Shown here: one piece after another, positions 1 through 64,000 of the stretch | How positions within the stretch are numbered: position 1 is the stretch's first letter | How the letters are laid out: every line of letters begins with the position of its first letter | Assembly: GCA_027563145.1 (NCBI GenBank) | Contig: CP071306.1 | Location: forward strand, 124,001-188,000 | Direction of reading: 5' to 3' | Length of the DNA: 64,000 nucleotides | Origin: Halocatena halophila | Lineage (GTDB): Archaea; Halobacteriota; Halobacteria; Halobacteriales; Haloarculaceae | Translations under genes and position numbers: made by a program | The notes under the pieces: generated by a model | What the model was told of the DNA's origin: nothing | The model's database searches: none | Seen by the model: the letters and a program-made list of their open reading frames with translations, nothing else

Positions 1-2
1 GG

Positions 3-86
3 CTATCCTGGGTGTTCTCACGGTTCGCCACCACCGAGAGCCGGGCTCAAGAGATCATCGATCTGGTCGATCAAGTGCAGGAATAA
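3..86 (+). CDS. C-terminal tail of an unknown protein (partial)
   Basis: An open frame enters from the left edge and stops at TAA 84-86. It encodes 27 residues ending in EIIDLVDQVQE, which looks like an amphipathic helix. Nothing in this tail identifies a family. It is the only frame at the edge that gives protein-like composition before a clean stop, and it is followed by about 180 bp of intergenic DNA before the Hsp70 gene. Confidence 0.45.
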   Translation, partial: LSWVFSRFATTESRAQEIIDLVDQVQE

Positions 87-265
87 CCAGCACGCCACCA
101 TCGAACTCGTTTTTTCGGAAGATTGGACTGAAGCTCTTCGCCAGTACCGACCGCTCTGATAGCCCGGCCGCTCACCATACAGTATATATCACACCAATCT
201 ATATTAGCCTAATAGATGACTTTCGCTAAAGAATTTGGTGACAGCTCCTTCGTGGTGGTTTCGGT

Positions 266-1849
266 GTGACGATGATTGGTATCGACTTTGGGACGACCAA
301 CAGTGCGGTCGCAGCGCCAACAGGCACCGACGTAACGATCGTCCCGAACGATCGTGGTGATCGACTGACGCCATCGGTCGTTGCCATCGACCGAAAGCAG
401 GCTGTTGTTGGGTCTAGCGCCCGCAATCAGTCCGTTCAGCATCCGGACCGCACGGTGTTTTCAGTAAAAGATTACATGGGAACTGACGAGGAGATTCTCG
501 TTGGTGATCGACCGAATGCGAGTTCGTTCGTCCCCGAAGAGCTGGCCGGAATGATTCTCAGAAAACTCCGTCAGGACGCTGAATCGGCGCTTGATCGGGC
601 TATCGATCGGGCGGTGGTCACGGTGCCAGCATATTTTAACGACCGGCAACGGCAGGCCACAAAACACGCTGGTGAGATTGCGGGGCTATCGATCGACCGC
701 GTGCTCAACGAACCGACGGCGGCGTGTCTCGCCTATGGACTCCGAACGGGAGCCGATCGATTGATTCTGGTGTACGATCTCGGTGGCGGAACGTTCGATA
801 GCTCCCTGATCGAGATGGGTGATGGAGTGTTCGAGGTGGTCGCAACGAACGGCGATACATCTCTCGGTGGAGACGACTGGGACGCGCGCATCGTCGAGTG
901 GCTAGAGGCGGATCTCCGCGAGGAATATGGTTGTGAGATCACGGATCCGGTATCCATCGAGCGGGCATTCGAGGCCGCGCGCACGGCCAAACACGAGCTA
1001 ACCTCTCGGAAAAAAACGACGATCAGACTGCCGTTTCTCGAGCTTGAGAGCGAGACGGTCGACATCGAACGAACGTTGACACAGACCACCTTCGAATCGA
1101 TCACGCGAGATCTCACCGAAGAGACGATCCGACTCTGTGAGCAGTTGCTCGCAGAAAGTCCGTACACGAAGTCATCGATCGATGAGGTGTTGCTCGTTGG
1201 GGGATCGACGCGGATGAAGCAGGTACGATCTCAAGTTGCAACGGCGTTCGACATCGAGCCCTCAACGCAGATCAATCCCGACGAAGCGGTTGCCCTTGGT
1301 GCTGGCGTACAGGCGGCGATTCTTGATGATACCTTACCAGTTCCGAGCGAGGACACAGATCGACAGTTGGACGCTGTCAGCGCCAGCTCCACGGGTGGTG
1401 ATCTCAAACTTCGGAATCCGGATGATATCGTCGTACTCACGGTAACACCACAGTCGGTGGGAACGACTGTTATGACCGATCTACAGACGGAGACCACTGA
1501 GTACAGCGTCCTCATCCCGCGCAATACGCCTGTGCCAGCACACGAAACCGGACTGTACACCACGGTGGCTGACGATCAGCGCTACGTCCGAATCGAGGTG
1601 TTACAGGGTGATGGCCCGCTTGCGGACAATGAGCTTCTTGATGCGTTTGATCTCGGTCCACTGCCACCCCGGCCGGCCGGAGAACCGGATCTCGAGGTAC
1701 AGTTCACAATCGATCAGGACGGCCTGTTGCAGGTGCGGGCCAAAGACCGGGACAACGAAATCGAGTCTGGGGTCACGATTGAATCGGTGTTTGGCCGCAC
1801 CGCCGATGAGATACAAGCGATGGCAACAAACCTCCCGGAGGTGCGCTAA
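266..1849 (+). CDS. Short Hsp70-family chaperone (HscC-like), copy 1
   Basis: ATP-dependent chaperone of about 525 residues, predicted cytoplasmic. The actin-fold nucleotide-binding domain is complete (residues about 1-360): phosphate-1 motif IGIDFGTTNSAVA, phosphate-2 VYDLGGGTFDSSLIE, and the LLVGGSTRM adenosine loop. A beta-type substrate-binding domain follows (about 390-510, including PVPAHETGLYTT). The protein ends at LPEVR without the roughly 100-residue alpha-helical lid of DnaK. This length and partner choice resemble bacterial HscC, which works with membrane J proteins. GTG 266 or ATG 272 could be the start. Eleven bases downstream is a membrane J-domain gene, so the two are very likely co-transcribed and are cognate partners by inference. 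A paralogue lies at 31769-33337. Confidence 0.9.
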   Translation: MTMIGIDFGTTNSAVAAPTGTDVTIVPNDRGDRLTPSVVAIDRKQAVVGSSARNQSVQHPDRTVFSVKDYMGTDEEILVGDRPNASSFVPEELAGMILRKLRQDAESALDRAIDRAVVTVPAYFNDRQRQATKHAGEIAGLSIDRVLNEPTAACLAYGLRTGADRLILVYDLGGGTFDSSLIEMGDGVFEVVATNGDTSLGGDDWDARIVEWLEADLREEYGCEITDPVSIERAFEAARTAKHELTSRKKTTIRLPFLELESETVDIERTLTQTTFESITRDLTEETIRLCEQLLAESPYTKSSIDEVLLVGGSTRMKQVRSQVATAFDIEPSTQINPDEAVALGAGVQAAILDDTLPVPSEDTDRQLDAVSASSTGGDLKLRNPDDIVVLTVTPQSVGTTVMTDLQTETTEYSVLIPRNTPVPAHETGLYTTVADDQRYVRIEVLQGDGPLADNELLDAFDLGPLPPRPAGEPDLEVQFTIDQDGLLQVRAKDRDNEIESGVTIESVFGRTADEIQAMATNLPEVR

Positions 1850-1860
1850 GCGCGCGGCGA

Positions 1861-3207
1861 ATGACCAGTTCAGTGGAATCGGCAGCCAGGATTCTCGGCG
1901 TTGAAACAGACGCTTCTCAAGAGGAGATTACGGCCGCCTATCGTGAACAGGTCAAAGCTCACCATCCCGATCACAGCGACGATCCCGACGCACAGGAGAA
2001 GCTGATGGCGATCAGAGAAGCCAGAGAAACGCTGCTGAATGCCACATCCAGCGATCGGGCGGACGAGGGGAGCAATCAACAGACTACGTCTGATCGGGAC
2101 CGCAGTGCTGCGGACGACGCTCGGACCAATCGCTCACAGCGAAGGCAGGCAACTACTCGCGGCCGAGCCTCTGCGAATCGGTCACGCACTGACCGTTCCC
2201 GATCGGGCAGTCGAGATCGCACCACCACGGAACGCACTCAACACGACCGGCATGCGCGACGAAATCGGCGACCATCAGAGCGGCGCACACGGACCCGCCA
2301 ACGCAAGCTCTCCGATGTCGGCATTGAGGAGTGGACGCTCCGCTCTGTGATTACGAGTCCGACCGTGGTTCGGCTTGCCGTTGGGATCGTGCTTTATCTG
2401 GCCATTATAGCACTCTGGAGTGGCCTGGTCGGCCACCAGCCATCGGCGACACACCAGTATGGTATTTTTATTGTGTCGATTGTAGTGAGCTATCTCGCCT
2501 ACGAGGGTGTGCTCATTTCGGACGTGGGTCCAGAGCGGGCTCTTCCCCGGTTTCAACCGGCCGGCGTTCCGGAGATCTGGCCGTCACTCGGTGCCCATCT
2601 CGGTGGGCTCGTACTGGTGATTCTCATCCACATCCGGGCACCGGCGTGGGGTGCCATGATGATTGGTGCGGTGGGGGCCGGCTGGGCGCTCGTGGGAGTG
2701 GTGGTAGTCGGGCTCGTGCTGTTTGGTCGCCTTCGCGGGATGATTATCGGCATTATCGGGGGATTGCTGGCGCTGGGAGTGCTCTTTACGGAGTACGGTG
2801 GGTCGAATTCAGTCAGGGCCTGGCAGCTCGAAACGTTTGGTTCGGTCGGGCCGTTGCTCCCACAGCTTTCGCTTGGCCCGATCCATCTTGGTGCGTTGTT
2901 CAACGTCGCCCTCGTTTCGATCGCGATCGGTGGCGTACTCTTTGGAACGTATCGGCTGGTGGTGATCCTCACCCTGTTTCCGTGGATCGACCGCTATCAG
3001 CATGGCTTTTCGATTCGCCCAGCGGGCTGGAATCTCGCGGTGGTTCTCCCGTTGGTCACTATCGTCTGGCTGTTGCTCACGGGCACGGTCTGGAACGGTG
3101 GGATTGGCGTGTCGGTCTGGTCGGTGCTCACCTTTTTGTTTTTGGCACCCACGCCGTTGCTCGGACTTTATATTCTTCGGCGAAAATTTGAGCACAACCT
3201 TTTTTAG
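1861..3207 (+). CDS. Membrane-embedded J-domain protein, copy 1
   Basis: 448 residues. The N-terminal J domain (about 7-65) has the essential HPD tripeptide in KAHHPDHSDD, the site that stimulates Hsp70 ATPase. Residues about 70-150 are an Arg/Ser-rich, probably disordered linker (runs such as RSRTDRSRSGSRD). Residues about 170-442 contain roughly eight hydrophobic segments, so the C-terminal half is an integral membrane domain. There is no Gly/Phe region, no zinc-finger domain and no DnaJ C-terminal domain, so it is not DnaJ itself. The known analogy is E. coli DjlB/DjlC paired with HscC; a link to membrane-protein handling is inference. The C-terminal ...PLLGLYILRRKFE aligns with its paralogue at 30296-31720. 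The stop codon lies inside the repeat that begins at 3195. Confidence 0.85.
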   Translation: MTSSVESAARILGVETDASQEEITAAYREQVKAHHPDHSDDPDAQEKLMAIREARETLLNATSSDRADEGSNQQTTSDRDRSAADDARTNRSQRRQATTRGRASANRSRTDRSRSGSRDRTTTERTQHDRHARRNRRPSERRTRTRQRKLSDVGIEEWTLRSVITSPTVVRLAVGIVLYLAIIALWSGLVGHQPSATHQYGIFIVSIVVSYLAYEGVLISDVGPERALPRFQPAGVPEIWPSLGAHLGGLVLVILIHIRAPAWGAMMIGAVGAGWALVGVVVVGLVLFGRLRGMIIGIIGGLLALGVLFTEYGGSNSVRAWQLETFGSVGPLLPQLSLGPIHLGALFNVALVSIAIGGVLFGTYRLVVILTLFPWIDRYQHGFSIRPAGWNLAVVLPLVTIVWLLLTGTVWNGGIGVSVWSVLTFLFLAPTPLLGLYILRRKFEHNLF

Positions 3208-3360
3208 ACTCGGGTTGCCTTCGGCAACCGCTCGTCCGTGGCGAGACGGTCGCTCACTCCGATCGCGCTGCGACTCGCTGGCTCTCACTCGCTGCGCTCG
3301 CGAGAACGAAAAAACGTTGATGAAAAAAGGCCGCGAGCTTCGCTCGCGGTGGGTGATTCT
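3195..3360. repeat. Hairpin-rich direct repeat, copy 1
   Basis: Begins with caaccttttttagactc, overlapping the last codons and stop of the J-protein gene, followed by the hairpin TTGCC-ttc-GGCAA. After about 70 bp of low-complexity 'cgctcactcg' sequence come cgaaaaaacgttgatg and AAAAAAGG (3323-3330), then the perfect hairpin CCGCGAGC-ttc-GCTCGCGG. CCTTTTTT (3198-3205) and AAAAAAGG bracket the element as a long inverted repeat. Near-identical blocks recur at 4481-4670, so the two copies flank the VapBC pair in direct orientation. The hairpins could also end transcription of the chaperone operon. Confidence 0.8.
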
Positions 3361-3396
3361 AGCCACATGCAGTTTTGAAAAATTCCGTCGTAGAGG

Positions 3397-3527
3397 TTAG
3401 TTTTCGTGCGCTGGAGAGACCAACAATTGGAGGATTACGGGAAGTTCCTTGATTGATCGGGCCTCACAAAACGGAACGACAGCTTCTAGCAAACAGTTCC
3501 TGATCACCGCGCACCCAGTCTGTACAG
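3397..3527 (-). pseudogene. Truncated copy of the 3' end of the 4685-5284 gene
   Basis: Read on the minus strand, the segment encodes CLLEAVVPFCEARS, then ELPVILQLLVSPAHEN and a TAA stop at 3397-3399. This is nearly identical to the C-terminus of the 199-residue protein at 4685-5284, whose C-terminus ends ...LLVSPAHDE. Upstream, the match jumps over about 90 bp and resumes with a short piece matching the region near 4881-4900, then disappears. No start codon or N-terminal part remains. It is a decayed partial duplicate, on the far side of the toxin-antitoxin genes from the intact copy. Confidence 0.8.
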
Positions 3528-3694
3528 CCATAGCAATTGTCAAATATAATTATTATAGTCCTCATTTGAATGTTCACCGTTGTCCCAATTGAACTGTGAC
3601 TCACCCATCTCAAGGCAAATTATCGCCATCTTATGATGCGGTCGCCGCAACTGTTTTCTATGTCAACGATGTAGTGGGTATACAGTGGTAAAAA

Positions 3695-3970
3695 ATGGGA
3701 AAGCCGTCATTTGGGGCGAATCCTAGAGAGGAGCTTACGCTCACCGTGGACGATAGGGGACGAGTGACTCTTCCAAAATCTGTTCGCGATCAATTGGGAA
3801 TCGATTCTAACGATGAGATACCTGCAACACTCGTCGGATCCGTCTTGGAAGTTAATCCAAAACCCAGCACAAAACTGAAGACAGCAACAGCAAGTCGCAA
3901 CGACTGGGAGGACACGACACCGACCGATGCCGGAGAAACGCTCTTTGGTCCGATGGAACGCCAAGAGTGA
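3695..3970 (+). CDS. vapB: AbrB/SpoVT-type antitoxin of a VapBC pair
   Basis: 91 residues. A swapped-hairpin AbrB DNA-binding domain occupies about residues 13-50 (VDDRGRVTLPKSVRDQLGI, then a DEI turn). The C-terminal 40 residues are polar and probably wrap the toxin. It overlaps the downstream PIN-domain gene by 4 bp (GTGA), which means translational coupling. In this family the antitoxin binds its own promoter and neutralises the toxin. Such modules are usually horizontally acquired; here the pair is bracketed by direct repeats. Confidence 0.85.
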   Translation: MGKPSFGANPREELTLTVDDRGRVTLPKSVRDQLGIDSNDEIPATLVGSVLEVNPKPSTKLKTATASRNDWEDTTPTDAGETLFGPMERQE

Positions 3971-4455
3971 CTCAAATGAACGAATCTCTTCCGACGGAGG
4001 TGACTGTTCTCACCGACGTAAACGTTCTCGCGATTGCCCTCACAGATGACCACCCCGCGCACACTGATGTTTATCCGTGGATTCAGGACGCACTTGATGG
4101 ACCAAATGCGTTGTTGATATTTGATTATTATCCGTTTCGAGTACAATATCTTATGACGAGCAATTTTGATGTGGATGCTGTAGCCGCTCGAAACGCTATC
4201 CAGTCGCTCGTTCGCAGCCCTGCACGAATCGTGAGTGCTACCGAATCAGTAATCCTCTCGGCATACGAGATCAGCGCCGAGAAAAACCACGACGTGTACG
4301 ATTCATTTATCGTTGCACTTGCACGGTCTTATGACGCCGATTATCTTATTACGACTGACTGTGATTTTGCTGACCTCTGTGCCAATGAAGATACTACATA
4401 CCTCAATCCTATCCCGGATGACAAACGCGAGAAGCTAACGTTCATCGAGGGGTAA
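3967..4455 (+). CDS. vapC: PIN-domain ribonuclease toxin (VapC-like)
   Basis: 162 residues starting at GTG 3967 inside the antitoxin stop; an ATG four codons in is a weaker alternative. PIN fold with the expected acidic residues: Asp in LTDVNVLAIAL, then HDVYDSFIVALA (Asp), and LITTDCDFADL near the C-terminus. VapC enzymes are Mg-dependent endoribonucleases that cut tRNA or rRNA; the target here cannot be read from sequence. Its AT content is slightly higher than that of neighbouring core genes, in keeping with transfer. Confidence 0.85.
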   Translation: MTQMNESLPTEVTVLTDVNVLAIALTDDHPAHTDVYPWIQDALDGPNALLIFDYYPFRVQYLMTSNFDVDAVAARNAIQSLVRSPARIVSATESVILSAYEISAEKNHDVYDSFIVALARSYDADYLITTDCDFADLCANEDTTYLNPIPDDKREKLTFIEG

Positions 4456-4480
4456 TCCGATTACTCCACCGGATTCACCC

Positions 4481-4670
4481 CAACCTTTTTTAGACTCAGG
4501 TTGCCTTCGGCAACCGCTCGTCGAAAAAACGTTGATGAAAAAAGGCCGCGTCACCCACCTTTTTTGATTTCGGGTGCACTCCGTGCACCACTCAATCAAA
4601 AAATCTGGACCAAAAAAGGCCGCGAGCTTCGCTCGCGGTGGGTAATTCTGACAGCATGTAGTTCGAAAAA
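4481..4670. repeat. Hairpin-rich direct repeat, copy 2
   Basis: Second copy of the element at 3195. It contains two nested units, each bounded by CCTTTTTT and AAAAAAGG: 4484-4545 around the hairpin TTGCC-ttc-GGCAA, and 4558-4619 around GGTGCAC-tcc-GTGCACC. It ends with the CCGCGAGC-ttc-GCTCGCGG hairpin and ggtgggtaattct. The 70-bp spacer of copy 1 is missing. The copy continues into sequence matching 3361-3396 and then into the 3' end of the 4685-5284 gene, so the duplicated block is larger than the hairpins alone. Confidence 0.8.
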
Positions 4671-4684
4671 TTCCGCAGATAGGG

Positions 4685-5284
4685 TTACTCGTCGTGCGCT
4701 GGAGAGACCAACAGCTGGAGGATCACGGGAAGTTCCTCGGTCGACCGAGCCTCACAGAACGGAACAACAGCCTCTAGCAAACAGCTTGCAGCAGACACAG
4801 CTTCATCCTGCGTTTGCGCTCGTGCAGGATCCTCCGGACGATCTGGAGAAAACGCCAATAAAGTAACGTCACCGCTCCGTTGCTCATGCGCACGCAGTCT
4901 GGCATCGTTTTCGAACCAGGCGGTGTAGATCGTCTCGCCCTGCGATCGAAACCGAGTGATCCGATTCAGTGACGGAAGCTGATCAGGACCGCCAGTTGAG
5001 CGCTCGCTCAGATCAGCGATCGCCAGCACCTCCTCAACCTGACGGCTGTGTCTACACTCCGTTGATTGACACGGCCGACACCAACAGTTCTCGGCGATAT
5101 CCACAACGTGATGCAACTCAGCAGAGGAAAGCTCCGCTCGATCCTCGATCGCTTCGAGCGTGCTGATTTGACCGTCCGCCGTTCGGAAGCTGAACTGTGG
5201 AAGGCTCACGAGCTCACCCTCCACGATGGACAGCCAGTCGCGTGTGCGCGCGGACGAGCCACTGGATGGCCACAGCGAGCACAC
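4685..5284 (-). CDS. Uncharacterised 199-residue protein with a short Cys cluster
   Basis: I do not recognise the family. It begins at GTG 5284. The central part carries a cysteine group (ENCWCRPCQSTECRHS) that could bind metal, followed by EEVLAIADLSERS and a mixed alpha/beta C-terminus ending LLVSPAHDE. A different upstream frame offers an ATG start and a CARCGHP knuckle running to the same point, so the true N-terminus may be altered by a frameshift near 5230. The 3' end is duplicated at 3397-3527. A strong minus-strand promoter at 5462-5474 and a hairpin-rich leader lie upstream. Confidence 0.55.
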   Translation of the reverse strand: MCSLWPSSGSSARTRDWLSIVEGELVSLPQFSFRTADGQISTLEAIEDRAELSSAELHHVVDIAENCWCRPCQSTECRHSRQVEEVLAIADLSERSTGGPDQLPSLNRITRFRSQGETIYTAWFENDARLRAHEQRSGDVTLLAFSPDRPEDPARAQTQDEAVSAASCLLEAVVPFCEARSTEELPVILQLLVSPAHDE

Positions 5285-5339
5285 CGTGTGGTAGTCATTG
5301 ACGATACGACAGGATTACAGTACCGCAGCGTTATTCCCT

Positions 5340-5438
5340 TCATGGGTTTGCTACCGATAGGGAACCCAGCGTCGGGTGCTCCTACACCCGGCGCGTCTTT
5401 CGATAACGCGCACCCCGCAACGGGGACTGGTGCTCCCT
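5340..5438 (-). ncRNA. Candidate structured RNA or 5' leader
   Basis: Four consecutive hairpins: 5413-5425 (CCCCG-caa-CGGGG), 5391-5411 (GCGCGT/ACGCGC), 5369-5394 (CGGGTG/CACCCG extended by GCG/CGC), and 5344-5367 (GGGTT/AACCC). The second and third share GCGC 5391-5394, so they are mutually exclusive. A BRE/TATA at 5462-5474 on the minus strand would start a transcript near 5437, right at the 5' edge of the structure. The RNA would be the leader of the 199-residue gene or an independent ncRNA. It matches no RNA family I know; a TnpB-type omega-RNA remnant is an alternative for the opposite strand. Confidence 0.45.
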
Positions 5439-5461
5439 ACTCTCTGTGCCTTCCGCTTCCG

Positions 5462-5474
5462 TTATAAACTTTCG
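5462..5474 (-). promoter_or_regulatory. BRE/TATA promoter
   Basis: On the minus strand this reads CGAAAGTTTATAA, a good haloarchaeal BRE followed by a TATA box. The expected start site (about 27 bases from the box centre) falls at about 5437, at the 5' edge of the hairpin cluster and about 150 bases upstream of the GTG at 5284. Confidence 0.55.
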
Positions 5475-5792
5475 TATGTGTTGGAATTCTTCCCTGTTAT
5501 GTGATGCGTCTGGACCGTCCTATCCAACCAGTACTCGAACAAAGTAGGGGCAACTAATATTGCCAGCCAGTAATTCATTCTATTTTACAAACTAGACAGA
5601 TTCACTCACACTCGTCGTGAGTGGTTGCGCCGCCAACTGTGACGAACATCCTTCGCGCACCCAAATTTCACAAAACTAAAATTGAAACTATAGGAGATCT
5701 CCTCACACCTGCTGCTACACCACCACCAACCATCATTCGTGTTGTCGTCTGTCTCCTGGATAGATCCCTATCGGGGAGCCCATGCTCACACG
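5475..5792. other. Intergenic, no gene seen
   Basis: AT-richer than its surroundings. No open frame with protein-like composition and no repeat of the hairpin elements was seen. It separates the promoter at 5462-5474 from the 3' end of the coiled-coil gene. Confidence 0.5.
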
Positions 5793-6524
5793 CTAACCGG
5801 CCGTTCTGGTGGTGACACTCACAACGTTCGTGAGCACGCCATCCACCGCCTCCATCGTGAACTGCTCAGCCCTCTGGAGCCGGTTCGCAAGCCAATCGTC
5901 GAAGATCACTGCCTTGCCCTTGCCCGTGTGCACCACCTCCGTTCGATTGCCGCCCAGCCGATCGAGAAACGCCATCACCCGCGCCACCGTCTGGTCGTGC
6001 GTCGAGCCGTACTCGTGTTGCAACTGTTCTTTGATCGTGGTCGAATCCAGGCGTTTTCCCTTCGGCACTGTCGTTGCCAACCCGCCGAGCTCCATCGCGA
6101 TTGTCCGCGCTCGTCGTTGATTGGCGGTTAACTGCGCCCTGTGGAGAATCTCATCGGGCAACCGAACGATCTGCTCTAACGGCGTCCGCTCTTCGCTGCC
6201 ATCACAGCGCTCAAGCTTCCGTGCAACGGCCTCGGTGTGAGCTTTGTTCTGTTCCGTCGCCCGCTTGTTTTCGGTCACGTCCTGTCTGATTTCGGCCTTA
6301 TCGCGCTCGTTTGTCTCGCGATAGTCCGTGTGTACGTCCTCTAGCGTCGAGATCTGCTCGGACTGGGCCTCAACCGTCTTGACCAGCTTTTCGACCGTTG
6401 CTCGCAGGTCGGTGATCTCCCGACGTTGCTGCTGGATTATTTCTATTAGCTGATCATCACGATCGCTGCTTTCAGAAGAACTAACTATGCTCCGTCCGTC
6501 GCCCTCGTTGGGTTTGTAATTCAT
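5793..6524 (-). CDS. Coiled-coil protein with C-terminal helical/wHTH-like domain
   Basis: 243 residues, family not recognised by name. Residues about 25-110 are a long polar coiled coil (LIEIIQQQRREITDLRATV and onward, heptad-like). The C-terminal half (about 115-225) is compact and basic, with EQIVRLPDEILHRAQLTANQ and DRLGGNRTEVVHTGKG, suggesting a winged-helix or small DNA-binding domain. Similar architectures occur on haloarchaeal plasmids and proviruses, which fits its place in the accessory island. DNA binding is inference. Confidence 0.7.
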   Translation of the reverse strand: MNYKPNEGDGRSIVSSSESSDRDDQLIEIIQQQRREITDLRATVEKLVKTVEAQSEQISTLEDVHTDYRETNERDKAEIRQDVTENKRATEQNKAHTEAVARKLERCDGSEERTPLEQIVRLPDEILHRAQLTANQRRARTIAMELGGLATTVPKGKRLDSTTIKEQLQHEYGSTHDQTVARVMAFLDRLGGNRTEVVHTGKGKAVIFDDWLANRLQRAEQFTMEAVDGVLTNVVSVTTRTAG

Positions 6525-6804
6525 TTGTGTTCACAACCCACCCTCGGGCGTGCTTCTACACGTCCGGGGAACCGGGCAACCGGTTCTGTCCAATCGGATG
6601 AGTATACATACCACATCAAAGTACCACTATTAATACCTAACGATATATAGATAACACCTGAGATATGATATAGAATTGTTTTGACTTCGTTCAGATGATA
6701 TTTCGGCACAGATGACTCACAGTCCGGATATACACCCAATCAAAGATCACCACAACACATAACACCGAAAATCATATCTCTCATATATCATTTTTCCATT
6801 GGAA

Positions 6805-6813
6805 TTTTTATTA
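6805..6813 (+). promoter_or_regulatory. TATA box for the 6835 gene
   Basis: TTTTTATTA centred about 26 bases before ATG 6835. Transcription would begin at or next to the start codon, giving a leaderless mRNA, the commonest arrangement in haloarchaea. Confidence 0.55.
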
Positions 6814-6834
6814 CTGCGGGAATAACTCCACATA

Positions 6835-7782
6835 ATGGCAGCTCCCTCCGTTAGTGCTATCCTGGTAGTGGTGCTGATTGTCCAGCTCATCCTCGCGGTT
6901 GGGGTGCTGATGGACGCCAATCGACGCCAGCTCACCCATCCATTGGGTTACGCCTACGGTGTGTCCGTTCCACTCGCTGGCTATCTCGTGTTCGCAGCGT
7001 ATCTCACACGCAGAACGGAGCTGCCAGCCAACGCTGCGCACTCTCAAACTCATTCCGAACCAAAGTCGGAGTTTGTCTGGACGATCGAAAACCGTGGACT
7101 TCGTCGGCTTCCCTGGCGGCTCGCCTACGCCATCCAGGACGGAACCACGCTGTGGCGCGTGGCAAAAACCACTCCACTGCTGCTGTTCATTTGCACCATC
7201 CTCGTGGACCCACGGATCGCGAAAGCACTGCTTCTGTTCTGCTTGCTGTTCTGGCTGACGTATCTGACCACCGCTCGGCTGTTCATTGACACGACGGTTC
7301 GACTGCAGCCCGCAGACGACACGATCCAGGTGATCGGACGCGGCAGCGACCATCCACTCTCACCGGGCGGATACGATCACGAGATCGATCTATCCGATCT
7401 CACCCGCGTGGAGCTTCGCCGCGTGGGAACGCAGCCGCTTGCCATTTTCCGATATACAAAACGGTTTTCTAACAGTCCACGCTCGCTTGTGGTTCCCAAC
7501 GAACAGCTCGCACAACTCAGGCACCTGCTGGACGCGAACGATGTCCCGATTCATGACCGCATGCGGGATGACTCGAGCCGTGGCGCAGTCCAACGGCGGT
7601 GTGCCGAGGGGTTCTTCTCACTGCTCATTCTCCCACTCGCCACAGTTATGCTCTGGCCACAACACATACTCTCTGGACCGGTGGTCGCCTTTTCGCTGTT
7701 TTGTCTCCTCTGGCTCGCCGTTAAAAGTGCGAATGATGTGATCGAGTACGCCAGCACCCAACTGCGATCGGTCCAGCGATGA
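6835..7782 (+). CDS. Uncharacterised membrane protein
   Basis: 315 residues. Hydrophobic segments lie at about 5-25, 38-58, 113-150 (two) and 258-300 (two). A soluble stretch of about 100 residues between the fourth and fifth segments (TTVRLQPADDTIQVIGRG ... LVVPNEQLAQL) has the beta-rich look of a PH-like domain. No catalytic motif was seen. The start is supported by the leaderless promoter at 6805-6813. Confidence 0.75.
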   Translation: MAAPSVSAILVVVLIVQLILAVGVLMDANRRQLTHPLGYAYGVSVPLAGYLVFAAYLTRRTELPANAAHSQTHSEPKSEFVWTIENRGLRRLPWRLAYAIQDGTTLWRVAKTTPLLLFICTILVDPRIAKALLLFCLLFWLTYLTTARLFIDTTVRLQPADDTIQVIGRGSDHPLSPGGYDHEIDLSDLTRVELRRVGTQPLAIFRYTKRFSNSPRSLVVPNEQLAQLRHLLDANDVPIHDRMRDDSSRGAVQRRCAEGFFSLLILPLATVMLWPQHILSGPVVAFSLFCLLWLAVKSANDVIEYASTQLRSVQR

Positions 7783-7817
7783 ACGGGTACGACGCCCGAT
7801 CAGCCCGCAAACGGTCG

Positions 7818-8150
7818 TTACGAGCGCGAGAGTAATGCCGACAGCGCTGAAATGAACTCCCCGACCACCGCGTCGTCCGCACCGAACCGCGCCTGGATGG
7901 TGCCACCGTCAGATGGCAGATCGATCTGATAGTCGGTCCACGAGCAACAGTGCGATTCGTTCCAGACGAGTTCTGTGACAACGTCGTACACCGCTACGTC
8001 CAAGGTGCCGTCAACTATATGACCAATGGTGCCAATCACCACGACTATGAAGACATCCACTCTGTCCTGAAACTGTTGCTGATAAACTCGAATATTGCCG
8101 TCTCGTTGCCTGTCGCAGGCTATTTCGGCTATTGTCGAGTTTTTCTGCAT
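7818..8150 (-). CDS. Small uncharacterised protein
   Basis: 110 residues, convergent with the 6835 gene. Residues about 30-110 look protein-like (VDGTLDVAVYDV, then ESHCCSWTDY, then GADDAVVGEFISALSALL). A paired-Cys motif CCSW is the only striking element. The first 30 residues are less convincing, and GTG at 8060 would give an 80-residue protein. Function unknown. Confidence 0.5.
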   Translation of the reverse strand: MQKNSTIAEIACDRQRDGNIRVYQQQFQDRVDVFIVVVIGTIGHIVDGTLDVAVYDVVTELVWNESHCCSWTDYQIDLPSDGGTIQARFGADDAVVGEFISALSALLSRS

Positions 8151-8214
8151 ATGATAGCGTTCGACGCATTTGGAGTATCACGGCAGTAGCGGGCTCGACA
8201 ATCGGATACCTGTA

Positions 8215-8223
8215 GTTTTTTAT
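8215..8223 (+). promoter_or_regulatory. TATA box for pccA
   Basis: TTTTTTAT centred about 27 bases upstream of ATG 8247, predicting a leaderless transcript of the biotin carboxylase gene. Confidence 0.45.
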
Positions 8224-8246
8224 CCAGACTCCTGATAGAGACAGCC

Positions 8247-10055
8247 ATGTTCGAGAAGGTGTTGATTGCGAACCGAGGGGAGATTGCCGTCCGAGTCATG
8301 CGCGCCTGTGCGGAGCTCGACATCGAGACGGTCGCAATCTACAGCGAGGCAGACAAAGATGCCGGACACGTCCGATACGCAGACGAGGCCTACAACGTTG
8401 GGCCGGCCCGCGCGGCCGACTCGTATCTCGACCAGGAGACGATCGTCGATGTTGCAACGCGTGCGGACGCGGACGCGATCCATCCTGGATATGGCTTTCT
8501 CGCAGAGAACGCCGAATTCGCGGCGCTCGTCGAAGCGACAGATGGCATCACCTGGATTGGTCCCTCAAGCGAATCGATGGAACAGCTGGGTGAAAAGACC
8601 AAAGCCCGGACGGTGATGGACGCCGCTGACGTGCCGATCGTCCCCGGTACCACCGATCCAGTGACCGATCCCGCAGAAATCGAGGCGTTCGGTGAGGAAC
8701 ATGGCTATCCGATCGCGATCAAGGCCGAAGGTGGCGGCGGTGGTCGTGGAATGAAGGTCGTTCGGAGCGCCGACGAAATCGAAGACCAGTTCGAGAGTGC
8801 CCAGCGCGAGGGCGAAGCCTACTTCGATAACGATTCGGTGTACATCGAGCGCTATCTCGAACACCCACGCCACATCGAGGTGCAGATCATCGCGGACCAG
8901 CAGGGCAACGTTCGGCATCTCGGCGAACGCGACTGCTCGCTCCAGCGTCGCCACCAGAAGATCATTGAGGAAGCTCCATCGCCCGCACTCGACGACCAGC
9001 TCCGGGCAGAGATCGGCGAGGCCGCTCGTCGCGGCGTCAAAGAATCCGAGTACACCAACGCTGGCACCGTCGAATTCCTCGTCGAGGACGGCCAGTTCTA
9101 CTTCCTCGAGGTGAACACCAGAATCCAGGTCGAACACACCGTCACCGAAGAGATTACCGGGATCGATATCGTGAAAACCCAGCTCCGGGTTGCAGCGGGC
9201 GAAGAACTCGACTTCGAGCAGAATGAAGTGGAGATCGAAGGCCACGGCATGGAGTTCAGAATCAATGCCGAGAACGCTGCCGAGGAGTTCGCTCCACAGA
9301 CCGGAACGCTCACGACGTACGATCCACCGGGAGGAATCGGCGTTCGTATGGACGATGCCCTCCGCGAAGGTGATGAGATCAGCGGCGATTACGATTCGAT
9401 GATCGCCAAACTCATCGTCTACGGGAGCGATCGCGAGGAGTGTCTCGACAGGTCACGCCGCGCACTCGCCGAGTTCGACATCGAAGGGCTCGTCACCGTG
9501 ATTCCATTCCACCGGCAGATGCTTCGCGACGAGCAGTTCGTTGCGGGTACGCACACGACGAAGTATCTCGACGAAGAGCTCGACCCGGCAGTGATAGAAA
9601 ACGCTCAGGAACAGTGGGGTCCCGCGTCGGTCGATGCAACCGATGAGGACGAAGAAACCGTCGAGCGCGAGTTCACGGTCGAAGTCAACGGGAAACGCTT
9701 TGAGGTGAATCTCGAAGAACGCGGCGCACCACCGCTTCCGTCGAACGGCGGAGCGAGCAGCCCGTCTCGACCAAACGGCGGTGCACCGACTGCGAGCAGC
9801 TCCTCCAGCAATGACAGTGGTGGAACTGTCACCACGGCCGAGGGCGAACAGGTCACCGCTGAGATGCAGGGAACCCTCCTCGAAGTCCCGATCGAAGAGG
9901 GCGATGAAGTCGCCGCTGGAGATGTTCTCTGTGTCCTCGAAGCGATGAAGATGGAAAACGACATTGTCGCTAGCCACGGCGGAACTGTCGTCGAAATCCC
10001 GGTTGCAGAGGGAGAAAGCGTCGATATGGGCGATCCACTCGTCGTCATCGACTGA
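8247..10055 (+). CDS. pccA: Acyl-CoA (propionyl/acetyl-CoA) carboxylase, biotin carboxylase plus biotin carrier subunit
   Basis: 602 residues. Carboxylates biotin with ATP and bicarbonate; PccB then transfers the carboxyl group to propionyl-CoA or acetyl-CoA. The biotin carboxylase domain spans about 1-445: N-terminal [20 protein letters not shown]-grasp loop GGGGRGMKV, catalytic [14 protein letters not shown]. An acidic Ser/Gly-rich linker (about 485-525) leads to the biotinyl carrier domain with the biotinylated lysine in LEAMKMEN. No carboxyltransferase gene is adjacent; the likely partners pccB and pccX are at 42091-43880. Confidence 0.95.
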
Positions 10056-10139
10056 AATATTCTTTTATATTGTAACGTCGCATCGATAATAACGAATCGA
10101 CGCGTTTTATCAGTAACAGCTCACATATCTTCCAGACGG

Positions 10140-11063
10140 ATGGGAACTACCAGAGAATCGAACGTAACGGGTGATCGTCGGCGATCGACCACGGGGCTGT
10201 GGTCGCAGCTTCTCTCTCAGCCAGGACTGGCGGTGCTCGCTGGGACGGTCGGTCTCGGTGGGAGTGTCGGTCTGCTCGTGGTGGCGTATATCACTGTGCT
10301 CCACCAGCTTCGGATTGCCCCACGACAGGATGCAGTGATCGTAGCGGGGGTTCTTTCCGTGCTGGTGGTGGCATCGGGAGTACTGGTCACCCAGCTTCGG
10401 ATTGGCCGCTCGCTTGCTCGTATCACGGACGTCATCCAGCAATCGAACGAACACGATGAGGCCGAACTATCGGCGTTACAAGCCCAGACCGAGCGCTTAG
10501 AGCGAGCGACGGTCGGCCTCCAGAAACAACAACAGACACAACACGGGCTGTTTAAACCAGCCATCGAGATCGATGGGATCTCGACTGACGAGCGCATGAC
10601 TGAATCGGACACACTCATTCTGAACGTCTCGAATCGGTCGTTCGGTCCGGCACTGGGTCTCTCAGTGACATCTTCCCTTTCGCTTGCGGGCACGCCACGC
10701 GACTACGACGTGTATGGAGACACCGCTGACTGCCCGACGAGGAAACGATCCACAACGGGCACGAATACGCGAGTTCCACCGTACGCTGATGGTGTAGAGC
10801 TCGCCGTTGGCGTTCGTGTTGGGGTCCAAACGGAAGCCGAGGCGGACGCCACGCCAGTCACCTGCCGATTTAGTGACGCTGCCCGGGTGTGTCACGCAGA
10901 TGGCGTCGAATCTATGACAGTTGCCTTCGAGATCAACTACGAAGATGTGTTCGGTGCGACCTACACCGAACGGGTCGAACTCCCCGCAATCGAGCTATCT
11001 GCGGAGCATACGCTTGCCACGGCAGAATCCGTCCCGGAGGAACTGCCACCAGCAGAGCTGTAA
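10140..11063 (+). CDS. Uncharacterised membrane-anchored protein with coiled coil
   Basis: 307 residues. Two hydrophobic segments (about 28-58 and 65-85) form a hairpin anchor, followed by a short coiled coil (about 100-140, ELSALQAQTERLERATVGL). A soluble C-terminal domain of about 160 residues is beta-rich (DTLILNVSNRSFGPALGLSV). The pattern resembles small haloarchaeal membrane sensors or scaffolds, but no known domain is visible. Its stop is about 65 bp before the ileS start. Confidence 0.65.
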   Translation: MGTTRESNVTGDRRRSTTGLWSQLLSQPGLAVLAGTVGLGGSVGLLVVAYITVLHQLRIAPRQDAVIVAGVLSVLVVASGVLVTQLRIGRSLARITDVIQQSNEHDEAELSALQAQTERLERATVGLQKQQQTQHGLFKPAIEIDGISTDERMTESDTLILNVSNRSFGPALGLSVTSSLSLAGTPRDYDVYGDTADCPTRKRSTTGTNTRVPPYADGVELAVGVRVGVQTEAEADATPVTCRFSDAARVCHADGVESMTVAFEINYEDVFGATYTERVELPAIELSAEHTLATAESVPEELPPAEL

Positions 11064-11101
11064 CCGATCGTTTGCAGACGCGACTGCAAGACCGATTCTC
11101 C

Positions 11102-11106
11102 TTTAA
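11102..11106 (+). promoter_or_regulatory. TATA-like box that decides the ileS start
   Basis: CCTTTAATG is centred about 25 bases upstream of ATG 11130. This is the spacing of a leaderless haloarchaeal promoter and favours 11130 over the upstream in-frame ATG at 11106, which lies within the promoter itself. Confidence 0.45.
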
Positions 11107-11129
11107 TGATCCGGACGATTACCTCTTTT

Positions 11130-14100
11130 ATGAGTCGGTTCGCCGCGATTGATGACCGCTATGACCCTCACGCCATCGAATCGGAGATGATGGACTATTG
11201 GGATGCGGTCGATGCCTACGAGCAGACGAAAGCACACCGGGAGGGCAACGAGCGGTTTTTCTTCGTTGACGGCCCGCCGTACACCTCAGGGTCGGCCCAC
11301 ATGGGAACGACCTGGAACAAGACACTCAAAGACTGCTATCTCCGCTATCTTCGGATGTCGGGCTACGACGTGACTGATCGACCCGGCTATGACATGCATG
11401 GCCTCCCGATCGAGACGCGTGTCGAAGAACGCCTTGGCTTTGAGAACAAAAAGGACATCAAGGAGTTCGGTGAAGAGCGGTTCATCGAGGAGTGTAAGGC
11501 CTACGCCAACGAGCAACTTGAGGGACTCCAGTCGGACTTTCAGTCGTTTGGCGTCTGGATGGACTGGGAGAACCCGTACAAGTCGGTCGATCCCACGTAC
11601 ATGGAAGCCGCCTGGTGGGCATTCGCACAGGCGTTCGAGCGCGAACTCGTCGATCAGGGCGGGCGCTCGATCAGCCAGTGTCCGCGGTGTGAGACGGCCA
11701 TCGCGAAAAACGAGGTCGAGTACGAGGTCGTTTCCGATCCCTCGATCTATGTGAAATTCCCGCTCACCGACCGCGAGGGATCAATCGTCATCTGGACGAC
11801 GACGCCCTGGACGCTCCCGGCCAACACGTTCGTGGCAATCGATGAGTCGGCGACCTATCAGGCTGTCCGCGTTGAATCCCAGTCCACCAGCGAGCTCCTC
11901 TACGTCGAAGAACACTGCATCGAGGATGTCGTCGAGAAGGGTGGCTACGACGAGTACACCGTCGAGACGAGTTTCGATGGATCGGAGCTCGTCGGCTGGA
12001 CCTACGAGCATCCGCTCGCCCAGGCAGTTCCAGACCATCCCTCGGGAGCCGGCACCCAGCAGCTTTACGACGCCGACTACGTCGAGATCGACCGGACTGG
12101 ACTCGTTCACAGCGCACCCGGACACGGTCCCGAAGACTTCCAGCGCGCACAGGAACTCGATCTCGATATCGTCTGCCCAGTCGGTCCCGATGGCTCCTTT
12201 ACCGAGCGAGCCGGTCGCTACGAAGGTCAGTTCGTCAAAGACGCAGACGAGGAGATCATCGCCGATCTGGACGAAAAGGGCCTGCTGGTGAATGCGGACA
12301 CCGTCTCGCACGACTATGGCCACTGCTGGCGCTGTGATACGGGCATCATCCAGATCGTCACTGATCAGTGGTTTATCACCACCTCGGCGATTACTGACGA
12401 GATGCTCGAAAACGTTGCCGGGACCGACTGGTATCCCGAGGAAGCCCGTGACAACCGGTTCGCTGACTTCGTCGATGATTCGCCGGACTGGAACGTCTCC
12501 CGACAGCGCTACTGGGACATTCCGATCCCGATCTGGACGCCAGCCGACTGGGACGGCGATCTCGACTCGGCGATCGTGATCGGCGATCGCACGGAGCTTG
12601 CCCAGCGCGTCGATCAGGCGATTGATCCAGAAACGGTTGATATCCACAAAGACACTGTCGATGAGCTGACGATCACCGAAGACGGCGTGACCCACACCCG
12701 CGTGGCGGACGTGTTCGATGTCTGGCTCGACTCATCGGTTGCCTCCTGGGGAACGCTGAACTACCCGAGCGAGGAGGACGAGTTCGACGAGCTCTGGCCG
12801 GCCGATCTCATCATCGAGGCGCACGATCAGACGCGTGGCTGGTTCTGGTCACAGCTGGCAATGGGGAGTGCAGCCGTCGGTGAGGCTCCATACGAGCGTG
12901 TGTTGATGCACGGCCACGCACTGATGCCCGACGGTCGTGCGATGTCGAAATCGAAGGACATCCTTGTCGACCCCCACGATGTGATCGAAGAGTATGGGAC
13001 GGACCCGATGCGTGCGTTCTTGCTCTCATACACCGCCCGTGGCGACAACATGAAGTTCTCCTTCGATGGCGTCGCGGAGATGAACAGCCGGCTCAACATC
13101 CTCTGGAACGTCTATCGGTTCTCGATGGGCTATATGCGACCGGATGGATTCGATCCATCGGCTGTAACTCTCGACGATGTTGAGCTGGCGATCGAAGACG
13201 AGTGGATTCTCTCGCGCTTACAGAGCACCAAGCGTGCAATAGACGACCATTTCGAGGCGTTCGAACAGGACAAAGCCCTGAACACGCTCCTTGCGTTTTT
13301 CGTCGAGGACGTGTCGCGATACTACGTGCAGTTGATCCGCGATCGCGTCTGGCCGGTTGAGCAGACCGACTCGAAACAGGCGGCCTACGCCACGCTCTAT
13401 ACCGTGCTCGAAGAGACGGTCGCGTTGTTCGCGCCGTTCACGCCGTTCGTGGCCGAGACGCTCTATCAGCATCTCACGGGCGACACTGGCTACGACACCG
13501 TCCACATGTGTGACTACCCAGAGCCTGATGAGCGCTGGCTCGACACCGAACTCGAAGGGGACATTGCGATCTGTCGGTCGATCGAAGAGGCAGGGGCAAA
13601 CGCCCGCGAACAGGCCGGACGCAGTCTTCGCTGGCCGGTCGATCGCGTCGTCGTCGATGCCGAGTCCGACCGAGCAGTCAGGGCGGTCGAGCGCCGTCGT
13701 GATCTGTTGGCCGAGCGGCTCAACGCCTACGAAATCGAGCTCCTGGATCCTGATCGATCGTTCGAGGAGCTCACCTTCGCGGCGACGGCCGATATGAGCA
13801 TTCTCGGCCCAACGTTTGGCGAGGATGCGGGTCGGATCATGAACGCCCTCAATAACGCGAACGTGGCCGAGCCAACGGTCGAGGCGCTCGAAGCCGCCGT
13901 TGAGGATGAGATCGGCACTCCTGTCGAACTCACCGAGGAGATGATCGAGATCGAAACCCGCACCGAAACGACGATCGGGAGCGCGGATTTCGATGCAGGC
14001 ATCGTCTATGTCGATTCGACGCTCACGGACGAGATTCGTGCGGAGGGATACGCCAAGGAAGTCGTTCGCCGGGCGAACAACATGCGTGGCGACTTAGAGC

Positions 14101-14330
14101 TCCAGAACACCCAGGAGGTCAGACTGGACATACAGCTTGAGGACGAAACGATCGCCGAGTACGTTTCCGAACGCGAGGATATCGTCCGCGAGCAGGTCCG
14201 GGTCACAGCCATCGAACCGGTCAGCGACGGTCACACCGACAGCTGGGAGCTGACAAACGTCGATACGGGCGAGCCAGTTGAACTCGAACTCACGATCGAT
14301 CCGCTCGTGGCACAGAAAGCGACGGAGTGA
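11130..14330 (+). CDS. ileS: Isoleucyl-tRNA synthetase
   Basis: 1066 residues from ATG 11130 (MSRFAAIDDRYDP). Class Ia synthetase charging tRNA-Ile. The HIGH signature appears as SAHMGTTWNKT in the N-terminal Rossmann fold, followed by the CP1 editing domain (about 170-400, with VIWTTTPWTLPAN). The KMSKS loop appears as AMSKSKDILVDP, followed by an anticodon-binding helical domain and a long C-terminal extension typical of archaeal/eukaryotic IleRS. Size and motif order are normal. Confidence 0.97.
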   Translation: MSRFAAIDDRYDPHAIESEMMDYWDAVDAYEQTKAHREGNERFFFVDGPPYTSGSAHMGTTWNKTLKDCYLRYLRMSGYDVTDRPGYDMHGLPIETRVEERLGFENKKDIKEFGEERFIEECKAYANEQLEGLQSDFQSFGVWMDWENPYKSVDPTYMEAAWWAFAQAFERELVDQGGRSISQCPRCETAIAKNEVEYEVVSDPSIYVKFPLTDREGSIVIWTTTPWTLPANTFVAIDESATYQAVRVESQSTSELLYVEEHCIEDVVEKGGYDEYTVETSFDGSELVGWTYEHPLAQAVPDHPSGAGTQQLYDADYVEIDRTGLVHSAPGHGPEDFQRAQELDLDIVCPVGPDGSFTERAGRYEGQFVKDADEEIIADLDEKGLLVNADTVSHDYGHCWRCDTGIIQIVTDQWFITTSAITDEMLENVAGTDWYPEEARDNRFADFVDDSPDWNVSRQRYWDIPIPIWTPADWDGDLDSAIVIGDRTELAQRVDQAIDPETVDIHKDTVDELTITEDGVTHTRVADVFDVWLDSSVASWGTLNYPSEEDEFDELWPADLIIEAHDQTRGWFWSQLAMGSAAVGEAPYERVLMHGHALMPDGRAMSKSKDILVDPHDVIEEYGTDPMRAFLLSYTARGDNMKFSFDGVAEMNSRLNILWNVYRFSMGYMRPDGFDPSAVTLDDVELAIEDEWILSRLQSTKRAIDDHFEAFEQDKALNTLLAFFVEDVSRYYVQLIRDRVWPVEQTDSKQAAYATLYTVLEETVALFAPFTPFVAETLYQHLTGDTGYDTVHMCDYPEPDERWLDTELEGDIAICRSIEEAGANAREQAGRSLRWPVDRVVVDAESDRAVRAVERRRDLLAERLNAYEIELLDPDRSFEELTFAATADMSILGPTFGEDAGRIMNALNNANVAEPTVEALEAAVEDEIGTPVELTEEMIEIETRTETTIGSADFDAGIVYVDSTLTDEIRAEGYAKEVVRRANNMRGDLELQNTQEVRLDIQLEDETIAEYVSEREDIVREQVRVTAIEPVSDGHTDSWELTNVDTGEPVELELTIDPLVAQKATE

Positions 14331-14356
14331 GGCTCTCACCGGTGGGGTTGTTGCGT

Positions 14357-14575
14357 TCAGTAATGACCGAGCACCCCACGCTCGCGCGCAGTCCGATCTG
14401 CACGTCGGAATCCATAGTATCCAATCAGAAGATAACCGAACGCAGTCCCCACGAGAATCAACAAATCGCCCGTAGGGAGCTCCCAGATTCGAAGGTCGCT
14501 CCGATCGCTTGACAATTGCTCGCTTGACCCACAGTTCGAAGTCACGTGCAACCGCTGTGGTCTCCACATTGACAC
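14357..14575 (-). CDS. Possible small membrane protein
   Basis: 72-residue frame with one clear hydrophobic segment (DLLILVGTAFGYLLIGYYGF) and a basic C-terminal tail. The N-terminal third overlaps a regulator remnant on the other strand and is not convincing, so the real start may be internal. No family recognised. It may be noncoding. Confidence 0.3.
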   Translation of the reverse strand: MSMWRPQRLHVTSNCGSSEQLSSDRSDLRIWELPTGDLLILVGTAFGYLLIGYYGFRRADRTARERGVLGHY

Positions 14576-14804
14576 GGCAATAGGACCCTGTATCCTCCGA
14601 CATCCGGCGGTAGTGTCGTTCTATCACGATCATGGAATCGACGTGCGGACACAGCCATTTTGGTCTCTGGCTCGCAACATCGAACAGTCATCAGTCGAAT
14701 CCGAAGATCCGGTAACGGTTCGTGTCGACATTCGGATCGAAACGGAGATCCTTCGACTCACGGTAGACGAGAGTCCATCCGTCATTAACACGGAGTATGT
14801 GTGA
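14509..14804 (+). pseudogene. 3' remnant of a DUF7351-type wHTH regulator
   Basis: In frame with the TGA at 14802-14804, the sequence reads FEVTCNRCGLHID, then PAVVSFYHDHGIDV, then PVTVRVDIRIETEILRLTV. This aligns with the C-terminal quarter of the intact regulator at 48351-49202 (CRCDRCGRTLL, PAVVGFFHDHGVDL). The wHTH and first zinc-ribbon parts are absent, and no plausible start precedes it. It is therefore a truncated gene between ileS and acs, although an internal GTG could in principle still make a 63-residue peptide. Confidence 0.65.
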
Positions 14805-14841
14805 CGAAACGCCAGTCTCTCGTTGCGTTCCGGTGGGCAAC

Positions 14842-16821
14842 TCAGTCCGCGTTCACTTTCTGGTCGATCGCTTCGACGACCTCTGGGTTGCGCAGCGTGG
14901 AGGTGTTTCCGAGCTCGTCATCGTTGGCGATGTCCTCAAGCAGCCGTCGCATGATCTTCCCTGAGCGGGTTTTTGGCAGCTCTGGGGTGAAGACGACCGC
15001 TTCGGGCCGGGCAATCGGACCGATCGCGTCTTCGACGCCCGAAATGATCGCTGACTCGAGCTCCTTGCCTTCTTCGGCACCTTCCTCCGTGATGGCGTAG
15101 GCGTAGACGGCCTGTCCTTTGACATCGTGATTGCCACCGACAACGGCGGCTTCGGCAACGCCTTCGACGCCAACGATCGCGCTTTCGATCTCCATCGTCC
15201 CGAGTCGGTGACCTGATACGTTGATCACGTCGTCGACGCGCCCAAGCACAGTGATGTAGCCGTCCTCGTCGAGCTTTGCACCGTCTTCGGGGAAGTATAC
15301 CCAGTCGTCGGGATCATCGGAGTCAACATCTGAGTACTCCGCCCAGTACTCCTCGATGAATCGCTCGTCGTTTTGATACAGCGTCCGCAACATTCCTGGC
15401 CACGGCTTCTGGACGGTGAGATAGCCGGCCTGACCCGCCTCGACCGGCTCGCCGGACACGTCGACGATCTCAACGTCAACGCCCGGCAGCGGTGGTCCCG
15501 CAGAACCAGGCTTCATCGTGCCAACCCCCGGTAGCGTCGTCACCATCATGCCACCGGTTTCTGTCTGCCACCAGGTGTCGATGATCGGACACGCTTCGTT
15601 GCCAATGTGGGTGTAATACCACTTCCATGCACGCGGATTGATCGGCTCGCCAACGGTACCGAGCAGCCGCAAGCTCGAGAGATCGTGACCCGCTGGGTAC
15701 TCCTCGCCCCATTTCATGAACGCACGAATCGCTGTGGGAGCTGTATACAGTTGCGTGACCGAATACTCCTCGACGATTTCCCAGAGACGGTCTTTCTCCG
15801 GATAATCTGGCGTCCCCTCATACATCACCGAAGTGGTTCCAAGCGCCAGGGGTCCGTACACGATGTAGGAGTGACCAGTGATCCAGCCAATATCTGCCGA
15901 ACACCAGTAGGTGTCCTCCGGAGTGATATCAAGCACGTTCTGGCTCGTCCAGCTCGTCCAGGCGAGATAGCCCCCAGTAGTGTGCTTGACGCCCTTGGGC
16001 TGGCCGGTCGTTCCGGACGTGTACATCAAAAACAGCATGTCTTCGGCGTCGCGAGAGACGGGCGCAACGGTCTCTCCTGCGTGATCCGCTACGAGCTCGT
16101 CGTAGTCGTGCTCATCGTCAGCCATCGGGTGGTCGTAGGCGTCCTCAAGGCGATCAACGACGACGCTCGTCACATCGTGGTCTACGCCCGCAACCCCGTC
16201 ATCGGATTTTCCTTTGTGTTCGAGCGGATCGCCACGACGATAGTAGCCATCACACGTGATGAGATACTCGGAGCCGGCACTCTCCATTCGCGTGGTGAGT
16301 GCCTCAGCAGAAAAGCCCGCAAAGACGACCGAATGGGGTGCACCAATGCGCGCACACGCCAGCATCGCGATCGGTAGCTCCGGAACCATCGGCATATACA
16401 TTGTGACGACGTCGTCTTCTTCGACGCCGAGCGATCGCAGTCCGGCCGCAAACTCGTTTACCTCGCGGTGGAGCGCTTCGTACGTGTACGTTCGCGTCTC
16501 ACCGAGTTCACCAATCCACTCGATCGCGACCGAGGAGCCACGCTCATCGAGATGGCGATCGAGGCAGTTCGCAGACGCGTTCAGCGATCCACCGGTGAAC
16601 CACTCGTAAAACGGTGGATTCGAATCGTCGAGGACGGTGTCATACGGCGATTCCCAGTCGAGTAGATCGGCAGCTGCCCGCCAGCACTCGGGCCACTCGG
16701 CCTCGAATTCGTCGTAGATAGCGGGGTCGCTAGCGTTCGCCTGCTCGACGAACGACGACGGCGGCTCAAACGAATCCTGGGCGGCCAATCGTGCTTCCAG
16801 TTCTGCGGTATCATCCGACAT
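14842..16821 (-). CDS. acs: Acetyl-CoA synthetase (AMP-forming)
   Basis: 659 residues from ATG 16821 (MSDDTAELEARL); an in-frame ATG 12 bp upstream is less likely. Activates acetate to acetyl-CoA through acetyl-AMP. Motifs: P-loop-like MYTSGTTGQPKGVKH, adenylate-binding DTWWQTETGGMM, hinge and core VLGRVDDVINVSGHRLGT, and C-terminal PKTRSGKIMRR with the lysine that is acetylated in bacterial and archaeal Acs. Supports growth on acetate and feeds acyl-CoA pools used by the carboxylase. Single-gene transcript on the minus strand. Confidence 0.96.
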   Translation of the reverse strand: MSDDTAELEARLAAQDSFEPPSSFVEQANASDPAIYDEFEAEWPECWRAAADLLDWESPYDTVLDDSNPPFYEWFTGGSLNASANCLDRHLDERGSSVAIEWIGELGETRTYTYEALHREVNEFAAGLRSLGVEEDDVVTMYMPMVPELPIAMLACARIGAPHSVVFAGFSAEALTTRMESAGSEYLITCDGYYRRGDPLEHKGKSDDGVAGVDHDVTSVVVDRLEDAYDHPMADDEHDYDELVADHAGETVAPVSRDAEDMLFLMYTSGTTGQPKGVKHTTGGYLAWTSWTSQNVLDITPEDTYWCSADIGWITGHSYIVYGPLALGTTSVMYEGTPDYPEKDRLWEIVEEYSVTQLYTAPTAIRAFMKWGEEYPAGHDLSSLRLLGTVGEPINPRAWKWYYTHIGNEACPIIDTWWQTETGGMMVTTLPGVGTMKPGSAGPPLPGVDVEIVDVSGEPVEAGQAGYLTVQKPWPGMLRTLYQNDERFIEEYWAEYSDVDSDDPDDWVYFPEDGAKLDEDGYITVLGRVDDVINVSGHRLGTMEIESAIVGVEGVAEAAVVGGNHDVKGQAVYAYAITEEGAEEGKELESAIISGVEDAIGPIARPEAVVFTPELPKTRSGKIMRRLLEDIANDDELGNTSTLRNPEVVEAIDQKVNAD

Positions 16822-16932
16822 GGATAGCTGCACCTCACAATCGATCGACCATAAACGTGCCGGACGTTTATCAAGAAGGACCAGGTTGCTGTCAGTTGTG
16901 CTTCGGTGGTGTAGCTGTTGCAGTAACCTGAC

Positions 16933-17904
16933 TCACGAAGAGCGCGTCGTCGTTCTGTGCTCAAAGACAAGCGCAGACACGGATGCGCGCTGGAGCCACA
17001 CAAAGCCTGCCAGGACGAGCACAAATCCCACGCCTGTGAGCGGGTCGATCAGTTCACCCAGAATGAACCAGGAAAGAACGGTCGCCATGATTGGTTCGAG
17101 ATAGCTAATCAGATTGATCTGAGCAGATCCGAGCTCACCCAACAGCGTGAAATACAATAGAAACGCCACTGCGCCGGGAATGAGTCCGAGATACACGAGT
17201 GCTCCGAGTCCTGTCTGTGACCACTGTATTGCCGCGATCGATTCACCGGACAGAATCCCTGCAAGCAACAGTTCGGTTGCGCCGATGAGCATCGCCCACG
17301 CCTGTATCGTCCGTGCAGGCAACCCGGTTTCGAACGGCTCGGTGAGTACAGCACCAATCGCGAAACTGGCTGCTGCAACAAACACCGTGAGAACGCCCAG
17401 CCCGTCACCGGCCAACAGTGCCAGTGGGTCGAGTGCACTGGCTCTCGCGAGAATATCCGTCCCTGCGCTGTCGGACACGCCGGGTTGTGCGACGAGAAAG
17501 ACACCCAAAAATCCCAGCGCAAAGCCCACGGCGTCGCCGGCCTGCATCTGCTTTCCGAGCAAACTGACGCCGAACAGCGCAGTCAGTACTGGAATCAAAC
17601 TCACGATCACCGCCGCAACCGCAGGGCGGACCGAAAGCTGACCGATGTACAACAGTGCGTGGTGGCCGCCGATGAGAAAGGTCCCGGCAATACCCACCAC
17701 GAGCCAGCCCCGCTGGCTCGTTGGACGCCAGTTGGCGGTCGTGAACAGCGCATATCCCAGCACCACGACGCCCGCCAACAGATACCGAAGACCAGCATAG
17801 GTCAACGGAGGAAACCATTCCAGTCCGACATCGATGGCAACAAACGAACTCCCCCACAGCGTCCCAAGCAGCAAGAACGCCCCTGCGAGCAATGTCCGAT
17901 TCAT
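16933..17904 (-). CDS. EamA/DMT-family transporter
   Basis: 323 residues with ten hydrophobic segments in two EamA repeats (about 5-140 and 165-300). Features such as GTLWGSSFVAIDVGLEWFPP at the first helix and LEPIMATVLSWFILGE in helix 9 are typical of the drug/metabolite transporter superfamily. Substrate cannot be predicted; amino-acid or nucleoside export is common. An Lrp regulator lies beyond it on the same strand, which could suggest amino-acid related control. Confidence 0.85.
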   Translation of the reverse strand: MNRTLLAGAFLLLGTLWGSSFVAIDVGLEWFPPLTYAGLRYLLAGVVVLGYALFTTANWRPTSQRGWLVVGIAGTFLIGGHHALLYIGQLSVRPAVAAVIVSLIPVLTALFGVSLLGKQMQAGDAVGFALGFLGVFLVAQPGVSDSAGTDILARASALDPLALLAGDGLGVLTVFVAAASFAIGAVLTEPFETGLPARTIQAWAMLIGATELLLAGILSGESIAAIQWSQTGLGALVYLGLIPGAVAFLLYFTLLGELGSAQINLISYLEPIMATVLSWFILGELIDPLTGVGFVLVLAGFVWLQRASVSALVFEHRTTTRSS

Positions 17905-18055
17905 TGATCACGCTCTCTGAATTGCAACACAGAACGGCAACGCTCTGAACGACTGGTTGTTCGGTACATGGAGAAATTAGAGAACTGTTCATTATATATC
18001 CATTGGTTGAACTAGAATAGGCCTCAACGTAGAATTTTGAAATTGTAGTTCAAGA

Positions 18056-18544
18056 TTACTCCAACAACTGGTTGTATAACGTCTCCCTGGATATCTGCTG
18101 GAGTGGTTCGTGTCCGTCATAGAGCGTACTGATCGTATACGTCGATATCGTCCGACCGACGCCATCGATGCGTTCGAGGGTATTGATGAGATCTTCTACC
18201 ATCTCCGGACCAGTGAGTTGTGCGATGACGAGATAATCGGTTTCGCCGGCGGTGAAATACACCTGGGTGATGCCATCGATCTCGGCCAGCCGTTGTCCGA
18301 GATCGGAGTGATCTTCGTCGTAGTCGGCGAAAATCTGGATAACGAACGTGATTTCGAAGCCGAGTGCCGCGAGATCGATGTCATAGTGGTCGTTTCTGAT
18401 GACACCGGCCTCGCGAAGCTGTTTCACCCGGTAGTTGACAGTCGAGAGCGGAATGTCCGTCGTTTCTGAGATGTGATCCGGACTTCGGGTCTCCTCGTCC
18501 GCGATCGTTTTGAGGATGTCAATATCTTTCTCGTCGATCTCCAT
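18056..18544 (-). CDS. Lrp/AsnC-family transcriptional regulator
   Basis: 162 residues. N-terminal HTH (about 1-60: IDEKDIDILKTIADEETRSPDHISETTDIPLSTVNYRVKQL in pieces) followed by a RAM ligand-binding domain (about 68-150: FVIQIFADYDEDHSDLGQ, TAGETDYLVIAQLTG). These proteins form octamers and sense amino acids. The target is unknown; the EamA transporter gene downstream is a candidate. Confidence 0.9.
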   Translation of the reverse strand: MEIDEKDIDILKTIADEETRSPDHISETTDIPLSTVNYRVKQLREAGVIRNDHYDIDLAALGFEITFVIQIFADYDEDHSDLGQRLAEIDGITQVYFTAGETDYLVIAQLTGPEMVEDLINTLERIDGVGRTISTYTISTLYDGHEPLQQISRETLYNQLLE

Positions 18545-19135
18545 GGATGGATCTGCGGGCGCATTCGTTCAAAGCTTTCGTCACCACCAGCTATCCACGC
18601 TGCGCTCAGTGATTGATGCTTTCACAAATGAAATGGGTGAGTGATGGAGGGGGGAGAGCCACGTTGGTCGTGATCTACCGGAACGGTACGACGGAGATCA
18701 GTTCCGTCGGGACGGGGACCGTCGGGCTAGTATGCCATGGTCCGGCATATGGTCCTAAGAGCCAGCCCTATAAACACCCTTCCGAGGATATAATGGCTAT
18801 TTGACCGTATTTCGCAATTGTTAAAATAGTTACTAGTGATGTAGGGGTTGAAAATGATGTTAGATAGCTATGACTTTATCGGGTGGATCCTAGATGAGAC
18901 AGCTACTCTGCTTAATTCGGCGCTATGCAAAGATTCGCTCCTCAAAACATTCTCTCATATTCACTATATTTGTTAGTTATTTGTCTTTGTCCAGTGCAAA
19001 CAGTAAGAGTTATAATATGTGTGTTTCAATAGAGGAGTACTGGGAAGCCACGTAGGAATCGCCTGAATACAGTTGATCAGAAGCAGGGATCCGAAAACGG
19101 TGAAACGTGAGTGGTTCGCCCAGTGATTGAAACCC
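18545..19135. other. 590-bp intergenic region
   Basis: No convincing gene. It contains the imperfect inverted repeat TATGCC-atggtcc-GGCATA near 18733-18751, upstream of a TATA-like tataatgg at 18790. A 40-codon frame starting near 18853 has unremarkable composition. AT content rises toward 18960. Possible binding site or decayed sequence. Confidence 0.4.
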
Positions 19136-19381
19136 ATGAAACGAGCATTCCACATCACGTTGGTTGCATTCACGCTTGTGAGCGTGATTGCGGGTGCAGC
19201 AGTTCCAGCTGCTGCAGGCGGAACAGATGTCACATACGACGACGACAACAACGGAGTTGACAACGACGGATACGATATCGACGATTCGGACAACATCCTC
19301 ATCGACAACTCCGAGGATAACGACTTCATCGATCTCGGCCTCAGCCTACTGAACGACCTCAGTCTGTTGAGCTTGCTCTGA
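19136..19381 (+). CDS. Small exported Asp/Asn-rich protein
   Basis: 81 residues from ATG 19136; a TTG 9 bp upstream is possible. A Sec-type signal peptide (MKRAFHITLVAFTLVSVIAG, cleavage near AAAGG) is followed by about 40 residues dominated by Asp/Asn (DDDNNGVDNDGYDIDDSDN) and a hydrophobic Leu/Ser tail (LLNDLSLLSLL). The Asp-rich part could bind Ca2+ or Mg2+; that is inference. The signal peptide resembles that of the second small exported protein at 21326. Family unknown. Confidence 0.7.
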   Translation: MKRAFHITLVAFTLVSVIAGAAVPAAAGGTDVTYDDDNNGVDNDGYDIDDSDNILIDNSEDNDFIDLGLSLLNDLSLLSLL

Positions 19382-19469
19382 GGTCGAACTCCACGTCCAT
19401 ATTTTTGCCGCACGCCGCGGTGTTCTGATCCGGTTAAATCGTCTGTGAGCTCCGACTTATAGCCATCGG

Positions 19470-20426
19470 TCAATAATTTTGCGATTCAATGAGTCGTGCA
19501 GCAATCCGCTGTGCGCCACGTGCACCAGCGGTCTCCGGTTGTCTGGGCACAACGAGCGAGACATCTCGCCGGAGTTCACTACCGAGTGCATCTTCGAGTG
19601 CCCCACGGAGACCTGGGATCGCTGCCATCGTGCCAGAACAGACAATTGGTCGATCGAGCGTCCGTTTATACAGCGTAATCGAACGGCGCGCAAGTTGTGG
19701 AAGAAACTCGTTGGCGATCACCTCCACCACATCGGAAATGTACCCCATGAGTGCAGCCCTTCCGCCGCGTTTGAGTCGATTGAGCGTCCCATCCTCTGTG
19801 CTGTCGGAACCAGTCCGTCGAGCGGTGAGAGCTCCAGACAACGACATCGTCGAAAACGGCACAACACGCTCGCCCCGTCGATATACACATGCATCTAGCG
19901 TTGACGAGCCCAGCTCGACGTTTATATAGAGCTCGGAGAGCGCTTCGAGAGCGTCTCCAATCGCCGGAATCGAACCGCAGAACGAGGACGGAAACACACG
20001 AAGCAGTTGTCCACTACCGTGATCTTCGAGAATCGGTTCAAGGATTGTGGCGTAGTCGTCATTGATCGTCGAAGCCGCGTACACGACCCCCGCGTTCGGT
20101 GGTATCGTTTCTGTATCGACGAATGAATCCAAAAATGACTGCACGCCAGCTGAACTGTGTTCTTCGGAGATGTCACCGGTCTGGAGCTTGAACTGTGTTC
20201 GGTCCGGAGACTCCTGAATTTGTGCTCCACCAGAACACGATTGTGTGTACTTATCCACACCGTCTTGTACGGTGGCCAAACACGTTGGCACGACCGCGGT
20301 CTCGAGTGGACCCTCACTCGGCCGAGCGGCCACCGTCCGGACTCGACCGAACTGCAAACCGACCGGCGTCGGCCGATCAGTCGTGTCCTGTCTGGACCCT
20401 CCGGTGGCCGTGTTCCCCTCGAACAT
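19470..20426 (-). CDS. Actin/Hsp70-superfamily ATPase-like protein
   Basis: 318 residues from ATG 20426 (MFEGNTATGG). Features of the actin ATPase fold: a degenerate first phosphate loop (PVGLQFGRVRTVAAR near residue 23), a second phosphate loop YINVELGSSTLDACVYRRGE (about 160-180), and the adenosine motif RPIVCSGTMAAIPGLRGAL (about 255-275). It lacks an Hsp70 substrate domain. Haloarchaea have MreB-like filament proteins of this size (salactin of Halobacterium), which is one candidate identity, but I cannot confirm it. It is flanked by two small exported proteins and a DoxX gene. Confidence 0.65.
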   Translation of the reverse strand: MFEGNTATGGSRQDTTDRPTPVGLQFGRVRTVAARPSEGPLETAVVPTCLATVQDGVDKYTQSCSGGAQIQESPDRTQFKLQTGDISEEHSSAGVQSFLDSFVDTETIPPNAGVVYAASTINDDYATILEPILEDHGSGQLLRVFPSSFCGSIPAIGDALEALSELYINVELGSSTLDACVYRRGERVVPFSTMSLSGALTARRTGSDSTEDGTLNRLKRGGRAALMGYISDVVEVIANEFLPQLARRSITLYKRTLDRPIVCSGTMAAIPGLRGALEDALGSELRRDVSLVVPRQPETAGARGAQRIAARLIESQNY

Positions 20427-20504
20427 ATTGGGTCCTTGTTTTTGCTGCTGGCTATATCGCTCTTTTGTCACATAAATGATTGGATTGATAGTTTGGAAGT
20501 CTCT

Positions 20505-20936
20505 TCAATCGATTGCGATGAGTAAGTAAAGTGAACCAAGAAGCATGGCAACGTCACCGCGCCACGCATGAAGAAATCCCCAGACACCGTATCGTTCGAT
20601 ATCCGGCACCGGAAACACCCAGACGGGATGTCCAACCAGAATCGGTAGTTTTGTCGTCACTATAGCGCCGACAGCGATGATAAACAGGAAGATCGCAGCC
20701 AATCGAGTGGCGAGTCCCACCAGGACGGCACCTCCAGCGACGATTTCGATGACGCCGACTGCGGTTGCAGTCACTCGTGGAATTGGAAATCCCAGCTTCT
20801 GAAACTGCGCTGCGCCCATGAGCCCGGGAAAGAGCAGTTTCTGCAATCCTTCTGTCAAGAACACGCCACCAACCAGTAACCGTATCAGGATCAACGAGGC
20901 CGGTCCTTGCGTTCCCAAGTTTGAATTCACTCCCAT
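20505..20936 (-). CDS. DoxX-family membrane protein
   Basis: 143 residues with four hydrophobic segments. The N-terminal RLLVGGVFLTEGLQKLLFPG and GVIEIVAGGAVLVGLATRLAA are characteristic DoxX/SURF4-like signatures. Members occur with thiol or quinone redox systems, but function is generally uncertain. Sits just upstream, on the same strand, of the actin-like gene with a 78-bp gap, so co-transcription is possible. Confidence 0.85.
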   Translation of the reverse strand: MGVNSNLGTQGPASLILIRLLVGGVFLTEGLQKLLFPGLMGAAQFQKLGFPIPRVTATAVGVIEIVAGGAVLVGLATRLAAIFLFIIAVGAIVTTKLPILVGHPVWVFPVPDIERYGVWGFLHAWRGDVAMLLGSLYLLIAID

Positions 20937-21325
20937 GGTTCACCTGGCTCTGTCGCCAGATTAAACGTTTCCCATACCACTTGCCATCCGGTTATTTTTT
21001 CAAACTTCCGATAAGTTCTGCCGGTTCAATGCGGATAATCGCCCCCGGCCACCCGTCGGACATCAGTGGATATCCGACGAAAATTGTTCAGATCGTTCGG
21101 CCGGACACATCGCAAAACTGACTATGTAATCTCAAAAACTGAAGAATCACGTGTATCAGGGCTGTTGCTTGCTAATTGGGGGATGTATTTGATTAGATGA
21201 ATTCTTCAAATAGTTCCACTTCAGCAAATATTTATTGCAATCCTTGCTAAATATATGTCTGCTGCAGGGCACTACCAGTCACGTAGAACCGATTGGCGAT
21301 GGTGCTCGCAGAGAATCTACCAACA
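20937..21325. other. Divergent promoter region
   Basis: No gene seen. AT-rich; between the minus-strand DoxX gene and the plus-strand Cys-rich gene. AAATATTTATTGC at about 21225-21237 and CTAAATATATG at about 21247-21257 are TATA candidates for the 21326 gene. Confidence 0.4.
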
Positions 21326-21709
21326 ATGAAACGAGGAATTCGTGTTGCGCTGGTCACCGCCGTGCTGTTCAGTATGGTCGTCGGTGCCACTGCAATGCCG
21401 GTTGCTGCGTCGTGTGGAAGCCATGATGGTGGCCACAACTGTGGAGTAAGTTGCGACGACAGCTGTGACGTTTCGCACTGTGATAGCTGCCAGGACACAA
21501 ATGTTGATGTCGATGTCGATGTTGACGTTGACGTTGATGTCGATGTTGACACGGGTGACTGCACGGTCCAGTGCCCGGACACCTGTGACAAACAGGTCCC
21601 CTGCGATTGTACCTGTGAGTGCACGGTAGAGGAACCAGATGAGAACGGTGCGGACGAGGAATGTCCTGCGGATGGCGACGCTAAGGCCACAGCACTCGGC
21701 CTCGTCTGA
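21326..21709 (+). CDS. Small exported Cys-rich protein with a Val-Asp repeat
   Basis: 127 residues from ATG 21326. Signal peptide (MKRGIRVALVTAVLFSMVVG, cleavage near PVAAS) followed by about 105 residues with around 16 cysteines in pairs such as CGVSCDDSCDVSHCDSC, CPDTCDKQVPCDCTCEC. In the middle are eight Val-Asp dipeptides, then an acidic C-terminus. The Cys pattern suggests disulfide cross-linking or metal binding outside the cell; the VD run could bind divalent cations. No family recognised. Confidence 0.7.
   Translation: MKRGIRVALVTAVLFSMVVGATAMPVAASCGSHDGGHNCGVSCDDSCDVSHCDSCQDTNVDVDVDVDVDVDVDVDTGDCTVQCPDTCDKQVPCDCTCECTVEEPDENGADEECPADGDAKATALGLV
21503..21550 (+). repeat. Eight in-frame hexanucleotide repeats (Val-Asp)
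   Basis: gttgat/gtcgat/gttgac variants repeated eight times encode (VD)8. Synonymous third-position changes mean the peptide repeat is conserved better than the DNA, which points to selection on protein sequence rather than recent slippage alone. Confidence 0.75.
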
Positions 21710-21774
21710 GATGGGACAATAGATACTCCCGTTTTTTACTAATATATAATCGATACTTGCTGAGCAGGACTCAG

Positions 21775-21927
21775 ATGCCATTCATAACTGTTAATGATCT
21801 GCATTTTATAGATCGATTCCGATACGTTTTTACTGATTCGGCCAGATCCGACGAGTGGACTGTCCGGCATCGAATATACGAGACGGTATACGAACGAGAA
21901 CCCCACGGGCAGTCCGTCGATCTGTGA
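21775..21927 (+). CDS. Possible 50-residue protein
   Basis: Starts ATG 21775 (MPFITVNDLHFIDRF) and ends ...YEREPHGQSVDL. Composition is folded-protein-like, with balanced charged and aromatic residues (RFRYVFTDSARSDEWTV). A TATA-like aatatataat at 21741-21750 is about 30 bp upstream. No family recognised. Confidence 0.4.
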   Translation: MPFITVNDLHFIDRFRYVFTDSARSDEWTVRHRIYETVYEREPHGQSVDL

Positions 21928-22013
21928 TTGGCTATCGCTTGGCAGGGCAGTCCCGCTCGACCAACCCTCCTGCCCTGCTGTCTTACTGTAACACCACCCT
22001 CAGCGAACAGTTC

Positions 22014-22298
22014 TCACTCCGCGCGTGATTGTGTCACCACTGCCGACCAAACGGCGATCAGCGCGAGTACGAACCCTGGGATCAGTGGTAATACCAGATA
22101 TGCATCCCGAAACGTCAGCCCCAGCGATTCGATCATCGAGCCAGCGTATGGGAGATAGAGAATTGTCGCCGGCACGACGAAAAAGGCGACGAACAGCGCT
22201 CCAACGAGCAGCCAGCTGGCTACGTGTATCGACTCTGGCGGCTCACTGTCGGGTGGACCATCGGGCTGGTGGACGTATCGGTCCTCTTCAGGCGTCAT
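22014..22298 (-). CDS. Small two-helix membrane protein
   Basis: 94 residues. A polar N-terminus rich in Pro/Asp/Glu (MTPEEDRYVHQPDGPP) precedes two transmembrane segments (VASWLLVGALFVAFFVVPA and LVLPLIPGFVLALIAVWSA). Its start overlaps the end of the upstream dehydrogenase gene by 11 bp, so they are probably co-transcribed. Function unknown. Confidence 0.7.
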   Translation of the reverse strand: MTPEEDRYVHQPDGPPDSEPPESIHVASWLLVGALFVAFFVVPATILYLPYAGSMIESLGLTFRDAYLVLPLIPGFVLALIAVWSAVVTQSRAE

Positions 22299-23334
22299 AC
22301 TCGCTGTCGGGGACCACGACTACCTTTCCAAATCCAACCCGGTCTTCGAGGAGTTGGTGTGCTCGCTGGATCTCGCTCATCGGAAGTATCTCCCGGAGAT
22401 GGACCGAGAAGGTACCGTCCCACACCAGTTCGAGCACGTCATCGGCTTCTCCCGGCGTTGCCATCGTTGAGCCGACGATTTCGAGTTGCTTCCAGAACAC
22501 CCGGTTGATATTCGTTTTTGCTATCGGTCCGGTCGTCGCTCCACAGGTGACGAGTGTCCCGCCTTTGGTGAGTGATTTGAGTGATTCGTCCCATGTTGCA
22601 GGCCCGATGTGATCGACAACCACGTCAACGCCCCGGCCATCAGTGAGCTGATAGATTTTCTCATCGAACGACTGTTCGTCGTAGTTGATCGCGTGGTCTG
22701 CGCCGTAGGTCCGCGCGTGGTCGAGTTTTTCGTCCGAAGAGCCTGTTGCGTAGACGGTTGCCCCTGCGTGTTCTGCAATCTGGACGGCGGCGTGACCAAC
22801 ACCACCACTAGCGCCATGAACGAGGACGTGGTCGCCGGCGTTGATATCTGCTCGGCTGTGGAGCATTCGCCATGCCGTCTGGAAGGCAAGCGCCACGGAG
22901 CCGGCCGTCTGCCAGTCGACGTGGTCGGGGACGGGGATGAGACACGCTTGAGGGACGGCCGCACGTTCGGCCTGGACGCCGTTGACGTGTTCGCCGATCA
23001 GGTGGTAGGAGTCACACATTGAGTGTTCGCCATGACGACAGAACTCGCACTGGCCACACCAGCGACCGGGAGAGACCACAACGCGATCGCCACGCTCGAA
23101 TCTGGTGACATCGTCTCCCACCTCGGTGACGACGCCTGCGCCGTCGCTGCCGGCAATATGGGGAAAGGACAGATCGATGCCGGGGACGCCACGACGCGTG
23201 TGCACGTCGAGGTGATTCAGTGCTGCTGCTTTGATTTCGAGCATCACTTCCTGATCGCCCACGGACGGCTCGGGATGGTCATCGTAGGTGAGAACGCTTC
23301 GATCACCGTGCTGAGAAAACTGGACTGCCTTCAT
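22288..23334 (-). CDS. Zinc-type alcohol dehydrogenase (MDR family)
   Basis: 348 residues from ATG 23334 (MKAVQFSQHGDRS). Zn-dependent NAD(P)H oxidoreductase: GroES-like domain (about 1-130) with catalytic-zinc context IAGSDGAGVVTEVG, structural-zinc cysteines in CGQCEFCRHGEHSMC, and Rossmann motif VHGASGGVGHAAVQIA (about 165-185). Substrate unknown; sequences of this type act on alcohols, enones or quinones. A distant paralogue lacking the zinc-binding cysteine cluster is at 49204-50160. Confidence 0.9.
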   Translation of the reverse strand: MKAVQFSQHGDRSVLTYDDHPEPSVGDQEVMLEIKAAALNHLDVHTRRGVPGIDLSFPHIAGSDGAGVVTEVGDDVTRFERGDRVVVSPGRWCGQCEFCRHGEHSMCDSYHLIGEHVNGVQAERAAVPQACLIPVPDHVDWQTAGSVALAFQTAWRMLHSRADINAGDHVLVHGASGGVGHAAVQIAEHAGATVYATGSSDEKLDHARTYGADHAINYDEQSFDEKIYQLTDGRGVDVVVDHIGPATWDESLKSLTKGGTLVTCGATTGPIAKTNINRVFWKQLEIVGSTMATPGEADDVLELVWDGTFSVHLREILPMSEIQRAHQLLEDRVGFGKVVVVPDSEYDA

Positions 23335-23428
23335 GACGGGAAGCTCACTGGGCAGACAAAAAACGCTGTTGGATGGACGGATCACTCGGAGGAGTCACAC
23401 ACAAGGCTATTGGCTCGGTAGCGTTCGT

Positions 23429-23926
23429 ATGGGACATCACAACCACGACCGTGTGGAGCCGACGGTGGCAATCTGTACGATCTCGAGCTCTCGGAGCCAC
23501 TCTGAAGATTCCTCGGGCGACGTTATCGAGTCGATTCTTTGCGAGGCCGATATCTCGATTGGCACCCGTGAACTGCTCGACGATTCAGTTCCGGCGATTC
23601 GCTCGACGGTCGAATCGCTGGCCAACGATCCCGACATCGATGGCATTGTCACCACCGGCGGTACTGGCGTTACGCCCGACGACTGCACGATCGAAGCACT
23701 CGATCAACTGTTCGAGAAACGATTGCCGGGGTTCGGCGAACTGTTCCGGCAACGCTCGATCGAGGAAATCGGCTCGCGCGTGGTCGCAACCCGGGCTACT
23801 GCCGGCATAATCGATGCGACAGTCGTCTGTTGTCTCCCAGGCAGCGAAAACGCCGCTCGTCTGGGAGCCGCCGAAATTATCGCCCCTGAACTTGGCCATC
23901 TTGCCGGGCTCGCGCAACGATCCTAA
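23429..23926 (+). CDS. moaB: Molybdenum cofactor biosynthesis protein MoaB
   Basis: 165 residues from ATG 23429 (MGHHNHDRVEPTV). MoaB/MogA fold: ISSSRSHSEDSSGD near the N-terminus, the TTGGTGVTPDDCTIEAL signature (about 75-92) that binds molybdopterin, and a C-terminal LPGSENAARLGAAEII segment. In archaea MoaB adenylylates molybdopterin. It precedes the formyl-THF cyclo-ligase gene by 28 bp on the same strand. Confidence 0.92.
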   Translation: MGHHNHDRVEPTVAICTISSSRSHSEDSSGDVIESILCEADISIGTRELLDDSVPAIRSTVESLANDPDIDGIVTTGGTGVTPDDCTIEALDQLFEKRLPGFGELFRQRSIEEIGSRVVATRATAGIIDATVVCCLPGSENAARLGAAEIIAPELGHLAGLAQRS

Positions 23927-23954
23927 CTGGACGGACAACCAACGCCCAGACAGA

Positions 23955-24668
23955 ATGGATAAGGCAACAGTGCGAACGCGCGTGTGGGATGCACTCGAAC
24001 GGACTGGCAACGCCAGGTTTCCGTTTCCACCCCACGGTCGAATTCCCAATTTCGCTGACGCAGCCACGGGGGCAGATCGGCTCGCCCAAACGACGGTCTG
24101 GAACGACGCGACGACGATCAAATGTAACCCTGACGCTCCACAGCGCCCCGTCCGTCGCCGTGCGCTTTTGGAGGGGAAGGTGGTATACATGGCCGTTCCA
24201 CGCCTTCGTGAGGCGGCGTGCTTTCTCAGACTCGATCCAGAAACGATCGACGACATCGATTCGGCGACCACGATCGCCGGCTCGGCGGCGGCAGGGACAC
24301 AGTGTCGACCGGAAGCGGTTGAGCCAATCGATCTCGTCGTCAGTGGGAGCGTTGCTGTCGACACCGCTGGCAACCGCATCGGAAAAGGTGAAGGATACAG
24401 CGACCTTGAGTTCGCCGTACTCCGAGCGTTCGGGCTCGTAGACGATGCGACACCGACGGCGACGACGATCCACGAACTCCAGCGAATCGATGCAACGCCC
24501 GAGCGGGCACCACACGACGTTCCGATGGACCTCGTCGTCAGTCCCGAGAGAACCGAGCACAGTTCTCACCGGGAAAAACCGGAGGGCATCCGCTGGGAGC
24601 TGCTGGACGAGACTGACATCAAGGAAATGCCGGTGCTCGAAGTGCTGGCAGAAGACCGCAGCGACTAG
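23955..24668 (+). CDS. 5-formyltetrahydrofolate cyclo-ligase family protein
   Basis: 237 residues from ATG 23955 (MDKATVRTRVWDALE). The family converts 5-formyl-THF to 5,10-methenyl-THF with ATP. Seen here: basic N-terminal KATVRTRVW, IKCNPDAPQRPVRRRALLEGK, the VYMAVPRLREAACFLRLDP strand, and the conserved GNRIGKGEGYSDLEFAVL loop. Its stop overlaps the convergent reductase gene by 4 bp. Confidence 0.88.
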   Translation: MDKATVRTRVWDALERTGNARFPFPPHGRIPNFADAATGADRLAQTTVWNDATTIKCNPDAPQRPVRRRALLEGKVVYMAVPRLREAACFLRLDPETIDDIDSATTIAGSAAAGTQCRPEAVEPIDLVVSGSVAVDTAGNRIGKGEGYSDLEFAVLRAFGLVDDATPTATTIHELQRIDATPERAPHDVPMDLVVSPERTEHSSHREKPEGIRWELLDETDIKEMPVLEVLAEDRSD

Positions 24669-25537
24669 GAACGACTCCGTTCCAGATGGTCCGCGAGCGA
24701 GCGTAGTTCCCCTTGATCAACGCCGAACGACGTGACATCGTTCGATTCAACGATGTTGTCGAATGCGAGCGACCGATACTGATCGATTCCCATCGGGACG
24801 AACGAAAGGTGATCTGCGATCGTGAGCCCAATTTTTGCCAGTGCCATCGGAATGGGGAGGACGACCACCGTATCGTAGATGTGTTTTGTGACCTCGGCCA
24901 GCGTGATGGCTTCTGGACCACCAAGCTCGTACTCCGCATCTGCGTGGGCTGGCTCTGCGACCGCGTCGGCCAGCAAGGGTGCCAGATCACCGACCCAGAT
25001 CGGTTGGAATCTGGTATGCCCTCCGCCAGGGAGGCCAGTCACGTACGGCGTCGTCAACAGTCTCGTAAAATCGACAAACTCGCCGCCGTCGCCGAACACG
25101 ACTGACGGACGAATGATGACGGATTCGATCGAGGACTCCCGAACGAGCTGCTCAGCCCGGCCCTTCGCACGAATGTATGCCGTCGGTCCGTCCGGGTCGC
25201 TACCGAGTGCACTCATCTGGACGAATCGGTCGACCTCGTGTGCATCGGCGAGTCCGAGCGCCGTTTGTGTCCCACCACGATGGACCTCGTCGTGCGTTAT
25301 GCCGGCTGGTGGATCGAACAGTGGTGAGAGCGCGATAAGATTCACGACAACGTCGATTCCTTCGAATGCCGACCGAATCGTCGAGGGGTGGGAGATGTCC
25401 CCAGCAATCGCCGAATCTGCGTTGTGGTCAGCAGGTGGATTTCGGGCGACAACTGTCACGTTGTGCGAACGATCGCCGAGCGTCTGTGACAGCGCCGTGC
25501 CGATGAATCCAGTGCCGCCAAGCAACAAAACGTTCAT
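24665..25537 (-). CDS. NAD(P)-binding Rossmann protein (NDUFA9/epimerase-like, SDR type a)
   Basis: 290 residues. N-terminal dinucleotide-binding motif LLGGTGFIGTALSQ, then IAGDISHPSTIRSAFEGID and VNLIALSP. C-terminal half with RPSVVFGDGGEFVDF and ELGGPEAITLAEV resembles the NDUFA9-like atypical SDR group found in many haloarchaea. Catalytic activity is uncertain; roles in quinone or lipid metabolism have been suggested for relatives. Confidence 0.85.
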   Translation of the reverse strand: MNVLLLGGTGFIGTALSQTLGDRSHNVTVVARNPPADHNADSAIAGDISHPSTIRSAFEGIDVVVNLIALSPLFDPPAGITHDEVHRGGTQTALGLADAHEVDRFVQMSALGSDPDGPTAYIRAKGRAEQLVRESSIESVIIRPSVVFGDGGEFVDFTRLLTTPYVTGLPGGGHTRFQPIWVGDLAPLLADAVAEPAHADAEYELGGPEAITLAEVTKHIYDTVVVLPIPMALAKIGLTIADHLSFVPMGIDQYRSLAFDNIVESNDVTSFGVDQGELRSLADHLERSRS

Positions 25538-25567
25538 GGTCGAGTTCGGAGCCAGCGCCGCTATACG

Positions 25568-26395
25568 TCATCGGCCGTCCAGACCGACATCCCCTGTCGT
25601 GGGCGTGTCAAACGAAAGTGGTGTGGTGATCTCGGAGGCTTGGGACCGATATCGGTCGAACAGCTCGCATGCCCACTCAATCATTGCCGAACTGGTGGCC
25701 ACAAGACAGGCCGTGAGCCGATCGTCGTCGTACGAACACACCAGCACCCGGTCGTTGCCAATTGTTATCCCAACCTCGATCGGCCCTGGATGACAATACA
25801 TCGTGAGCGGTGCCACCGAGACGAGGAGATCAAACTCTCGCGGGTTGAGACGCCGTGCGCGCTCGCTCAGTCGCTCGGAAAGAATCAGCTCGGTGTGCGC
25901 CCCTCGCATTCCGAGTTCGGCGTGGGCTTCGTGCAGTGGCCTCGAGAGCACTGGTGAAAGCATCCGCACACGCTCGGTTTCGAACCGCTTGATGGTCTGG
26001 AGATACTGATACAACGGTCCGTGTGGTTGTCCCGGCGTGACCGTCGTCATTGTAGCCGATGAAAGCGCCGTCGGCGGTGGTGTGTGACTCACATCCGAAA
26101 ACGCGTCCAGGATCGGCGAAAATCGTTCGATGGTAGCGAGTTCGTTGCAGTACCGCTCGTGTGCATCCACAACGAGGTCTCCACTCGGTGTCACCCGATA
26201 CTTACCGTCAACCTTCTCTACCCACCCCCGCCTGGTGAGCTCTGTAAGATTTCGCTGGACGCTTCGGCGAGACATCGATACCGACGCAGCAATCGATGAT
26301 GGACGACCGGGCGAGTCACGCAGCTGACTCAGCAACGTTGCACGCCCAGGGGACCGTGCGAGAAACTGGTTTGGATCCTGTGAGTGCCCAGTCAT
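25568..26395 (-). CDS. Winged-helix regulator with a C-terminal sensor domain
   Basis: 275 residues from ATG 26395 (MTGHSQDPNQFL). N-terminal HTH (about 10-75: RATLLSQLRDSPGRPSSIAASV, SRRSVQRNLTELTRRGWVEK) followed by an effector domain of about 190 residues with RARRLNPREFDLLVSVAPL and GPIEVGITIGNDRVLVCSYD. This layout is common among haloarchaeal one-component regulators. Its promoter faces the putative origin, and the gene diverges from orc1/cdc6 with the ORB-like repeats between, so replication proteins may influence its expression. Confidence 0.8.
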   Translation of the reverse strand: MTGHSQDPNQFLARSPGRATLLSQLRDSPGRPSSIAASVSMSRRSVQRNLTELTRRGWVEKVDGKYRVTPSGDLVVDAHERYCNELATIERFSPILDAFSDVSHTPPPTALSSATMTTVTPGQPHGPLYQYLQTIKRFETERVRMLSPVLSRPLHEAHAELGMRGAHTELILSERLSERARRLNPREFDLLVSVAPLTMYCHPGPIEVGITIGNDRVLVCSYDDDRLTACLVATSSAMIEWACELFDRYRSQASEITTPLSFDTPTTGDVGLDGR

Positions 26396-26447
26396 GATTG
26401 CAGTTGGAAGTGGACGGTGAAAAGCACATCTCCCTGGGGGAACAGAC

Positions 26448-26656
26448 ACAGTACGTTTCGTCTGTTCTTCATCAGACGATGGGGCCAGTCGATCGGCTGT
26501 CACAGTACATTTCGTCTGTTCTGTTGGGGGAGAATATTGATATGGATTAACTCTTATGGTTGCGGCAATAGCTATTCAGTTCATCGAATCGAGAGCGAAC
26601 AGACGAAACGTACTGTGACACCAACACTTAAACGACAAGAACAGACGAAACAGACG
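26448..26656. other. Putative replication origin with ORB-like inverted repeats
   Basis: Four related elements: 26448-26467 (acagtacgtttcgtctgttc), 26499-26530 (cacagtacatttcgtctgtt then a G tract), and two in the opposite orientation at 26597-26619 (gaacagacgaaacgtactgt) and 26639-26656 (partial). The first and third are exact reverse complements over 20 bp. Between the inner pair lies AT-richer DNA (26533-26590). Repeats inverted around an AT-rich segment beside an orc1/cdc6 gene, with a G run at one end, match the organisation of haloarchaeal origins. The actual firing of this origin cannot be judged from sequence. Confidence 0.75.
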
Positions 26657-26708
26657 AACACAGCTATTATATACACTGTGGTTGAAATGATCTGGTATTG
26701 AATCGTAT

Positions 26709-27911
26709 ATGAAAGACCCATTCGAAGGTATCACCGAACAGTTATTTGAGAACAAGCACGTTCTTGAGGAGGACTACGATCCCGAAACGATTCTCGAACG
26801 AGAAGCGGAGATTGAGGCCTACCGGAACGCCCTGAAAGACATTCTGTTCGGCCGCACCCCCTCAAACATCTTCATCTACGGAAAAACGGGTGTGGGAAAG
26901 ACGGCTGTGACCCGATTCATGATGGATGCGCTGCAAACCCAGGTCGAAGGGCGTACGGCGGCAGATCGGCTCACAGTGCTGTTTCACAACTGTAACAACG
27001 ACTCGGCGTACGGCACCCTTCGTGCGTTCATCAACACGCTCAGGTCACCGTCTGAGCCTACATTTCCGAAAAAAGGACTCTCGACCAGTGACGCCCTTGA
27101 GGAGTTCTATGCGCTCCTCGACGAACGAGGTGGAACGTTTCTTTTAGTACTCGATGAGATCGACCACCTTGCGAAAGTGAACTCATTGCTCTATGAGATT
27201 CCCCGCGCACGCTCGAATGGTAATCTCAAACGAGCGAAGATTGGTGTGATCGGCATTTCCAACAACTACCGGTTTAGAGACAGCCTGAGCCCGAAAGTAA
27301 AGGGAACGCTGATGGAAAAAGAACTCTCGTTTTCTCCCTACGATGCCGACGAACTCCGGACAATCCTCTCTCACCGTGCCGAGAAAGCATTCATCGAAGG
27401 TGGATACAAACAGAGTGCGATTGCACTCTGTGCAGCTAAGGCCGCTCAGGACACCGGAAGCGCCAGACAAGCGCTCGATCTGTTGAGCACTGGCGGCGAT
27501 ATCGCCGAAGATCGTGGTGAGGACATCGTGACGGATGAGCACATTCGAGACGCAGAAACCCGCGTCCAGCGCGGACGAGTCCGGAATAAAATACAGGATC
27601 AAACACCCCACGGACAACTCATTCTCGAGGCAATCGCCAGACTCGAAGCGAACGAGAAGACACCCGTTCGATCGAAAACAATTCAATCGACGTACGAACG
27701 GGTTGCAAACCGCTGGCAGACCGAACCACTGTCGTCGCTGCGTAGCGTCCAGGACCACCTCTCGGAGCTGAAAATGCTTGGATTTCTCTCTCGGACGGAA
27801 CGAAACGATGGCCGGGCCGGGGGTGCCTACTACGAGTACGAACTCGCAATGGACGCAAACGCAGTCTTTACTGCACGCAAGGAAATCGAACACGAGGAGC
27901 CGACCACCTGA
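26709..27911 (+). CDS. orc1/cdc6: Orc1/Cdc6 replication initiator
   Basis: 400 residues. AAA+ ATPase: Walker A IYGKTGVGKTAVTRF (about 56-70), Walker B TFLLVLDEIDHL, sensor 1 VIGISNNYRFRDS, and sensor-2-type GSARQALDLLSTGGD. C-terminal winged helix (about 300-390: LRSVQDHLSELKMLGFLSR). It binds ORB repeats and loads MCM. It lies next to its likely binding sites at 26448-26656, and an ATTATATAC box at about 26666 could drive it. Haloarchaea carry many paralogues, each usually dedicated to its own origin. Confidence 0.95.
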   Translation: MKDPFEGITEQLFENKHVLEEDYDPETILEREAEIEAYRNALKDILFGRTPSNIFIYGKTGVGKTAVTRFMMDALQTQVEGRTAADRLTVLFHNCNNDSAYGTLRAFINTLRSPSEPTFPKKGLSTSDALEEFYALLDERGGTFLLVLDEIDHLAKVNSLLYEIPRARSNGNLKRAKIGVIGISNNYRFRDSLSPKVKGTLMEKELSFSPYDADELRTILSHRAEKAFIEGGYKQSAIALCAAKAAQDTGSARQALDLLSTGGDIAEDRGEDIVTDEHIRDAETRVQRGRVRNKIQDQTPHGQLILEAIARLEANEKTPVRSKTIQSTYERVANRWQTEPLSSLRSVQDHLSELKMLGFLSRTERNDGRAGGAYYEYELAMDANAVFTARKEIEHEEPTT

Positions 27912-28246
27912 TATTACCACACAAAATAACAAAAACATTTACTAACAGTTTTATCAGACAGGGTCAAAGAAAATTTGATACTAACCCTGTATTCTCGCCG
28001 TCTGCGGGATGATCGTTGCCGAACTTATCTTAATATGACTTTCTAAATTTAAGATAATTTCTCCAAAGTGAGTATAAATAACTGGAATATGATTTAGGAA
28101 CATGCTTATAACTGTAAACTCCGTTCGTGTATACAAGGAAACCGGACGGTAGATGTGATAGAAGGTTGAAGGATCGGTGATGGTACATGACGTGGTGTTG
28201 GCGTTGATACGGTGTGTGTCCGTCCGGTCGCCACCAACGAGACGCC
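27912..28246. other. Intergenic, no gene seen
   Basis: AT-rich 335-bp stretch after orc1/cdc6. No plausible open frame and no further copies of the ORB-like repeat were seen. It may hold the orc1/cdc6 terminator and the promoter of the 48-residue gene. Confidence 0.4.
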
Positions 28247-28393
28247 ATGGAAGAAAAGACTCACGCACGGACGGACGGTCGCTACGAGAACTATGGTCGC
28301 TTCGAAACACGTGAAGGCCTGCTCGTCGTGTACGAACACGACAACCCCAACGCGTGGATTCGCTCAGACGAGATCTCCCAACTGGAGGAGTAG
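28247..28393 (+). CDS. 48-residue haloarchaeal microprotein (DUF7331-like)
   Basis: Starts MEEKTHARTDGRYENYGRF and ends ...WIRSDEISQLEE. Highly charged, with YENYGRFETREGLLVVYEHD, then a WIRSD motif. From memory this matches a small conserved haloarchaeal family (DUF7331); I could not check. Function unknown. Convergent with the FAH-family gene. Confidence 0.75.
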   Translation: MEEKTHARTDGRYENYGRFETREGLLVVYEHDNPNAWIRSDEISQLEE

Positions 28394-28485
28394 GCGACGA
28401 GCGCTCTGGGCGCGGGCACTCGACACAACCGACGGTATGCGAACGGTTCGTGGTCGAAGCAGCCGTACGAACCGAACACAAAGAG

Positions 28486-29205
28486 CTACTTTTCGGGGGC
28501 GACGACCCTGTTGGTCAGTGTGCCGATCCCGTCGTATTGAATCCGAACTTCATTCGTTGGCTCTAGGAGGCCAGGATTTGCTGGACTCCCAAACGAAATA
28601 ACGTCTCCAGGAGTGAATGTAAATCTTTCTGATAAGAATTCAATGATGGTTCGTGGATCGATGAACATGTTTTCGGTGGAGTCTGCCTGTCGTCGTTCAT
28701 CATCGACGTGCGTTTCCATCTCGATGGAATCCGGCTCGATCGCCGTTTCGAGCCAGGGGCCGATCGGTGCGGATCCGTCGAACGCTTTTCGCGCGGTTCG
28801 CCGTGGCTGATCAAGCGCGTCGAGATCGTTGAGGATGGTGTAGCCACGAACGATTGAATCGACCTCTGATCGTGAGACGTTCGAACAGGGTTTGTCGATC
28901 ACGGCTGCAAGTTCGCCGGCATAGGTCAGTTCGTCGGTGAACGACGGATAGACGATTGGTTCACCAGGTGCACGGACCGCAGTAGGTGGCTTGATGAAAA
29001 AATCCGGTTCGTCGGGAATGTCGTAGTCCATCTGCTCGACTTTTTCGCCAAAATTACGGCCAACGCAGTAGATCGCCGACGGATCACACGGTGCGCGGAG
29101 ACGATACGCCGACGGTTCGTACTCTTGATCGTCTGTGATGACGGTTCCGTCGTCGTACTCACCCCAGTGGATTCCATCGTCCGTTTCGATGCGCGCGAGC
29201 TTCAT
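28486..29205 (-). CDS. Fumarylacetoacetate hydrolase-family protein
   Basis: 239 residues from ATG 29205 (MKLARIETDDGIH). FAH fold with YCVGRNFGEKVEQMD (GRNY-like substrate loop), PDFFIKPPTAV, YAGELAAVIDKPC with the metal-ligand glutamate, and GDVISFGSPANPG near the C-terminus. The family hydrolyses or isomerises acylpyruvates and other 2-oxo acids; the substrate here is unknown. Possible alternative starts lie up to 63 bp upstream. Confidence 0.88.
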   Translation of the reverse strand: MKLARIETDDGIHWGEYDDGTVITDDQEYEPSAYRLRAPCDPSAIYCVGRNFGEKVEQMDYDIPDEPDFFIKPPTAVRAPGEPIVYPSFTDELTYAGELAAVIDKPCSNVSRSEVDSIVRGYTILNDLDALDQPRRTARKAFDGSAPIGPWLETAIEPDSIEMETHVDDERRQADSTENMFIDPRTIIEFLSERFTFTPGDVISFGSPANPGLLEPTNEVRIQYDGIGTLTNRVVAPEK

Positions 29206-29346
29206 ACCCGGTCGTTCGGCGACCGTCGGAAAACAGTTGTCATTCATATTCATAGTCGGTCTGGTCAAACGGGCCTGTAACCCAGTTGGAGCTACTTCTA
29301 TGGCTGAAAAACGCCTATCCCGGATTCGGCCGTGGGTTCACCAGAG

Positions 29347-30090
29347 ATGTCTCGTCGAACCTACACGCGGCGGCGGCTGTTATCGTCAGTAGCCCCTGGA
29401 GTTATCGGGATGCAATCACTACAGCATACGGCTGGGAGTCAAGCATCAACGGCGGGGATACAGACGGTCTCTCAAGGCTCGACGACGGAGCTGTTGGACA
29501 GTCCGACGGGCTGGGCAAACGGGACCACGAACGCGACTGGGGTAACGATCGAACAGGCGACCGATACCCAGACGAATCGAGCAACCGTGGATACGCTCGC
29601 GCCGGTCGAGTCCAGTGGCACGTTCACCCAGATGGCACTGTTGGGTGGTCGGTTTTCCGTTGGGGACTGTCAGTCCACAACGGTGTCCACGACGATAACC
29701 GGACAGATTAACGGCGTCGCACAGGCCGGTAAAGAATCCCCAACGGAGGTTGCAATTCGGTACGGTATGGGTCCTCGTGAGAAAATCCGGAACGCACTCA
29801 TGTCGCTTGAGGATGGCTCGGCGTTCGAGGCGGTGGCGACAGAACGTACGTTCCAGAAATTGCACGTCACGGACAGCACACTACGCGTCGTTTCTGACCC
29901 GATGGAGGTAACGCTCTCCGGTTCGGTCTCCTGTGAGACCACACAGGTGGCCTACGTTCGGCTTGTGGTGTCCGGAACGGTGGATGCAACCAACACGGTG
30001 GGTATCGATTTTGGACCAGGCGATCCAACACTCTCGACGGCGACTACTGGGCTCACGCTCGATAGCGTGTCGCTATCAGTTGAGAACTAA
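29347..30090 (+). CDS. Tat-exported protein of unknown function
   Basis: 247 residues from ATG 29347. The N-terminus MSRRTYTRRRLLSSVAPGVI has a twin-arginine signal. The mature part is Thr/Ser-rich and beta-rich with two paired cysteine sites (GDCQSTTV, VSCETTQV) and a C-terminal repeated-strand pattern (VGIDFGPGDPTLSTATTGL). No lipobox. Family unknown. Confidence 0.65.
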   Translation: MSRRTYTRRRLLSSVAPGVIGMQSLQHTAGSQASTAGIQTVSQGSTTELLDSPTGWANGTTNATGVTIEQATDTQTNRATVDTLAPVESSGTFTQMALLGGRFSVGDCQSTTVSTTITGQINGVAQAGKESPTEVAIRYGMGPREKIRNALMSLEDGSAFEAVATERTFQKLHVTDSTLRVVSDPMEVTLSGSVSCETTQVAYVRLVVSGTVDATNTVGIDFGPGDPTLSTATTGLTLDSVSLSVEN

Positions 30091-30295
30091 CCACACAGAA
30101 ACTGTCGCCCGAGACACTAACGACCGGCCTCATCCTCTGGCTGTGTGCCACGTCGGCCGGGAAACCCTCGTGTCGGGCGTCTGTCGCGTGCCTGGGTTCG
30201 CCGCGCTGTCATCGCATCCCAATGGGATACACTCGGGCGGGGACTAATGGCACGCAACTGGAGTAAGAGCGCCACAGGTTAGACGGTTTCGAACG

Positions 30296-31720
30296 TCAGT
30301 ACTGATCATACACCCGGTCACGGAGTGTCGGCTCAGCCTGTCGTCGCACCAGGTAGAGTCCCGTGAGCACGGACGGAAGCACGAATATCCGAACGAGGAG
30401 ATCGCCCTGGGTGACCACGTGCTTTATGATGGGGAGCACCACCTGATGGTGGTCAAAGAGCACCATCCAGCCCAGAAGGGCGAACGGAACGACGACGAGA
30501 ACGTTCCAGATTCCTGGTCGGACTCGGTATCCGTGCTCGTATCGGTCTCGCCACGGCGCGGTCGTGAGCCGGAAGGCCATCGAGCCAACGCTCCAGAGCA
30601 GACAGCAACTCACGACGAGTCCGATCAGGAAGTTCACCAGCAGCCCAATCCGAAGCGGACCAACTTCGATGGGTGCAATCCATGGCGTTGCCGTGAGTGA
30701 CTCCCATCCGACGATCGTAGCGGTCGTATCAGTGATCCCCGTGAGTGTAATCCAGCCGGCCGTCGTGAACAACAGGCCGCCAGCCAACACAGCCCCCATA
30801 GCGACGCCAACGCCGGTCGTATGGTTTGCGACGGAGTCGGTCCCTCCAACGACCGAGCGGAGGCCGTTCGCAAAGGTTGCGGGCACCAGTACGAAAAACA
30901 CCAGTGCAATCGCAACCGTTAGGACTGCAAACTCGAGGCCCCCGTCCGTCGGTCCCATGAATGGATCGGCCCCGAGCAAACAGAGTCCAACAAGGTTCGC
31001 GGCGACGATCGGCCAGAGTCGTGGTCTGCCAGCTGGCTTATAGCGCTCGCGGTGACGTGCCCCAACGCGGAACAACGGCGAAAACAGCTCGTAACCGATG
31101 TAGCTGCTTACGAACGCGCCAAATAGCAGCCATAACTCGGTCGTTGTATCGAGTGGCGACCCGTTCAGTAGTGGAAACAACACAATCCCACCGACAAATA
31201 GAACCGTTGCAACGGCAATCCGGATGACAGTCGGCGACTGGTGATCTGAGGTGTCCGTCCAGTCGATCCACTCAAACGCGGTTGATGGGTGGGTGATCGT
31301 TCGTGCAAACCCACTAGCACCGGCTTTGAGTCGGCCAAGCGCCCATTCGAGTTGCTCTCGAACGGTCGGATCGATGCGTTCGGTGCTTGCCGTCTGTTCT
31401 CGTTCGTGTCGCTCGGTTTTTGTCCACCGATTGGCTCGCGTCCGCGTCCACCATCGTCGCTGGGATCGGCGGTGTGAGCCGACATCGGAGTCCGGGCTCG
31501 CTCTGGCCTGCTGTTGGTGGCTGGCTTCCGAGTTCGACTGTGGTGATCGATCGAGCAGCGCCTCCTTTGCCTCCTGAATCCGAATGATCTTCTCTCGTGC
31601 ATCCGGTGCGTCGCTCACATCCGGATGGTGTCGTTTGACCTGCTGTCGGTACGCCTGACGAATCTCCGAAGGAGTGGCGTCCTGGCTTACACCGAGCAGA
31701 TCGTGATACGACTCAGACAT
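30296..31720 (-). CDS. Membrane-embedded J-domain protein, copy 2
   Basis: 474 residues. J domain at residues about 1-60 with HPD in KRHHPDVSDA. Residues about 65-125 are a polar Arg/Ser/Gln-rich linker. The rest has about eight hydrophobic segments. It is a paralogue of the protein at 1861-3207: shared landmarks are PTVIRIAV (PTVVRLAV there), RYEHGYRVRPGIWNV (RYQHGFSIRPAGWNL), and GLYLVRRQAE (GLYILRRKFE). It follows its Hsp70 by 48 bp. Sequence divergence between the two copies, despite identical layout, indicates an old duplication with separate roles. Confidence 0.85.
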   Translation of the reverse strand: MSESYHDLLGVSQDATPSEIRQAYRQQVKRHHPDVSDAPDAREKIIRIQEAKEALLDRSPQSNSEASHQQQARASPDSDVGSHRRSQRRWWTRTRANRWTKTERHEREQTASTERIDPTVREQLEWALGRLKAGASGFARTITHPSTAFEWIDWTDTSDHQSPTVIRIAVATVLFVGGIVLFPLLNGSPLDTTTELWLLFGAFVSSYIGYELFSPLFRVGARHRERYKPAGRPRLWPIVAANLVGLCLLGADPFMGPTDGGLEFAVLTVAIALVFFVLVPATFANGLRSVVGGTDSVANHTTGVGVAMGAVLAGGLLFTTAGWITLTGITDTTATIVGWESLTATPWIAPIEVGPLRIGLLVNFLIGLVVSCCLLWSVGSMAFRLTTAPWRDRYEHGYRVRPGIWNVLVVVPFALLGWMVLFDHHQVVLPIIKHVVTQGDLLVRIFVLPSVLTGLYLVRRQAEPTLRDRVYDQY

Positions 31721-31768
31721 ATGCTTTCGTGTCGTGGTAGCGGTCGGCTTCGAAACACAGACTCCACA

Positions 31769-33337
31769 TCATCGGATGGGTGGCAGATTTTGTTGCATGA
31801 CCGTGAGTTCGTCGTCAGTGAATCCGAAGACTGGCTGTATTTCGATCTCATCGCCGACATCGTGGTCAACGTCCCGAGCGTGTACGTTCAAGATTCCATT
31901 CTCATCCAGTATAAATGTGACTTCGATGGTCGGTTCTCCGGCCGGCCGTTCGAGTAGCGGTCCGAGCTCGAACGAGTCGAGCAGTTCGTTCTCCTCGATA
32001 CGGGAGTTGTCGCCCTGATACACCTGAATCTCGATTTCGGACTGATACTCTCGAGCGGTCGTCGTAACGTACGATTCGCGCGCCGGGATCGGCGTGTTTC
32101 GCTCGATTACGACGTGGTAGTACGGTTCATACGTTTCCTGGTCGATCAACACCACACCGAATGGCTGTGGTGTCACATCGAGCATCACGACCGTGTCACT
32201 CGGAGAGGGAAGGTGCTGTGCGTTCTGTCGTGGGTGGCGCTCACCTCCGTGTTCGAGTTCGCCGTCGAGTATTGCTGCCTGTGCTGCAGCACCGATCGCG
32301 ACGGCCTCATCGGGATTGATCCGTTTCGATGGCGTGACGCCAAATCGGTCGGTAAGTCGGCGTCTAACCTGTCCCATTCTCGTTGCGCCGCCGACCAGCA
32401 GGATTTCGTCGATATCCTGTGGCCGATAGCCGGTCTCAACGAATAAGCGTTCAACCCGATCAATGGTCGTCTCGAGAAGATCGCTCGTCAGCTCGTCGAA
32501 TCGTTGACGATCGATCGGGATCTCCACATCTGTTGTCCCTTCGTCGTGTTCGAGAAACGGAATTGAAATCGTTGTCGACCGTCTGCTCGAAAGCTCGTGT
32601 TTTGCGGTTTTGACCGCGTCAAACAGCCTGGACTCGAGCTGTGGTGAGTCCGTGACGGATACGTCGTACTCACGTTCGATTCGATCCTCGAGCCACTCGA
32701 CCACCAGTGCGTCCCAGTCGTTTCCTCCCAGTCTCGTGTCGCCGTTCGTGGCAACGACTTCGAACAATCCATCGGTGATATCGATCAGAGAGCTATCGAA
32801 CGTTCCACCACCCAGATCATACACCAGCACGGTCGCGTCGTCGGCCCATTGCAGCCCGTACGCGAGACACGCCGCGGTCGGTTCGCTGATGATCCGCTCG
32901 ACGGTGAGCCCAGCCATCGCCCCGGCGTGCTTTGTGGCCTGTCGCTGTCTGTCGTTGAAATACGCCGGTACAGTGATGACCACATCGTCGATCGACTCCT
33001 GCAAATAGGCTTCGCCGTCGTGCTTGAGCTTCTTTAAGATCAGTCCGGCGAGTTCCTCGGGAGTGAACGCACAGTCGCGTGGACCGAGCAGAATCACCTC
33101 ATCAGAGCCCATGAACCGTTTGATCGCGAACACCGTTCTATCAGGGTGTGAAACGGCCTGCTTTTTGGCCTGTCGCCCGACGAGCGCCTGCTCTGTGGCT
33201 TCGTCGAACGCCACGACTGATGGTGTTGTCCGATCGCCGGTATCGCCGGGAAGGATCTCGATGTCACCCGCCTCGGCGTGGGCAATCGCGCTATTCGTCG
33301 TCCCCAGATCGATCCCAATGGTTGGTGTCTCACTCAT
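31769..33337 (-). CDS. Short Hsp70-family chaperone (HscC-like), copy 2
   Basis: 522 residues from ATG 33337 (MSETPTIGIDLGTTNS). The ATPase domain is complete: IGIDLGTTNSAIA, VYDLGGGTFDSSLID, EILLVGGATRMGQV. A beta substrate-binding domain follows (PIPARESYVTTTA, LLERPAGEPTIEVTF). It ends at DELTVMQQNLPPIR without a helical lid, as in copy 1. It is upstream of the paired membrane J gene. No GrpE is linked, so nucleotide exchange may be intrinsic or supplied elsewhere (inference). Confidence 0.92.
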   Translation of the reverse strand: MSETPTIGIDLGTTNSAIAHAEAGDIEILPGDTGDRTTPSVVAFDEATEQALVGRQAKKQAVSHPDRTVFAIKRFMGSDEVILLGPRDCAFTPEELAGLILKKLKHDGEAYLQESIDDVVITVPAYFNDRQRQATKHAGAMAGLTVERIISEPTAACLAYGLQWADDATVLVYDLGGGTFDSSLIDITDGLFEVVATNGDTRLGGNDWDALVVEWLEDRIEREYDVSVTDSPQLESRLFDAVKTAKHELSSRRSTTISIPFLEHDEGTTDVEIPIDRQRFDELTSDLLETTIDRVERLFVETGYRPQDIDEILLVGGATRMGQVRRRLTDRFGVTPSKRINPDEAVAIGAAAQAAILDGELEHGGERHPRQNAQHLPSPSDTVVMLDVTPQPFGVVLIDQETYEPYYHVVIERNTPIPARESYVTTTAREYQSEIEIQVYQGDNSRIEENELLDSFELGPLLERPAGEPTIEVTFILDENGILNVHARDVDHDVGDEIEIQPVFGFTDDELTVMQQNLPPIR

Positions 33338-33487
33338 GGCCGCTGTGACCGCTGTGTTCGTCAGTAAACCGCTCACTAAGATACATCCCAGTTGCTCCTC
33401 GCGTCACTATGGAATACCGGTGACTCCGTAATGAATGTTGGTTTATTTGAATCCACCGATAGATGATGGATTGAGAGGTGTTCCGTT

Positions 33488-34372
33488 CTACTCTTCGAAC
33501 GAATCGACGATATCGCCGACACATCCCTGATCGGGCTTGTAGTAGACACAGTGGCCGTTTACGTCGTCCGACACGTCGTGATCGGCGTAGTTCGTTGGCG
33601 TTGTCGCATCCGATGGAGCGCCATAAGCACCCACTGCTTCGGTTCCCAGTTCTCCGAGCTGGTAGATATAATCGAGAATGGCGTCTCCCTCGCTGAAGAA
33701 GTTGTCCACCCTTCTTGCACCGTTCGTTATCGCTGTGGCGAACTCCCCGTCTGTGGTCACCGCAGAACGAGGGATTGCACCGCCAATCATCGCAAACGAC
33801 TCGATCGGTTCATTTCCGTTTTTCACGACGAGCTCGTCGAGACAGCCCAGTCCAGTTCTCGCGCCCAGTGAATGGCCCACCATTCGAATCGTGACGTCTG
33901 GATAGCGCTCTCGATAGTCTTCCACCCAGCTGGCGAATGCCCGGCCATCGTCTTCTGCGTCGCCTTTCACTCCCCACCAGTTGATGTTGTTCGAGGGATA
34001 GGCAAACGTGATCGTGGGGTGGTCATACGCCTGCTGTCTGAGTGCCGTTTCGAGCGTATATCCCTGTCCTGCTCCACGACCGGTGAACAGCTCGAGCCAG
34101 CCGTGAATGTAAATCACGACTTCACCGGGAGAATCCGGAAACGTACCGTGTTGAACGAATCCAGCTCCGCCACCGAACAGCCCTTCGTCCTTTTCGACGA
34201 CCGGATACGAATCAGGTGGTGACTCTGCAGAGAGACACTCAAGCTCGCCGAGATTTCCGGCCATGAACGAACTGGTCCCCGACAACGCAGTTGAGCCGAC
34301 TGCCATACTCCGCAACACTGAACGACGGTCCACGGTGGTCTCTTCCCCTTGGCCCTCGCCTTTCCGTCCCAT
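33488..34372 (-). CDS. Tat-exported alpha/beta hydrolase (lipase-like)
   Basis: 294 residues. Twin-arginine signal at VDRRSVLRSMAVGSTAL, after a basic, Gly/Glu-rich N-tail. Hydrolase core: VVIYIHGWLELFTG (oxyanion region) and the nucleophile elbow MVGHSLGARTGL (Ser in GHSLG). A late DH in NYADHDVSDDVNGHC supplies a plausible catalytic His. Acts outside the membrane, probably on esters or lipids; substrate unknown. Confidence 0.82.
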   Translation of the reverse strand: MGRKGEGQGEETTVDRRSVLRSMAVGSTALSGTSSFMAGNLGELECLSAESPPDSYPVVEKDEGLFGGGAGFVQHGTFPDSPGEVVIYIHGWLELFTGRGAGQGYTLETALRQQAYDHPTITFAYPSNNINWWGVKGDAEDDGRAFASWVEDYRERYPDVTIRMVGHSLGARTGLGCLDELVVKNGNEPIESFAMIGGAIPRSAVTTDGEFATAITNGARRVDNFFSEGDAILDYIYQLGELGTEAVGAYGAPSDATTPTNYADHDVSDDVNGHCVYYKPDQGCVGDIVDSFEE

Positions 34373-34483
34373 GACAGCTTGTGACTAGGTAGTCACTATC
34401 TTGGTCGTTACTCAGTGCATTTCTTGTTATTTATATTGGGTTTTGATGGTGGTTGAAGTCTTCCGCTCAGCACGGACTGGCTT

Positions 34484-35836
34484 TCAGTGCTGATACTGGT
34501 CTTCGGAGAGTTGGACGTATCTGTGGTTTCGGTAGTTGAACTTCCGGTACTGGTAGCCACCAAGCAGTCGAATACCGTTCATTCCCGCGACGATCGCGTC
34601 GCGTTTATCGTACGCACCGTCGGTCATCATTCGATCGACGGTGCCAAGTGTTCGATCCCAGTCGTGGGGACCATGATCGCACACCAGTTCGGCAAGTGAG
34701 ACGTTGCGTCTGATTTCGTCGCCGATAGCCGCCTTCCATTCGTTGTTGTACGCCCTGAGGGTACCGAGTCCAGCCAGCCGGCCGGCGATCGAGCCGGTCC
34801 GAACCGCAACGTGATCGCCTCCCTCGTGGAACGCTGACGTTGTTCCCATTGCGCCGCCAACGACTGCAATTTTCGCTGCGGTCGGTGAGTCAATTGGCTT
34901 CGTCGAGGAGATTGGATACGTTTCGGTGCCGCCCCGTTTTCCACGGTCTTCGACGAGCGGAAAGTCGTTCTCGATGTCGTATTGGTCGCCGTATTCGCGT
35001 TCGAGGAGTCGTCTGATGTATGTTTTTCCTGCGGGAACGGTGTCGTCACTCGGTTTGAGAAGCCCATACTCGTCTCTGTCCTCGATCGAGTCCAGATCGA
35101 GTCCGATCGGCATCGTCAGTCCAACGCGTGCCACGCGGCCGTCGTTCGGAAACACCCACGGATAGGCAGTGTGGCCAGGGATCACACCCCACCAGAACTC
35201 CAGTAAGTCTTCGGTGAACAGCTCCTCGGGGAACTGTCTGTGTTCCTGGTAGGCAATATGATTCGCCGTCGGTGGTGCGAGCCGGTCGATTTCATCGTCG
35301 GGGAGCAATGAATCGAGCACCGGATTCGTCACGGTTCGCTGTGGACCATCAGCGAGGATAACATACTCTGCGGTGAGTTCGCTGCCATCGTGGAGGGTCA
35401 CCGTGTGGCCGTTCTGCGGGTCGACATCGACCGCTCTGACGCCGGTTCCGACACGATACGTTGCGCCGGCGTTCTCTGCCCGCTCGCGCAGCCAGTCGTC
35501 GAACCGCGCTCGATTGAATGTAAATCCGAAGTTCGGATAGCTGCTTTTGATGCCAGTCGAGCGCAGCGTCGTCGATTCGTTCGGGCCATAGAAGACGGTA
35601 CCGTTGAGTTCACGGCATTTGACCCACTCGGGAAACGGTTCGCCGAGATCCATGATCTCGGTCCAGTAATCGAGCATCCCTGCCGCGTCGGTCGAATCTG
35701 GGCCGGGTTCCTCTCGGTCAGCGCGAGGAACGCCCTTCTCGATGACGACGACCTCGGCGCCCTCGTTCGCTGCCGCCGTCCCTGCTGCGGTGCCGGCCGG
35801 ACCACCACCAACGACGGCCACATCCACTCGTTGCAT
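34484..35836 (-). CDS. Geranylgeranyl reductase-family flavoprotein
   Basis: 450 residues. FAD-binding N-terminus VDVAVVGGGPAGTAAGTAAA, Glu ribose contact in VVIEKG, and ADGPQRTVTNPVLD (second FAD-contact region). The C-terminal half has the AVVGGAMGTTSAFHEGGDHV flavin loop typical of the family. Members reduce isoprenoid chains of archaeal lipids or chlorophyll precursors; which pool this one serves is unknown. Close to, but not operonic with, the hydrolase gene. Confidence 0.85.
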   Translation of the reverse strand: MQRVDVAVVGGGPAGTAAGTAAANEGAEVVVIEKGVPRADREEPGPDSTDAAGMLDYWTEIMDLGEPFPEWVKCRELNGTVFYGPNESTTLRSTGIKSSYPNFGFTFNRARFDDWLRERAENAGATYRVGTGVRAVDVDPQNGHTVTLHDGSELTAEYVILADGPQRTVTNPVLDSLLPDDEIDRLAPPTANHIAYQEHRQFPEELFTEDLLEFWWGVIPGHTAYPWVFPNDGRVARVGLTMPIGLDLDSIEDRDEYGLLKPSDDTVPAGKTYIRRLLEREYGDQYDIENDFPLVEDRGKRGGTETYPISSTKPIDSPTAAKIAVVGGAMGTTSAFHEGGDHVAVRTGSIAGRLAGLGTLRAYNNEWKAAIGDEIRRNVSLAELVCDHGPHDWDRTLGTVDRMMTDGAYDKRDAIVAGMNGIRLLGGYQYRKFNYRNHRYVQLSEDQYQH

Positions 35837-36056
35837 AGGTTTAGTTGCTCACACCGAACGAGAAAACGCCTTCGCTCTGTGACTCAGTTCTGGTGGTGGG
35901 TCTCTTGTTGCGAGTCGGCTGTCGTGTCGGCTGTGATAATCCGCTATTGGAGCGTTGGATATGATGATCTATTCAGCGACGACCACCTCTGATCATACGT
36001 CAAACTGGAATTTTCGCTTGGAGAATCGCTTTCACTAGTCGTTCCGACGTCGGAGT

Positions 36057-36587
36057 ATGGAACGACGACGACTGTTGTGTGGACTCGCGTCAGTCCTCAG
36101 TGTAGCGAGCACAAGTGGCTGTCTCGAGACGACCATTCCCTGTGGAGATCCAGCTACGACGTGTATGCCTCCCGTTGAGTCATCGTCAGCCCCTGACAGG
36201 GTATCGCTTGAAGGGCCATCGAGCGTTTTGGAGCTGGGGGCCACCAGCACCGAGGTTCCGATCAAACTCAGCAATCGCTCCGAGCAGCCGGTCACGCAGA
36301 CGGCTCCCTGGCGGCTGCTTCACCAGGCCAATGATGAGTGGATTGAGACGACGACCGGCAATACAACTGCGGCTCCCCGGCAGTTCAGTCCCGATACGCA
36401 CCACGTTTTCTTGCTCCAGAGTACCGCTCACCCAGCACCCAGACGCACACGAACGTCGAAACACGTGGTTTCTCTCGAACCGGGAACGTTTGCGTTCGAA
36501 CTGCCGGTGGCAACCGCCGATTCTGACGGTGAGACTCACCGCACGCTTCGCACCGTCTTCGAATGCATTAATAAAACAACAACATAA
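36057..36587 (+). CDS. Tat lipoprotein of unknown function
   Basis: 176 residues. MERRRLLCGLASVLSVASTSG followed by Cys is a twin-arginine signal ending in a lipobox, so it is likely lipid-anchored outside the membrane. The mature part is beta-rich with two more cysteines early (CGDPATTC), consistent with an Ig-like or small immunoglobulin fold (inference). It ends 10 bp before the next gene, so co-transcription with the regulator is likely. Confidence 0.65.
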   Translation: MERRRLLCGLASVLSVASTSGCLETTIPCGDPATTCMPPVESSSAPDRVSLEGPSSVLELGATSTEVPIKLSNRSEQPVTQTAPWRLLHQANDEWIETTTGNTTAAPRQFSPDTHHVFLLQSTAHPAPRRTRTSKHVVSLEPGTFAFELPVATADSDGETHRTLRTVFECINKTTT

Positions 36588-36597
36588 GTGGTGACAG

Positions 36598-37284
36598 ATG
36601 GCAGACGACGACGGTCGGATCCTTCCGTTTCGACCCACGGTACGTACGTCCGACCTCGACCCACGGGTGGTTGGACTCGTCGATTCTGCTGGCAATCAGC
36701 TGTTCGACGCGCTTTCCTCTGAGACGGCACGAGAGATCCTTGCACAGCTCCACGAGGAGCCGGCAACGCCATCGGAGCTGGCGTCAGCGCTCGATTGCTC
36801 CCGACAAGTCGTCCACTATCATCTGGATACACTGCTGAGCACGGAGCTGATCAGGGCCGCTGACACCGGCTACTCCGAGAAAGGCGTCGAGATGACGATC
36901 TACGCGCCAGTGGCCGATCCGCTGGTGATAAAACACGAGCCAACTGATGCAGAGCGACGCCGGTGGCAGCAGGCACCGAAATTGCTCGGTGGAGCAGCAG
37001 TGGTGGCGATCGGTGCTCTGGTGACGTATTTCATGACGCGACCGGTCACGCAGCCACTGGTTGGGAGTGGCCCACCTGAATCCGACGGTTCGGCTCCACC
37101 CTCGCAACCGGTTCCTGCTTCGACGGAAGCAACGGCAACACCGAATGGAACAGTCAGCTCGACGCCGATGTCCGAGATCACGTCAGTTGCACTCTCATCG
37201 GATATGCTGGTGGCACTAATCGCACTCCTGGGCTGTCTGTTCGCCGGCTGGTGGCTGATTCAGCACGGCGTCCTCGAACGATGA
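36598..37284 (+). CDS. Membrane-anchored ArsR-type wHTH regulator
   Basis: 228 residues. N-terminal wHTH (about 32-95: LFDALSSETAREILAQLHEE, LASALDCSRQVVHYHLDTL) then two hydrophobic segments (about 128-148 GGAAVVAIGALVTYF and about 203-222) with a Pro/Ser/Thr-rich loop of about 50 residues between, probably outside the membrane. The architecture suggests one-component signalling from the envelope to DNA; the upstream lipoprotein is a candidate partner. Confidence 0.8.
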   Translation: MADDDGRILPFRPTVRTSDLDPRVVGLVDSAGNQLFDALSSETAREILAQLHEEPATPSELASALDCSRQVVHYHLDTLLSTELIRAADTGYSEKGVEMTIYAPVADPLVIKHEPTDAERRRWQQAPKLLGGAAVVAIGALVTYFMTRPVTQPLVGSGPPESDGSAPPSQPVPASTEATATPNGTVSSTPMSEITSVALSSDMLVALIALLGCLFAGWWLIQHGVLER

Positions 37285-37389
37285 CACGTCGCCGAAATCC
37301 TGGTGATTTGTCCCGGCGACTCGTCAACGCACCGCAGAGCACCACCGCATGCGGGAGATTCAAGGCGGCTGATCACCCCCGTTCGAATA

Positions 37390-38304
37390 ATGCACCGCGA
37401 GCACGTTCTCAGCACGAAGGAGCTGTCGCGGGATGATATCGAGACGGTGCTCGATCGAGCCGCCGATATCGCCCACAGCGGGACGGATCGATCCCGGTAT
37501 GCGGATACGATTCTCGCACTGCTCTTTTTCGAGCCGAGTACGCGAACGAAGATGAGCTTCGACACGGCAATGAAACGCCTGGGAGGAACGACAATCGACA
37601 TGGGATCGGTCGAATCTTCGAGTGTCACCAAAGGCGAGAGCCTTGCCGACACCATCCGGGTCATCGAAGGCTACGCCGACGCAATCGTCCTCCGACACCC
37701 GAGCGAGGGCGCAGCGAAAATGGCAAGCGAATTCGCCGACGTCCCGATCATCAATGCCGGCGACGGTGCTGGCCAGCACCCAACCCAGACGCTGTTGGAC
37801 CTCCATACGATCCGAGAGAACGTCGGCTTCGATGATCTCTCGGTCGGTATCATGGGCGATCTGAAATACGGCCGCACCGTCCATTCACTCGCACACGCGT
37901 TGACAAAAATCGACGCCAGACAGCACTTCATCAGCCCGGAATCGCTCAGACTCCCTCGATCAGTCCGCTTTGATCTCCACGAAGATGGCGCGAACGTTCG
38001 CGAACACACCGATCTCGATGACGTGCTCTCGACGCTTGATGTCCTCTACGTGACGCGCATCCAGCGCGAGCGATTCCCCGACGAGAACGAGTACCGCGAA
38101 GTTGCTGGACAGTATCGAATCACCGAAGACGCGCTCGAAGACGCGAACGATGATCTCATCGTCATGCATCCGCTTCCGCGCGTTGATGAAATTGCGCCGG
38201 GTGTTGATACGACCACGCACGCTCGCTATTTCGAGCAAGCACACAACGGCGTCCCCGTTAGAATGGCGCTGCTTGATCTCCTCCTTCAGGGTGAGACACA
38301 ATGA
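37390..38304 (+). CDS. pyrB: Aspartate carbamoyltransferase catalytic subunit
   Basis: 304 residues from ATG 37390 ([16 protein letters not shown]). First committed step of pyrimidine synthesis. Carbamoyl-phosphate loop [16 protein letters not shown], then [19 protein letters not shown], and aspartate-binding [16 protein letters not shown] overlap with pyrI downstream, so translationally coupled. Confidence 0.97.
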
Positions 38305-38762
38305 CCGATCAGGAACTCCGCGTCAGCAAAATCGAAAGCGGAACCGTCATCGACCACGTTCCTGGCGGCCACGCACTCAAAGTACTCGCAATCCTCGATA
38401 TCGACGGCTCGGACGGCGAAACTGTGAGCATCGGAATGAACGTCCCGAGTGATAAACTTGGGCGCAAAGACGTGGTGAAAGTCGAAGGCCACGAACTCAG
38501 CCAGAACGAGGTTGACGTGATCTCACTGATTGCTTCGGATGCGTCGATCAACATCATTCGTGATTTCGATGTCGTCGAAAAGAGCCGGGTCGATCGGCCG
38601 AGCACCGTCACCGACGTGATCGCCTGTCCGAATCGCAACTGCATCACCACCGAAGACGAACCCGTCCAATCGAAGTTCGACGTGCTCGAAAACGGCGTCC
38701 GGTGTGTCTACTGCAACACCATCATCCGCGAGGACCTCACAGATCACATCCACACTGCCTAG
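38301..38762 (+). CDS. pyrI: Aspartate carbamoyltransferase regulatory subunit
   Basis: 153 residues. N-terminal allosteric domain binds nucleotides ([16 protein letters not shown]); C-terminal zinc domain has the four-cysteine site in CPNRNC ... CVYC that contacts the catalytic subunit. Start overlaps the pyrB stop (ATGA). The PyrBI complex is feedback-regulated by CTP/ATP in this family. Confidence 0.96.
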
Positions 38763-38766
38763 GCCG

Positions 38767-39021
38767 CTACTCGCGAAGGATGTACTTCACCTGGGCCATC
38801 CGTCGCCCACACTGTGGACACGTGCTCCAGGCGCCGGGATACGGTCGCGTGCTCTCTGAAAGAAGTTCACACGGAACACAGCTGTAAAGTCGTGGAGAGT
38901 CCGACCGAATTCGCTCCCATCGGGCCGCAGAAAGCGTCCGATGCATTTCTTCGTCGACGTACGTTTTGACACGCACCGGAACACCACCACTCCCCACATT
39001 CTGTGCGCTATCTATCGCCAT
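38767..39021 (-). CDS. 84-residue zinc-ribbon protein
   Basis: C-terminal half carries CVPC and CPQCGRRM, a Cys4 zinc ribbon. The N-terminal half is polar (VKTYVDEEMHRTLSAARW). No family name can be given; such small ribbons are frequent in haloarchaea. Convergent with pyrI, with 4 bp between the stops. Confidence 0.65.
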   Translation of the reverse strand: MAIDSAQNVGSGGVPVRVKTYVDEEMHRTLSAARWERIRSDSPRLYSCVPCELLSESTRPYPGAWSTCPQCGRRMAQVKYILRE

Positions 39022-39123
39022 CTGTTAGCTGAACGTACTCACGGATTGTATGTTACTATATCGAATCGTGTAAATATGTTATATTGTTCCTCCCAGCAGT
39101 GTTCCACATAGTGTGATTCGAAC

Positions 39124-39252
39124 TCAACCGTGCCATTTTGGAATGAGCATTCCACAGTCATCGCACACCAAACAGCCGTCCTCATACCGATTTCCACTGT
39201 AGTTCGTCACGTTCCCGCTCCCACACTCAAAACACTGTTTGAAATCTGTCAC
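39124..39252 (-). CDS. 42-residue zinc-finger microprotein
   Basis: Starts at GTG 39252 (MTDFKQCFECGSGNV); a GTG eight codons further upstream is an alternative. Two Cys pairs, CFEC and CLVCDDC, form a complete zinc ribbon. The sequence ends MLIPKWHG. The frame is intact and nearly every residue belongs to the zinc fold, so coding is likely despite its size. Haloarchaeal Cys4 microproteins of this size are known to affect growth and stress; the role here is unknown. Confidence 0.7.
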   Translation of the reverse strand: MTDFKQCFECGSGNVTNYSGNRYEDGCLVCDDCGMLIPKWHG

Positions 39253-39354
39253 TACCAGTATATGGCTGTTCACGTATAAATCATTTCCTACCTGTGATAA
39301 TTGGTATCATAATACTCCTGGGTGGATCGATATTGCTGAATGAATTTTCGTTAA

Positions 39355-40815
<1,461 letters not shown>

Positions 40816-40862
40816 CAGACACGTAGAAACACATTTGGTGGCGCAGAAACAACCCTCAGGCG

Positions 40863-40934
40863 ATGTCCAAGAAAGTACTCGTTGCGTTCGCCTTGATCGC
40901 AGTCATTATCGGCGCAGTCGTTCTCAAAAAGTAG
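40863..40934 (+). CDS. 23-residue single-helix membrane microprotein
   Basis: ATG 40863 to TAG 40934 encodes MSKKVLVAFALIAVIIGAVV plus LKK. Basic residues at both ends flank one hydrophobic helix, exactly the form of a small transmembrane peptide. It lies 47 bp after thiC on the same strand. Below the size limit of gene finders, so easily missed; also short enough to be chance. Confidence 0.45.
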   Translation: MSKKVLVAFALIAVIIGAVVLKK

Positions 40935-41023
40935 CGAGACGAGACTCGCCACGACATACGGACGCTGGTCGCACCAACGGAGCGAACGAACGACTTACCC
41001 CATCGCTCCTCCAATCCGTCAGT

Positions 41024-41848
41024 ATGTACGGTGTCGTCACCCGTAACGAGGGCGAACTCCACTGGCCGGCGTTCGATACCGCGTTTTTTGAGGCCAAATC
41101 CGTTAGCGGACGCGCCGAACAGCCCCAGCCGGATGTCGTCAATATGGTGTCGTGTTTCGCGGACAACGCCACGGCTCGCGACTCTCCGGCACTCGTCCCA
41201 GTGAGCGAAACTGGCGAGCGGGCCACTCGAGAGCAGCCGTATTTCGACTGGGCGCACATCTGTCCAACGCACGACCGATACCGCGAGGGAGTGTTGGCAA
41301 CGATCGAAGAGTGTGTCGCGGTCAGTCCCGATCTCCGACTTGATGACGTGGGCTTTCCACGACCGGAGTACTGCCACTGTGATCGGTGCAATCAGGCATT
41401 TGGCGACAGCGAGTTCACGGACAGATTTGCCTGGCGACAATCGGTCATCGAATCGTTCCTCCAGGACGTTCGCGATATCGTTCCCGGTCGGCTGTATCTC
41501 ACGCTCTATCCGGATCCGTATCCCGGCCATCTCCAGAAACGAACCGGGATCGATCCAACAGCGCTCGAAATGATCGATGAGTTCGTTATTCCGATCTACG
41601 ACATGGCCTATTCGACCACCTACTGGCTCGAATCGCTCGCCAAGGGCTTTGTTTCCCGTCTAAAAACACCGTTCAGCATCGAACTATATGCCGTCGATGT
41701 CGACGTGGATGCACTCGGAAAAGCGACGACGGTCGCACAGGCGTACGCAAAAGACGTGCTGTTTGGTTACGATGCCAGCAACGCCCAGGCAACGATTCGA
41801 CGACTCGATGCTGACGCCCGGGATGGAAAATCGTTCTCTCACACGTAG
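41024..41848 (+). CDS. TIM-barrel glycosidase-like protein
   Basis: 274 residues from ATG 41024 (MYGVVTRNEGELHW). Layout suggests a beta/alpha barrel of the uncharacterised glycoside-hydrolase-like type: ICPTHDRYREGVLATIEECV, then LRLDDVGFPRPEYCHCDRC with a C-x-C-x2-C site that is common beside the barrel, then VIPIYDMAYSTTYWLESL and a late LYAVDVDVDALG strand. Catalytic residues cannot be assigned and enzyme activity is unproven. Confidence 0.6.
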   Translation: MYGVVTRNEGELHWPAFDTAFFEAKSVSGRAEQPQPDVVNMVSCFADNATARDSPALVPVSETGERATREQPYFDWAHICPTHDRYREGVLATIEECVAVSPDLRLDDVGFPRPEYCHCDRCNQAFGDSEFTDRFAWRQSVIESFLQDVRDIVPGRLYLTLYPDPYPGHLQKRTGIDPTALEMIDEFVIPIYDMAYSTTYWLESLAKGFVSRLKTPFSIELYAVDVDVDALGKATTVAQAYAKDVLFGYDASNAQATIRRLDADARDGKSFSHT

Positions 41849-42061
41849 CCCGATGGCGTCCGTGTCGTTTTGTTATAGCCACAAAACACTTATAGGAATA
41901 CGTTAGTTCTCTAATTGGATCGGGCGTAGTTGGACACAATCCCCCCAAGACTGACATCCCTAGGCTCTGTTGCCGACTGGTCCGGCAAACAAGCCTCTCA
42001 TCTCTGTGTCCGACGTTCCGATTCCTCCCCCCTCTCTCACCGTGGTTTTATTCTCGTCTTT

Positions 42062-42080
42062 CGGTGGGCTCTGCCCACCG
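42062..42080. terminator. Perfect inverted repeat between convergent genes
   Basis: CGGTGGGC-tct-GCCCACCG, 8-bp stem with a 3-base loop, placed between the convergent 41024 and pccX genes. It could mark transcription end for either gene, but T-tracts are weak on both sides. Confidence 0.35.
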
Positions 42081-42090
42081 ATCTGCTTTC

Positions 42091-42333
42091 TTAAAGCCGA
42101 CTGGCTGCAGTCCAACTGTCAGCCGGTGCAGATTGTGGCACTCGACGCCCACGTACACCGGTCGCTTCGAGTCGCCCGATGAACTGCCACGGATCGTTCG
42201 CCCAGCCAGCCCGCGCTTTGTCCCCATCGGACTCGGTGGCTCGCATCGATTGAACGTGCTGGAGGATGGCAGCCGTGATCACCGCGCCTTCGGAGTCGCT
42301 GACCGTCGTCGGGCGGTTGATCGAGACGTTCAT
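42091..42333 (-). CDS. pccX: Acyl-CoA carboxylase small subunit (PccX/epsilon-like)
   Basis: 80 residues. Position (directly after pccB, ATGA overlap) and size match PccX of Haloferax mediterranei, the third subunit needed for propionyl-CoA carboxylase activity. The N-terminal half is Thr/Val-rich (SEGAVITAAILQHVQSM). The C-terminal half includes DPWQFIGRLEATGVRG, which resembles the tail of actinobacterial epsilon subunits. Assignment rests mainly on context. Confidence 0.75.
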   Translation of the reverse strand: MNVSINRPTTVSDSEGAVITAAILQHVQSMRATESDGDKARAGWANDPWQFIGRLEATGVRGRRVPQSAPADSWTAASRL

Positions 42334-43880
42334 AGTGGGATGTTGCCGTGCTTTCTGGATGGTTGTTCTTTGCGCTTCGATCGCAACATCTTCAGATCAG
42401 CTATCAACCGCTGGCGTGTCGCTGGTGGTTCGAGCACGTCATCGACGAAACCACGGTCGGCTGCGGTGTATGGGTTCGCAAACGCGTCACGATACTCATC
42501 GATGAGCTCCTGTCGGCGGGCCTCGACGTTCTCAGCCGCCTCTAGCTCGTCGTCGTAGAGGATGTTCACCGCACCTTGCGGGCCCATCACGGCAATTTCT
42601 GCGGTTGGCCAGGCGTAGTTCACGTCCGCTCCGATGTGTTTCGAGGCCATCACGTCGTACGCACCGCCGTATGCTTTCCGGGTGATTACCGTCAACAGTG
42701 GGACGGTCGCCTCAGAGAAGGCATAGAGAAGCTTTGCTCCGTGTTTGATGATCCCGTTGTGTTCCTGGTCGGTGCCGGGCATGAAACCTGGTACGTCCAC
42801 GAGCGTCACGATCGGGATGTTGAACGCATCACAGAACCGGACGAATCGTGAGCCCTTCAGACTCGCGTCGATGTCGAGCGTTCCGGCGTTCGCTCGGGGC
42901 TGGTTGGCCACGACACCGACGCTGTGCCCGTCGAGCCGGCCAAAGCCGGTGATGAGATTCCGGGCGTACTCGGATGCCACCTCGAAAAAGGAATCGCTGT
43001 CGACGATGTTCTCGATCACCGCAGTCATGTCGTATGGTTTCTGTGGCTCGTCTGGGACCAGCTCCAACAGCTCTTCGGGTTGGCGGTTCGGATCGTCCCA
43101 CGGTTCGACGCGTGGTGGGTCCTCAACGTTGTTCTGTGGGAGATACGAGAGCAACAGCCGAATCTCATCGAGCGCCTGTTGCTCTGCGTCGGCCGAGAAC
43201 TGCGAGACACCGCTTTCGCTGGCGTGTGTTTGTGCACCACCGAGCTCTTCGAACCCGACCTCCTCACCGGTGACCGTCTCGATCACGTCGGGGCCGGTGA
43301 TGAACATGTGGCTCGTCTCTTTGACCATAAAGATGAAGTCCGTAATCGCGGGTGAGTAGACCGCCCCCCCAGCACAGGGTCCCATGATCGCCGAAATCTG
43401 TGGTACGACGCCGCTTGCTTTTTGATTCCGGTGGAAGATGTCGGCGTATCCCGCGAGCGATTCGACGCCTTCCTGAATCCTGGCCCCTGCAGAGTCGTTG
43501 AGCCCGATGATTGGTGCGCCCACTTCCATCGCTCGATCCATCACCTTACAGACCTTCTCGGCGAACACTTTCCCGAGCGATCCACCAAAGACCGTGAAAT
43601 CGTGCGCAAAGACGAACACCGTCCGACCATCCACCTCGCCGTAGCCCGTCACCACACCATCGCCGGGAATCTTCGTCTCTCCCAGGTCGAAGTTATCGGA
43701 ATCGTGCGTCCGGAGTTGGTCGAACTCTTCGAACGTTCCGTCATCCAGAAAGTACTCAACCCGTTCGCGGGCGGTCATCTTTCCTTTCTCGTGCTGAGCA
43801 TCGATTCGGTCTTGGCCTCCGCCGAGGCGTGCACGTTCTTTTCGTTCGCGTACGTCCTCGATTTTCTCGTCCATGGTCAT
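42330..43880 (-). CDS. pccB: Acyl-CoA (propionyl-CoA) carboxylase carboxyltransferase subunit
   Basis: 516 residues from ATG 43880; an ATG two codons in also fits. Transfers the carboxyl group from carboxybiotin to propionyl-CoA or acetyl-CoA. Two crotonase-fold domains: the N-terminal MTARERVEYFLDDGTF and ARIQEGVESLAGYADIF, the acyl-CoA GPCAGGAVYSPAI oxyanion loop, and the C-terminal PRANAGTLDIDASLKGSRF and RKAYGGAYDVMAS. The upstream region is short, so it is probably the first gene of the pccBX operon. Confidence 0.95.
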   Translation of the reverse strand: MTMDEKIEDVRERKERARLGGGQDRIDAQHEKGKMTARERVEYFLDDGTFEEFDQLRTHDSDNFDLGETKIPGDGVVTGYGEVDGRTVFVFAHDFTVFGGSLGKVFAEKVCKVMDRAMEVGAPIIGLNDSAGARIQEGVESLAGYADIFHRNQKASGVVPQISAIMGPCAGGAVYSPAITDFIFMVKETSHMFITGPDVIETVTGEEVGFEELGGAQTHASESGVSQFSADAEQQALDEIRLLLSYLPQNNVEDPPRVEPWDDPNRQPEELLELVPDEPQKPYDMTAVIENIVDSDSFFEVASEYARNLITGFGRLDGHSVGVVANQPRANAGTLDIDASLKGSRFVRFCDAFNIPIVTLVDVPGFMPGTDQEHNGIIKHGAKLLYAFSEATVPLLTVITRKAYGGAYDVMASKHIGADVNYAWPTAEIAVMGPQGAVNILYDDELEAAENVEARRQELIDEYRDAFANPYTAADRGFVDDVLEPPATRQRLIADLKMLRSKRKEQPSRKHGNIPL

Positions 43881-43992
43881 AGCTGATTGGTGGAGTTTTC
43901 GCCAGGATCCGCAAAAGGATACCGAACCGGAAAGCTTCTCGGAACACTGTTCGAACCGAGTGAAATTTAGCGTTCCTCCCCTAGGAGGCTCT

Positions 43993-44616
43993 GTGGAAAA
44001 CGTAACTGATCGAACGAGCAATCCATTCGGCATGTCTCCGCCGTGTGGGTCGTTCGTGCCGGGCTATGGCGACGCAAATGCGGATTTTCACGTTATCGGC
44101 GACCATCCGGGGGTTCACGGCGGCACAGAGTCGGGTGTGCCGTTCACCAGCGATTCGGGGCTCAAACTCCAGCGGGCGCTTTTCGAGGCCGGTATCGTTG
44201 AGTCGCCTGGCGTGCGTCCGACGCTCGGCCAGACGTTCTTTTCATATCTTCATTTCTGTGTTGCCGATGGGACGCCAACAGCTGCTTCCTACACCGACCT
44301 GGAGCGGTTTTTCGACGCCGAACTCCGCGCGATTGCAGCGCACGTCCTGTTACCCGTCGGTGAGCGACCCACACGCCACGTGCTAGAGACGTTTACCCCC
44401 CGTTCATTTGCTACAACGTCGATGGCGGAGCTCCACGCCACGGAGATCCGTGGCAGTGGCTTTCTCGTCTATCCAATCCGTGAACCGGCTGCGTGGTCTG
44501 ACGGGGACCGAGCAACGCTCATCTCTACACTGGAGTCACTGCAACGACACCAGTACGAACGCCAGGCGGATCTTGGTCGGTTCCTTCCGACCGACACCAC
44601 CTATCACGTCAGATAG
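43993..44616 (+). CDS. Uracil-DNA glycosylase-family protein
   Basis: 207 residues. The start GTG 43993 is fixed by a strong Shine-Dalgarno AGGAGG at 43983-43988, four bases before it. Landmarks: PPCGSFVPGYGDANADFHVI and GDHPGVHGGTESGVPFTSDSG, which match the family-4/5-like UDG signature. Downstream LLPVGERPTRHVLETFTP, and YPIREPAAW where other UDGs carry the HPS/HPA loop. No FeS cysteines were found (one Cys near the start and one later). Role in base-excision repair is inference. Confidence 0.75.
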   Translation: MENVTDRTSNPFGMSPPCGSFVPGYGDANADFHVIGDHPGVHGGTESGVPFTSDSGLKLQRALFEAGIVESPGVRPTLGQTFFSYLHFCVADGTPTAASYTDLERFFDAELRAIAAHVLLPVGERPTRHVLETFTPRSFATTSMAELHATEIRGSGFLVYPIREPAAWSDGDRATLISTLESLQRHQYERQADLGRFLPTDTTYHVR

Positions 44617-44626
44617 CGCACACCGT

Positions 44627-45982
44627 TCACTGCAGCGGCGGTGGAACGTAGTACGTTCCGGTCTCAGCCGTGATGAAGAGATCGTGGAGGTTCAACAACA
44701 CCACGACGATGACGGCTACCAACACGAACGTTCGCAGTCCCCAGAGCCATGTTTTTGCGAGTGTAGGGCTCGCAAGACCCTTTTGCAGCTCCTCGACCGC
44801 AGTGTTGCCCATGATCCAGCCAACGAAGATCACCACGAACAGCACTGCCAATGGGAGAAGCAACGAGACGCCAATGTTGTCGAACCACGTGAGCCAGGCG
44901 GTGTCCCAGGCCGAGAGCGTTCCAAGGAGGAACGCTACCCCACCAATTCCTAGCGTCGCGTACAGTCGCGGAATATCGAACTCATCGACGACATAGGCAA
45001 CCGGTGCTTCGAGCAAACTGATCGCCGAAGAGAGCGCTGCGATCAGCACGACGAAAAAGAAGATCACACCGAGGAGCTGTCCGAACCCACCAAATTTCGA
45101 GAGTGCGATCGGAATTGCGACGAACACCGCACCGGGACCGCCACCTGCGCCGGTCGCAAACGTGTTCCCTACAAACAACAACGGGAGCACGACCACGCCA
45201 GCGAGAATCCCGACGAACGTGTTCGTGATGGCAATCGAGATCCCATCGGTGGCAAGATCGTCATCGTCGCCCAGATAGGACGCGTAGGTGATCATCACAC
45301 TGAACCCAACAGACAGTGAGAACAGCGCCTGTCCTACTGCAGCTGGAATAATCGTCGTCGGTTCGTCGGTGATAGCCGAAAAGTCAGGATTGAAGAGGAA
45401 CTGATACCCTTCCATTGCACCCGGCTGGAAGAACGTGTACACCGCCAGGCCGAGCAAAAAGAGCACGATCGAGGGAACCATCAGCTTTGTTGCCGTCTCG
45501 ATCCCGCGCTCGACGCCCAGCGCAACGATCCCGATCGTGATGAGCATGAACACCACGTGCAGAATGATCGCCCCCTGTCCCATCGAGACCGCAGAAAAGT
45601 ATTCGCCAGTGTTCTGAAACGCCGAGCCAGTGGCGCTGCCGAAGATGTAGCGAATCACCCAGCCACCGATCACGCTGTAGTACGACAGCGTCCAGAAACT
45701 CGCCAGAACACCAATTGCGCCGATAAAGCGCCACGATCCATGTCCGATCTCTCTAAACGCCCCGATGGCATCTACCTGTGCCCGACGCCCGATCACGAAC
45801 TCCGCGAGCAACGCCGGGAGCCCGATCACGACGATCGCGATCAGGTAGATGACCAAAAATGCCCCACCACCGGAGTCGGCGGCGAGAAACGGGAATCGCC
45901 AAATGTTACCTAAACCAACAGCACTCCCCACGGCTGCCAGAATGAATCCAAGTCGAGTTGTCCAGGTCTCTCGTTCAGCCAT
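44627..45982 (-). CDS. Sodium-dependent neurotransmitter symporter (SNF) family transporter
   Basis: 451 residues from ATG 45982 (MAERETWTTRLG). LeuT fold: N-terminal GFILAAVGSAVGLGNIWRFP in helix 1, followed by eleven further hydrophobic segments; GGGGPGA-type loop and FSLSVGFSVMITYASYL are also seen. Na+-driven uptake of amino acids or similar compounds is expected; substrate unknown. Convergent with the UDG gene. Confidence 0.93.
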   Translation of the reverse strand: MAERETWTTRLGFILAAVGSAVGLGNIWRFPFLAADSGGGAFLVIYLIAIVVIGLPALLAEFVIGRRAQVDAIGAFREIGHGSWRFIGAIGVLASFWTLSYYSVIGGWVIRYIFGSATGSAFQNTGEYFSAVSMGQGAIILHVVFMLITIGIVALGVERGIETATKLMVPSIVLFLLGLAVYTFFQPGAMEGYQFLFNPDFSAITDEPTTIIPAAVGQALFSLSVGFSVMITYASYLGDDDDLATDGISIAITNTFVGILAGVVVLPLLFVGNTFATGAGGGPGAVFVAIPIALSKFGGFGQLLGVIFFFVVLIAALSSAISLLEAPVAYVVDEFDIPRLYATLGIGGVAFLLGTLSAWDTAWLTWFDNIGVSLLLPLAVLFVVIFVGWIMGNTAVEELQKGLASPTLAKTWLWGLRTFVLVAVIVVVLLNLHDLFITAETGTYYVPPPLQ

Positions 45983-46255
45983 TAACATTTGCTCGAGCGA
46001 ATGAATCTATTTAAACTCCACGATACGACACGTGGCAACCTGTCCCACAGTGCCAGTGGAGTAATAATTCAAAACCGCAGTATGTAGACCATGATATGCC
46101 GAATCAATCAGAACATCATCAATGTATATTTGACAGGTTAGAACAAACACGTGTTTAGATATGGTTGTCGGATATATTTGTACTAATTGCCGAACGATAA
46201 TCTGGGATCGAACAAAATTCAGTTGTATTTTCAGTATAAAAGGGTCGAAATAGCC

Positions 46256-46963
46256 CTACGCCTCGCCATACACGGGGATGGCTGCTCCGCTTGTCACCGT
46301 GGTGGCTGGAGAACAGAGGACGGCGATCGTCTCAGCGATATCTGCTGGGTCGACCCATTTTTCATAATCAGCATCTTCCATTGCGTTTCGGTTGGCTGGC
46401 GTATCGATCACGCTGGGCATGACGGCGTTCGCCCTGAGTTCGCCAGACTGTTCTTCGGCGATCGTTTCGATGATTCGTCGAACACCGGCTTTGGCGGCCC
46501 GATATGGGCCATCGCCCTCTCCACCCTCTAGCGAGGCGCGCGCAGAGACGGCAACGATCGACCCGTTCGTCCGTTGTAAACTCGGAATGGCGTGTTTTGC
46601 CGCCAGAAACAGCGTCCTCAGGTTGACGGCGAACAGTTGTTCGAAGGTGTCGATACTGGTTTCCTGAATTGGTGTTCCTCCCTGCCACATGCCAGCGATC
46701 GAACAGAGTGCGTCGAACTCGCCGTGGTCATCTTTCATTGTTTCGTACGCCTGAACAACGGATGATTCGTCAGTAAAATCGGCCTGGTAGAACTGCGCGC
46801 GCTTTGGAAGCGCATCAACGTCATTCTCCTCAACGATGTCGGTTGCACAAACAGTCGCACCAGCAGCCGTAAACTGCTCGACAACGGCCGTTCCGAGGGT
46901 GCCAGCCGCTCCTGTGACGACCACCACTTCGTCGGTGAAATCCAATTCGACGGATCGCGCCAT
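46256..46963 (-). CDS. Short-chain dehydrogenase/reductase
   Basis: 235 residues. Cofactor motif VVVTGAAGTLGTAVVEQF, acidic Asp after strand 2 (CATDIVEEND, suggesting NAD preference), catalytic Ser in IVAVSARAS and YxxxK in GPYRAAKAGVRR. C-terminal SPATTVTSGAAIPVYGEA is the usual SDR ending. Substrate unknown. Confidence 0.92.
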   Translation of the reverse strand: MARSVELDFTDEVVVVTGAAGTLGTAVVEQFTAAGATVCATDIVEENDVDALPKRAQFYQADFTDESSVVQAYETMKDDHGEFDALCSIAGMWQGGTPIQETSIDTFEQLFAVNLRTLFLAAKHAIPSLQRTNGSIVAVSARASLEGGEGDGPYRAAKAGVRRIIETIAEEQSGELRANAVMPSVIDTPANRNAMEDADYEKWVDPADIAETIAVLCSPATTVTSGAAIPVYGEA

Positions 46964-46993
46964 ATGTTTCTCTCAATCTATCGCAGAATAAAT

Positions 46994-48244
46994 CTAGGGC
47001 GACAATGAACTGTTTGTGAGTCCGTAGCGCTGTGGATCGAGCGCTTCGATCGGCCCGAGCGTTCGCAATCGCGGGTGTCCAGCCCAGAGCACTGCGAGTC
47101 CAATCATTGCGATTCCTCCACCTGCGATGACGGTCTGGACGCCCCAGAGTTCACCGAGAAGGCCCCCACTAAGCGAGCCGATCGGCATCGCTATCACAGA
47201 GGCCGATCCCATGATCGAACTCACGCGACCGACCAACGGTTCGGGGACGTGCGTCTGGACGATAGCGCTGAGAAGCACGTTGGTGATGCCGGCCGGCACC
47301 AGCGAACAACAAAAGAGCACCACCGTCGCTGGCAGCCAGTGGATCGCAACGCCGGCCAGCCAGCAACAGCCCCCGAACGTGAATCCGACGACGATCAGTC
47401 GCGAGAGCGAGAACCGTTTCGCCGGTTCAGCGGACAGCGCACCGAGCAATAGCCCACTGGTGAGCCCAGCGAGCAATAGCCCGTACGCGCTCGATCCACC
47501 AACGCCGTCGGCGAACGCTGGCAGGACGGCCATCGCGGCCGCTAACAGACCGTTGACGAACGCTGCAACCCCAATGAACGCCACGAGCACCGTTCCCCGC
47601 ACGTAGTTCAACCCGTCCAACAGGCGGGTCCGATACGACGGCTGTTCGCCGGTGCTCGAAGGGGCCTCGTCCGCGGGTGGGATCGAAAGCGAGCCGAACA
47701 GCAGGCCAGTTCCGAGAAACGAGAGCACGTCGAAGACGAACGCCGTGATCGGTGAAAAAATCGCGATCAGCACGCCGCCAAGCGCAGAGAACGCTGCGTC
47801 CGTCCCCTGGTAGGCCGTCGAAAACGCCGAGTTTGCGCTGACGAGCTCATCTTCGGCGACAATCCGTGGGAGTGCAGCGCTCTGTGCGGGATACACGAAC
47901 TGACTCGCCATCGCCACGATCGGCATTACCACCAGCACCACCGTAATCGTCAGCTGGCCGGTCCAGTACACGATCGGAATCACCAGCACGACGAGCCCCT
48001 GGAACAGCTGGCTCCAAACGAGCACCCGACGAAGCGACCACCGATCCACCAGCGGCCCGGTCAGAAACTGCAGTGCCTGTGGAAACAGCGTCAAAAACCC
48101 CGCCAGGCCGGTGTACACCACAGAGCCGCCGAGATCATACACCAACGCCATCGCTCCAATGTAGTAGAGGCTGTCGCCCGCGTTCGATAGCAATCGACCG
48201 ATGAACAGCCGCCGGAACGTCACGTTCTGAAACAGAGCTCGCAT
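46994..48244 (-). CDS. Major facilitator superfamily transporter
   Basis: 416 residues from ATG 48244 (MRALFQNVTFRRLFIG); 57 upstream codons of the open frame look noncoding. Twelve hydrophobic segments, with RLLSNAGDSLYYIGAMAL near helix 1 and LTGPLVDRWSLRRVLVWSQL as the conserved loop 2-3. The macrolide/ENTS efflux type is the closest match in style. Substrate unknown. Confidence 0.88.
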   Translation of the reverse strand: MRALFQNVTFRRLFIGRLLSNAGDSLYYIGAMALVYDLGGSVVYTGLAGFLTLFPQALQFLTGPLVDRWSLRRVLVWSQLFQGLVVLVIPIVYWTGQLTITVVLVVMPIVAMASQFVYPAQSAALPRIVAEDELVSANSAFSTAYQGTDAAFSALGGVLIAIFSPITAFVFDVLSFLGTGLLFGSLSIPPADEAPSSTGEQPSYRTRLLDGLNYVRGTVLVAFIGVAAFVNGLLAAAMAVLPAFADGVGGSSAYGLLLAGLTSGLLLGALSAEPAKRFSLSRLIVVGFTFGGCCWLAGVAIHWLPATVVLFCCSLVPAGITNVLLSAIVQTHVPEPLVGRVSSIMGSASVIAMPIGSLSGGLLGELWGVQTVIAGGGIAMIGLAVLWAGHPRLRTLGPIEALDPQRYGLTNSSLSP

Positions 48245-48350
48245 ATGCCGACGGTCAGTCCACAGCGCAAAAGATGTTAGCAGAATATCATTTCTGTAAT
48301 AGACTAGACCGAACCATGCTTCTGTTGGATTTGTTGGGTATTCCTGTGGG

Positions 48351-49202
48351 TCACTCGGCGTGAGTCGTCCCGTCGGCCTCGATCGTGACGTCGAGTTGCT
48401 CGTCCGCGATGGCAAATCGAGTCCGAGCAGTCAGTGGATCGGTCTCGACGATCGTCGTGGTGGTGTCACAGACCAGTGGGAGCTCAATCAATGGTGTTCG
48501 AACGAGATCGACCCCGTGGTCGTGGAAGAATCCGACGACGGCTGGTTCGAATACGAGAAATTCGCTGATCGACGTGAGGAGCGTGCGCCCACACCGATCG
48601 CAGCGACACTCGACGAACGGCCCCTCGAAATCGACGAGGGTGGTGTCGTTCGTGAGTGCAACGGTGAGCGTTCCCGCACAGTTCAGACAGAGCGAGCCAA
48701 CGGCCGCACGGAGCTGTGCACGCAGCCAGCCGTCGATGCCGTTGAGCAGCTCGTCATCATCGCGCACGCGTAGCATTCCCGGCGGTAGCGGGAATGTGAT
48801 CTCTGCTGTGAACGACTCACACTCCGGACAGCCGATCGAGAGCTGCTCATCGTCATAAATAACCGGAATCGATCCGCCACAGTCCGGACACGGCGCGTTG
48901 AGTGTGAACTCGCGGCGTCCGCCCCGATCGTGGTAGACGCCACGCAAAACCGCACCGACCAATCGATTGCCTGCGGTCGTGAGTGAGTACGTGCCCCCGT
49001 TGGACTTTCTGATGAAGGTGCCGACGAGACGTTTTAGATGGTAGTTGAACTGGCCGCTGTCGGCCACGTCCACGCGCGCTCTGAGCTCGCCGAAGCTGAG
49101 CCCATCCCCCCCAGTGTCAGAAAGCACTTGGAGGATCGAAAGGCGGGTTCCGTCGCTCACCAGCGCGAACGCCTCATCTGCATCCATGGCCGTCTGAGTC
49201 AT
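48351..49202 (-). CDS. ArsR-like wHTH regulator with double zinc ribbon (DUF7351-type)
   Basis: 283 residues from ATG 49202. wHTH at about 10-95 (DEAFALVSDGTRLSILQVL, DSGQFNYHLKRLVG). A C-terminal effector region has two zinc-ribbon pairs: CPDCGGSIPV with CPEC, and CLNCAGTL with CRCDRCGRTL. Its start is one base after the stop of the upstream quinone reductase gene, so they form an operon and may be functionally linked. A decayed relative is at 14509-14804. Confidence 0.85.
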   Translation of the reverse strand: MTQTAMDADEAFALVSDGTRLSILQVLSDTGGDGLSFGELRARVDVADSGQFNYHLKRLVGTFIRKSNGGTYSLTTAGNRLVGAVLRGVYHDRGGRREFTLNAPCPDCGGSIPVIYDDEQLSIGCPECESFTAEITFPLPPGMLRVRDDDELLNGIDGWLRAQLRAAVGSLCLNCAGTLTVALTNDTTLVDFEGPFVECRCDRCGRTLLTSISEFLVFEPAVVGFFHDHGVDLVRTPLIELPLVCDTTTTIVETDPLTARTRFAIADEQLDVTIEADGTTHAE

Positions 49203-49203
49203 T

Positions 49204-50160
49204 TCACGGGACAAGCACGAGCTTGCCGAGGAAACTTTCTTCGAGCACGTCTCGCTGGGCGGCATCTGCATCCTCGAACGTGTAGCTCCGCTCGATCTGT
49301 GGAACCACATCGCCACTGTCGAGCAGTGCCGCCACCCGTTCGAGGATCGCACTCATATCGGGCGCGTTGAACAGCGTCATGAACTGATATCGAACGTCCT
49401 TGTTCTTTGCCGTGTTAACCGATGTGAGCGAGGCTTCGTTGGTAGCATTGCCGATGCAGACCACGCGAACGCCGTTTGCACCAACGTCGGCATCGAACTG
49501 GAGATACTCGTCGACGAACGTCTCTAGAATCACATCTGGCGCGCCAACGTCGGTGATCGCGCCGGCGAGATCGTCGCGGTCGTAACTGAACACGTGATCG
49601 GCTCCGAGCGATTCGAGTCGATCGTGATACGGTTCACGCGCGGTCGCGAGCACGCGAGCGCCCATCGACGCCGCAAGCTGCACCGCAACATGACCGACGC
49701 CACCATTTGCTCCCTGGATCAACACCGTTTCAGTCGCCGTGAGCGCCGCGTGATCGACGAGTGCACGCCAGGCCGTTCCGACGACGACGCCGGCAGCAGC
49801 CCCCGTCTCGAAGGAGACGCCATCCGGCAACATTGCCACCTGATCGACTGGCACAACGACTTCCTCGGCGTAGCTTCCGGATCCATCACCACCGAGTCCG
49901 GTGGCAAACACGCGATCGCCGGACTCGAACGCCGTTACCCCCGCTCCGACCGCAACAACCTCGCCGGCAAGATCTGTGCCAGGAATTGCCGGCAACTCCG
50001 GAACCGCGTACTCCCCGCTCCGGAAGTAGGTGTCGACCGGATTGACGCCGGCCGCACGGACCGACACCAGCACCGTTCCGGCCGAGGGCGTCGGTGACTC
50101 GATCGACTCACACTGTAACACCGATGGACTGCCGTGCTCGTGAAATTGAACTGCACGCAT
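49204..50160 (-). CDS. Quinone-oxidoreductase-type MDR dehydrogenase
   Basis: 318 residues from ATG 50160 (MRAVQFHEHGSPSVLQ). GroES-like domain then Rossmann motif LIQGANGGVGHVAVQLAA. It lacks the four-Cys structural zinc site seen in the paralogue at 22288-23334, which places it with NADPH:quinone reductase or zeta-crystallin types. Followed directly by the wHTH regulator, so the pair may respond to a common electrophile or redox signal (inference). Confidence 0.9.
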   Translation of the reverse strand: MRAVQFHEHGSPSVLQCESIESPTPSAGTVLVSVRAAGVNPVDTYFRSGEYAVPELPAIPGTDLAGEVVAVGAGVTAFESGDRVFATGLGGDGSGSYAEEVVVPVDQVAMLPDGVSFETGAAAGVVVGTAWRALVDHAALTATETVLIQGANGGVGHVAVQLAASMGARVLATAREPYHDRLESLGADHVFSYDRDDLAGAITDVGAPDVILETFVDEYLQFDADVGANGVRVVCIGNATNEASLTSVNTAKNKDVRYQFMTLFNAPDMSAILERVAALLDSGDVVPQIERSYTFEDADAAQRDVLEESFLGKLVLVP

Positions 50161-50316
50161 ACTCGGACAATCGGCTGCTACGATATAACAAATTGGGACA
50201 GATCCAACTGCATTCACAGCGAACAAACCGACGATCGACCGGGTAGCGAGTTCCTTCCCAGGAAGGCGTCGAATCCTTCATGAAAAAACACCATGTCCAA
50301 CGACAAATGGACTGGA

Positions 50317-50323
50317 TTTATGC
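50317..50323 (+). promoter_or_regulatory. TATA box for sucC
   Basis: TTTATGC centred about 26 bases before the ATG pair at 50345/50348, predicting a leaderless sucCD transcript. Confidence 0.4.
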
Positions 50324-50347
50324 ACACGACGACCGACCCAGTATATG

Positions 50348-51487
50348 ATGAAGCTTCATGAGCATCAGGCGAAGGGAGTGTTCGCAGAAGCGGGCATTCC
50401 GACGCCGTCCTCACAGCTCGCAACGAGCGTCGAGGAAGCCGTCGATGCGGCCGATTCGATCGGATATCCCGTCGCCATCAAAGCGCAGGTCCACGTCGGT
50501 GGACGCGGAAAAGCAGGCGGGATCAAACTCGCAGAAGACGAAGCCGAGGCCCGTTCGGCGGCAGATGCGATTCTCGGAATGGATCTGAAGGGACTCACTG
50601 TCGAGTCCGTACTAATTGAAGAAGCCGTTGATTTCACCAACGAACTGTATGTTGGCGTCACGATGGACCGGTCCGCTGGAAAGCCAGTGGCAATGGTGTC
50701 GGCCCGGGGCGGCGTTGACATCGAGGAGGTCGCTGCGGAAGCCCCCGAGGCGATCGTTCGCGAACACATCGATCCGGCGTTTGGCATGCATCCGTATCAA
50801 GCACGCCAGGCGGCGTTCAAGGCCGGACTTGGCGAGGTAGCAACCGACGTTGCGCGCGTCCTTTCGACGCTGTACGATCTCTGGGCTGCAAAAGACGCAA
50901 CCTCGATTGAGGTCAACCCGCTGATGGTCACGGCGGATAACGAGATTATTGCTGCAGACGCCGTGATGAATATTGACGACGACGCGCTCTTCCGACACGA
51001 CGATCTCGAAGCGATGGAAGACGAGGCCGCTAACGACGATCTCGAACGGAAGGCCAACCAGTACGGCTTCGATTACGTTCGACTGTCGGGTAACGTGGGC
51101 ATCATCGGCAACGGTGCCGGCCTCGTGATGACCACACTCGACATCGTGGATTACTACGGTGGTGCGCCGGCAAACTTCCTCGACATCGGCGGTGGCGCGA
51201 AAGCAGAGCGAGTTGCCAACGCGCTCGACATGGTGTTCTCCGATGAGAACGTCGATTCTATCGTCTTCAACATCTTCGGTGGCATCACTCGCGGCGACGA
51301 GGTGGCCAAAGGAATCAACGAAGCGCTCGAACAGTTCGAGACGATTCCAAAGCCTGTCACCGTACGACTTGCGGGCACCAACGCCAGCGAAGGCAGAGAA
51401 ATCCTGAACACGGAACTGGTCACCGTCGAGGAAACGCTCGAATCGGCCGTCCAGGACGCCGTCGAAAACGCAGAGGGGACAAACTAA
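50348..51487 (+). CDS. sucC: Succinyl-CoA synthetase beta subunit
   Basis: 379 residues from ATG 50348 ([16 protein letters not shown]); an ATG at 50345 directly before it would also fit a leaderless mRNA. ATP-grasp domain with [20 protein letters not shown], metal and nucleotide residues in [12 protein letters not shown], and a CoA-ligase C-terminal domain ([16 protein letters not shown]). TCA-cycle substrate-level phosphorylation with SucD. The stop overlaps the sucD start (TAATG). Confidence 0.97.
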
Positions 51488-52356
51488 TGAGTGTACTCGT
51501 AGACGATGACACGCGCGTCGTAGTACAGGGAATCACCGGTGGGGAAGGAAGTTTCCACGCCCAGCAGATGATCGAGTACGGCACGAACGTCGTGGCAGGA
51601 GCGGTCCCAGGCCGCGGCGGTGAGACCGTCCATGACGTGCCAGTGTACGACACGCTCGAAACTGCAACGACCGAACACGACGCCAACGCTGTCGTCGTGT
51701 TCGTTCCACCCGCCTTTGCTGGGGATGCGATGTTCGAAGCGCTTGACACTGACGTTGATCTTGTCGTCTCCATCACTGAAGGTGTTCCACAACAGGACAT
51801 GGCACGGGTCTACCGCCGCCTTGGCGAGACTGATACCCGACTCATCGGCCCGAACTGTCCGGGGATCATTACGCCTGGACAGGCTAAACTCGGCATTCTT
51901 CCGGGCAACATCTTCGAATCGGGCAACGTTGGACTCGTCTCGCGCTCGGGGACGCTCACCTACCAGGTTGTCGATAATCTCACTCAGCGTGGGATCGGGC
52001 AGTCGACCGCCATTGGTATTGGTGGCGACCCGATCATCGGCACGGATTTCATCGACGCGCTGGCGTTGTTCGAGAACGATCCCGCCACGGACGCCATCGT
52101 GATGTGTGGCGAGATCGGCGGCGAAGACGAAGAAGCAGCCGCTTCGTACATCGATAAAAACGTTTCCACCCCGGTTGTCGGCTTCATTGCCGGTCGAACC
52201 GCACCGCCTGGCAAACGGATGGGCCACGCCGGAGCGATCGTCAGCGGCTCTGGAACGGGCACAGCAGAAAGCAAAATTGCGGCACTCGACGACGCTGGCG
52301 TTCCCGTCGGCGATACGCCGTCCGCTGTGGCTGATTTCGTCGAAGAAACGCTTTGA
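51487..52356 (+). CDS. sucD: Succinyl-CoA synthetase alpha subunit
   Basis: 289 residues. CoA-binding domain with [17 protein letters not shown], then [17 protein letters not shown], and the phosphohistidine in [19 protein letters not shown]. It is one base from the sucC stop and translationally coupled. Confidence 0.97.
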
Positions 52357-52470
52357 GCCGACGCTATTATTTTGTCTGTCGTACTGTTGGTGTGCGATTT
52401 AGTCCGCAATAATCGTCGTTCAAATATCCTCTCCTCTCCGACAGGCGGTCGTATCGAACGGAACAGGAGC

Positions 52471-52923
52471 CTACGTGCTCGTTGGCCGATGGATAATGTG
52501 TGGCTCGGTGACAGTCTCCGGTTCGGGGTCGTCCGCACTTATGACAATCGCAACGTCGACTTCAGTGGAGACCTCCCGGTCGGTATCGACGTGCTCTGCG
52601 TGGCAAGTGAGATACACCTCGGCAATCTCACCGTCGTCGATTTCTGTCTCCCAGTCGAGATCGTACTCGCCGCTCCCCTCAATGAACTGCTGTGGGGACA
52701 GAGTCTCGTGAAAATCGCTGATATCATCGATGTCGGCGAGGTTGTCGACGTGAACGTGGTCGACCACCGTCGATCCAACAACCTGGTTGAGACAGGTCTC
52801 GGCCAGATCGTCGACCGTTTCGAGAAACCCGGTCACCCGGTCTTCCCAGAGCCACTCTGCCGACTCTTTGTCGCCCGATTCCTGCTCGTCCGTATCATAC
52901 CCGTCTGCCTCCGTCGATTGCAT
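52471..52923 (-). CDS. Acidic uncharacterised protein
   Basis: 150 residues from ATG 52923 ([16 protein letters not shown]), which has GGGGTGAG seven bases upstream as a Shine-Dalgarno; the longer in-frame ATG at 53013 is next to a TATA-like box and less likely. Very acidic with a repeated-strand C-terminal half ([30 protein letters not shown]). No family recognised. Convergent with sucD. Confidence 0.65.
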
Positions 52924-53154
52924 GCGTACACTCACCCCGAGAGCCGTACTCGAATCGCAGTCGAGGTAGCTAACACTCGTGTGTGACTCTCGTGGTATAT
53001 TCCATGAACCCATTGCATAAATACCTGCCTTTCTGAACAAAATAATCGTATAGTCGAGAATGATGTCCAGAATCGACAGATGGCAACGCCTTCCTACTAG
53101 TTGGTTATATGATGTTTGACGACGATTCCCACGATTTTTCCCAGGTGTTGTGGG

Positions 53155-54246
53155 TTAGCTGTCCTCAAAGGGTGAACGGACGGCGTCCGGTTCGTTGCCA
53201 GCGAGGCTGATGATGTTCTCGCGGCCGACCCGAAGTTTGCTGATCTTATCGTCCTCGTCCATATCGGAAAGTAGCATGCTCACTTTTGATTTCGACCAGT
53301 TTGTGGCTTCAACGATCTGCACCTGTTTCATTCTGCCACCGTTTTCTTTGAGCAGCGCTACGACTCGATCCTCGTCGGTCATGAGATCGGCGTCGGTGAT
53401 CGATGACTCGGACTCGTGTCGAGCAGGCGGCGCTTTTTCGCCCTCGGATTCGGTATGTCTACGCTGGAGCAGATCTGTGCGACGGACAGCTATCACTGCT
53501 GCCAGCAGGAGAAATCCGACCGCACCACCGATGAGCTCCCATGGAAGGCCATCGTTCGTGGTGCCTTTCACATACTGACCCTGTGTTCCAGCACGCACAA
53601 AAACGATCTTCGGCCGTTTATCGTAGAACACACGGCCTCCACTCGTTCCCGTATACGTGATTGTATCTGTAGAACGCTCATCGGGCTTTGGAGTGACTGA
53701 TTTGACCGTAAGATTCTCACTCCAGGTGAGTTCGAACCGTTGGTCCTGTCCGAGAAACAGCCCACTGTCGAACACGTCGCTGACGGTGTGTTCATTTCCC
53801 TGCTGTTGTGTGAAGTTCGTCCAGACGAACGAAAGCTCGACGACCCCTGAGTTGTTGAGCCGACCGAGGTGTGCGTCATACTGAAATTCTGTGGCGTTCA
53901 TCGTCCGCCCGGTCAGATTACTGTTCGTTTGCGTCAACTCCCGTGCGTTGGTCGTGAACTGGCGCTTTAGTTCGTTGTTTGGCGCGTTGTTGAACTGCTC
54001 TGCGAAGGCCAGAAACTGCTCGCGCTCATCGCCAGACGGTAGATCGCGTCGATACAGGTGTGTCCAGCGCGCCGATCCGTTCTCATAGACGTGTACGGAG
54101 AACGTTTTCCGACCGAACTCTTCGTCTTCGAGAAGCGAGGGATCGTCGAAACTCGGCGACTGGTGAGCGACCGGTCGGGTGTCGGCGACCGGTGACACAC
54201 CCATCGCAGTGATCACGAGGGCCACTGCGGCGACCAACCGTAGCAT
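53155..54246 (-). CDS. Membrane-anchored wHTH protein with an exported domain
   Basis: 363 residues. Signal-like N-terminus (MLRLVAAVALVITAMGVSP) leads into an extracellular beta-rich domain (about 45-235), one transmembrane segment (LIGGAVGFLLLAAVIAVRR, about 239-257), an acidic linker, and a cytoplasmic wHTH (about 290-350: EDRVVALLKENGGRMKQVQI, SKSKVSMLLSDMDEDDKISK). This is the DUF7345/DUF7343-like arrangement described for haloarchaea. Suggests direct envelope-to-DNA signalling. Confidence 0.82.
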   Translation of the reverse strand: MLRLVAAVALVITAMGVSPVADTRPVAHQSPSFDDPSLLEDEEFGRKTFSVHVYENGSARWTHLYRRDLPSGDEREQFLAFAEQFNNAPNNELKRQFTTNARELTQTNSNLTGRTMNATEFQYDAHLGRLNNSGVVELSFVWTNFTQQQGNEHTVSDVFDSGLFLGQDQRFELTWSENLTVKSVTPKPDERSTDTITYTGTSGGRVFYDKRPKIVFVRAGTQGQYVKGTTNDGLPWELIGGAVGFLLLAAVIAVRRTDLLQRRHTESEGEKAPPARHESESSITDADLMTDEDRVVALLKENGGRMKQVQIVEATNWSKSKVSMLLSDMDEDDKISKLRVGRENIISLAGNEPDAVRSPFEDS

Positions 54247-54374
54247 CGTTCGTTACTCTTCACGTGGGGATATAAAACAGGTGTGACTTGTCGATGGCCT
54301 GCGCTCAGTACCGTTCGGACAACGAACATATTCGCCCTCGTAAAATTTTGCTTTCGAACGCCAGATTGGGACGC

Positions 54375-55118
54375 TCACGGGGCGAGTCTATTCTTCCGTC
54401 CTTTCATTTCGGACTCGTAGTGCTCGAACGTGATTGGACACCAGTCAGCGGCGAGATCAAGCACCTGTTCGGTGAGTTCTCGGATCTCCCACTGACTGTC
54501 GGCCGCTGCTCGCATATCCGCGACGTGCATGAGCATTCGTGCGTTCATCGTCATCACCACGTTGACCTTGCTCCCGATCGGCAGGACGAATCTGGCGTCC
54601 TCGGGGGGCAAGCCGAGATCGAGCAGCGTTTGGTATGATTCGACGGCGTTCGCGACCGTTTCTTTGAACACCGCGGTTCGCTGGTCGATGGTCTCTGAAT
54701 CTGTCGTGCCGCCCTGTTGATTTCGACCGATCCAGTCGGGATCACTGACAGATGGTGGCATCACCACTAGCTCACCATCACGAACGTCCGCTGGATCGAC
54801 ATCGTCGAACGACACGTAGCGCTGGCTCTGTACGTCGAACGACACGTGACGGTGGCGGGTGAGCTGTGCCATACACGACCGGCTGATCCCTTTGACGGCA
54901 AACGTAGCGTGGGCGTGCTCGAACGGTCCAAAGTGACCGTGTTTGAGTAACCGACTGATCAGCGAGTGCTTTTTATCCTCGATCGTCTCGCCGTTAATCG
55001 GTTCCATCGTCGTCGCAAACGACTGCTCACCCACGAACGCACTCGAATAATCGTTTCTTGCGGCCGTGCAGATGACCCGTTCTGGCTCCGGTGTAGACTC
55101 AAGAAGCTGAACATCCAT
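54375..55118 (-). CDS. thyX: Flavin-dependent thymidylate synthase
   Basis: 247 residues. Makes dTMP from dUMP using FAD, NADPH and methylene-THF. ThyX motif RHRHVSFDVQSQRYVSF (RHRxxSxxxxSxRY) is present, with SRLLKHGHFGPFEHAHATF upstream and MNARMLMHVADMRAAADSQW downstream. Normal family length. Confidence 0.96.
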   Translation of the reverse strand: MDVQLLESTPEPERVICTAARNDYSSAFVGEQSFATTMEPINGETIEDKKHSLISRLLKHGHFGPFEHAHATFAVKGISRSCMAQLTRHRHVSFDVQSQRYVSFDDVDPADVRDGELVVMPPSVSDPDWIGRNQQGGTTDSETIDQRTAVFKETVANAVESYQTLLDLGLPPEDARFVLPIGSKVNVVMTMNARMLMHVADMRAAADSQWEIRELTEQVLDLAADWCPITFEHYESEMKGRKNRLAP

Positions 55119-55183
55119 TGGTGAGCGATGGTTTGCGATACGTCGTTAAGTGTGGTTTGGGTCGTCCTCACCGACCGCGCTGC

Positions 55184-56479
55184 TCAGATTGAATCAACGA
55201 AATCAGACGGTGAAACGACCTCTACATCTGCTTTTTCGACGTGATTAACAACCTGCTTGAACCCTTCCATTGAGGTCGGTGCGTCCGCACCAATGTGGTG
55301 ATACTGGATGATTACGAGCTGATTGTGCTTTGCAGCGAGATCGACCAGATCCACTACCTCATCCGGAGATTTTCCCATCACACGGGGGATCGTATACATG
55401 TTGGAGGGCCGCTTTGCATTCGCTGGACAGCCACCAAACATGTAGTTTGCCAGATGGTTGTTGGAGATCTGCTCGATCGTCGTCTCATCGACTCGTCCGT
55501 TCGGTGCAACGAAGTGGCGTGCTCCCTTTTCGAACCCGTTCGAAGTGAGATATGCCTTCGATTCTTCGATTGCTGATTTCTGTTCCTGTTCCGGTCGTGT
55601 CGGGAGTTTATCGATGCTCGTATGACTCATCATGTCCCAGCCGGCCTCAGCCATCTCTTGCATATTTTCCAGCGAGAGTCGGCCTTCTTTGCCTGTGACT
55701 TCGGGCATGACAGCTATGCCCCCAGACCAGCCACGTTTTTTGAGCTCCGGAAATGCCTTCTCGTACGCATCTGCGACGGAGTCATCGAACTGGAACATAA
55801 CTTTGCCAGTGTCTGCTTTTGGAATCTTTCGCAGTTCGTCGATGCCAACAGTGATTGATTGGCCCCCCTCGGTGTGAACTGCAACGACGATTTCGGTAAT
55901 CGAATCAAGCGATGGGGAACCGGATTCGCCCGTATATCCGAAATCTAGCTGCGTCCAGCCGTCCAGTTCTTTTGGGAGATATCGCTTGGCGACGATCTCT
56001 GTACCGTCGATCGACCGGGCGTGTATCTGAATCTTTCCGCGGGTAGGTTCCTCGAACCTGACCGCCATCGAAAGATCGTGTGCAGAGAGATCGACCCCAC
56101 TATCTGACTCGTCGTCTGAGAAAAATGATTGTGTAAGTTGTACCTGTTCAGTTCCTTCGAGGACCAGTGCCTGTGATCCTTTCGCAGGTGAATTGCTGTC
56201 GACACGCATAGATCCGGCAACCGCTTCCCACCGGTCGGAGACCGAGTTCTCGAAATCATCGATCACGTCGCCGACCGGTCCATCTGGAATTGAAGTTTGT
56301 GTCGAAGGGTCCGCAGGGTTGGCGCCGTTCGACGATCCATCTCCGTTCGATTCGGTGCGGTCTGCCGTGTTACCCGAATCCGGGCCCGTATTGAGGACCC
56401 CCGAACATCCGGCGACCGAAAACGTTCCAGCAGCTCCTATCGTCGCAAGTAACCGACGACGACTGAGTGGGCGACTCAT
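55184..56479 (-). CDS. Polysaccharide deacetylase-like Tat lipoprotein
   Basis: 431 residues from ATG 56479. LSRRRLLATIGAAGTFSVAG followed by Cys is a Tat signal with lipobox; a Ser/Asn-rich linker follows. Residues about 80-230 form a jelly-roll-like carbohydrate-binding domain (VIDDFENSVSDRWEAVAG). The C-terminal NodB-type domain has MFQFDDSVADAYEKAFPEL (metal Asp) and MMSHTSIDKLPT, where the second His of the usual H-x3-H pair is Asp. Later VIIQYHHIG retains two His. It may have altered metal binding or be non-catalytic. Confidence 0.8.
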   Translation of the reverse strand: MSRPLSRRRLLATIGAAGTFSVAGCSGVLNTGPDSGNTADRTESNGDGSSNGANPADPSTQTSIPDGPVGDVIDDFENSVSDRWEAVAGSMRVDSNSPAKGSQALVLEGTEQVQLTQSFFSDDESDSGVDLSAHDLSMAVRFEEPTRGKIQIHARSIDGTEIVAKRYLPKELDGWTQLDFGYTGESGSPSLDSITEIVVAVHTEGGQSITVGIDELRKIPKADTGKVMFQFDDSVADAYEKAFPELKKRGWSGGIAVMPEVTGKEGRLSLENMQEMAEAGWDMMSHTSIDKLPTRPEQEQKSAIEESKAYLTSNGFEKGARHFVAPNGRVDETTIEQISNNHLANYMFGGCPANAKRPSNMYTIPRVMGKSPDEVVDLVDLAAKHNQLVIIQYHHIGADAPTSMEGFKQVVNHVEKADVEVVSPSDFVDSI

Positions 56480-56681
56480 CGATCGTACACTCACCCAACA
56501 GGGACAAAACACTTTATAATCCAACTGCTGGATGCTGGTTCTGTTCGCAATCTTCCCATGATTATGAAATTGAAAAATTTCATCAACAAGAATGCAATCC
56601 CGAATACTGTTAGAAGATACCACATATCAAAACGGAAGTAGAACACAAACTTAATTTTCGACTGGAAGTTTCATCAGGAAC

Positions 56682-57908
56682 ATGGATTGGACCCGTCGGA
56701 AGTTTCTCGTGAGCACTGCTGCCCTGTCTGCGCTTGCTGGCTGTCAAACCATATATTCTAACGCGTCTTCGGGGGACACTCAGACGCCGACCAGCGAAAC
56801 GGCGACCCGTCATCCGACGGACGCACCGACGCCAGGAACGTCTACTGCATCTCCGCTGGGACCTGGAGAGCCCACGGCCAACGATACTGCAGTACCTGTC
56901 GATTCGGAGACGGACACTGCCACATCGACGGCAGCTGATTCGCCGACCGAGACGGCCACAGCCACGGAACCGGGGAGCAATCCTCAGCCATCAGGATCGT
57001 TGTATCGTGGCCGGACGATCCCACAGACACCGCATGCACCCGGGAGTGTGACGCCACCAACCGGCGTCCGATTTTCACCGTCGGATGCGACGCCAGTGCT
57101 CGAAGCAAGCGACGTAACCGATTACGGGAACGTCGATTACGTGGCGGATCCGTTTTTGTTCGTTGAGGACGGCACCTGGCATATGTTCTTTGAGATCCTC
57201 AATTCGAGTCGGTATAAGGACGCGCCGATCGGTCACGCGAGAAGCCCGGACGGCCTTGAGTGGACCTACAATCAGGTTGTGATGTCGAATCGAAAGCATC
57301 TGTCGTTTCCTCTGATGTGGAAACACCGCGGGGAGTACTACACCTGTCCCCCCAACGGCAAGCGCGTCGAGCTGTATCGTGCAACGAACTTTCCGACCGA
57401 CTGGGAACATCTCGGAAAGGCGATTGACGTGGATTACTACCCGCACGACCCCACGTTCGTCAACTACAACGGTCGCTGGTGGCTGTTCACCGATCGAGGC
57501 AACGACTCCATTATGGTCTACTACAACGACTCGCTCAGCGTGGATGGATGGACGCCACATCCACAGAATCCGGTAGTGACGGGTCGGGTCGAGGCTGCCC
57601 GACAGGGCGGCCGGCCGATCGTTGCGGGGGGCCGGCTGTTTCTCTACTTCCAGGACCTTGCGGCACACTACGGCGATAAGATCCGCTGTTATGAGGTGTC
57701 CAGGCTGACGCCCCGGTCATACGCCGACCGGGAGGTCCGGGGATCGCCCACGCTCGAAGAATTTTCCGCGTCGTGGGCAAACCGAGGGATGCACACGTTC
57801 GATCCATGGTGGCTTGGCCCCAACAAGGGCTGGCGCTGTGCCGTCGACGGCATCAACAGCGCCACAGAAAACTGGACGATTGGAATTGTAGACGTTCCAC
57901 CCCAGTAA
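56682..57908 (+). CDS. Tat lipoprotein with a five-bladed propeller domain (GINT1-N/GH43-like)
   Basis: 408 residues. Signal TRRKFLVSTAALSALAG then Cys (lipobox), a Ser/Thr/Pro-rich stalk (about 25-110), and a propeller domain (about 130-400) with repeated D-P-F/W signatures: YVADPFLFVEDGTWHMFFE, YYPHDPTFVNYNGRWWLFTD, and HTFDPWWLGPNKGWRCAVDG. These match the N-terminal domain family of GINT1, related to GH43 and GH62 propellers. It probably binds or processes surface glycan; activity is unproven. Convergent with the GT4 gene, 1 bp between stops. Confidence 0.75.
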   Translation: MDWTRRKFLVSTAALSALAGCQTIYSNASSGDTQTPTSETATRHPTDAPTPGTSTASPLGPGEPTANDTAVPVDSETDTATSTAADSPTETATATEPGSNPQPSGSLYRGRTIPQTPHAPGSVTPPTGVRFSPSDATPVLEASDVTDYGNVDYVADPFLFVEDGTWHMFFEILNSSRYKDAPIGHARSPDGLEWTYNQVVMSNRKHLSFPLMWKHRGEYYTCPPNGKRVELYRATNFPTDWEHLGKAIDVDYYPHDPTFVNYNGRWWLFTDRGNDSIMVYYNDSLSVDGWTPHPQNPVVTGRVEAARQGGRPIVAGGRLFLYFQDLAAHYGDKIRCYEVSRLTPRSYADREVRGSPTLEEFSASWANRGMHTFDPWWLGPNKGWRCAVDGINSATENWTIGIVDVPPQ

Positions 57909-57909
57909 C

Positions 57910-59196
57910 TCAGACGCTGGACTCGGCAACGTCGAGATACCGATCCAGGAACGCCTGCTCTACGGTTTCTGGTGTGAACGTCTTGAGCTGGTCGGGGATC
58001 GCCGCGTAATGGTCTGTGTAGTCGCTGATGAGTCGTTCGAAGGCGTCTGCCAGCGAGCGTGCCGACCCTGCCTCGAACAGCTGGCCGGCCGCACCAACGA
58101 TGTAGTCGGTGCTCCCCACGTTGCTCGCAAGGATCGGCGTGCGAGTCGACAACGCTTCGAGCAGTACGCGACCGAACGGTTCGTCGAGCAACCCTGGGTA
58201 TACGAACACGTCGGCATGGTCGTACACGTCCGGTAACATGTCGTGATCGACGTAGCCAAGCCATTTCACCGCACCATCGTCAGCGAGTTCGAGTTCGTCG
58301 GCGAGTTCGTGCAACCGGTTTTCGAGCGGTCCCGTCCCGGCAATCTCGAGGCGAACGTCGTGTCCGCGATCGACGAGGGTGCGCACTCCACGGAGCAGCC
58401 CATCAACCCCTTTGATATCCTGGAGTGCGCCCACGTACAACAACCGGATGGGTCCCTCCGTTTCGTTCGGGTTGGGGACGCTGGCGGGCTGTGTATCGAT
58501 GGTCGCAAACGATTCATCGTAAAAGTGAGGGATCACTTCGATTCGATCCTGGGGAAACGAAAGCGCTCCGTAATCTGCAACCATATGCGGCGAAAGCGCG
58601 TGATACGCATCGACATCGTCGGCGTGGGCGATCGAATCGCGAACGAAGCTGATCTGCCCGAATGAGACGTAACTCGAGCGCAACTCGGCGTCGAGTCCCT
58701 GTCGGCGCTTGAGCGCCGTAATCGGAATGCAACTCGCACACTTTCGGAGCGCTGGTCCGGAACATTTCGTTTCGCCGTGATACATCATATCGGCCTTCGG
58801 ACAAACCGGGAGATACGAATTGAGCGTCGAGAGTGTGGGCGTCTCGAGCTGGGCAAGAATCGGAATGAACGCCGAGGAGTACGAGTGCACGAGGTCGTGG
58901 CGTTCCATCGCATCGATCTCCGTCTGCAGGGTGTCAATCTTCTCGTGGAGAGGGTGTGGAAGCCTACTGAGCGAGTCGTGAACGACGTACTCAACTCGGT
59001 CGGTGGCGGGAAGGACCGCGTCGCTGGCGTCCATCTGACTCGAAATGTAGACGGTGAGATCGTGATACGCAGAGAGTCGCTGAATGAGCAGGCGAGACGT
59101 GCGGACTGCGCCCGTTCCAGAGGCCCCCGGAACCTCCGCAGGAACGAATCCAACATCGAGTCGTCGCCCGCCCGCCGTCCGGTCGTCAGGTGCCAT
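57910..59196 (-). CDS. GT4-family glycosyltransferase
   Basis: 428 residues from ATG 59196 (MAPDDRTAGGRRLDV). GT-B fold: N-terminal domain with GFVPAEVPGASGTGAVR (donor-side loop), C-terminal RLLYVGALQDIKGVDGLLRG and the conserved PGLLDEPFGRVLLEAL (E-x7-E). A Cys-rich segment MYHGETKCSGPALRKCASCI is unusual for GT4. Retaining sugar transferase likely acting in surface polysaccharide assembly. Confidence 0.9.
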   Translation of the reverse strand: MAPDDRTAGGRRLDVGFVPAEVPGASGTGAVRTSRLLIQRLSAYHDLTVYISSQMDASDAVLPATDRVEYVVHDSLSRLPHPLHEKIDTLQTEIDAMERHDLVHSYSSAFIPILAQLETPTLSTLNSYLPVCPKADMMYHGETKCSGPALRKCASCIPITALKRRQGLDAELRSSYVSFGQISFVRDSIAHADDVDAYHALSPHMVADYGALSFPQDRIEVIPHFYDESFATIDTQPASVPNPNETEGPIRLLYVGALQDIKGVDGLLRGVRTLVDRGHDVRLEIAGTGPLENRLHELADELELADDGAVKWLGYVDHDMLPDVYDHADVFVYPGLLDEPFGRVLLEALSTRTPILASNVGSTDYIVGAAGQLFEAGSARSLADAFERLISDYTDHYAAIPDQLKTFTPETVEQAFLDRYLDVAESSV

Positions 59197-59534
59197 AGCT
59201 GGGCTCACCGCTCGGTGCTCTTGACACCTTTGGGTTCGATATCATCGTGAATGGAGACAGATATCATCATCATGAGTAGTGATAGATACCATTCTTGGCG
59301 GGAATGGTACGTGCGACCATAAAGCATGTACGTATTGCTGTGGTACGGGCAAATCGAGGGGTATCACGGCTCCACTCCCGAAAGATGTCCGTCACGCGTC
59401 TGTCGTTCGAACTAGAAACGATAATAAGACTGTAGCAGACTACGCATCTAGTAAGACCGGGTCTCCGGGTTTAGGGGGTGGAGTTGACTATCCCTTCTCA
59501 TCACACAGGAGACGAGAGAGTAGACACGCGATAT
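59197..59534. other. Divergent intergenic region, no gene seen
   Basis: Separates the diverging GT4 and GT2 genes. AT-rich near 59260-59320 and 59420-59470. Open frames here have no protein-like composition and no clear start. Likely two promoters. Confidence 0.4.
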
Positions 59535-60596
59535 ATGTACCACGAACACACGATCGGCGTCGTCATACCGGCGTACAACGAAGAAGGCTATGTAGGTGAG
59601 GTGATTGAGACGTTACCCTCATTTGTAGATCGAGCGTATGTCATTGACGACGGTTCGACTGACGACACGTGGCTTGAGATAACCGAGTATGCAAAGCAGT
59701 ACAACGCTGAGCACTCGGCGACGAACGGTTACGATGCCCGCGTCGTTCCGATTCAGCACACGGTGAATCGGGGCGTCGGAGGGGCAATTAAAACCGGCTA
59801 CCTCCAGGCGCTGGAGGACGGTATCGACGTGACGGCCGTCATGGGGGGTGACGGTCAGATGGATCCGGACGTGCTGACGAAGTTCATCGATCCAGTGGTC
59901 GAAGGGAAAGCCCACTACGCAAAGGGCAATCGGTTTATGAAATTCGAAACGCTTGATGCGATGCCGCGCCTGCGGCTGGTCGGCAACACCATCCTTTCGT
60001 TACTCACGAAAATTTCCAGCGGCTACTGGAACATTTCCGATCCACAGAACGGTTACACAGCCATCTCACAGGAGGCACTCCAGCGAGTGGACATCGATGG
60101 CATGTACGAGTATTATGGCTACTGCAACGATCTGCTGGTCCGACTCAATCTGGCAGACTGTCGCGTTGCTGATGTCGTCCACTCGGCCGAAACGGTCTAC
60201 GATGACGACTGGAAAAGCCACATCAATTACACGGAGTACGTGCCCAAGGTATCGTTCATGCTGTTGCACCGATTCCTGTGGCGAGTGAACCAGAAGTACA
60301 TCCTCAAAGACTTCCGGCCGTTCGCAGCGGCGTACTACCTCGGTGCGGGCGTTATGGGTCTTGGAGCGGGAAAACTCGTCTCCAGAATTACCCGCCGGCG
60401 TGAGGAGTCCAACAACTGGTTTTTCACTATGCTGTCGGGAATCGTCTTGCTCCTCTCGGCGATGGTGCTTGACCGCAACGAGAACGAAGACAAAGGGGTC
60501 CAGGTCCGAGAATCCCCAACCTCCCTGCCGACAACCTCGACGGTGTCGAAAAACGGTCGGACCGAGTCGAAAGCCATTCCTGCCGACGACGATTGA
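59535..60596 (+). CDS. GT2-family glycosyltransferase with membrane anchor
   Basis: 353 residues from ATG 59535 (MYHEHTIGVVIPAYNE). GT-A fold: VVIPAYNEEGYVGEVIETLP, DDGSTDDT (nucleotide-sugar contact), VMGGDGQMDPDVL (metal site), and FLWRVNQKYILKDF near a C-terminal hydrophobic pair (about 275-315). Resembles dolichol-phosphate sugar synthases, which would place it at the membrane making a polyprenyl-linked sugar. It is 10 bp upstream of the large membrane protein. Confidence 0.9.
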   Translation: MYHEHTIGVVIPAYNEEGYVGEVIETLPSFVDRAYVIDDGSTDDTWLEITEYAKQYNAEHSATNGYDARVVPIQHTVNRGVGGAIKTGYLQALEDGIDVTAVMGGDGQMDPDVLTKFIDPVVEGKAHYAKGNRFMKFETLDAMPRLRLVGNTILSLLTKISSGYWNISDPQNGYTAISQEALQRVDIDGMYEYYGYCNDLLVRLNLADCRVADVVHSAETVYDDDWKSHINYTEYVPKVSFMLLHRFLWRVNQKYILKDFRPFAAAYYLGAGVMGLGAGKLVSRITRRREESNNWFFTMLSGIVLLLSAMVLDRNENEDKGVQVRESPTSLPTTSTVSKNGRTESKAIPADDD

Positions 60597-60606
60597 TCGG
60601 TAATCG

Positions 60607-62643
60607 ATGAGTACTCGACCAGGTCTCATCGGGATGGCTCGGAACGGCCGTCTCGATATCATTGCCGGTTTGCTTGGACTACTGGCAGCGCTTGCTCTGT
60701 TGCCAGTGCAGTTGTTCCTCGACGATGTGTACGTCCGGACCCTTCCAGCCGTGCTTCTTACCGCGTCGCTGTTGTATCTGATCGCAGCGCGGTCTGAGTT
60801 TCCCGGCGAACTTCCCGTGCTATCACCACGGATGTCTCGGCTGTTGCCGTCGGCGATCGTCGTCGGCTGTGCGGTGTTGCTCGCGCTTGCTGGCCTGATG
60901 GGCGGCCGTGGGATGATTTTCTACTACATTGCCGCCGTGGTCGGTGCGGGCCTGTTAGTGTTGATACTGTTCGTTGATGAGGAGTATTTCTCGCCAACGC
61001 TGTTGTTGTTTCTGATTATTCTGTTCGGTGTCGTCGTTCGGTTCAGCGCGCTCTACACCACCCCGGGATACATCGGAATCGACATCTGGTCCCACGCGGC
61101 CGACTGGTCGACCGCCATACGCGAGGCGGGTTCGCTCGCGCCGATCGACGACAGAAAGTATTACGCTGCACCCCTCTATCACCTGCTTGTGGTCGGTTCG
61201 AGCCTGTTGCTCGACGTGCCGATCAAAACCGCACTTTATCTCGTGCTGGGGGTTGCAATGCCGCTGTCAGTGGTGTTGATCTACTCGACTGCGACCTTTT
61301 TCGTCGAAAAACGCTGGGCAGTGTTCGCCACTGCGATTTATGCGATGAGCGCGACGGTGATTGAGTGGGGTATTCACATCATCCCGACGAGTCTCGGGCT
61401 GGTGTTCTTCCTGGCGATCTTCTACGCACTCGATCGAATGCTGCGGATCGATTATCGCCCACGAGATTTCCTTCTCGTCGTGTTTTTCAGCGTGGCCGTC
61501 ATTCTCACCCACCAGATCTCTTCGTTCATTATGGTGGTGTTCACCGGCTCTGGGTTGATTGCGTATTTCCTCATCAGCCTCGGTGTATTTGATATCGGTC
61601 AAGGAACCTGGAAACGGTCGTCGACGCGTGAGTCGGTGAATCTCACGGGGCTCATGGTGTTCGACCTGGGGTTGATGACGTTCATGTGGTCGTTGACACC
61701 ACAGAGTGGGAATTCGTTCCTCGTGGTGATGATGAGCTATCTTGAGGAGGCAGTTGAGGCAGGTGATACTGGAACTGTTTCACAGGGCAACATCCCTGAA
61801 TCCGTGCTTCCAGCGCCAACGATGATGGAGACGTTCGTCGAGTATCTCGACGTGCTTGGCTTTCTGCTCGTGCTCATGCTGACGATCGTTGGTTGCTATT
61901 ACATTATTCGACAGGAAAATATCTCACACGCGACGTTCACGGCGGTGGTCGCCACGGTGGCGATGCTCATCTTCGTGTTTGTCTTTCCGATGCTCGGAAT
62001 TCGGACGTTCGTTCCGGGCCGGTGGTTCCCCTTCGTTGCTGCTCCGATGGCTGTCATTGGTGCGATTGGGCTCGCCTATCTCGTGGATAACACGAAGCCA
62101 TCGATCGTACTCACGGTACTGCTGGTGTTCATCCTCATATTCCCCGCTGCATCGATGTTTTCGAGCGACAGCACACTAGAGAGTCCGCCGTTCGAAGGGA
62201 CCCAACCCCGGTACAGCTACACGAACGCCGAGCTCGCAGCGGTCGATGCAATGTCACAGTACACCGCCCCACGCGATGAGAACAACACGATGTACTGGGC
62301 CACCGATCACCCATATCAGACGGTGTTCGACCGAACACTGTACTGGAGATCGATTTCGTCCACAGAGGGACATGGTGTTCCGATTGGGCTGTACGATAAC
62401 AGCAACGGCTTCGTCTCCGGGCGTGTTGGTGAAAACAGCGAGGGACTGGAGGTGAAAAACAACTCGGATGGATTCATCTATCGCGAGTACGAGCAAAGTG
62501 GGGCAACCGTCTTCCAGCTGTTGTACAACCACACGTCGACGGGACAGAGCCCACAGGTCCGCCCGGAACAGGTCTGTGGCGGCAACCGTGATGTCGTGTA
62601 CACCAACGAGGAAGTTACAGTGTGCACACAACCTGGCGCGTAA
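60607..62643 (+). CDS. Large multi-spanning membrane protein, GT-C-like
   Basis: 678 residues. About twelve hydrophobic segments (about 15-520) precede an exported C-terminal domain of about 150 residues with two cysteines (VCGGNRDVVYTNEEVTVC). An early extracytoplasmic loop carries GIDIWSHAADWSTAIREAG with the acidic residues typical of GT-C enzymes, then DDRKYYAAPLYHLL. A polyprenyl-sugar-using glycosyltransferase is the best reading, with the GT2 upstream supplying the donor. Family not certain. Confidence 0.8.
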   Translation: MSTRPGLIGMARNGRLDIIAGLLGLLAALALLPVQLFLDDVYVRTLPAVLLTASLLYLIAARSEFPGELPVLSPRMSRLLPSAIVVGCAVLLALAGLMGGRGMIFYYIAAVVGAGLLVLILFVDEEYFSPTLLLFLIILFGVVVRFSALYTTPGYIGIDIWSHAADWSTAIREAGSLAPIDDRKYYAAPLYHLLVVGSSLLLDVPIKTALYLVLGVAMPLSVVLIYSTATFFVEKRWAVFATAIYAMSATVIEWGIHIIPTSLGLVFFLAIFYALDRMLRIDYRPRDFLLVVFFSVAVILTHQISSFIMVVFTGSGLIAYFLISLGVFDIGQGTWKRSSTRESVNLTGLMVFDLGLMTFMWSLTPQSGNSFLVVMMSYLEEAVEAGDTGTVSQGNIPESVLPAPTMMETFVEYLDVLGFLLVLMLTIVGCYYIIRQENISHATFTAVVATVAMLIFVFVFPMLGIRTFVPGRWFPFVAAPMAVIGAIGLAYLVDNTKPSIVLTVLLVFILIFPAASMFSSDSTLESPPFEGTQPRYSYTNAELAAVDAMSQYTAPRDENNTMYWATDHPYQTVFDRTLYWRSISSTEGHGVPIGLYDNSNGFVSGRVGENSEGLEVKNNSDGFIYREYEQSGATVFQLLYNHTSTGQSPQVRPEQVCGGNRDVVYTNEEVTVCTQPGA

Positions 62644-62707
62644 TTCGGGCGCGCCATCGTCGCAATGAAGGAATGAATAAGTGTCCGCAGGGCGTTTCGA
62701 AACAACA

Positions 62708-62830
62708 ATGAGAACCCTATGGATGTCAGTCACATCAAGATTATATCACGCGATTCTAAAACGGATGATTCATACGCAAACGACCACTGAATATCAGACG
62801 ACGATGCGGGTAGAGGGTGAGATTCGATGA
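62708..62830 (+). CDS. Possible 40-residue leader ORF
   Basis: MRTLWMSVTSRLYHAILKRM to stop TGA 62828-62830, overlapping the next start by 4 bp (ATGA). No recognisable motif; basic and somewhat amphipathic at the N-terminus. May be a chance frame, but the overlap would couple its translation to the downstream enzyme. Confidence 0.3.
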   Translation: MRTLWMSVTSRLYHAILKRMIHTQTTTEYQTTMRVEGEIR

Positions 62831-64000
62831 CCGACCACAAGATGAAGGCGTTGTTGATTGGGATCGATGCTGGATGTCTGCCGGTCTTCGATCGATTGAT
62901 CGAAGACGATGTTATTCCAAACATCCAGTCAATTTGTGAGAACGGTGCCGTCGGACCGTTGTCTTCACAGATTCCACCGTGGACGCCGAGTGCCTGGCCC
63001 TCGATGTACACGGGCGTCAATCCTGGCAAACACGGAACATTTGGCTTCGTCGATTACGATGGCTACGACTGGCACGTCGTGAGCGCAGACCACGTTCGCG
63101 AACACGCGATGTGGACGCTTCTTGAGGAACACGACCTCTCGAGCGTCGTCGTCAACGTCCCAGTGACACATCCGCCGGACGAAATCGACGGTGCAATCAT
63201 TCCAGGGTTCATTGGACCGGAGCATCCCGATTCACATCCGACTGGCATCCTTGAGGACGTGATGGACGAGATCGGTGAGTATCGTGTCTATCCGAAGTAC
63301 GAACGCGACGACCAGGAGTGGACGGACAGCGAGAAAATGGACGAGTACACGTCGCTCGTTCGAATGCATGGAGAGGCCTTCCGGTATCTCGAGGGGGAGT
63401 TCGAGCCGGATTTCGGATTCGTGCAGTTCCAGAAGACGGACACGGTGTTTCACGAATTCCTGGGCGACTGGGAGAAAGTAAAACAGGTGTATGCGGAAAC
63501 CGACCGCCAGGTCGGAAAACTGCTTGAGGAGTGCGACGCCGAACAGGTGTTTTTGGCCAGCGACCATGGGATGGGTCCCTACGACAAACAGGAGTTCCGG
63601 GTCAACGAGTTCCTCCACGATGAGGGCTACGTCGAGACGACACAGGGTGGAAAGGGGATGCCGTCCTGGAATCCGATCCGGAGCCAGCTTCGTGAGGGAG
63701 AAAACGAGGAAACGTGGGAGCCAAACATCTTTGAGCGATTCGCCGCAACGATCGCAAAACACGGGTTCACTGCCTCTCGCGTTGGTAAGTCGCTGCGCTC
63801 AATTGGACTCGATTCGCTCATCAAGCCCTACGTTCCGGACAACGTCGCCAGAACGGCGAGCGAGCAGGTCGATTTTCCGGCCTCAACGGCGTATATGCGT
63901 GCCCGGGTTGAACTCGGCGTCCGGATCAACCTCAAAGGACGTGAACCCGAGGGGGTCGTTCCCAAATCGGAGTACGAAGACGTTCGCTCCGAGCTCATCG
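62827..64000 (+). CDS. Alkaline-phosphatase-superfamily phosphodiesterase/pyrophosphatase (3' truncated by the window)
   Basis: 391 residues visible, continuing past the right edge. Starts MTDHKMKALLIGIDAG; an ATG at 62842 is possible. Catalytic region WTPSAWPSIYTGVNPGKHG (nucleophile Thr or Ser), metal-site SDHGMGPYDK, and FVQFQKTDTVFHEFLGDWEK with further His/Asp ligands. The superfamily cleaves phosphoesters; haloarchaeal relatives sit in glycosylation loci. Follows the GT genes on the same strand. Confidence 0.85.
   Translation, partial: MTDHKMKALLIGIDAGCLPVFDRLIEDDVIPNIQSICENGAVGPLSSQIPPWTPSAWPSMYTGVNPGKHGTFGFVDYDGYDWHVVSADHVREHAMWTLLEEHDLSSVVVNVPVTHPPDEIDGAIIPGFIGPEHPDSHPTGILEDVMDEIGEYRVYPKYERDDQEWTDSEKMDEYTSLVRMHGEAFRYLEGEFEPDFGFVQFQKTDTVFHEFLGDWEKVKQVYAETDRQVGKLLEECDAEQVFLASDHGMGPYDKQEFRVNEFLHDEGYVETTQGGKGMPSWNPIRSQLREGENEETWEPNIFERFAATIAKHGFTASRVGKSLRSIGLDSLIKPYVPDNVARTASEQVDFPASTAYMRARVELGVRINLKGREPEGVVPKSEYEDVRSELI

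Follow-up and report, generated by a model that had tools for sequence, protein, structure and literature searches.

Lidless Hsp70s encoded beside membrane J proteins in Halocatena and other haloarchaea

Two Hsp70–J gene pairs in the window

The window, a 64,000-nucleotide stretch of a Halocatena halophila contig (CP071306.1), contains two paralogous operons on opposite strands, each with an Hsp70 gene followed by a J-protein gene. They lie at 266–3207 (plus strand) and 30296–33337 (minus strand), where the original prediction had placed them, and include the following features.

266–1849, plus strand: Hsp70-A, a lidless Hsp70 of 527 residues (open frame and Pfam match)
1829–1846, plus strand: C-terminal LP tail of Hsp70-A, NLPEVR
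1861–3207, plus strand: J-A, 448 residues, with an HPD-containing J domain, an Arg-rich linker and a multi-spanning membrane domain
1891–2046, plus strand: J domain of J-A (PF00226, residues 11–62)
2356–3204, plus strand: membrane domain of J-A
30296–31720, minus strand: J-B, 474 residues, with an HPD-containing J domain, a low-confidence linker and a multi-spanning membrane domain
30299–31237, minus strand: membrane domain of J-B
31544–31708, minus strand: J domain of J-B (PF00226, residues 5–59)
31769–33337, minus strand: Hsp70-B, a lidless Hsp70 of 522 residues counted from the ATG at 33337
31772–31789, minus strand: C-terminal LP tail of Hsp70-B, NLPPIR

The Hsp70 and J genes are separated by 11 nt in pair A and 48 nt in pair B, and the Hsp70-B frame extends open 5′ of its ATG to a GTG at 33376. 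Both Hsp70s match the NBD and SBDβ of the Pfam HSP70 family (PF00012) above its curated cut-off of 20.6 bits, with 487 bits (E = 8.5e-146) for Hsp70-A and 512.4 bits (E = 1.8e-153) for Hsp70-B, covering profile positions 1–512 and 2–512 of 599, respectively. Because the match ends at position 512, the lid part is missing from both proteins; alignment places their end at DnaK residue 523, with no α-helical lid after SBDβ. They score below the DnaK equivalog cut-offs of TIGR02350 (491.5 and 505.7 against 822.55) and below that of NF001413 (DnaK; 509.7 and 519 against 648). Alignment to DnaK revealed intact catalytic residues in both, with equivalents of D8, T11, K70, E171, D194, T199 and R167 present. 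The D393 equivalent is also retained in Hsp70-B and is Thr in Hsp70-A.

J-A and J-B start with a J domain carrying HPD (PF00226; 48.5 bits, E = 9.2e-13 and 53.8 bits, E = 2.1e-14, cut-off 27.8), the only family above its cut-off in a profile search that matched no DnaJ zinc finger or C-terminal family in either protein; their DnaJ_bact scores were 47.3 and 53.1 against a cut-off of 377.2. Neither has an N-terminal LP, the motif being located at the Hsp70 C terminus. The J-domain tail motifs are PTVVRLAV and RYQHGF in J-A and PTVIRIAV and RYEHGY in J-B. Hydropathy gave eight candidate membrane segments in J-A and seven in J-B, all after the J domain. The original prediction of Hsp70s of about 525 residues ending after the β substrate domain, and of HPD-bearing J proteins with these tail motifs, about eight membrane segments and neither zinc finger nor DnaJ C-terminal domain, is thus borne out. 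Its Arg/Ser-rich linker describes J-A well (27% Arg, 12% Ser) and J-B less so (14% Arg, 11% Ser). In an AlphaFold model of J-B, the J domain and the membrane part are helical and are joined by a linker of low confidence. For the fold of the J membrane domain, Foldseek gave no PDB match at E ≤0.001, and the best 50 of its 168 matches at E ≤10 were nearly all J domains; a sequence search returned one chain at E = 0.29.

Further pairs, linkage and distribution

The same genome, that of a hyphae-forming archaeon, encodes a third lidless Hsp70–J pair (type C, C1:711532–714634) and a solo membrane J protein without HPD (type S, C2:697006–698262), so that the two-copy system originally proposed was correct as to the paralogous pairs and an undercount of the family. 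A single grpE match exceeded its cut-off (C1:1365397), far from the Hsp70 genes, in agreement with the claim that grpE is not linked; the DnaK, DnaJ and GrpE of this genome are all encoded away from the lidless pairs. The catalytic residues are changed in most type C Hsp70s; type C retains the J-docking residues and also lacks part of the loop that we take to be the GrpE contact.

Whether homologues of these Hsp70s are usually unlinked to membrane J genes, an outcome the original prediction had named as contrary to it, was examined across six distinct genomes of the Halocatena clade. Each of the 14 lidless Hsp70 genes found there is followed immediately, after 11–68 nt, by the gene for a full-length membrane J protein with HPD intact. 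With only seven J-domain matches in the 3.7-Mb Halocatena genome, chance adjacency is very unlikely. Hsp70 and J distances across the 14 pairs are correlated (r = 0.80). Pair B is present in all six genomes and no Hsp70 from outside the genus comes near its score in the class search (183–189 bits in the next genus, g8, against 213–254 for A and B); in this sample the pair could be a clade-specific gain.

The Halocatena clade with these pairs includes hyphae- and spore-forming haloarchaea, for which the available text of PMC10067837 reports 61 clade-specific gained genes, most with no or merely generic prediction and many predicted to be transmembrane or secreted. The MreB_Mbl profile matches the lidless Hsp70s above its cut-off, and this match led us to consider their identity with the 'expanded MreB-like family' named in that text (PMC10067837). 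Three MreB-like loci other than Hsp70 are also present in the Halocatena genome.

The module extends beyond a single genus. A lidless Hsp70 with an adjacent J gene was found in 20 further haloarchaeal genomes from 10 genera and three families, LP-tailed and J-adjacent at 20 of the 42 non-DnaK Hsp70 loci outside Halocatena. At least one membrane segment is predicted in 16 of these 20 J partners (a single segment only in three) and none in four. HPD is present in nine, replaced by NPD, LPD, QPD or SPD in six and by SPM in five; since HPD is changed in 11 of the 20, J-stimulated ATPase activity is doubtful in those pairs. Four plasmid records were inspected out of 169 matched by Hsp70-B. Two of them (H15 pNYT1 and H20 pHH126) each carry a lidless LP-tailed Hsp70 and a J gene, pNYT1 probably being the same sequence as contig C3 of G055; record H1 has a full-length dnaK with no adjoining J gene, and H21 an Hsp70 gene between grpE and dnaJ. 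On pHH126, from Haloarcula hispanica, the pair consists of HISP_RS17085 (530 residues, with the C terminus LPALHR) and HISP_RS19530 (553 residues, HPD present).

Outside Halobacteria, in a sample of 131 of 157 phylum genomes searched at one threshold (E 1e-30), which is not proof of absence, none of the listed matches extends past profile position 135 of 141, so that all end ahead of the tail. These matches lie in open frames of at least 591 residues, except for three at contig ends (G482, G491 and G427). A clade of the 31 lidless rows alone, excluding n_G294, n_G027 and n_G129, gave a p-AU of 0.0375, and this side group may accordingly have lost the tail or the J pairing.

Partner residues and the LP tail

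The Hsp70 arginine equivalent to DnaK R167, which we take to contact the J-domain aspartate, is present in 30/30 rows whose J protein has xPD and absent in all eight rows without it, where the xPD criterion was chosen after the rows were seen and the losses of R167 represent about three independent events. Scored on the aspartate alone, the table reads 30, 2, 0 and 6. D393 is changed in types A and D, as well as in several of the rows from outside Halocatena.

An LP near the Hsp70 C terminus was observed in 31 of 36 J-adjacent Hsp70s versus two of 12 non-adjacent ones (Fisher 2.3e-5), where Fisher values count related rows as independent and the LP count omits seven giant Hsp70s, a GrpE fusion, G174:C4 and the broken G332. 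The recurrent position of the tail is just past the start of helix A. Three of the 14 Halocatena Hsp70s, every one of type C, have the P without the L. Taken together, the R167–xPD covariation and the LP association are two signs in the sequences that suggest dedicated partners. Docking of the tail in cis in the SBDβ groove is unsupported by the AlphaFold model of Hsp70-B, which ends after a helix at 508–516 and has pLDDT <50 for residues 509–522. LP also accounts for two of 13 invariant SBD columns, but this was set aside as independent evidence, the eight SBDs having been picked from LP-tailed proteins.

Proposed mechanism and alternatives

By analogy, the nearest mechanistic relative is the yeast Ssz1–Zuo1 pair and not HscC. 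Ssz1 lacks a lid, binds ATP without hydrolysis, and its SBDβ binds the LP motif of Zuo1 as a pseudo-substrate (PMC7083937). The systems share an Hsp70 without SBDα, a dedicated J protein and an LP motif tied to a lidless SBDβ, and type C, like Ssz1, is predicted to be unable to hydrolyze ATP. They differ in that LP is found at the Hsp70 C terminus here and at the J N terminus in Zuo1, and in that the present system is archaeal, with membrane-embedded J proteins that are not known to bind ribosomes and with types A and B retaining their catalytic residues.

Each pair is probably a chaperone made of two dedicated components. From the membrane, the J protein would extend its J domain on a flexible linker on the cytosolic side and recruit its own lidless Hsp70, with ATP hydrolysis by types A and B stimulated by the J domain. 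Without a lid, the Hsp70 would bind clients only briefly and serve at the membrane as a holdase with fast on/off kinetics; its likely clients would be membrane or secreted proteins. The originally suggested role in membrane-protein insertion or quality control is hypothetical. The LP tail may be a built-in, low-affinity pseudo-substrate for SBDβ, the role the Zuo1 motif plays for Ssz1, and type C may be a stably bound pseudo-Hsp70 that frees its J protein to serve an active Hsp70. More tentatively, the family might constitute a haloarchaeal, membrane-anchored counterpart of the eukaryotic ribosome-associated complex (Ssz1–Zuo1), in which lidless Hsp70s carry their own C-terminal LP pseudo-substrate and function solely with dedicated J proteins, usually membrane-embedded, and in which the J protein of the catalytically dead type C would become a co-chaperone at the membrane, serving an active Hsp70.

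It is unlikely that these are HscC-like accessory Hsp70s running an ordinary cycle on a few membrane proteins, with lid loss and tail incidental. The resemblance lies in a non-DnaK Hsp70 encoded near its membrane J partners: hscC adjoins djlC in Escherichia coli K-12, albeit on the opposite strand, DjlB and DjlC each have a tail anchor, and the plasma membrane has been suggested as the place where HscC acts (PMC8215388). Against this, HscC (556 residues) still has a lid, shortened by nine residues in helix B (PMC8215388), and has no LP within its last 20 residues, and the J proteins here have an N-terminal J domain followed by a multi-spanning part. The tree gives HscC no firm place: its end branch measures 2.49, and the branch that sets it apart together with the lidless rows has a support of 30. 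Membership of HscC was rejected on lid, J architecture and length (527 and 522 residues versus 550–580). The HscC–DjlB/DjlC precedent originally cited therefore stands for an accessory Hsp70 with membrane J proteins and is weaker than lidless Ssz1–Zuo1.

We consider it improbable that the J membrane domain has a function of its own, as transporter, scaffold or sensor, which the Hsp70 merely regulates or assembles. Of the 20 full membrane J genes found in Halocatena, six are without a neighboring Hsp70, type S has lost HPD in three of five genomes with its membrane domain kept, and other haloarchaea have J-less membrane proteins sharing the C-terminal half of this domain, all as expected of such a function. 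However, related lidless Hsp70s outside Halocatena pair with J proteins carrying other membrane parts, not detectably related to the Halocatena ones except in G344, so that one shared membrane function cannot account for the pairing. Decay of paralogues of little function, to which the lost catalytic residues of type C and the lost HPD of type S could point, is scarcely credible given purifying selection in 12 gene comparisons, types C and S included (dN/dS 0.06–0.26; seven genes between the window genome and G393, five between G337 and G360), and the maintenance of frames and gene order across Halocatena-clade genomes.

The proposed dedicated pairs also stand apart from other Hsp70 systems. 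Haloarchaeal DnaK–DnaJ–GrpE shares the Hsp70 fold, the J domain and, with A and B, the catalytic residues, whereas DnaK has a full lid and a separate tree branch. Among plant truncated cytosolic Hsp70s, lack of a lid is described for Type III T1, but these are eukaryotic and the available text describes no gene pairing with a membrane J protein (PMC10687569). A literature search likewise found no published description of lidless Hsp70/membrane-J operons, as the original prediction had supposed.

Collectively, the pairs suggest that haloarchaea employ Hsp70 chaperones in a manner so far undescribed, often at the cell membrane. If the proposal is true, they would form a prokaryotic, often membrane-bound class of lidless Hsp70s that tests how far Hsp70 function needs a lid. 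The covarying Arg–Asp contact would offer natural partner-coupled and J-uncoupled Hsp70s, and the LP tail predicts convergence with the eukaryotic Ssz1–Zuo1 complex.

Lidless Hsp70–J pairs in the window and its genome

The two-copy system of the original prediction held for the window, where coordinates and strands confirmed both Hsp70–J pairs, but not for the genome, which holds a third pair plus a solo membrane J protein (type letters here and below are our own labels):

266-1849, forward strand: Hsp70-A (type A)
1861-3207, forward strand: J-A
33337-31769, reverse strand: Hsp70-B (type B)
31720-30296, reverse strand: J-B
Contig C1, 711532-713157: third lidless Hsp70 (type C), followed 61 nt on by a membrane J protein of 471 aa with HPD
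Contig C2, L014:6007-7263: solo membrane J protein (type S) of 418 aa, its J domain without HPD, no Hsp70 beside it

The Pfam HSP70 match of both Hsp70-A and Hsp70-B stops at profile position 512 of 599, where the proteins end; the substrate-binding β-domain (SBDβ) is therefore complete and the α-helical lid absent, as predicted. In J-A and J-B the J domain is N-terminal and carries HPD; ∼100 residues of linker lead to a membrane part with 7–8 candidate segments by hydropathy, close to the eight or so first proposed, although the Arg-rich character of the linker is weaker in J-B (14% Arg) than in J-A (27%). Beyond the J domain no further Pfam family was found above cut-off in either protein, in keeping with the claimed lack of a zinc finger or DnaJ C-terminal domain. 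The AlphaFold model of Hsp70-B has a mean pLDDT of 75.8, with the tail below 50, and that of J-B (mean 69.4) includes J-domain helices, a low-confidence linker (59–117 and 140–161 below 50) and a helical membrane part, with no structural match in the PDB at E 0.001 or better. Downstream of pair A (3695-4455), a short AbrB-like ORF, recognized by eye, precedes a PIN-domain gene (PF01850), probably forming a toxin-antitoxin pair.

A PF00012 search of the window's genome revealed DnaK and three lidless forms, making four Hsp70 genes in all. The only grpE match above cut-off (a second falls below it) is unlinked to the lidless pairs, which agrees with the predicted absence of a linked grpE. The solo type S gene adjoins queC-, queE- and queD-like genes, by eye. 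Three non-Hsp70 MreB-like places are also present (C1:115255, C2:334658 and C2:496495), one above the Pfam cut-off. The genome paper describes the organism, YIM 93972 or 'Actinoarchaeum halophilum', as a haloarchaeon forming hyphae and spores, and reports expanded MreB-like proteins (PMC10067837).

Conservation in the Halocatena clade

Searched with a profile of the J membrane domain, 18 of the class's 391 genomes gave a match, including 4 from the window's genus; a search of the genomes of that genus gave 7/7. With G391 counted once with G276 (identical coordinates), six genus genomes entered the counts, carrying 20 full-length membrane J genes. Both comparisons proposed with the original prediction were run, and both favor conserved pairing: 14 of the J genes lie directly behind a lidless Hsp70, always first, at gaps of 11–68 nt, and Hsp70 and J distances over these 14 pairs are correlated (r 0.80). 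dN/dS was 0.06–0.26 across 12 gene comparisons. Of the six J genes without an Hsp70, five are type S; the sixth, from G276, was called C-like by alignment. HPD is absent from three of the five type S proteins (window's genome, G393 and G337) and present in G360 and G392. Solo type S genes are also found at loci L051, L052 and L111. In G360, G337 and G392 the type S gene is immediately preceded, in the same orientation, by one for a CBS-domain M50 site-2 protease.

The PF00012 search covered four of the six clade genomes (the window's, G276, G337 and G360, the other two being G392 and G393) and gave nine Hsp70s other than DnaK; eight are lidless and accompanied by a J gene, and the ninth is a GrpE fusion without J. 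This 635-aa fusion (G360:C2, L116:4275-6182) ends in a GrpE domain (residues 533–634; PF01025, E 1.5e-22) and has altered motifs in its nucleotide-binding domain (NBD; GIDLGAMNST, DDACLAG). In a sister-genus genome (G159), a J gene lies 231 nt from the contig start and PF00012 finds DnaK only.

Occurrence beyond the clade and the LP tail

An SBD profile was run over the 391 genomes; among the matches listed, types A/B of the window's genus scored 213–254 bits, proteins of g8, a genus of the same family, 183–189 bits (all five sampled genomes) and DnaKs at most 154 bits. The profile failed to set other lidless lineages apart from DnaKs (G310 and G344 at 151 bits). PF00012 was searched in all 37 genomes outside these two genera with at least two SBD-profile matches, plus 24 picked earlier (two shared), and neighborhoods were inspected at non-DnaK places; G194 was left out, as its second match came from a DnaK broken up by contig ends.

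Outside the window's genus, 42 non-DnaK Hsp70 loci were classified. In at least 20, from 10 genera in families f1, f3 and f4, a J gene directly neighbors a lidless Hsp70 with an LP tail (14 same strand, 6 head to head); named examples lie on Haloarcula taiwanensis plasmid pNYT1 and Haloarcula hispanica N601 plasmid pHH126. At the G365 locus, a J gene stands ∼2.9 kb from two lidless Hsp70s, both LP-tailed. The loci of G205 and G027 (L253, L254) group a short Hsp70 that lacks the LP tail with a pair of degenerate J-like genes and another, divergent Hsp70-like gene. Ten loci have neither LP-tailed Hsp70 nor J gene (in G201 the contig stops just past the gene), seven encode Hsp70s of 1042–1217 aa, one (G174:C4) encodes a 611-aa Hsp70 without J, and one (G332) is broken.

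Membrane segments are predicted in 16 of the 20 adjacent J proteins, three having just one, and HPD is intact in 9 of 20. Linkage to a J protein with a predicted membrane segment extends beyond the genus at those 16 loci; the other four J proteins have no predicted segment. The Halocatena membrane domain is present in the J protein of G344 (E 3e-19), the remaining outside partners tested showing no detectable relation to it; it was also detected in J proteins of G046 and G199 with no Hsp70 nearby.

The giant Hsp70s of 1042–1217 aa occur in several haloarchaea (L115, L235, L236, L238, L239, L260 and L261); L115 has an additional SBD-like stretch ahead of the NBD, and a C-terminus resembling RYE..LYLRDDL recurs in several of them. 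A short Hsp70 (L113:5091-6725), whose tree neighbor is L250 (G238), has C2H2-like Cys/His stretches between NBD and SBD (zf-C2H2 matches below cut-off), has lost R167 and has no J gene found beside it. Standalone membrane proteins of 248–301 aa in other haloarchaea (L055, L058–L063) share with the J membrane domain its C-terminal portion (DRY..G..V.P..W), with no J domain and no Pfam match above cut-off.

LP occurs in the last 20 residues of 31 of 36 J-adjacent versus 2 of 12 non-adjacent truncated Hsp70s (Fisher 2.3e-5, rows related). Both non-adjacent cases are from G365; the J-adjacent proteins lacking LP are three of type C and those of G205 and G027. In a quick tree, from which 11 of 64 rows had been removed beforehand as close or spare, the lidless group and three further rows (n_G294, n_G027 and n_G129) split from DnaK, HscA, HscC and other truncated Hsp70s on a branch of 34 versus 19 rows (SH-aLRT 93, not starred).

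Catalytic and docking residues and a proposed mechanism

Residues were compared by DnaK numbering; we take the R167 equivalent to be the J docking residue and assume the DnaK catalytic roles for the others, and stretch 27–36 is presumably the GrpE contact. None of D8, T11, K70, E171, D194, T199 and R167 is changed in types A, B and D, whereas the D393 equivalent is Thr in A and D. All five type C proteins retain R167 and D393, but four have substitutions at K70, four at E171 (Asp in two) and three at T199; stretch 27–36 is shortened in all five (by ∼7 residues in two and ∼2 in three), and the SBDs bear an insert.

The HPD aspartate was compared with R167 in 38 J rows: the 36 adjacent ones, another J from G216 and the J of G365, which is not adjacent. 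Aspartate and R167 are kept/kept in 30, kept/lost in 2, lost/kept in 0 and lost/lost in 6 (Fisher 1.0e-5). The two kept/lost rows, G205 (SDD) and G027 (DGD), both have Glu at 167; scored by xPD, a criterion chosen after the rows were seen, the counts become 30, 0, 0 and 8. These losses represent about three lineages (g8, G365 and G205/G027). R167 is also lost in seven truncated Hsp70s of another group with no J neighbor, and kept in three other unpaired rows (n_G282, n_G294 and n_G129).

The main text of the YIM 93972 genome paper makes no mention of Hsp70 or DnaK (PMC10067837). In agreement with the suggestion that the system looks undescribed, none of the papers listed from the open PMC library, which lacks most subscription journals, describes in its title or abstract a lidless Hsp70 of haloarchaea or its pairing with a J protein. 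We rate the lidless haloarchaeal Hsp70 with its J protein as a new variant within the Hsp70/J kind. Yeast Ssz1 is reported to have no lid and to bind ATP without hydrolyzing it, its SBDβ holding the LP motif of Zuo1 as a pseudo-substrate, and DnaK without its lid to bind and release peptide more rapidly (PMC7083937). Tails such as NLPPIR, ELPTVR and ALPTLK in the haloarchaeal proteins are similar in sequence to the Zuo1 LP motif of Ssz1-Zuo1, but differ in that the motif is carried by the Hsp70 itself. Based on these two points, we propose that the lidless Hsp70 would be recruited by its J protein, act as a fast-exchange chaperone and be stabilized by its own LP tail, and that type C may be a pseudo-Hsp70.
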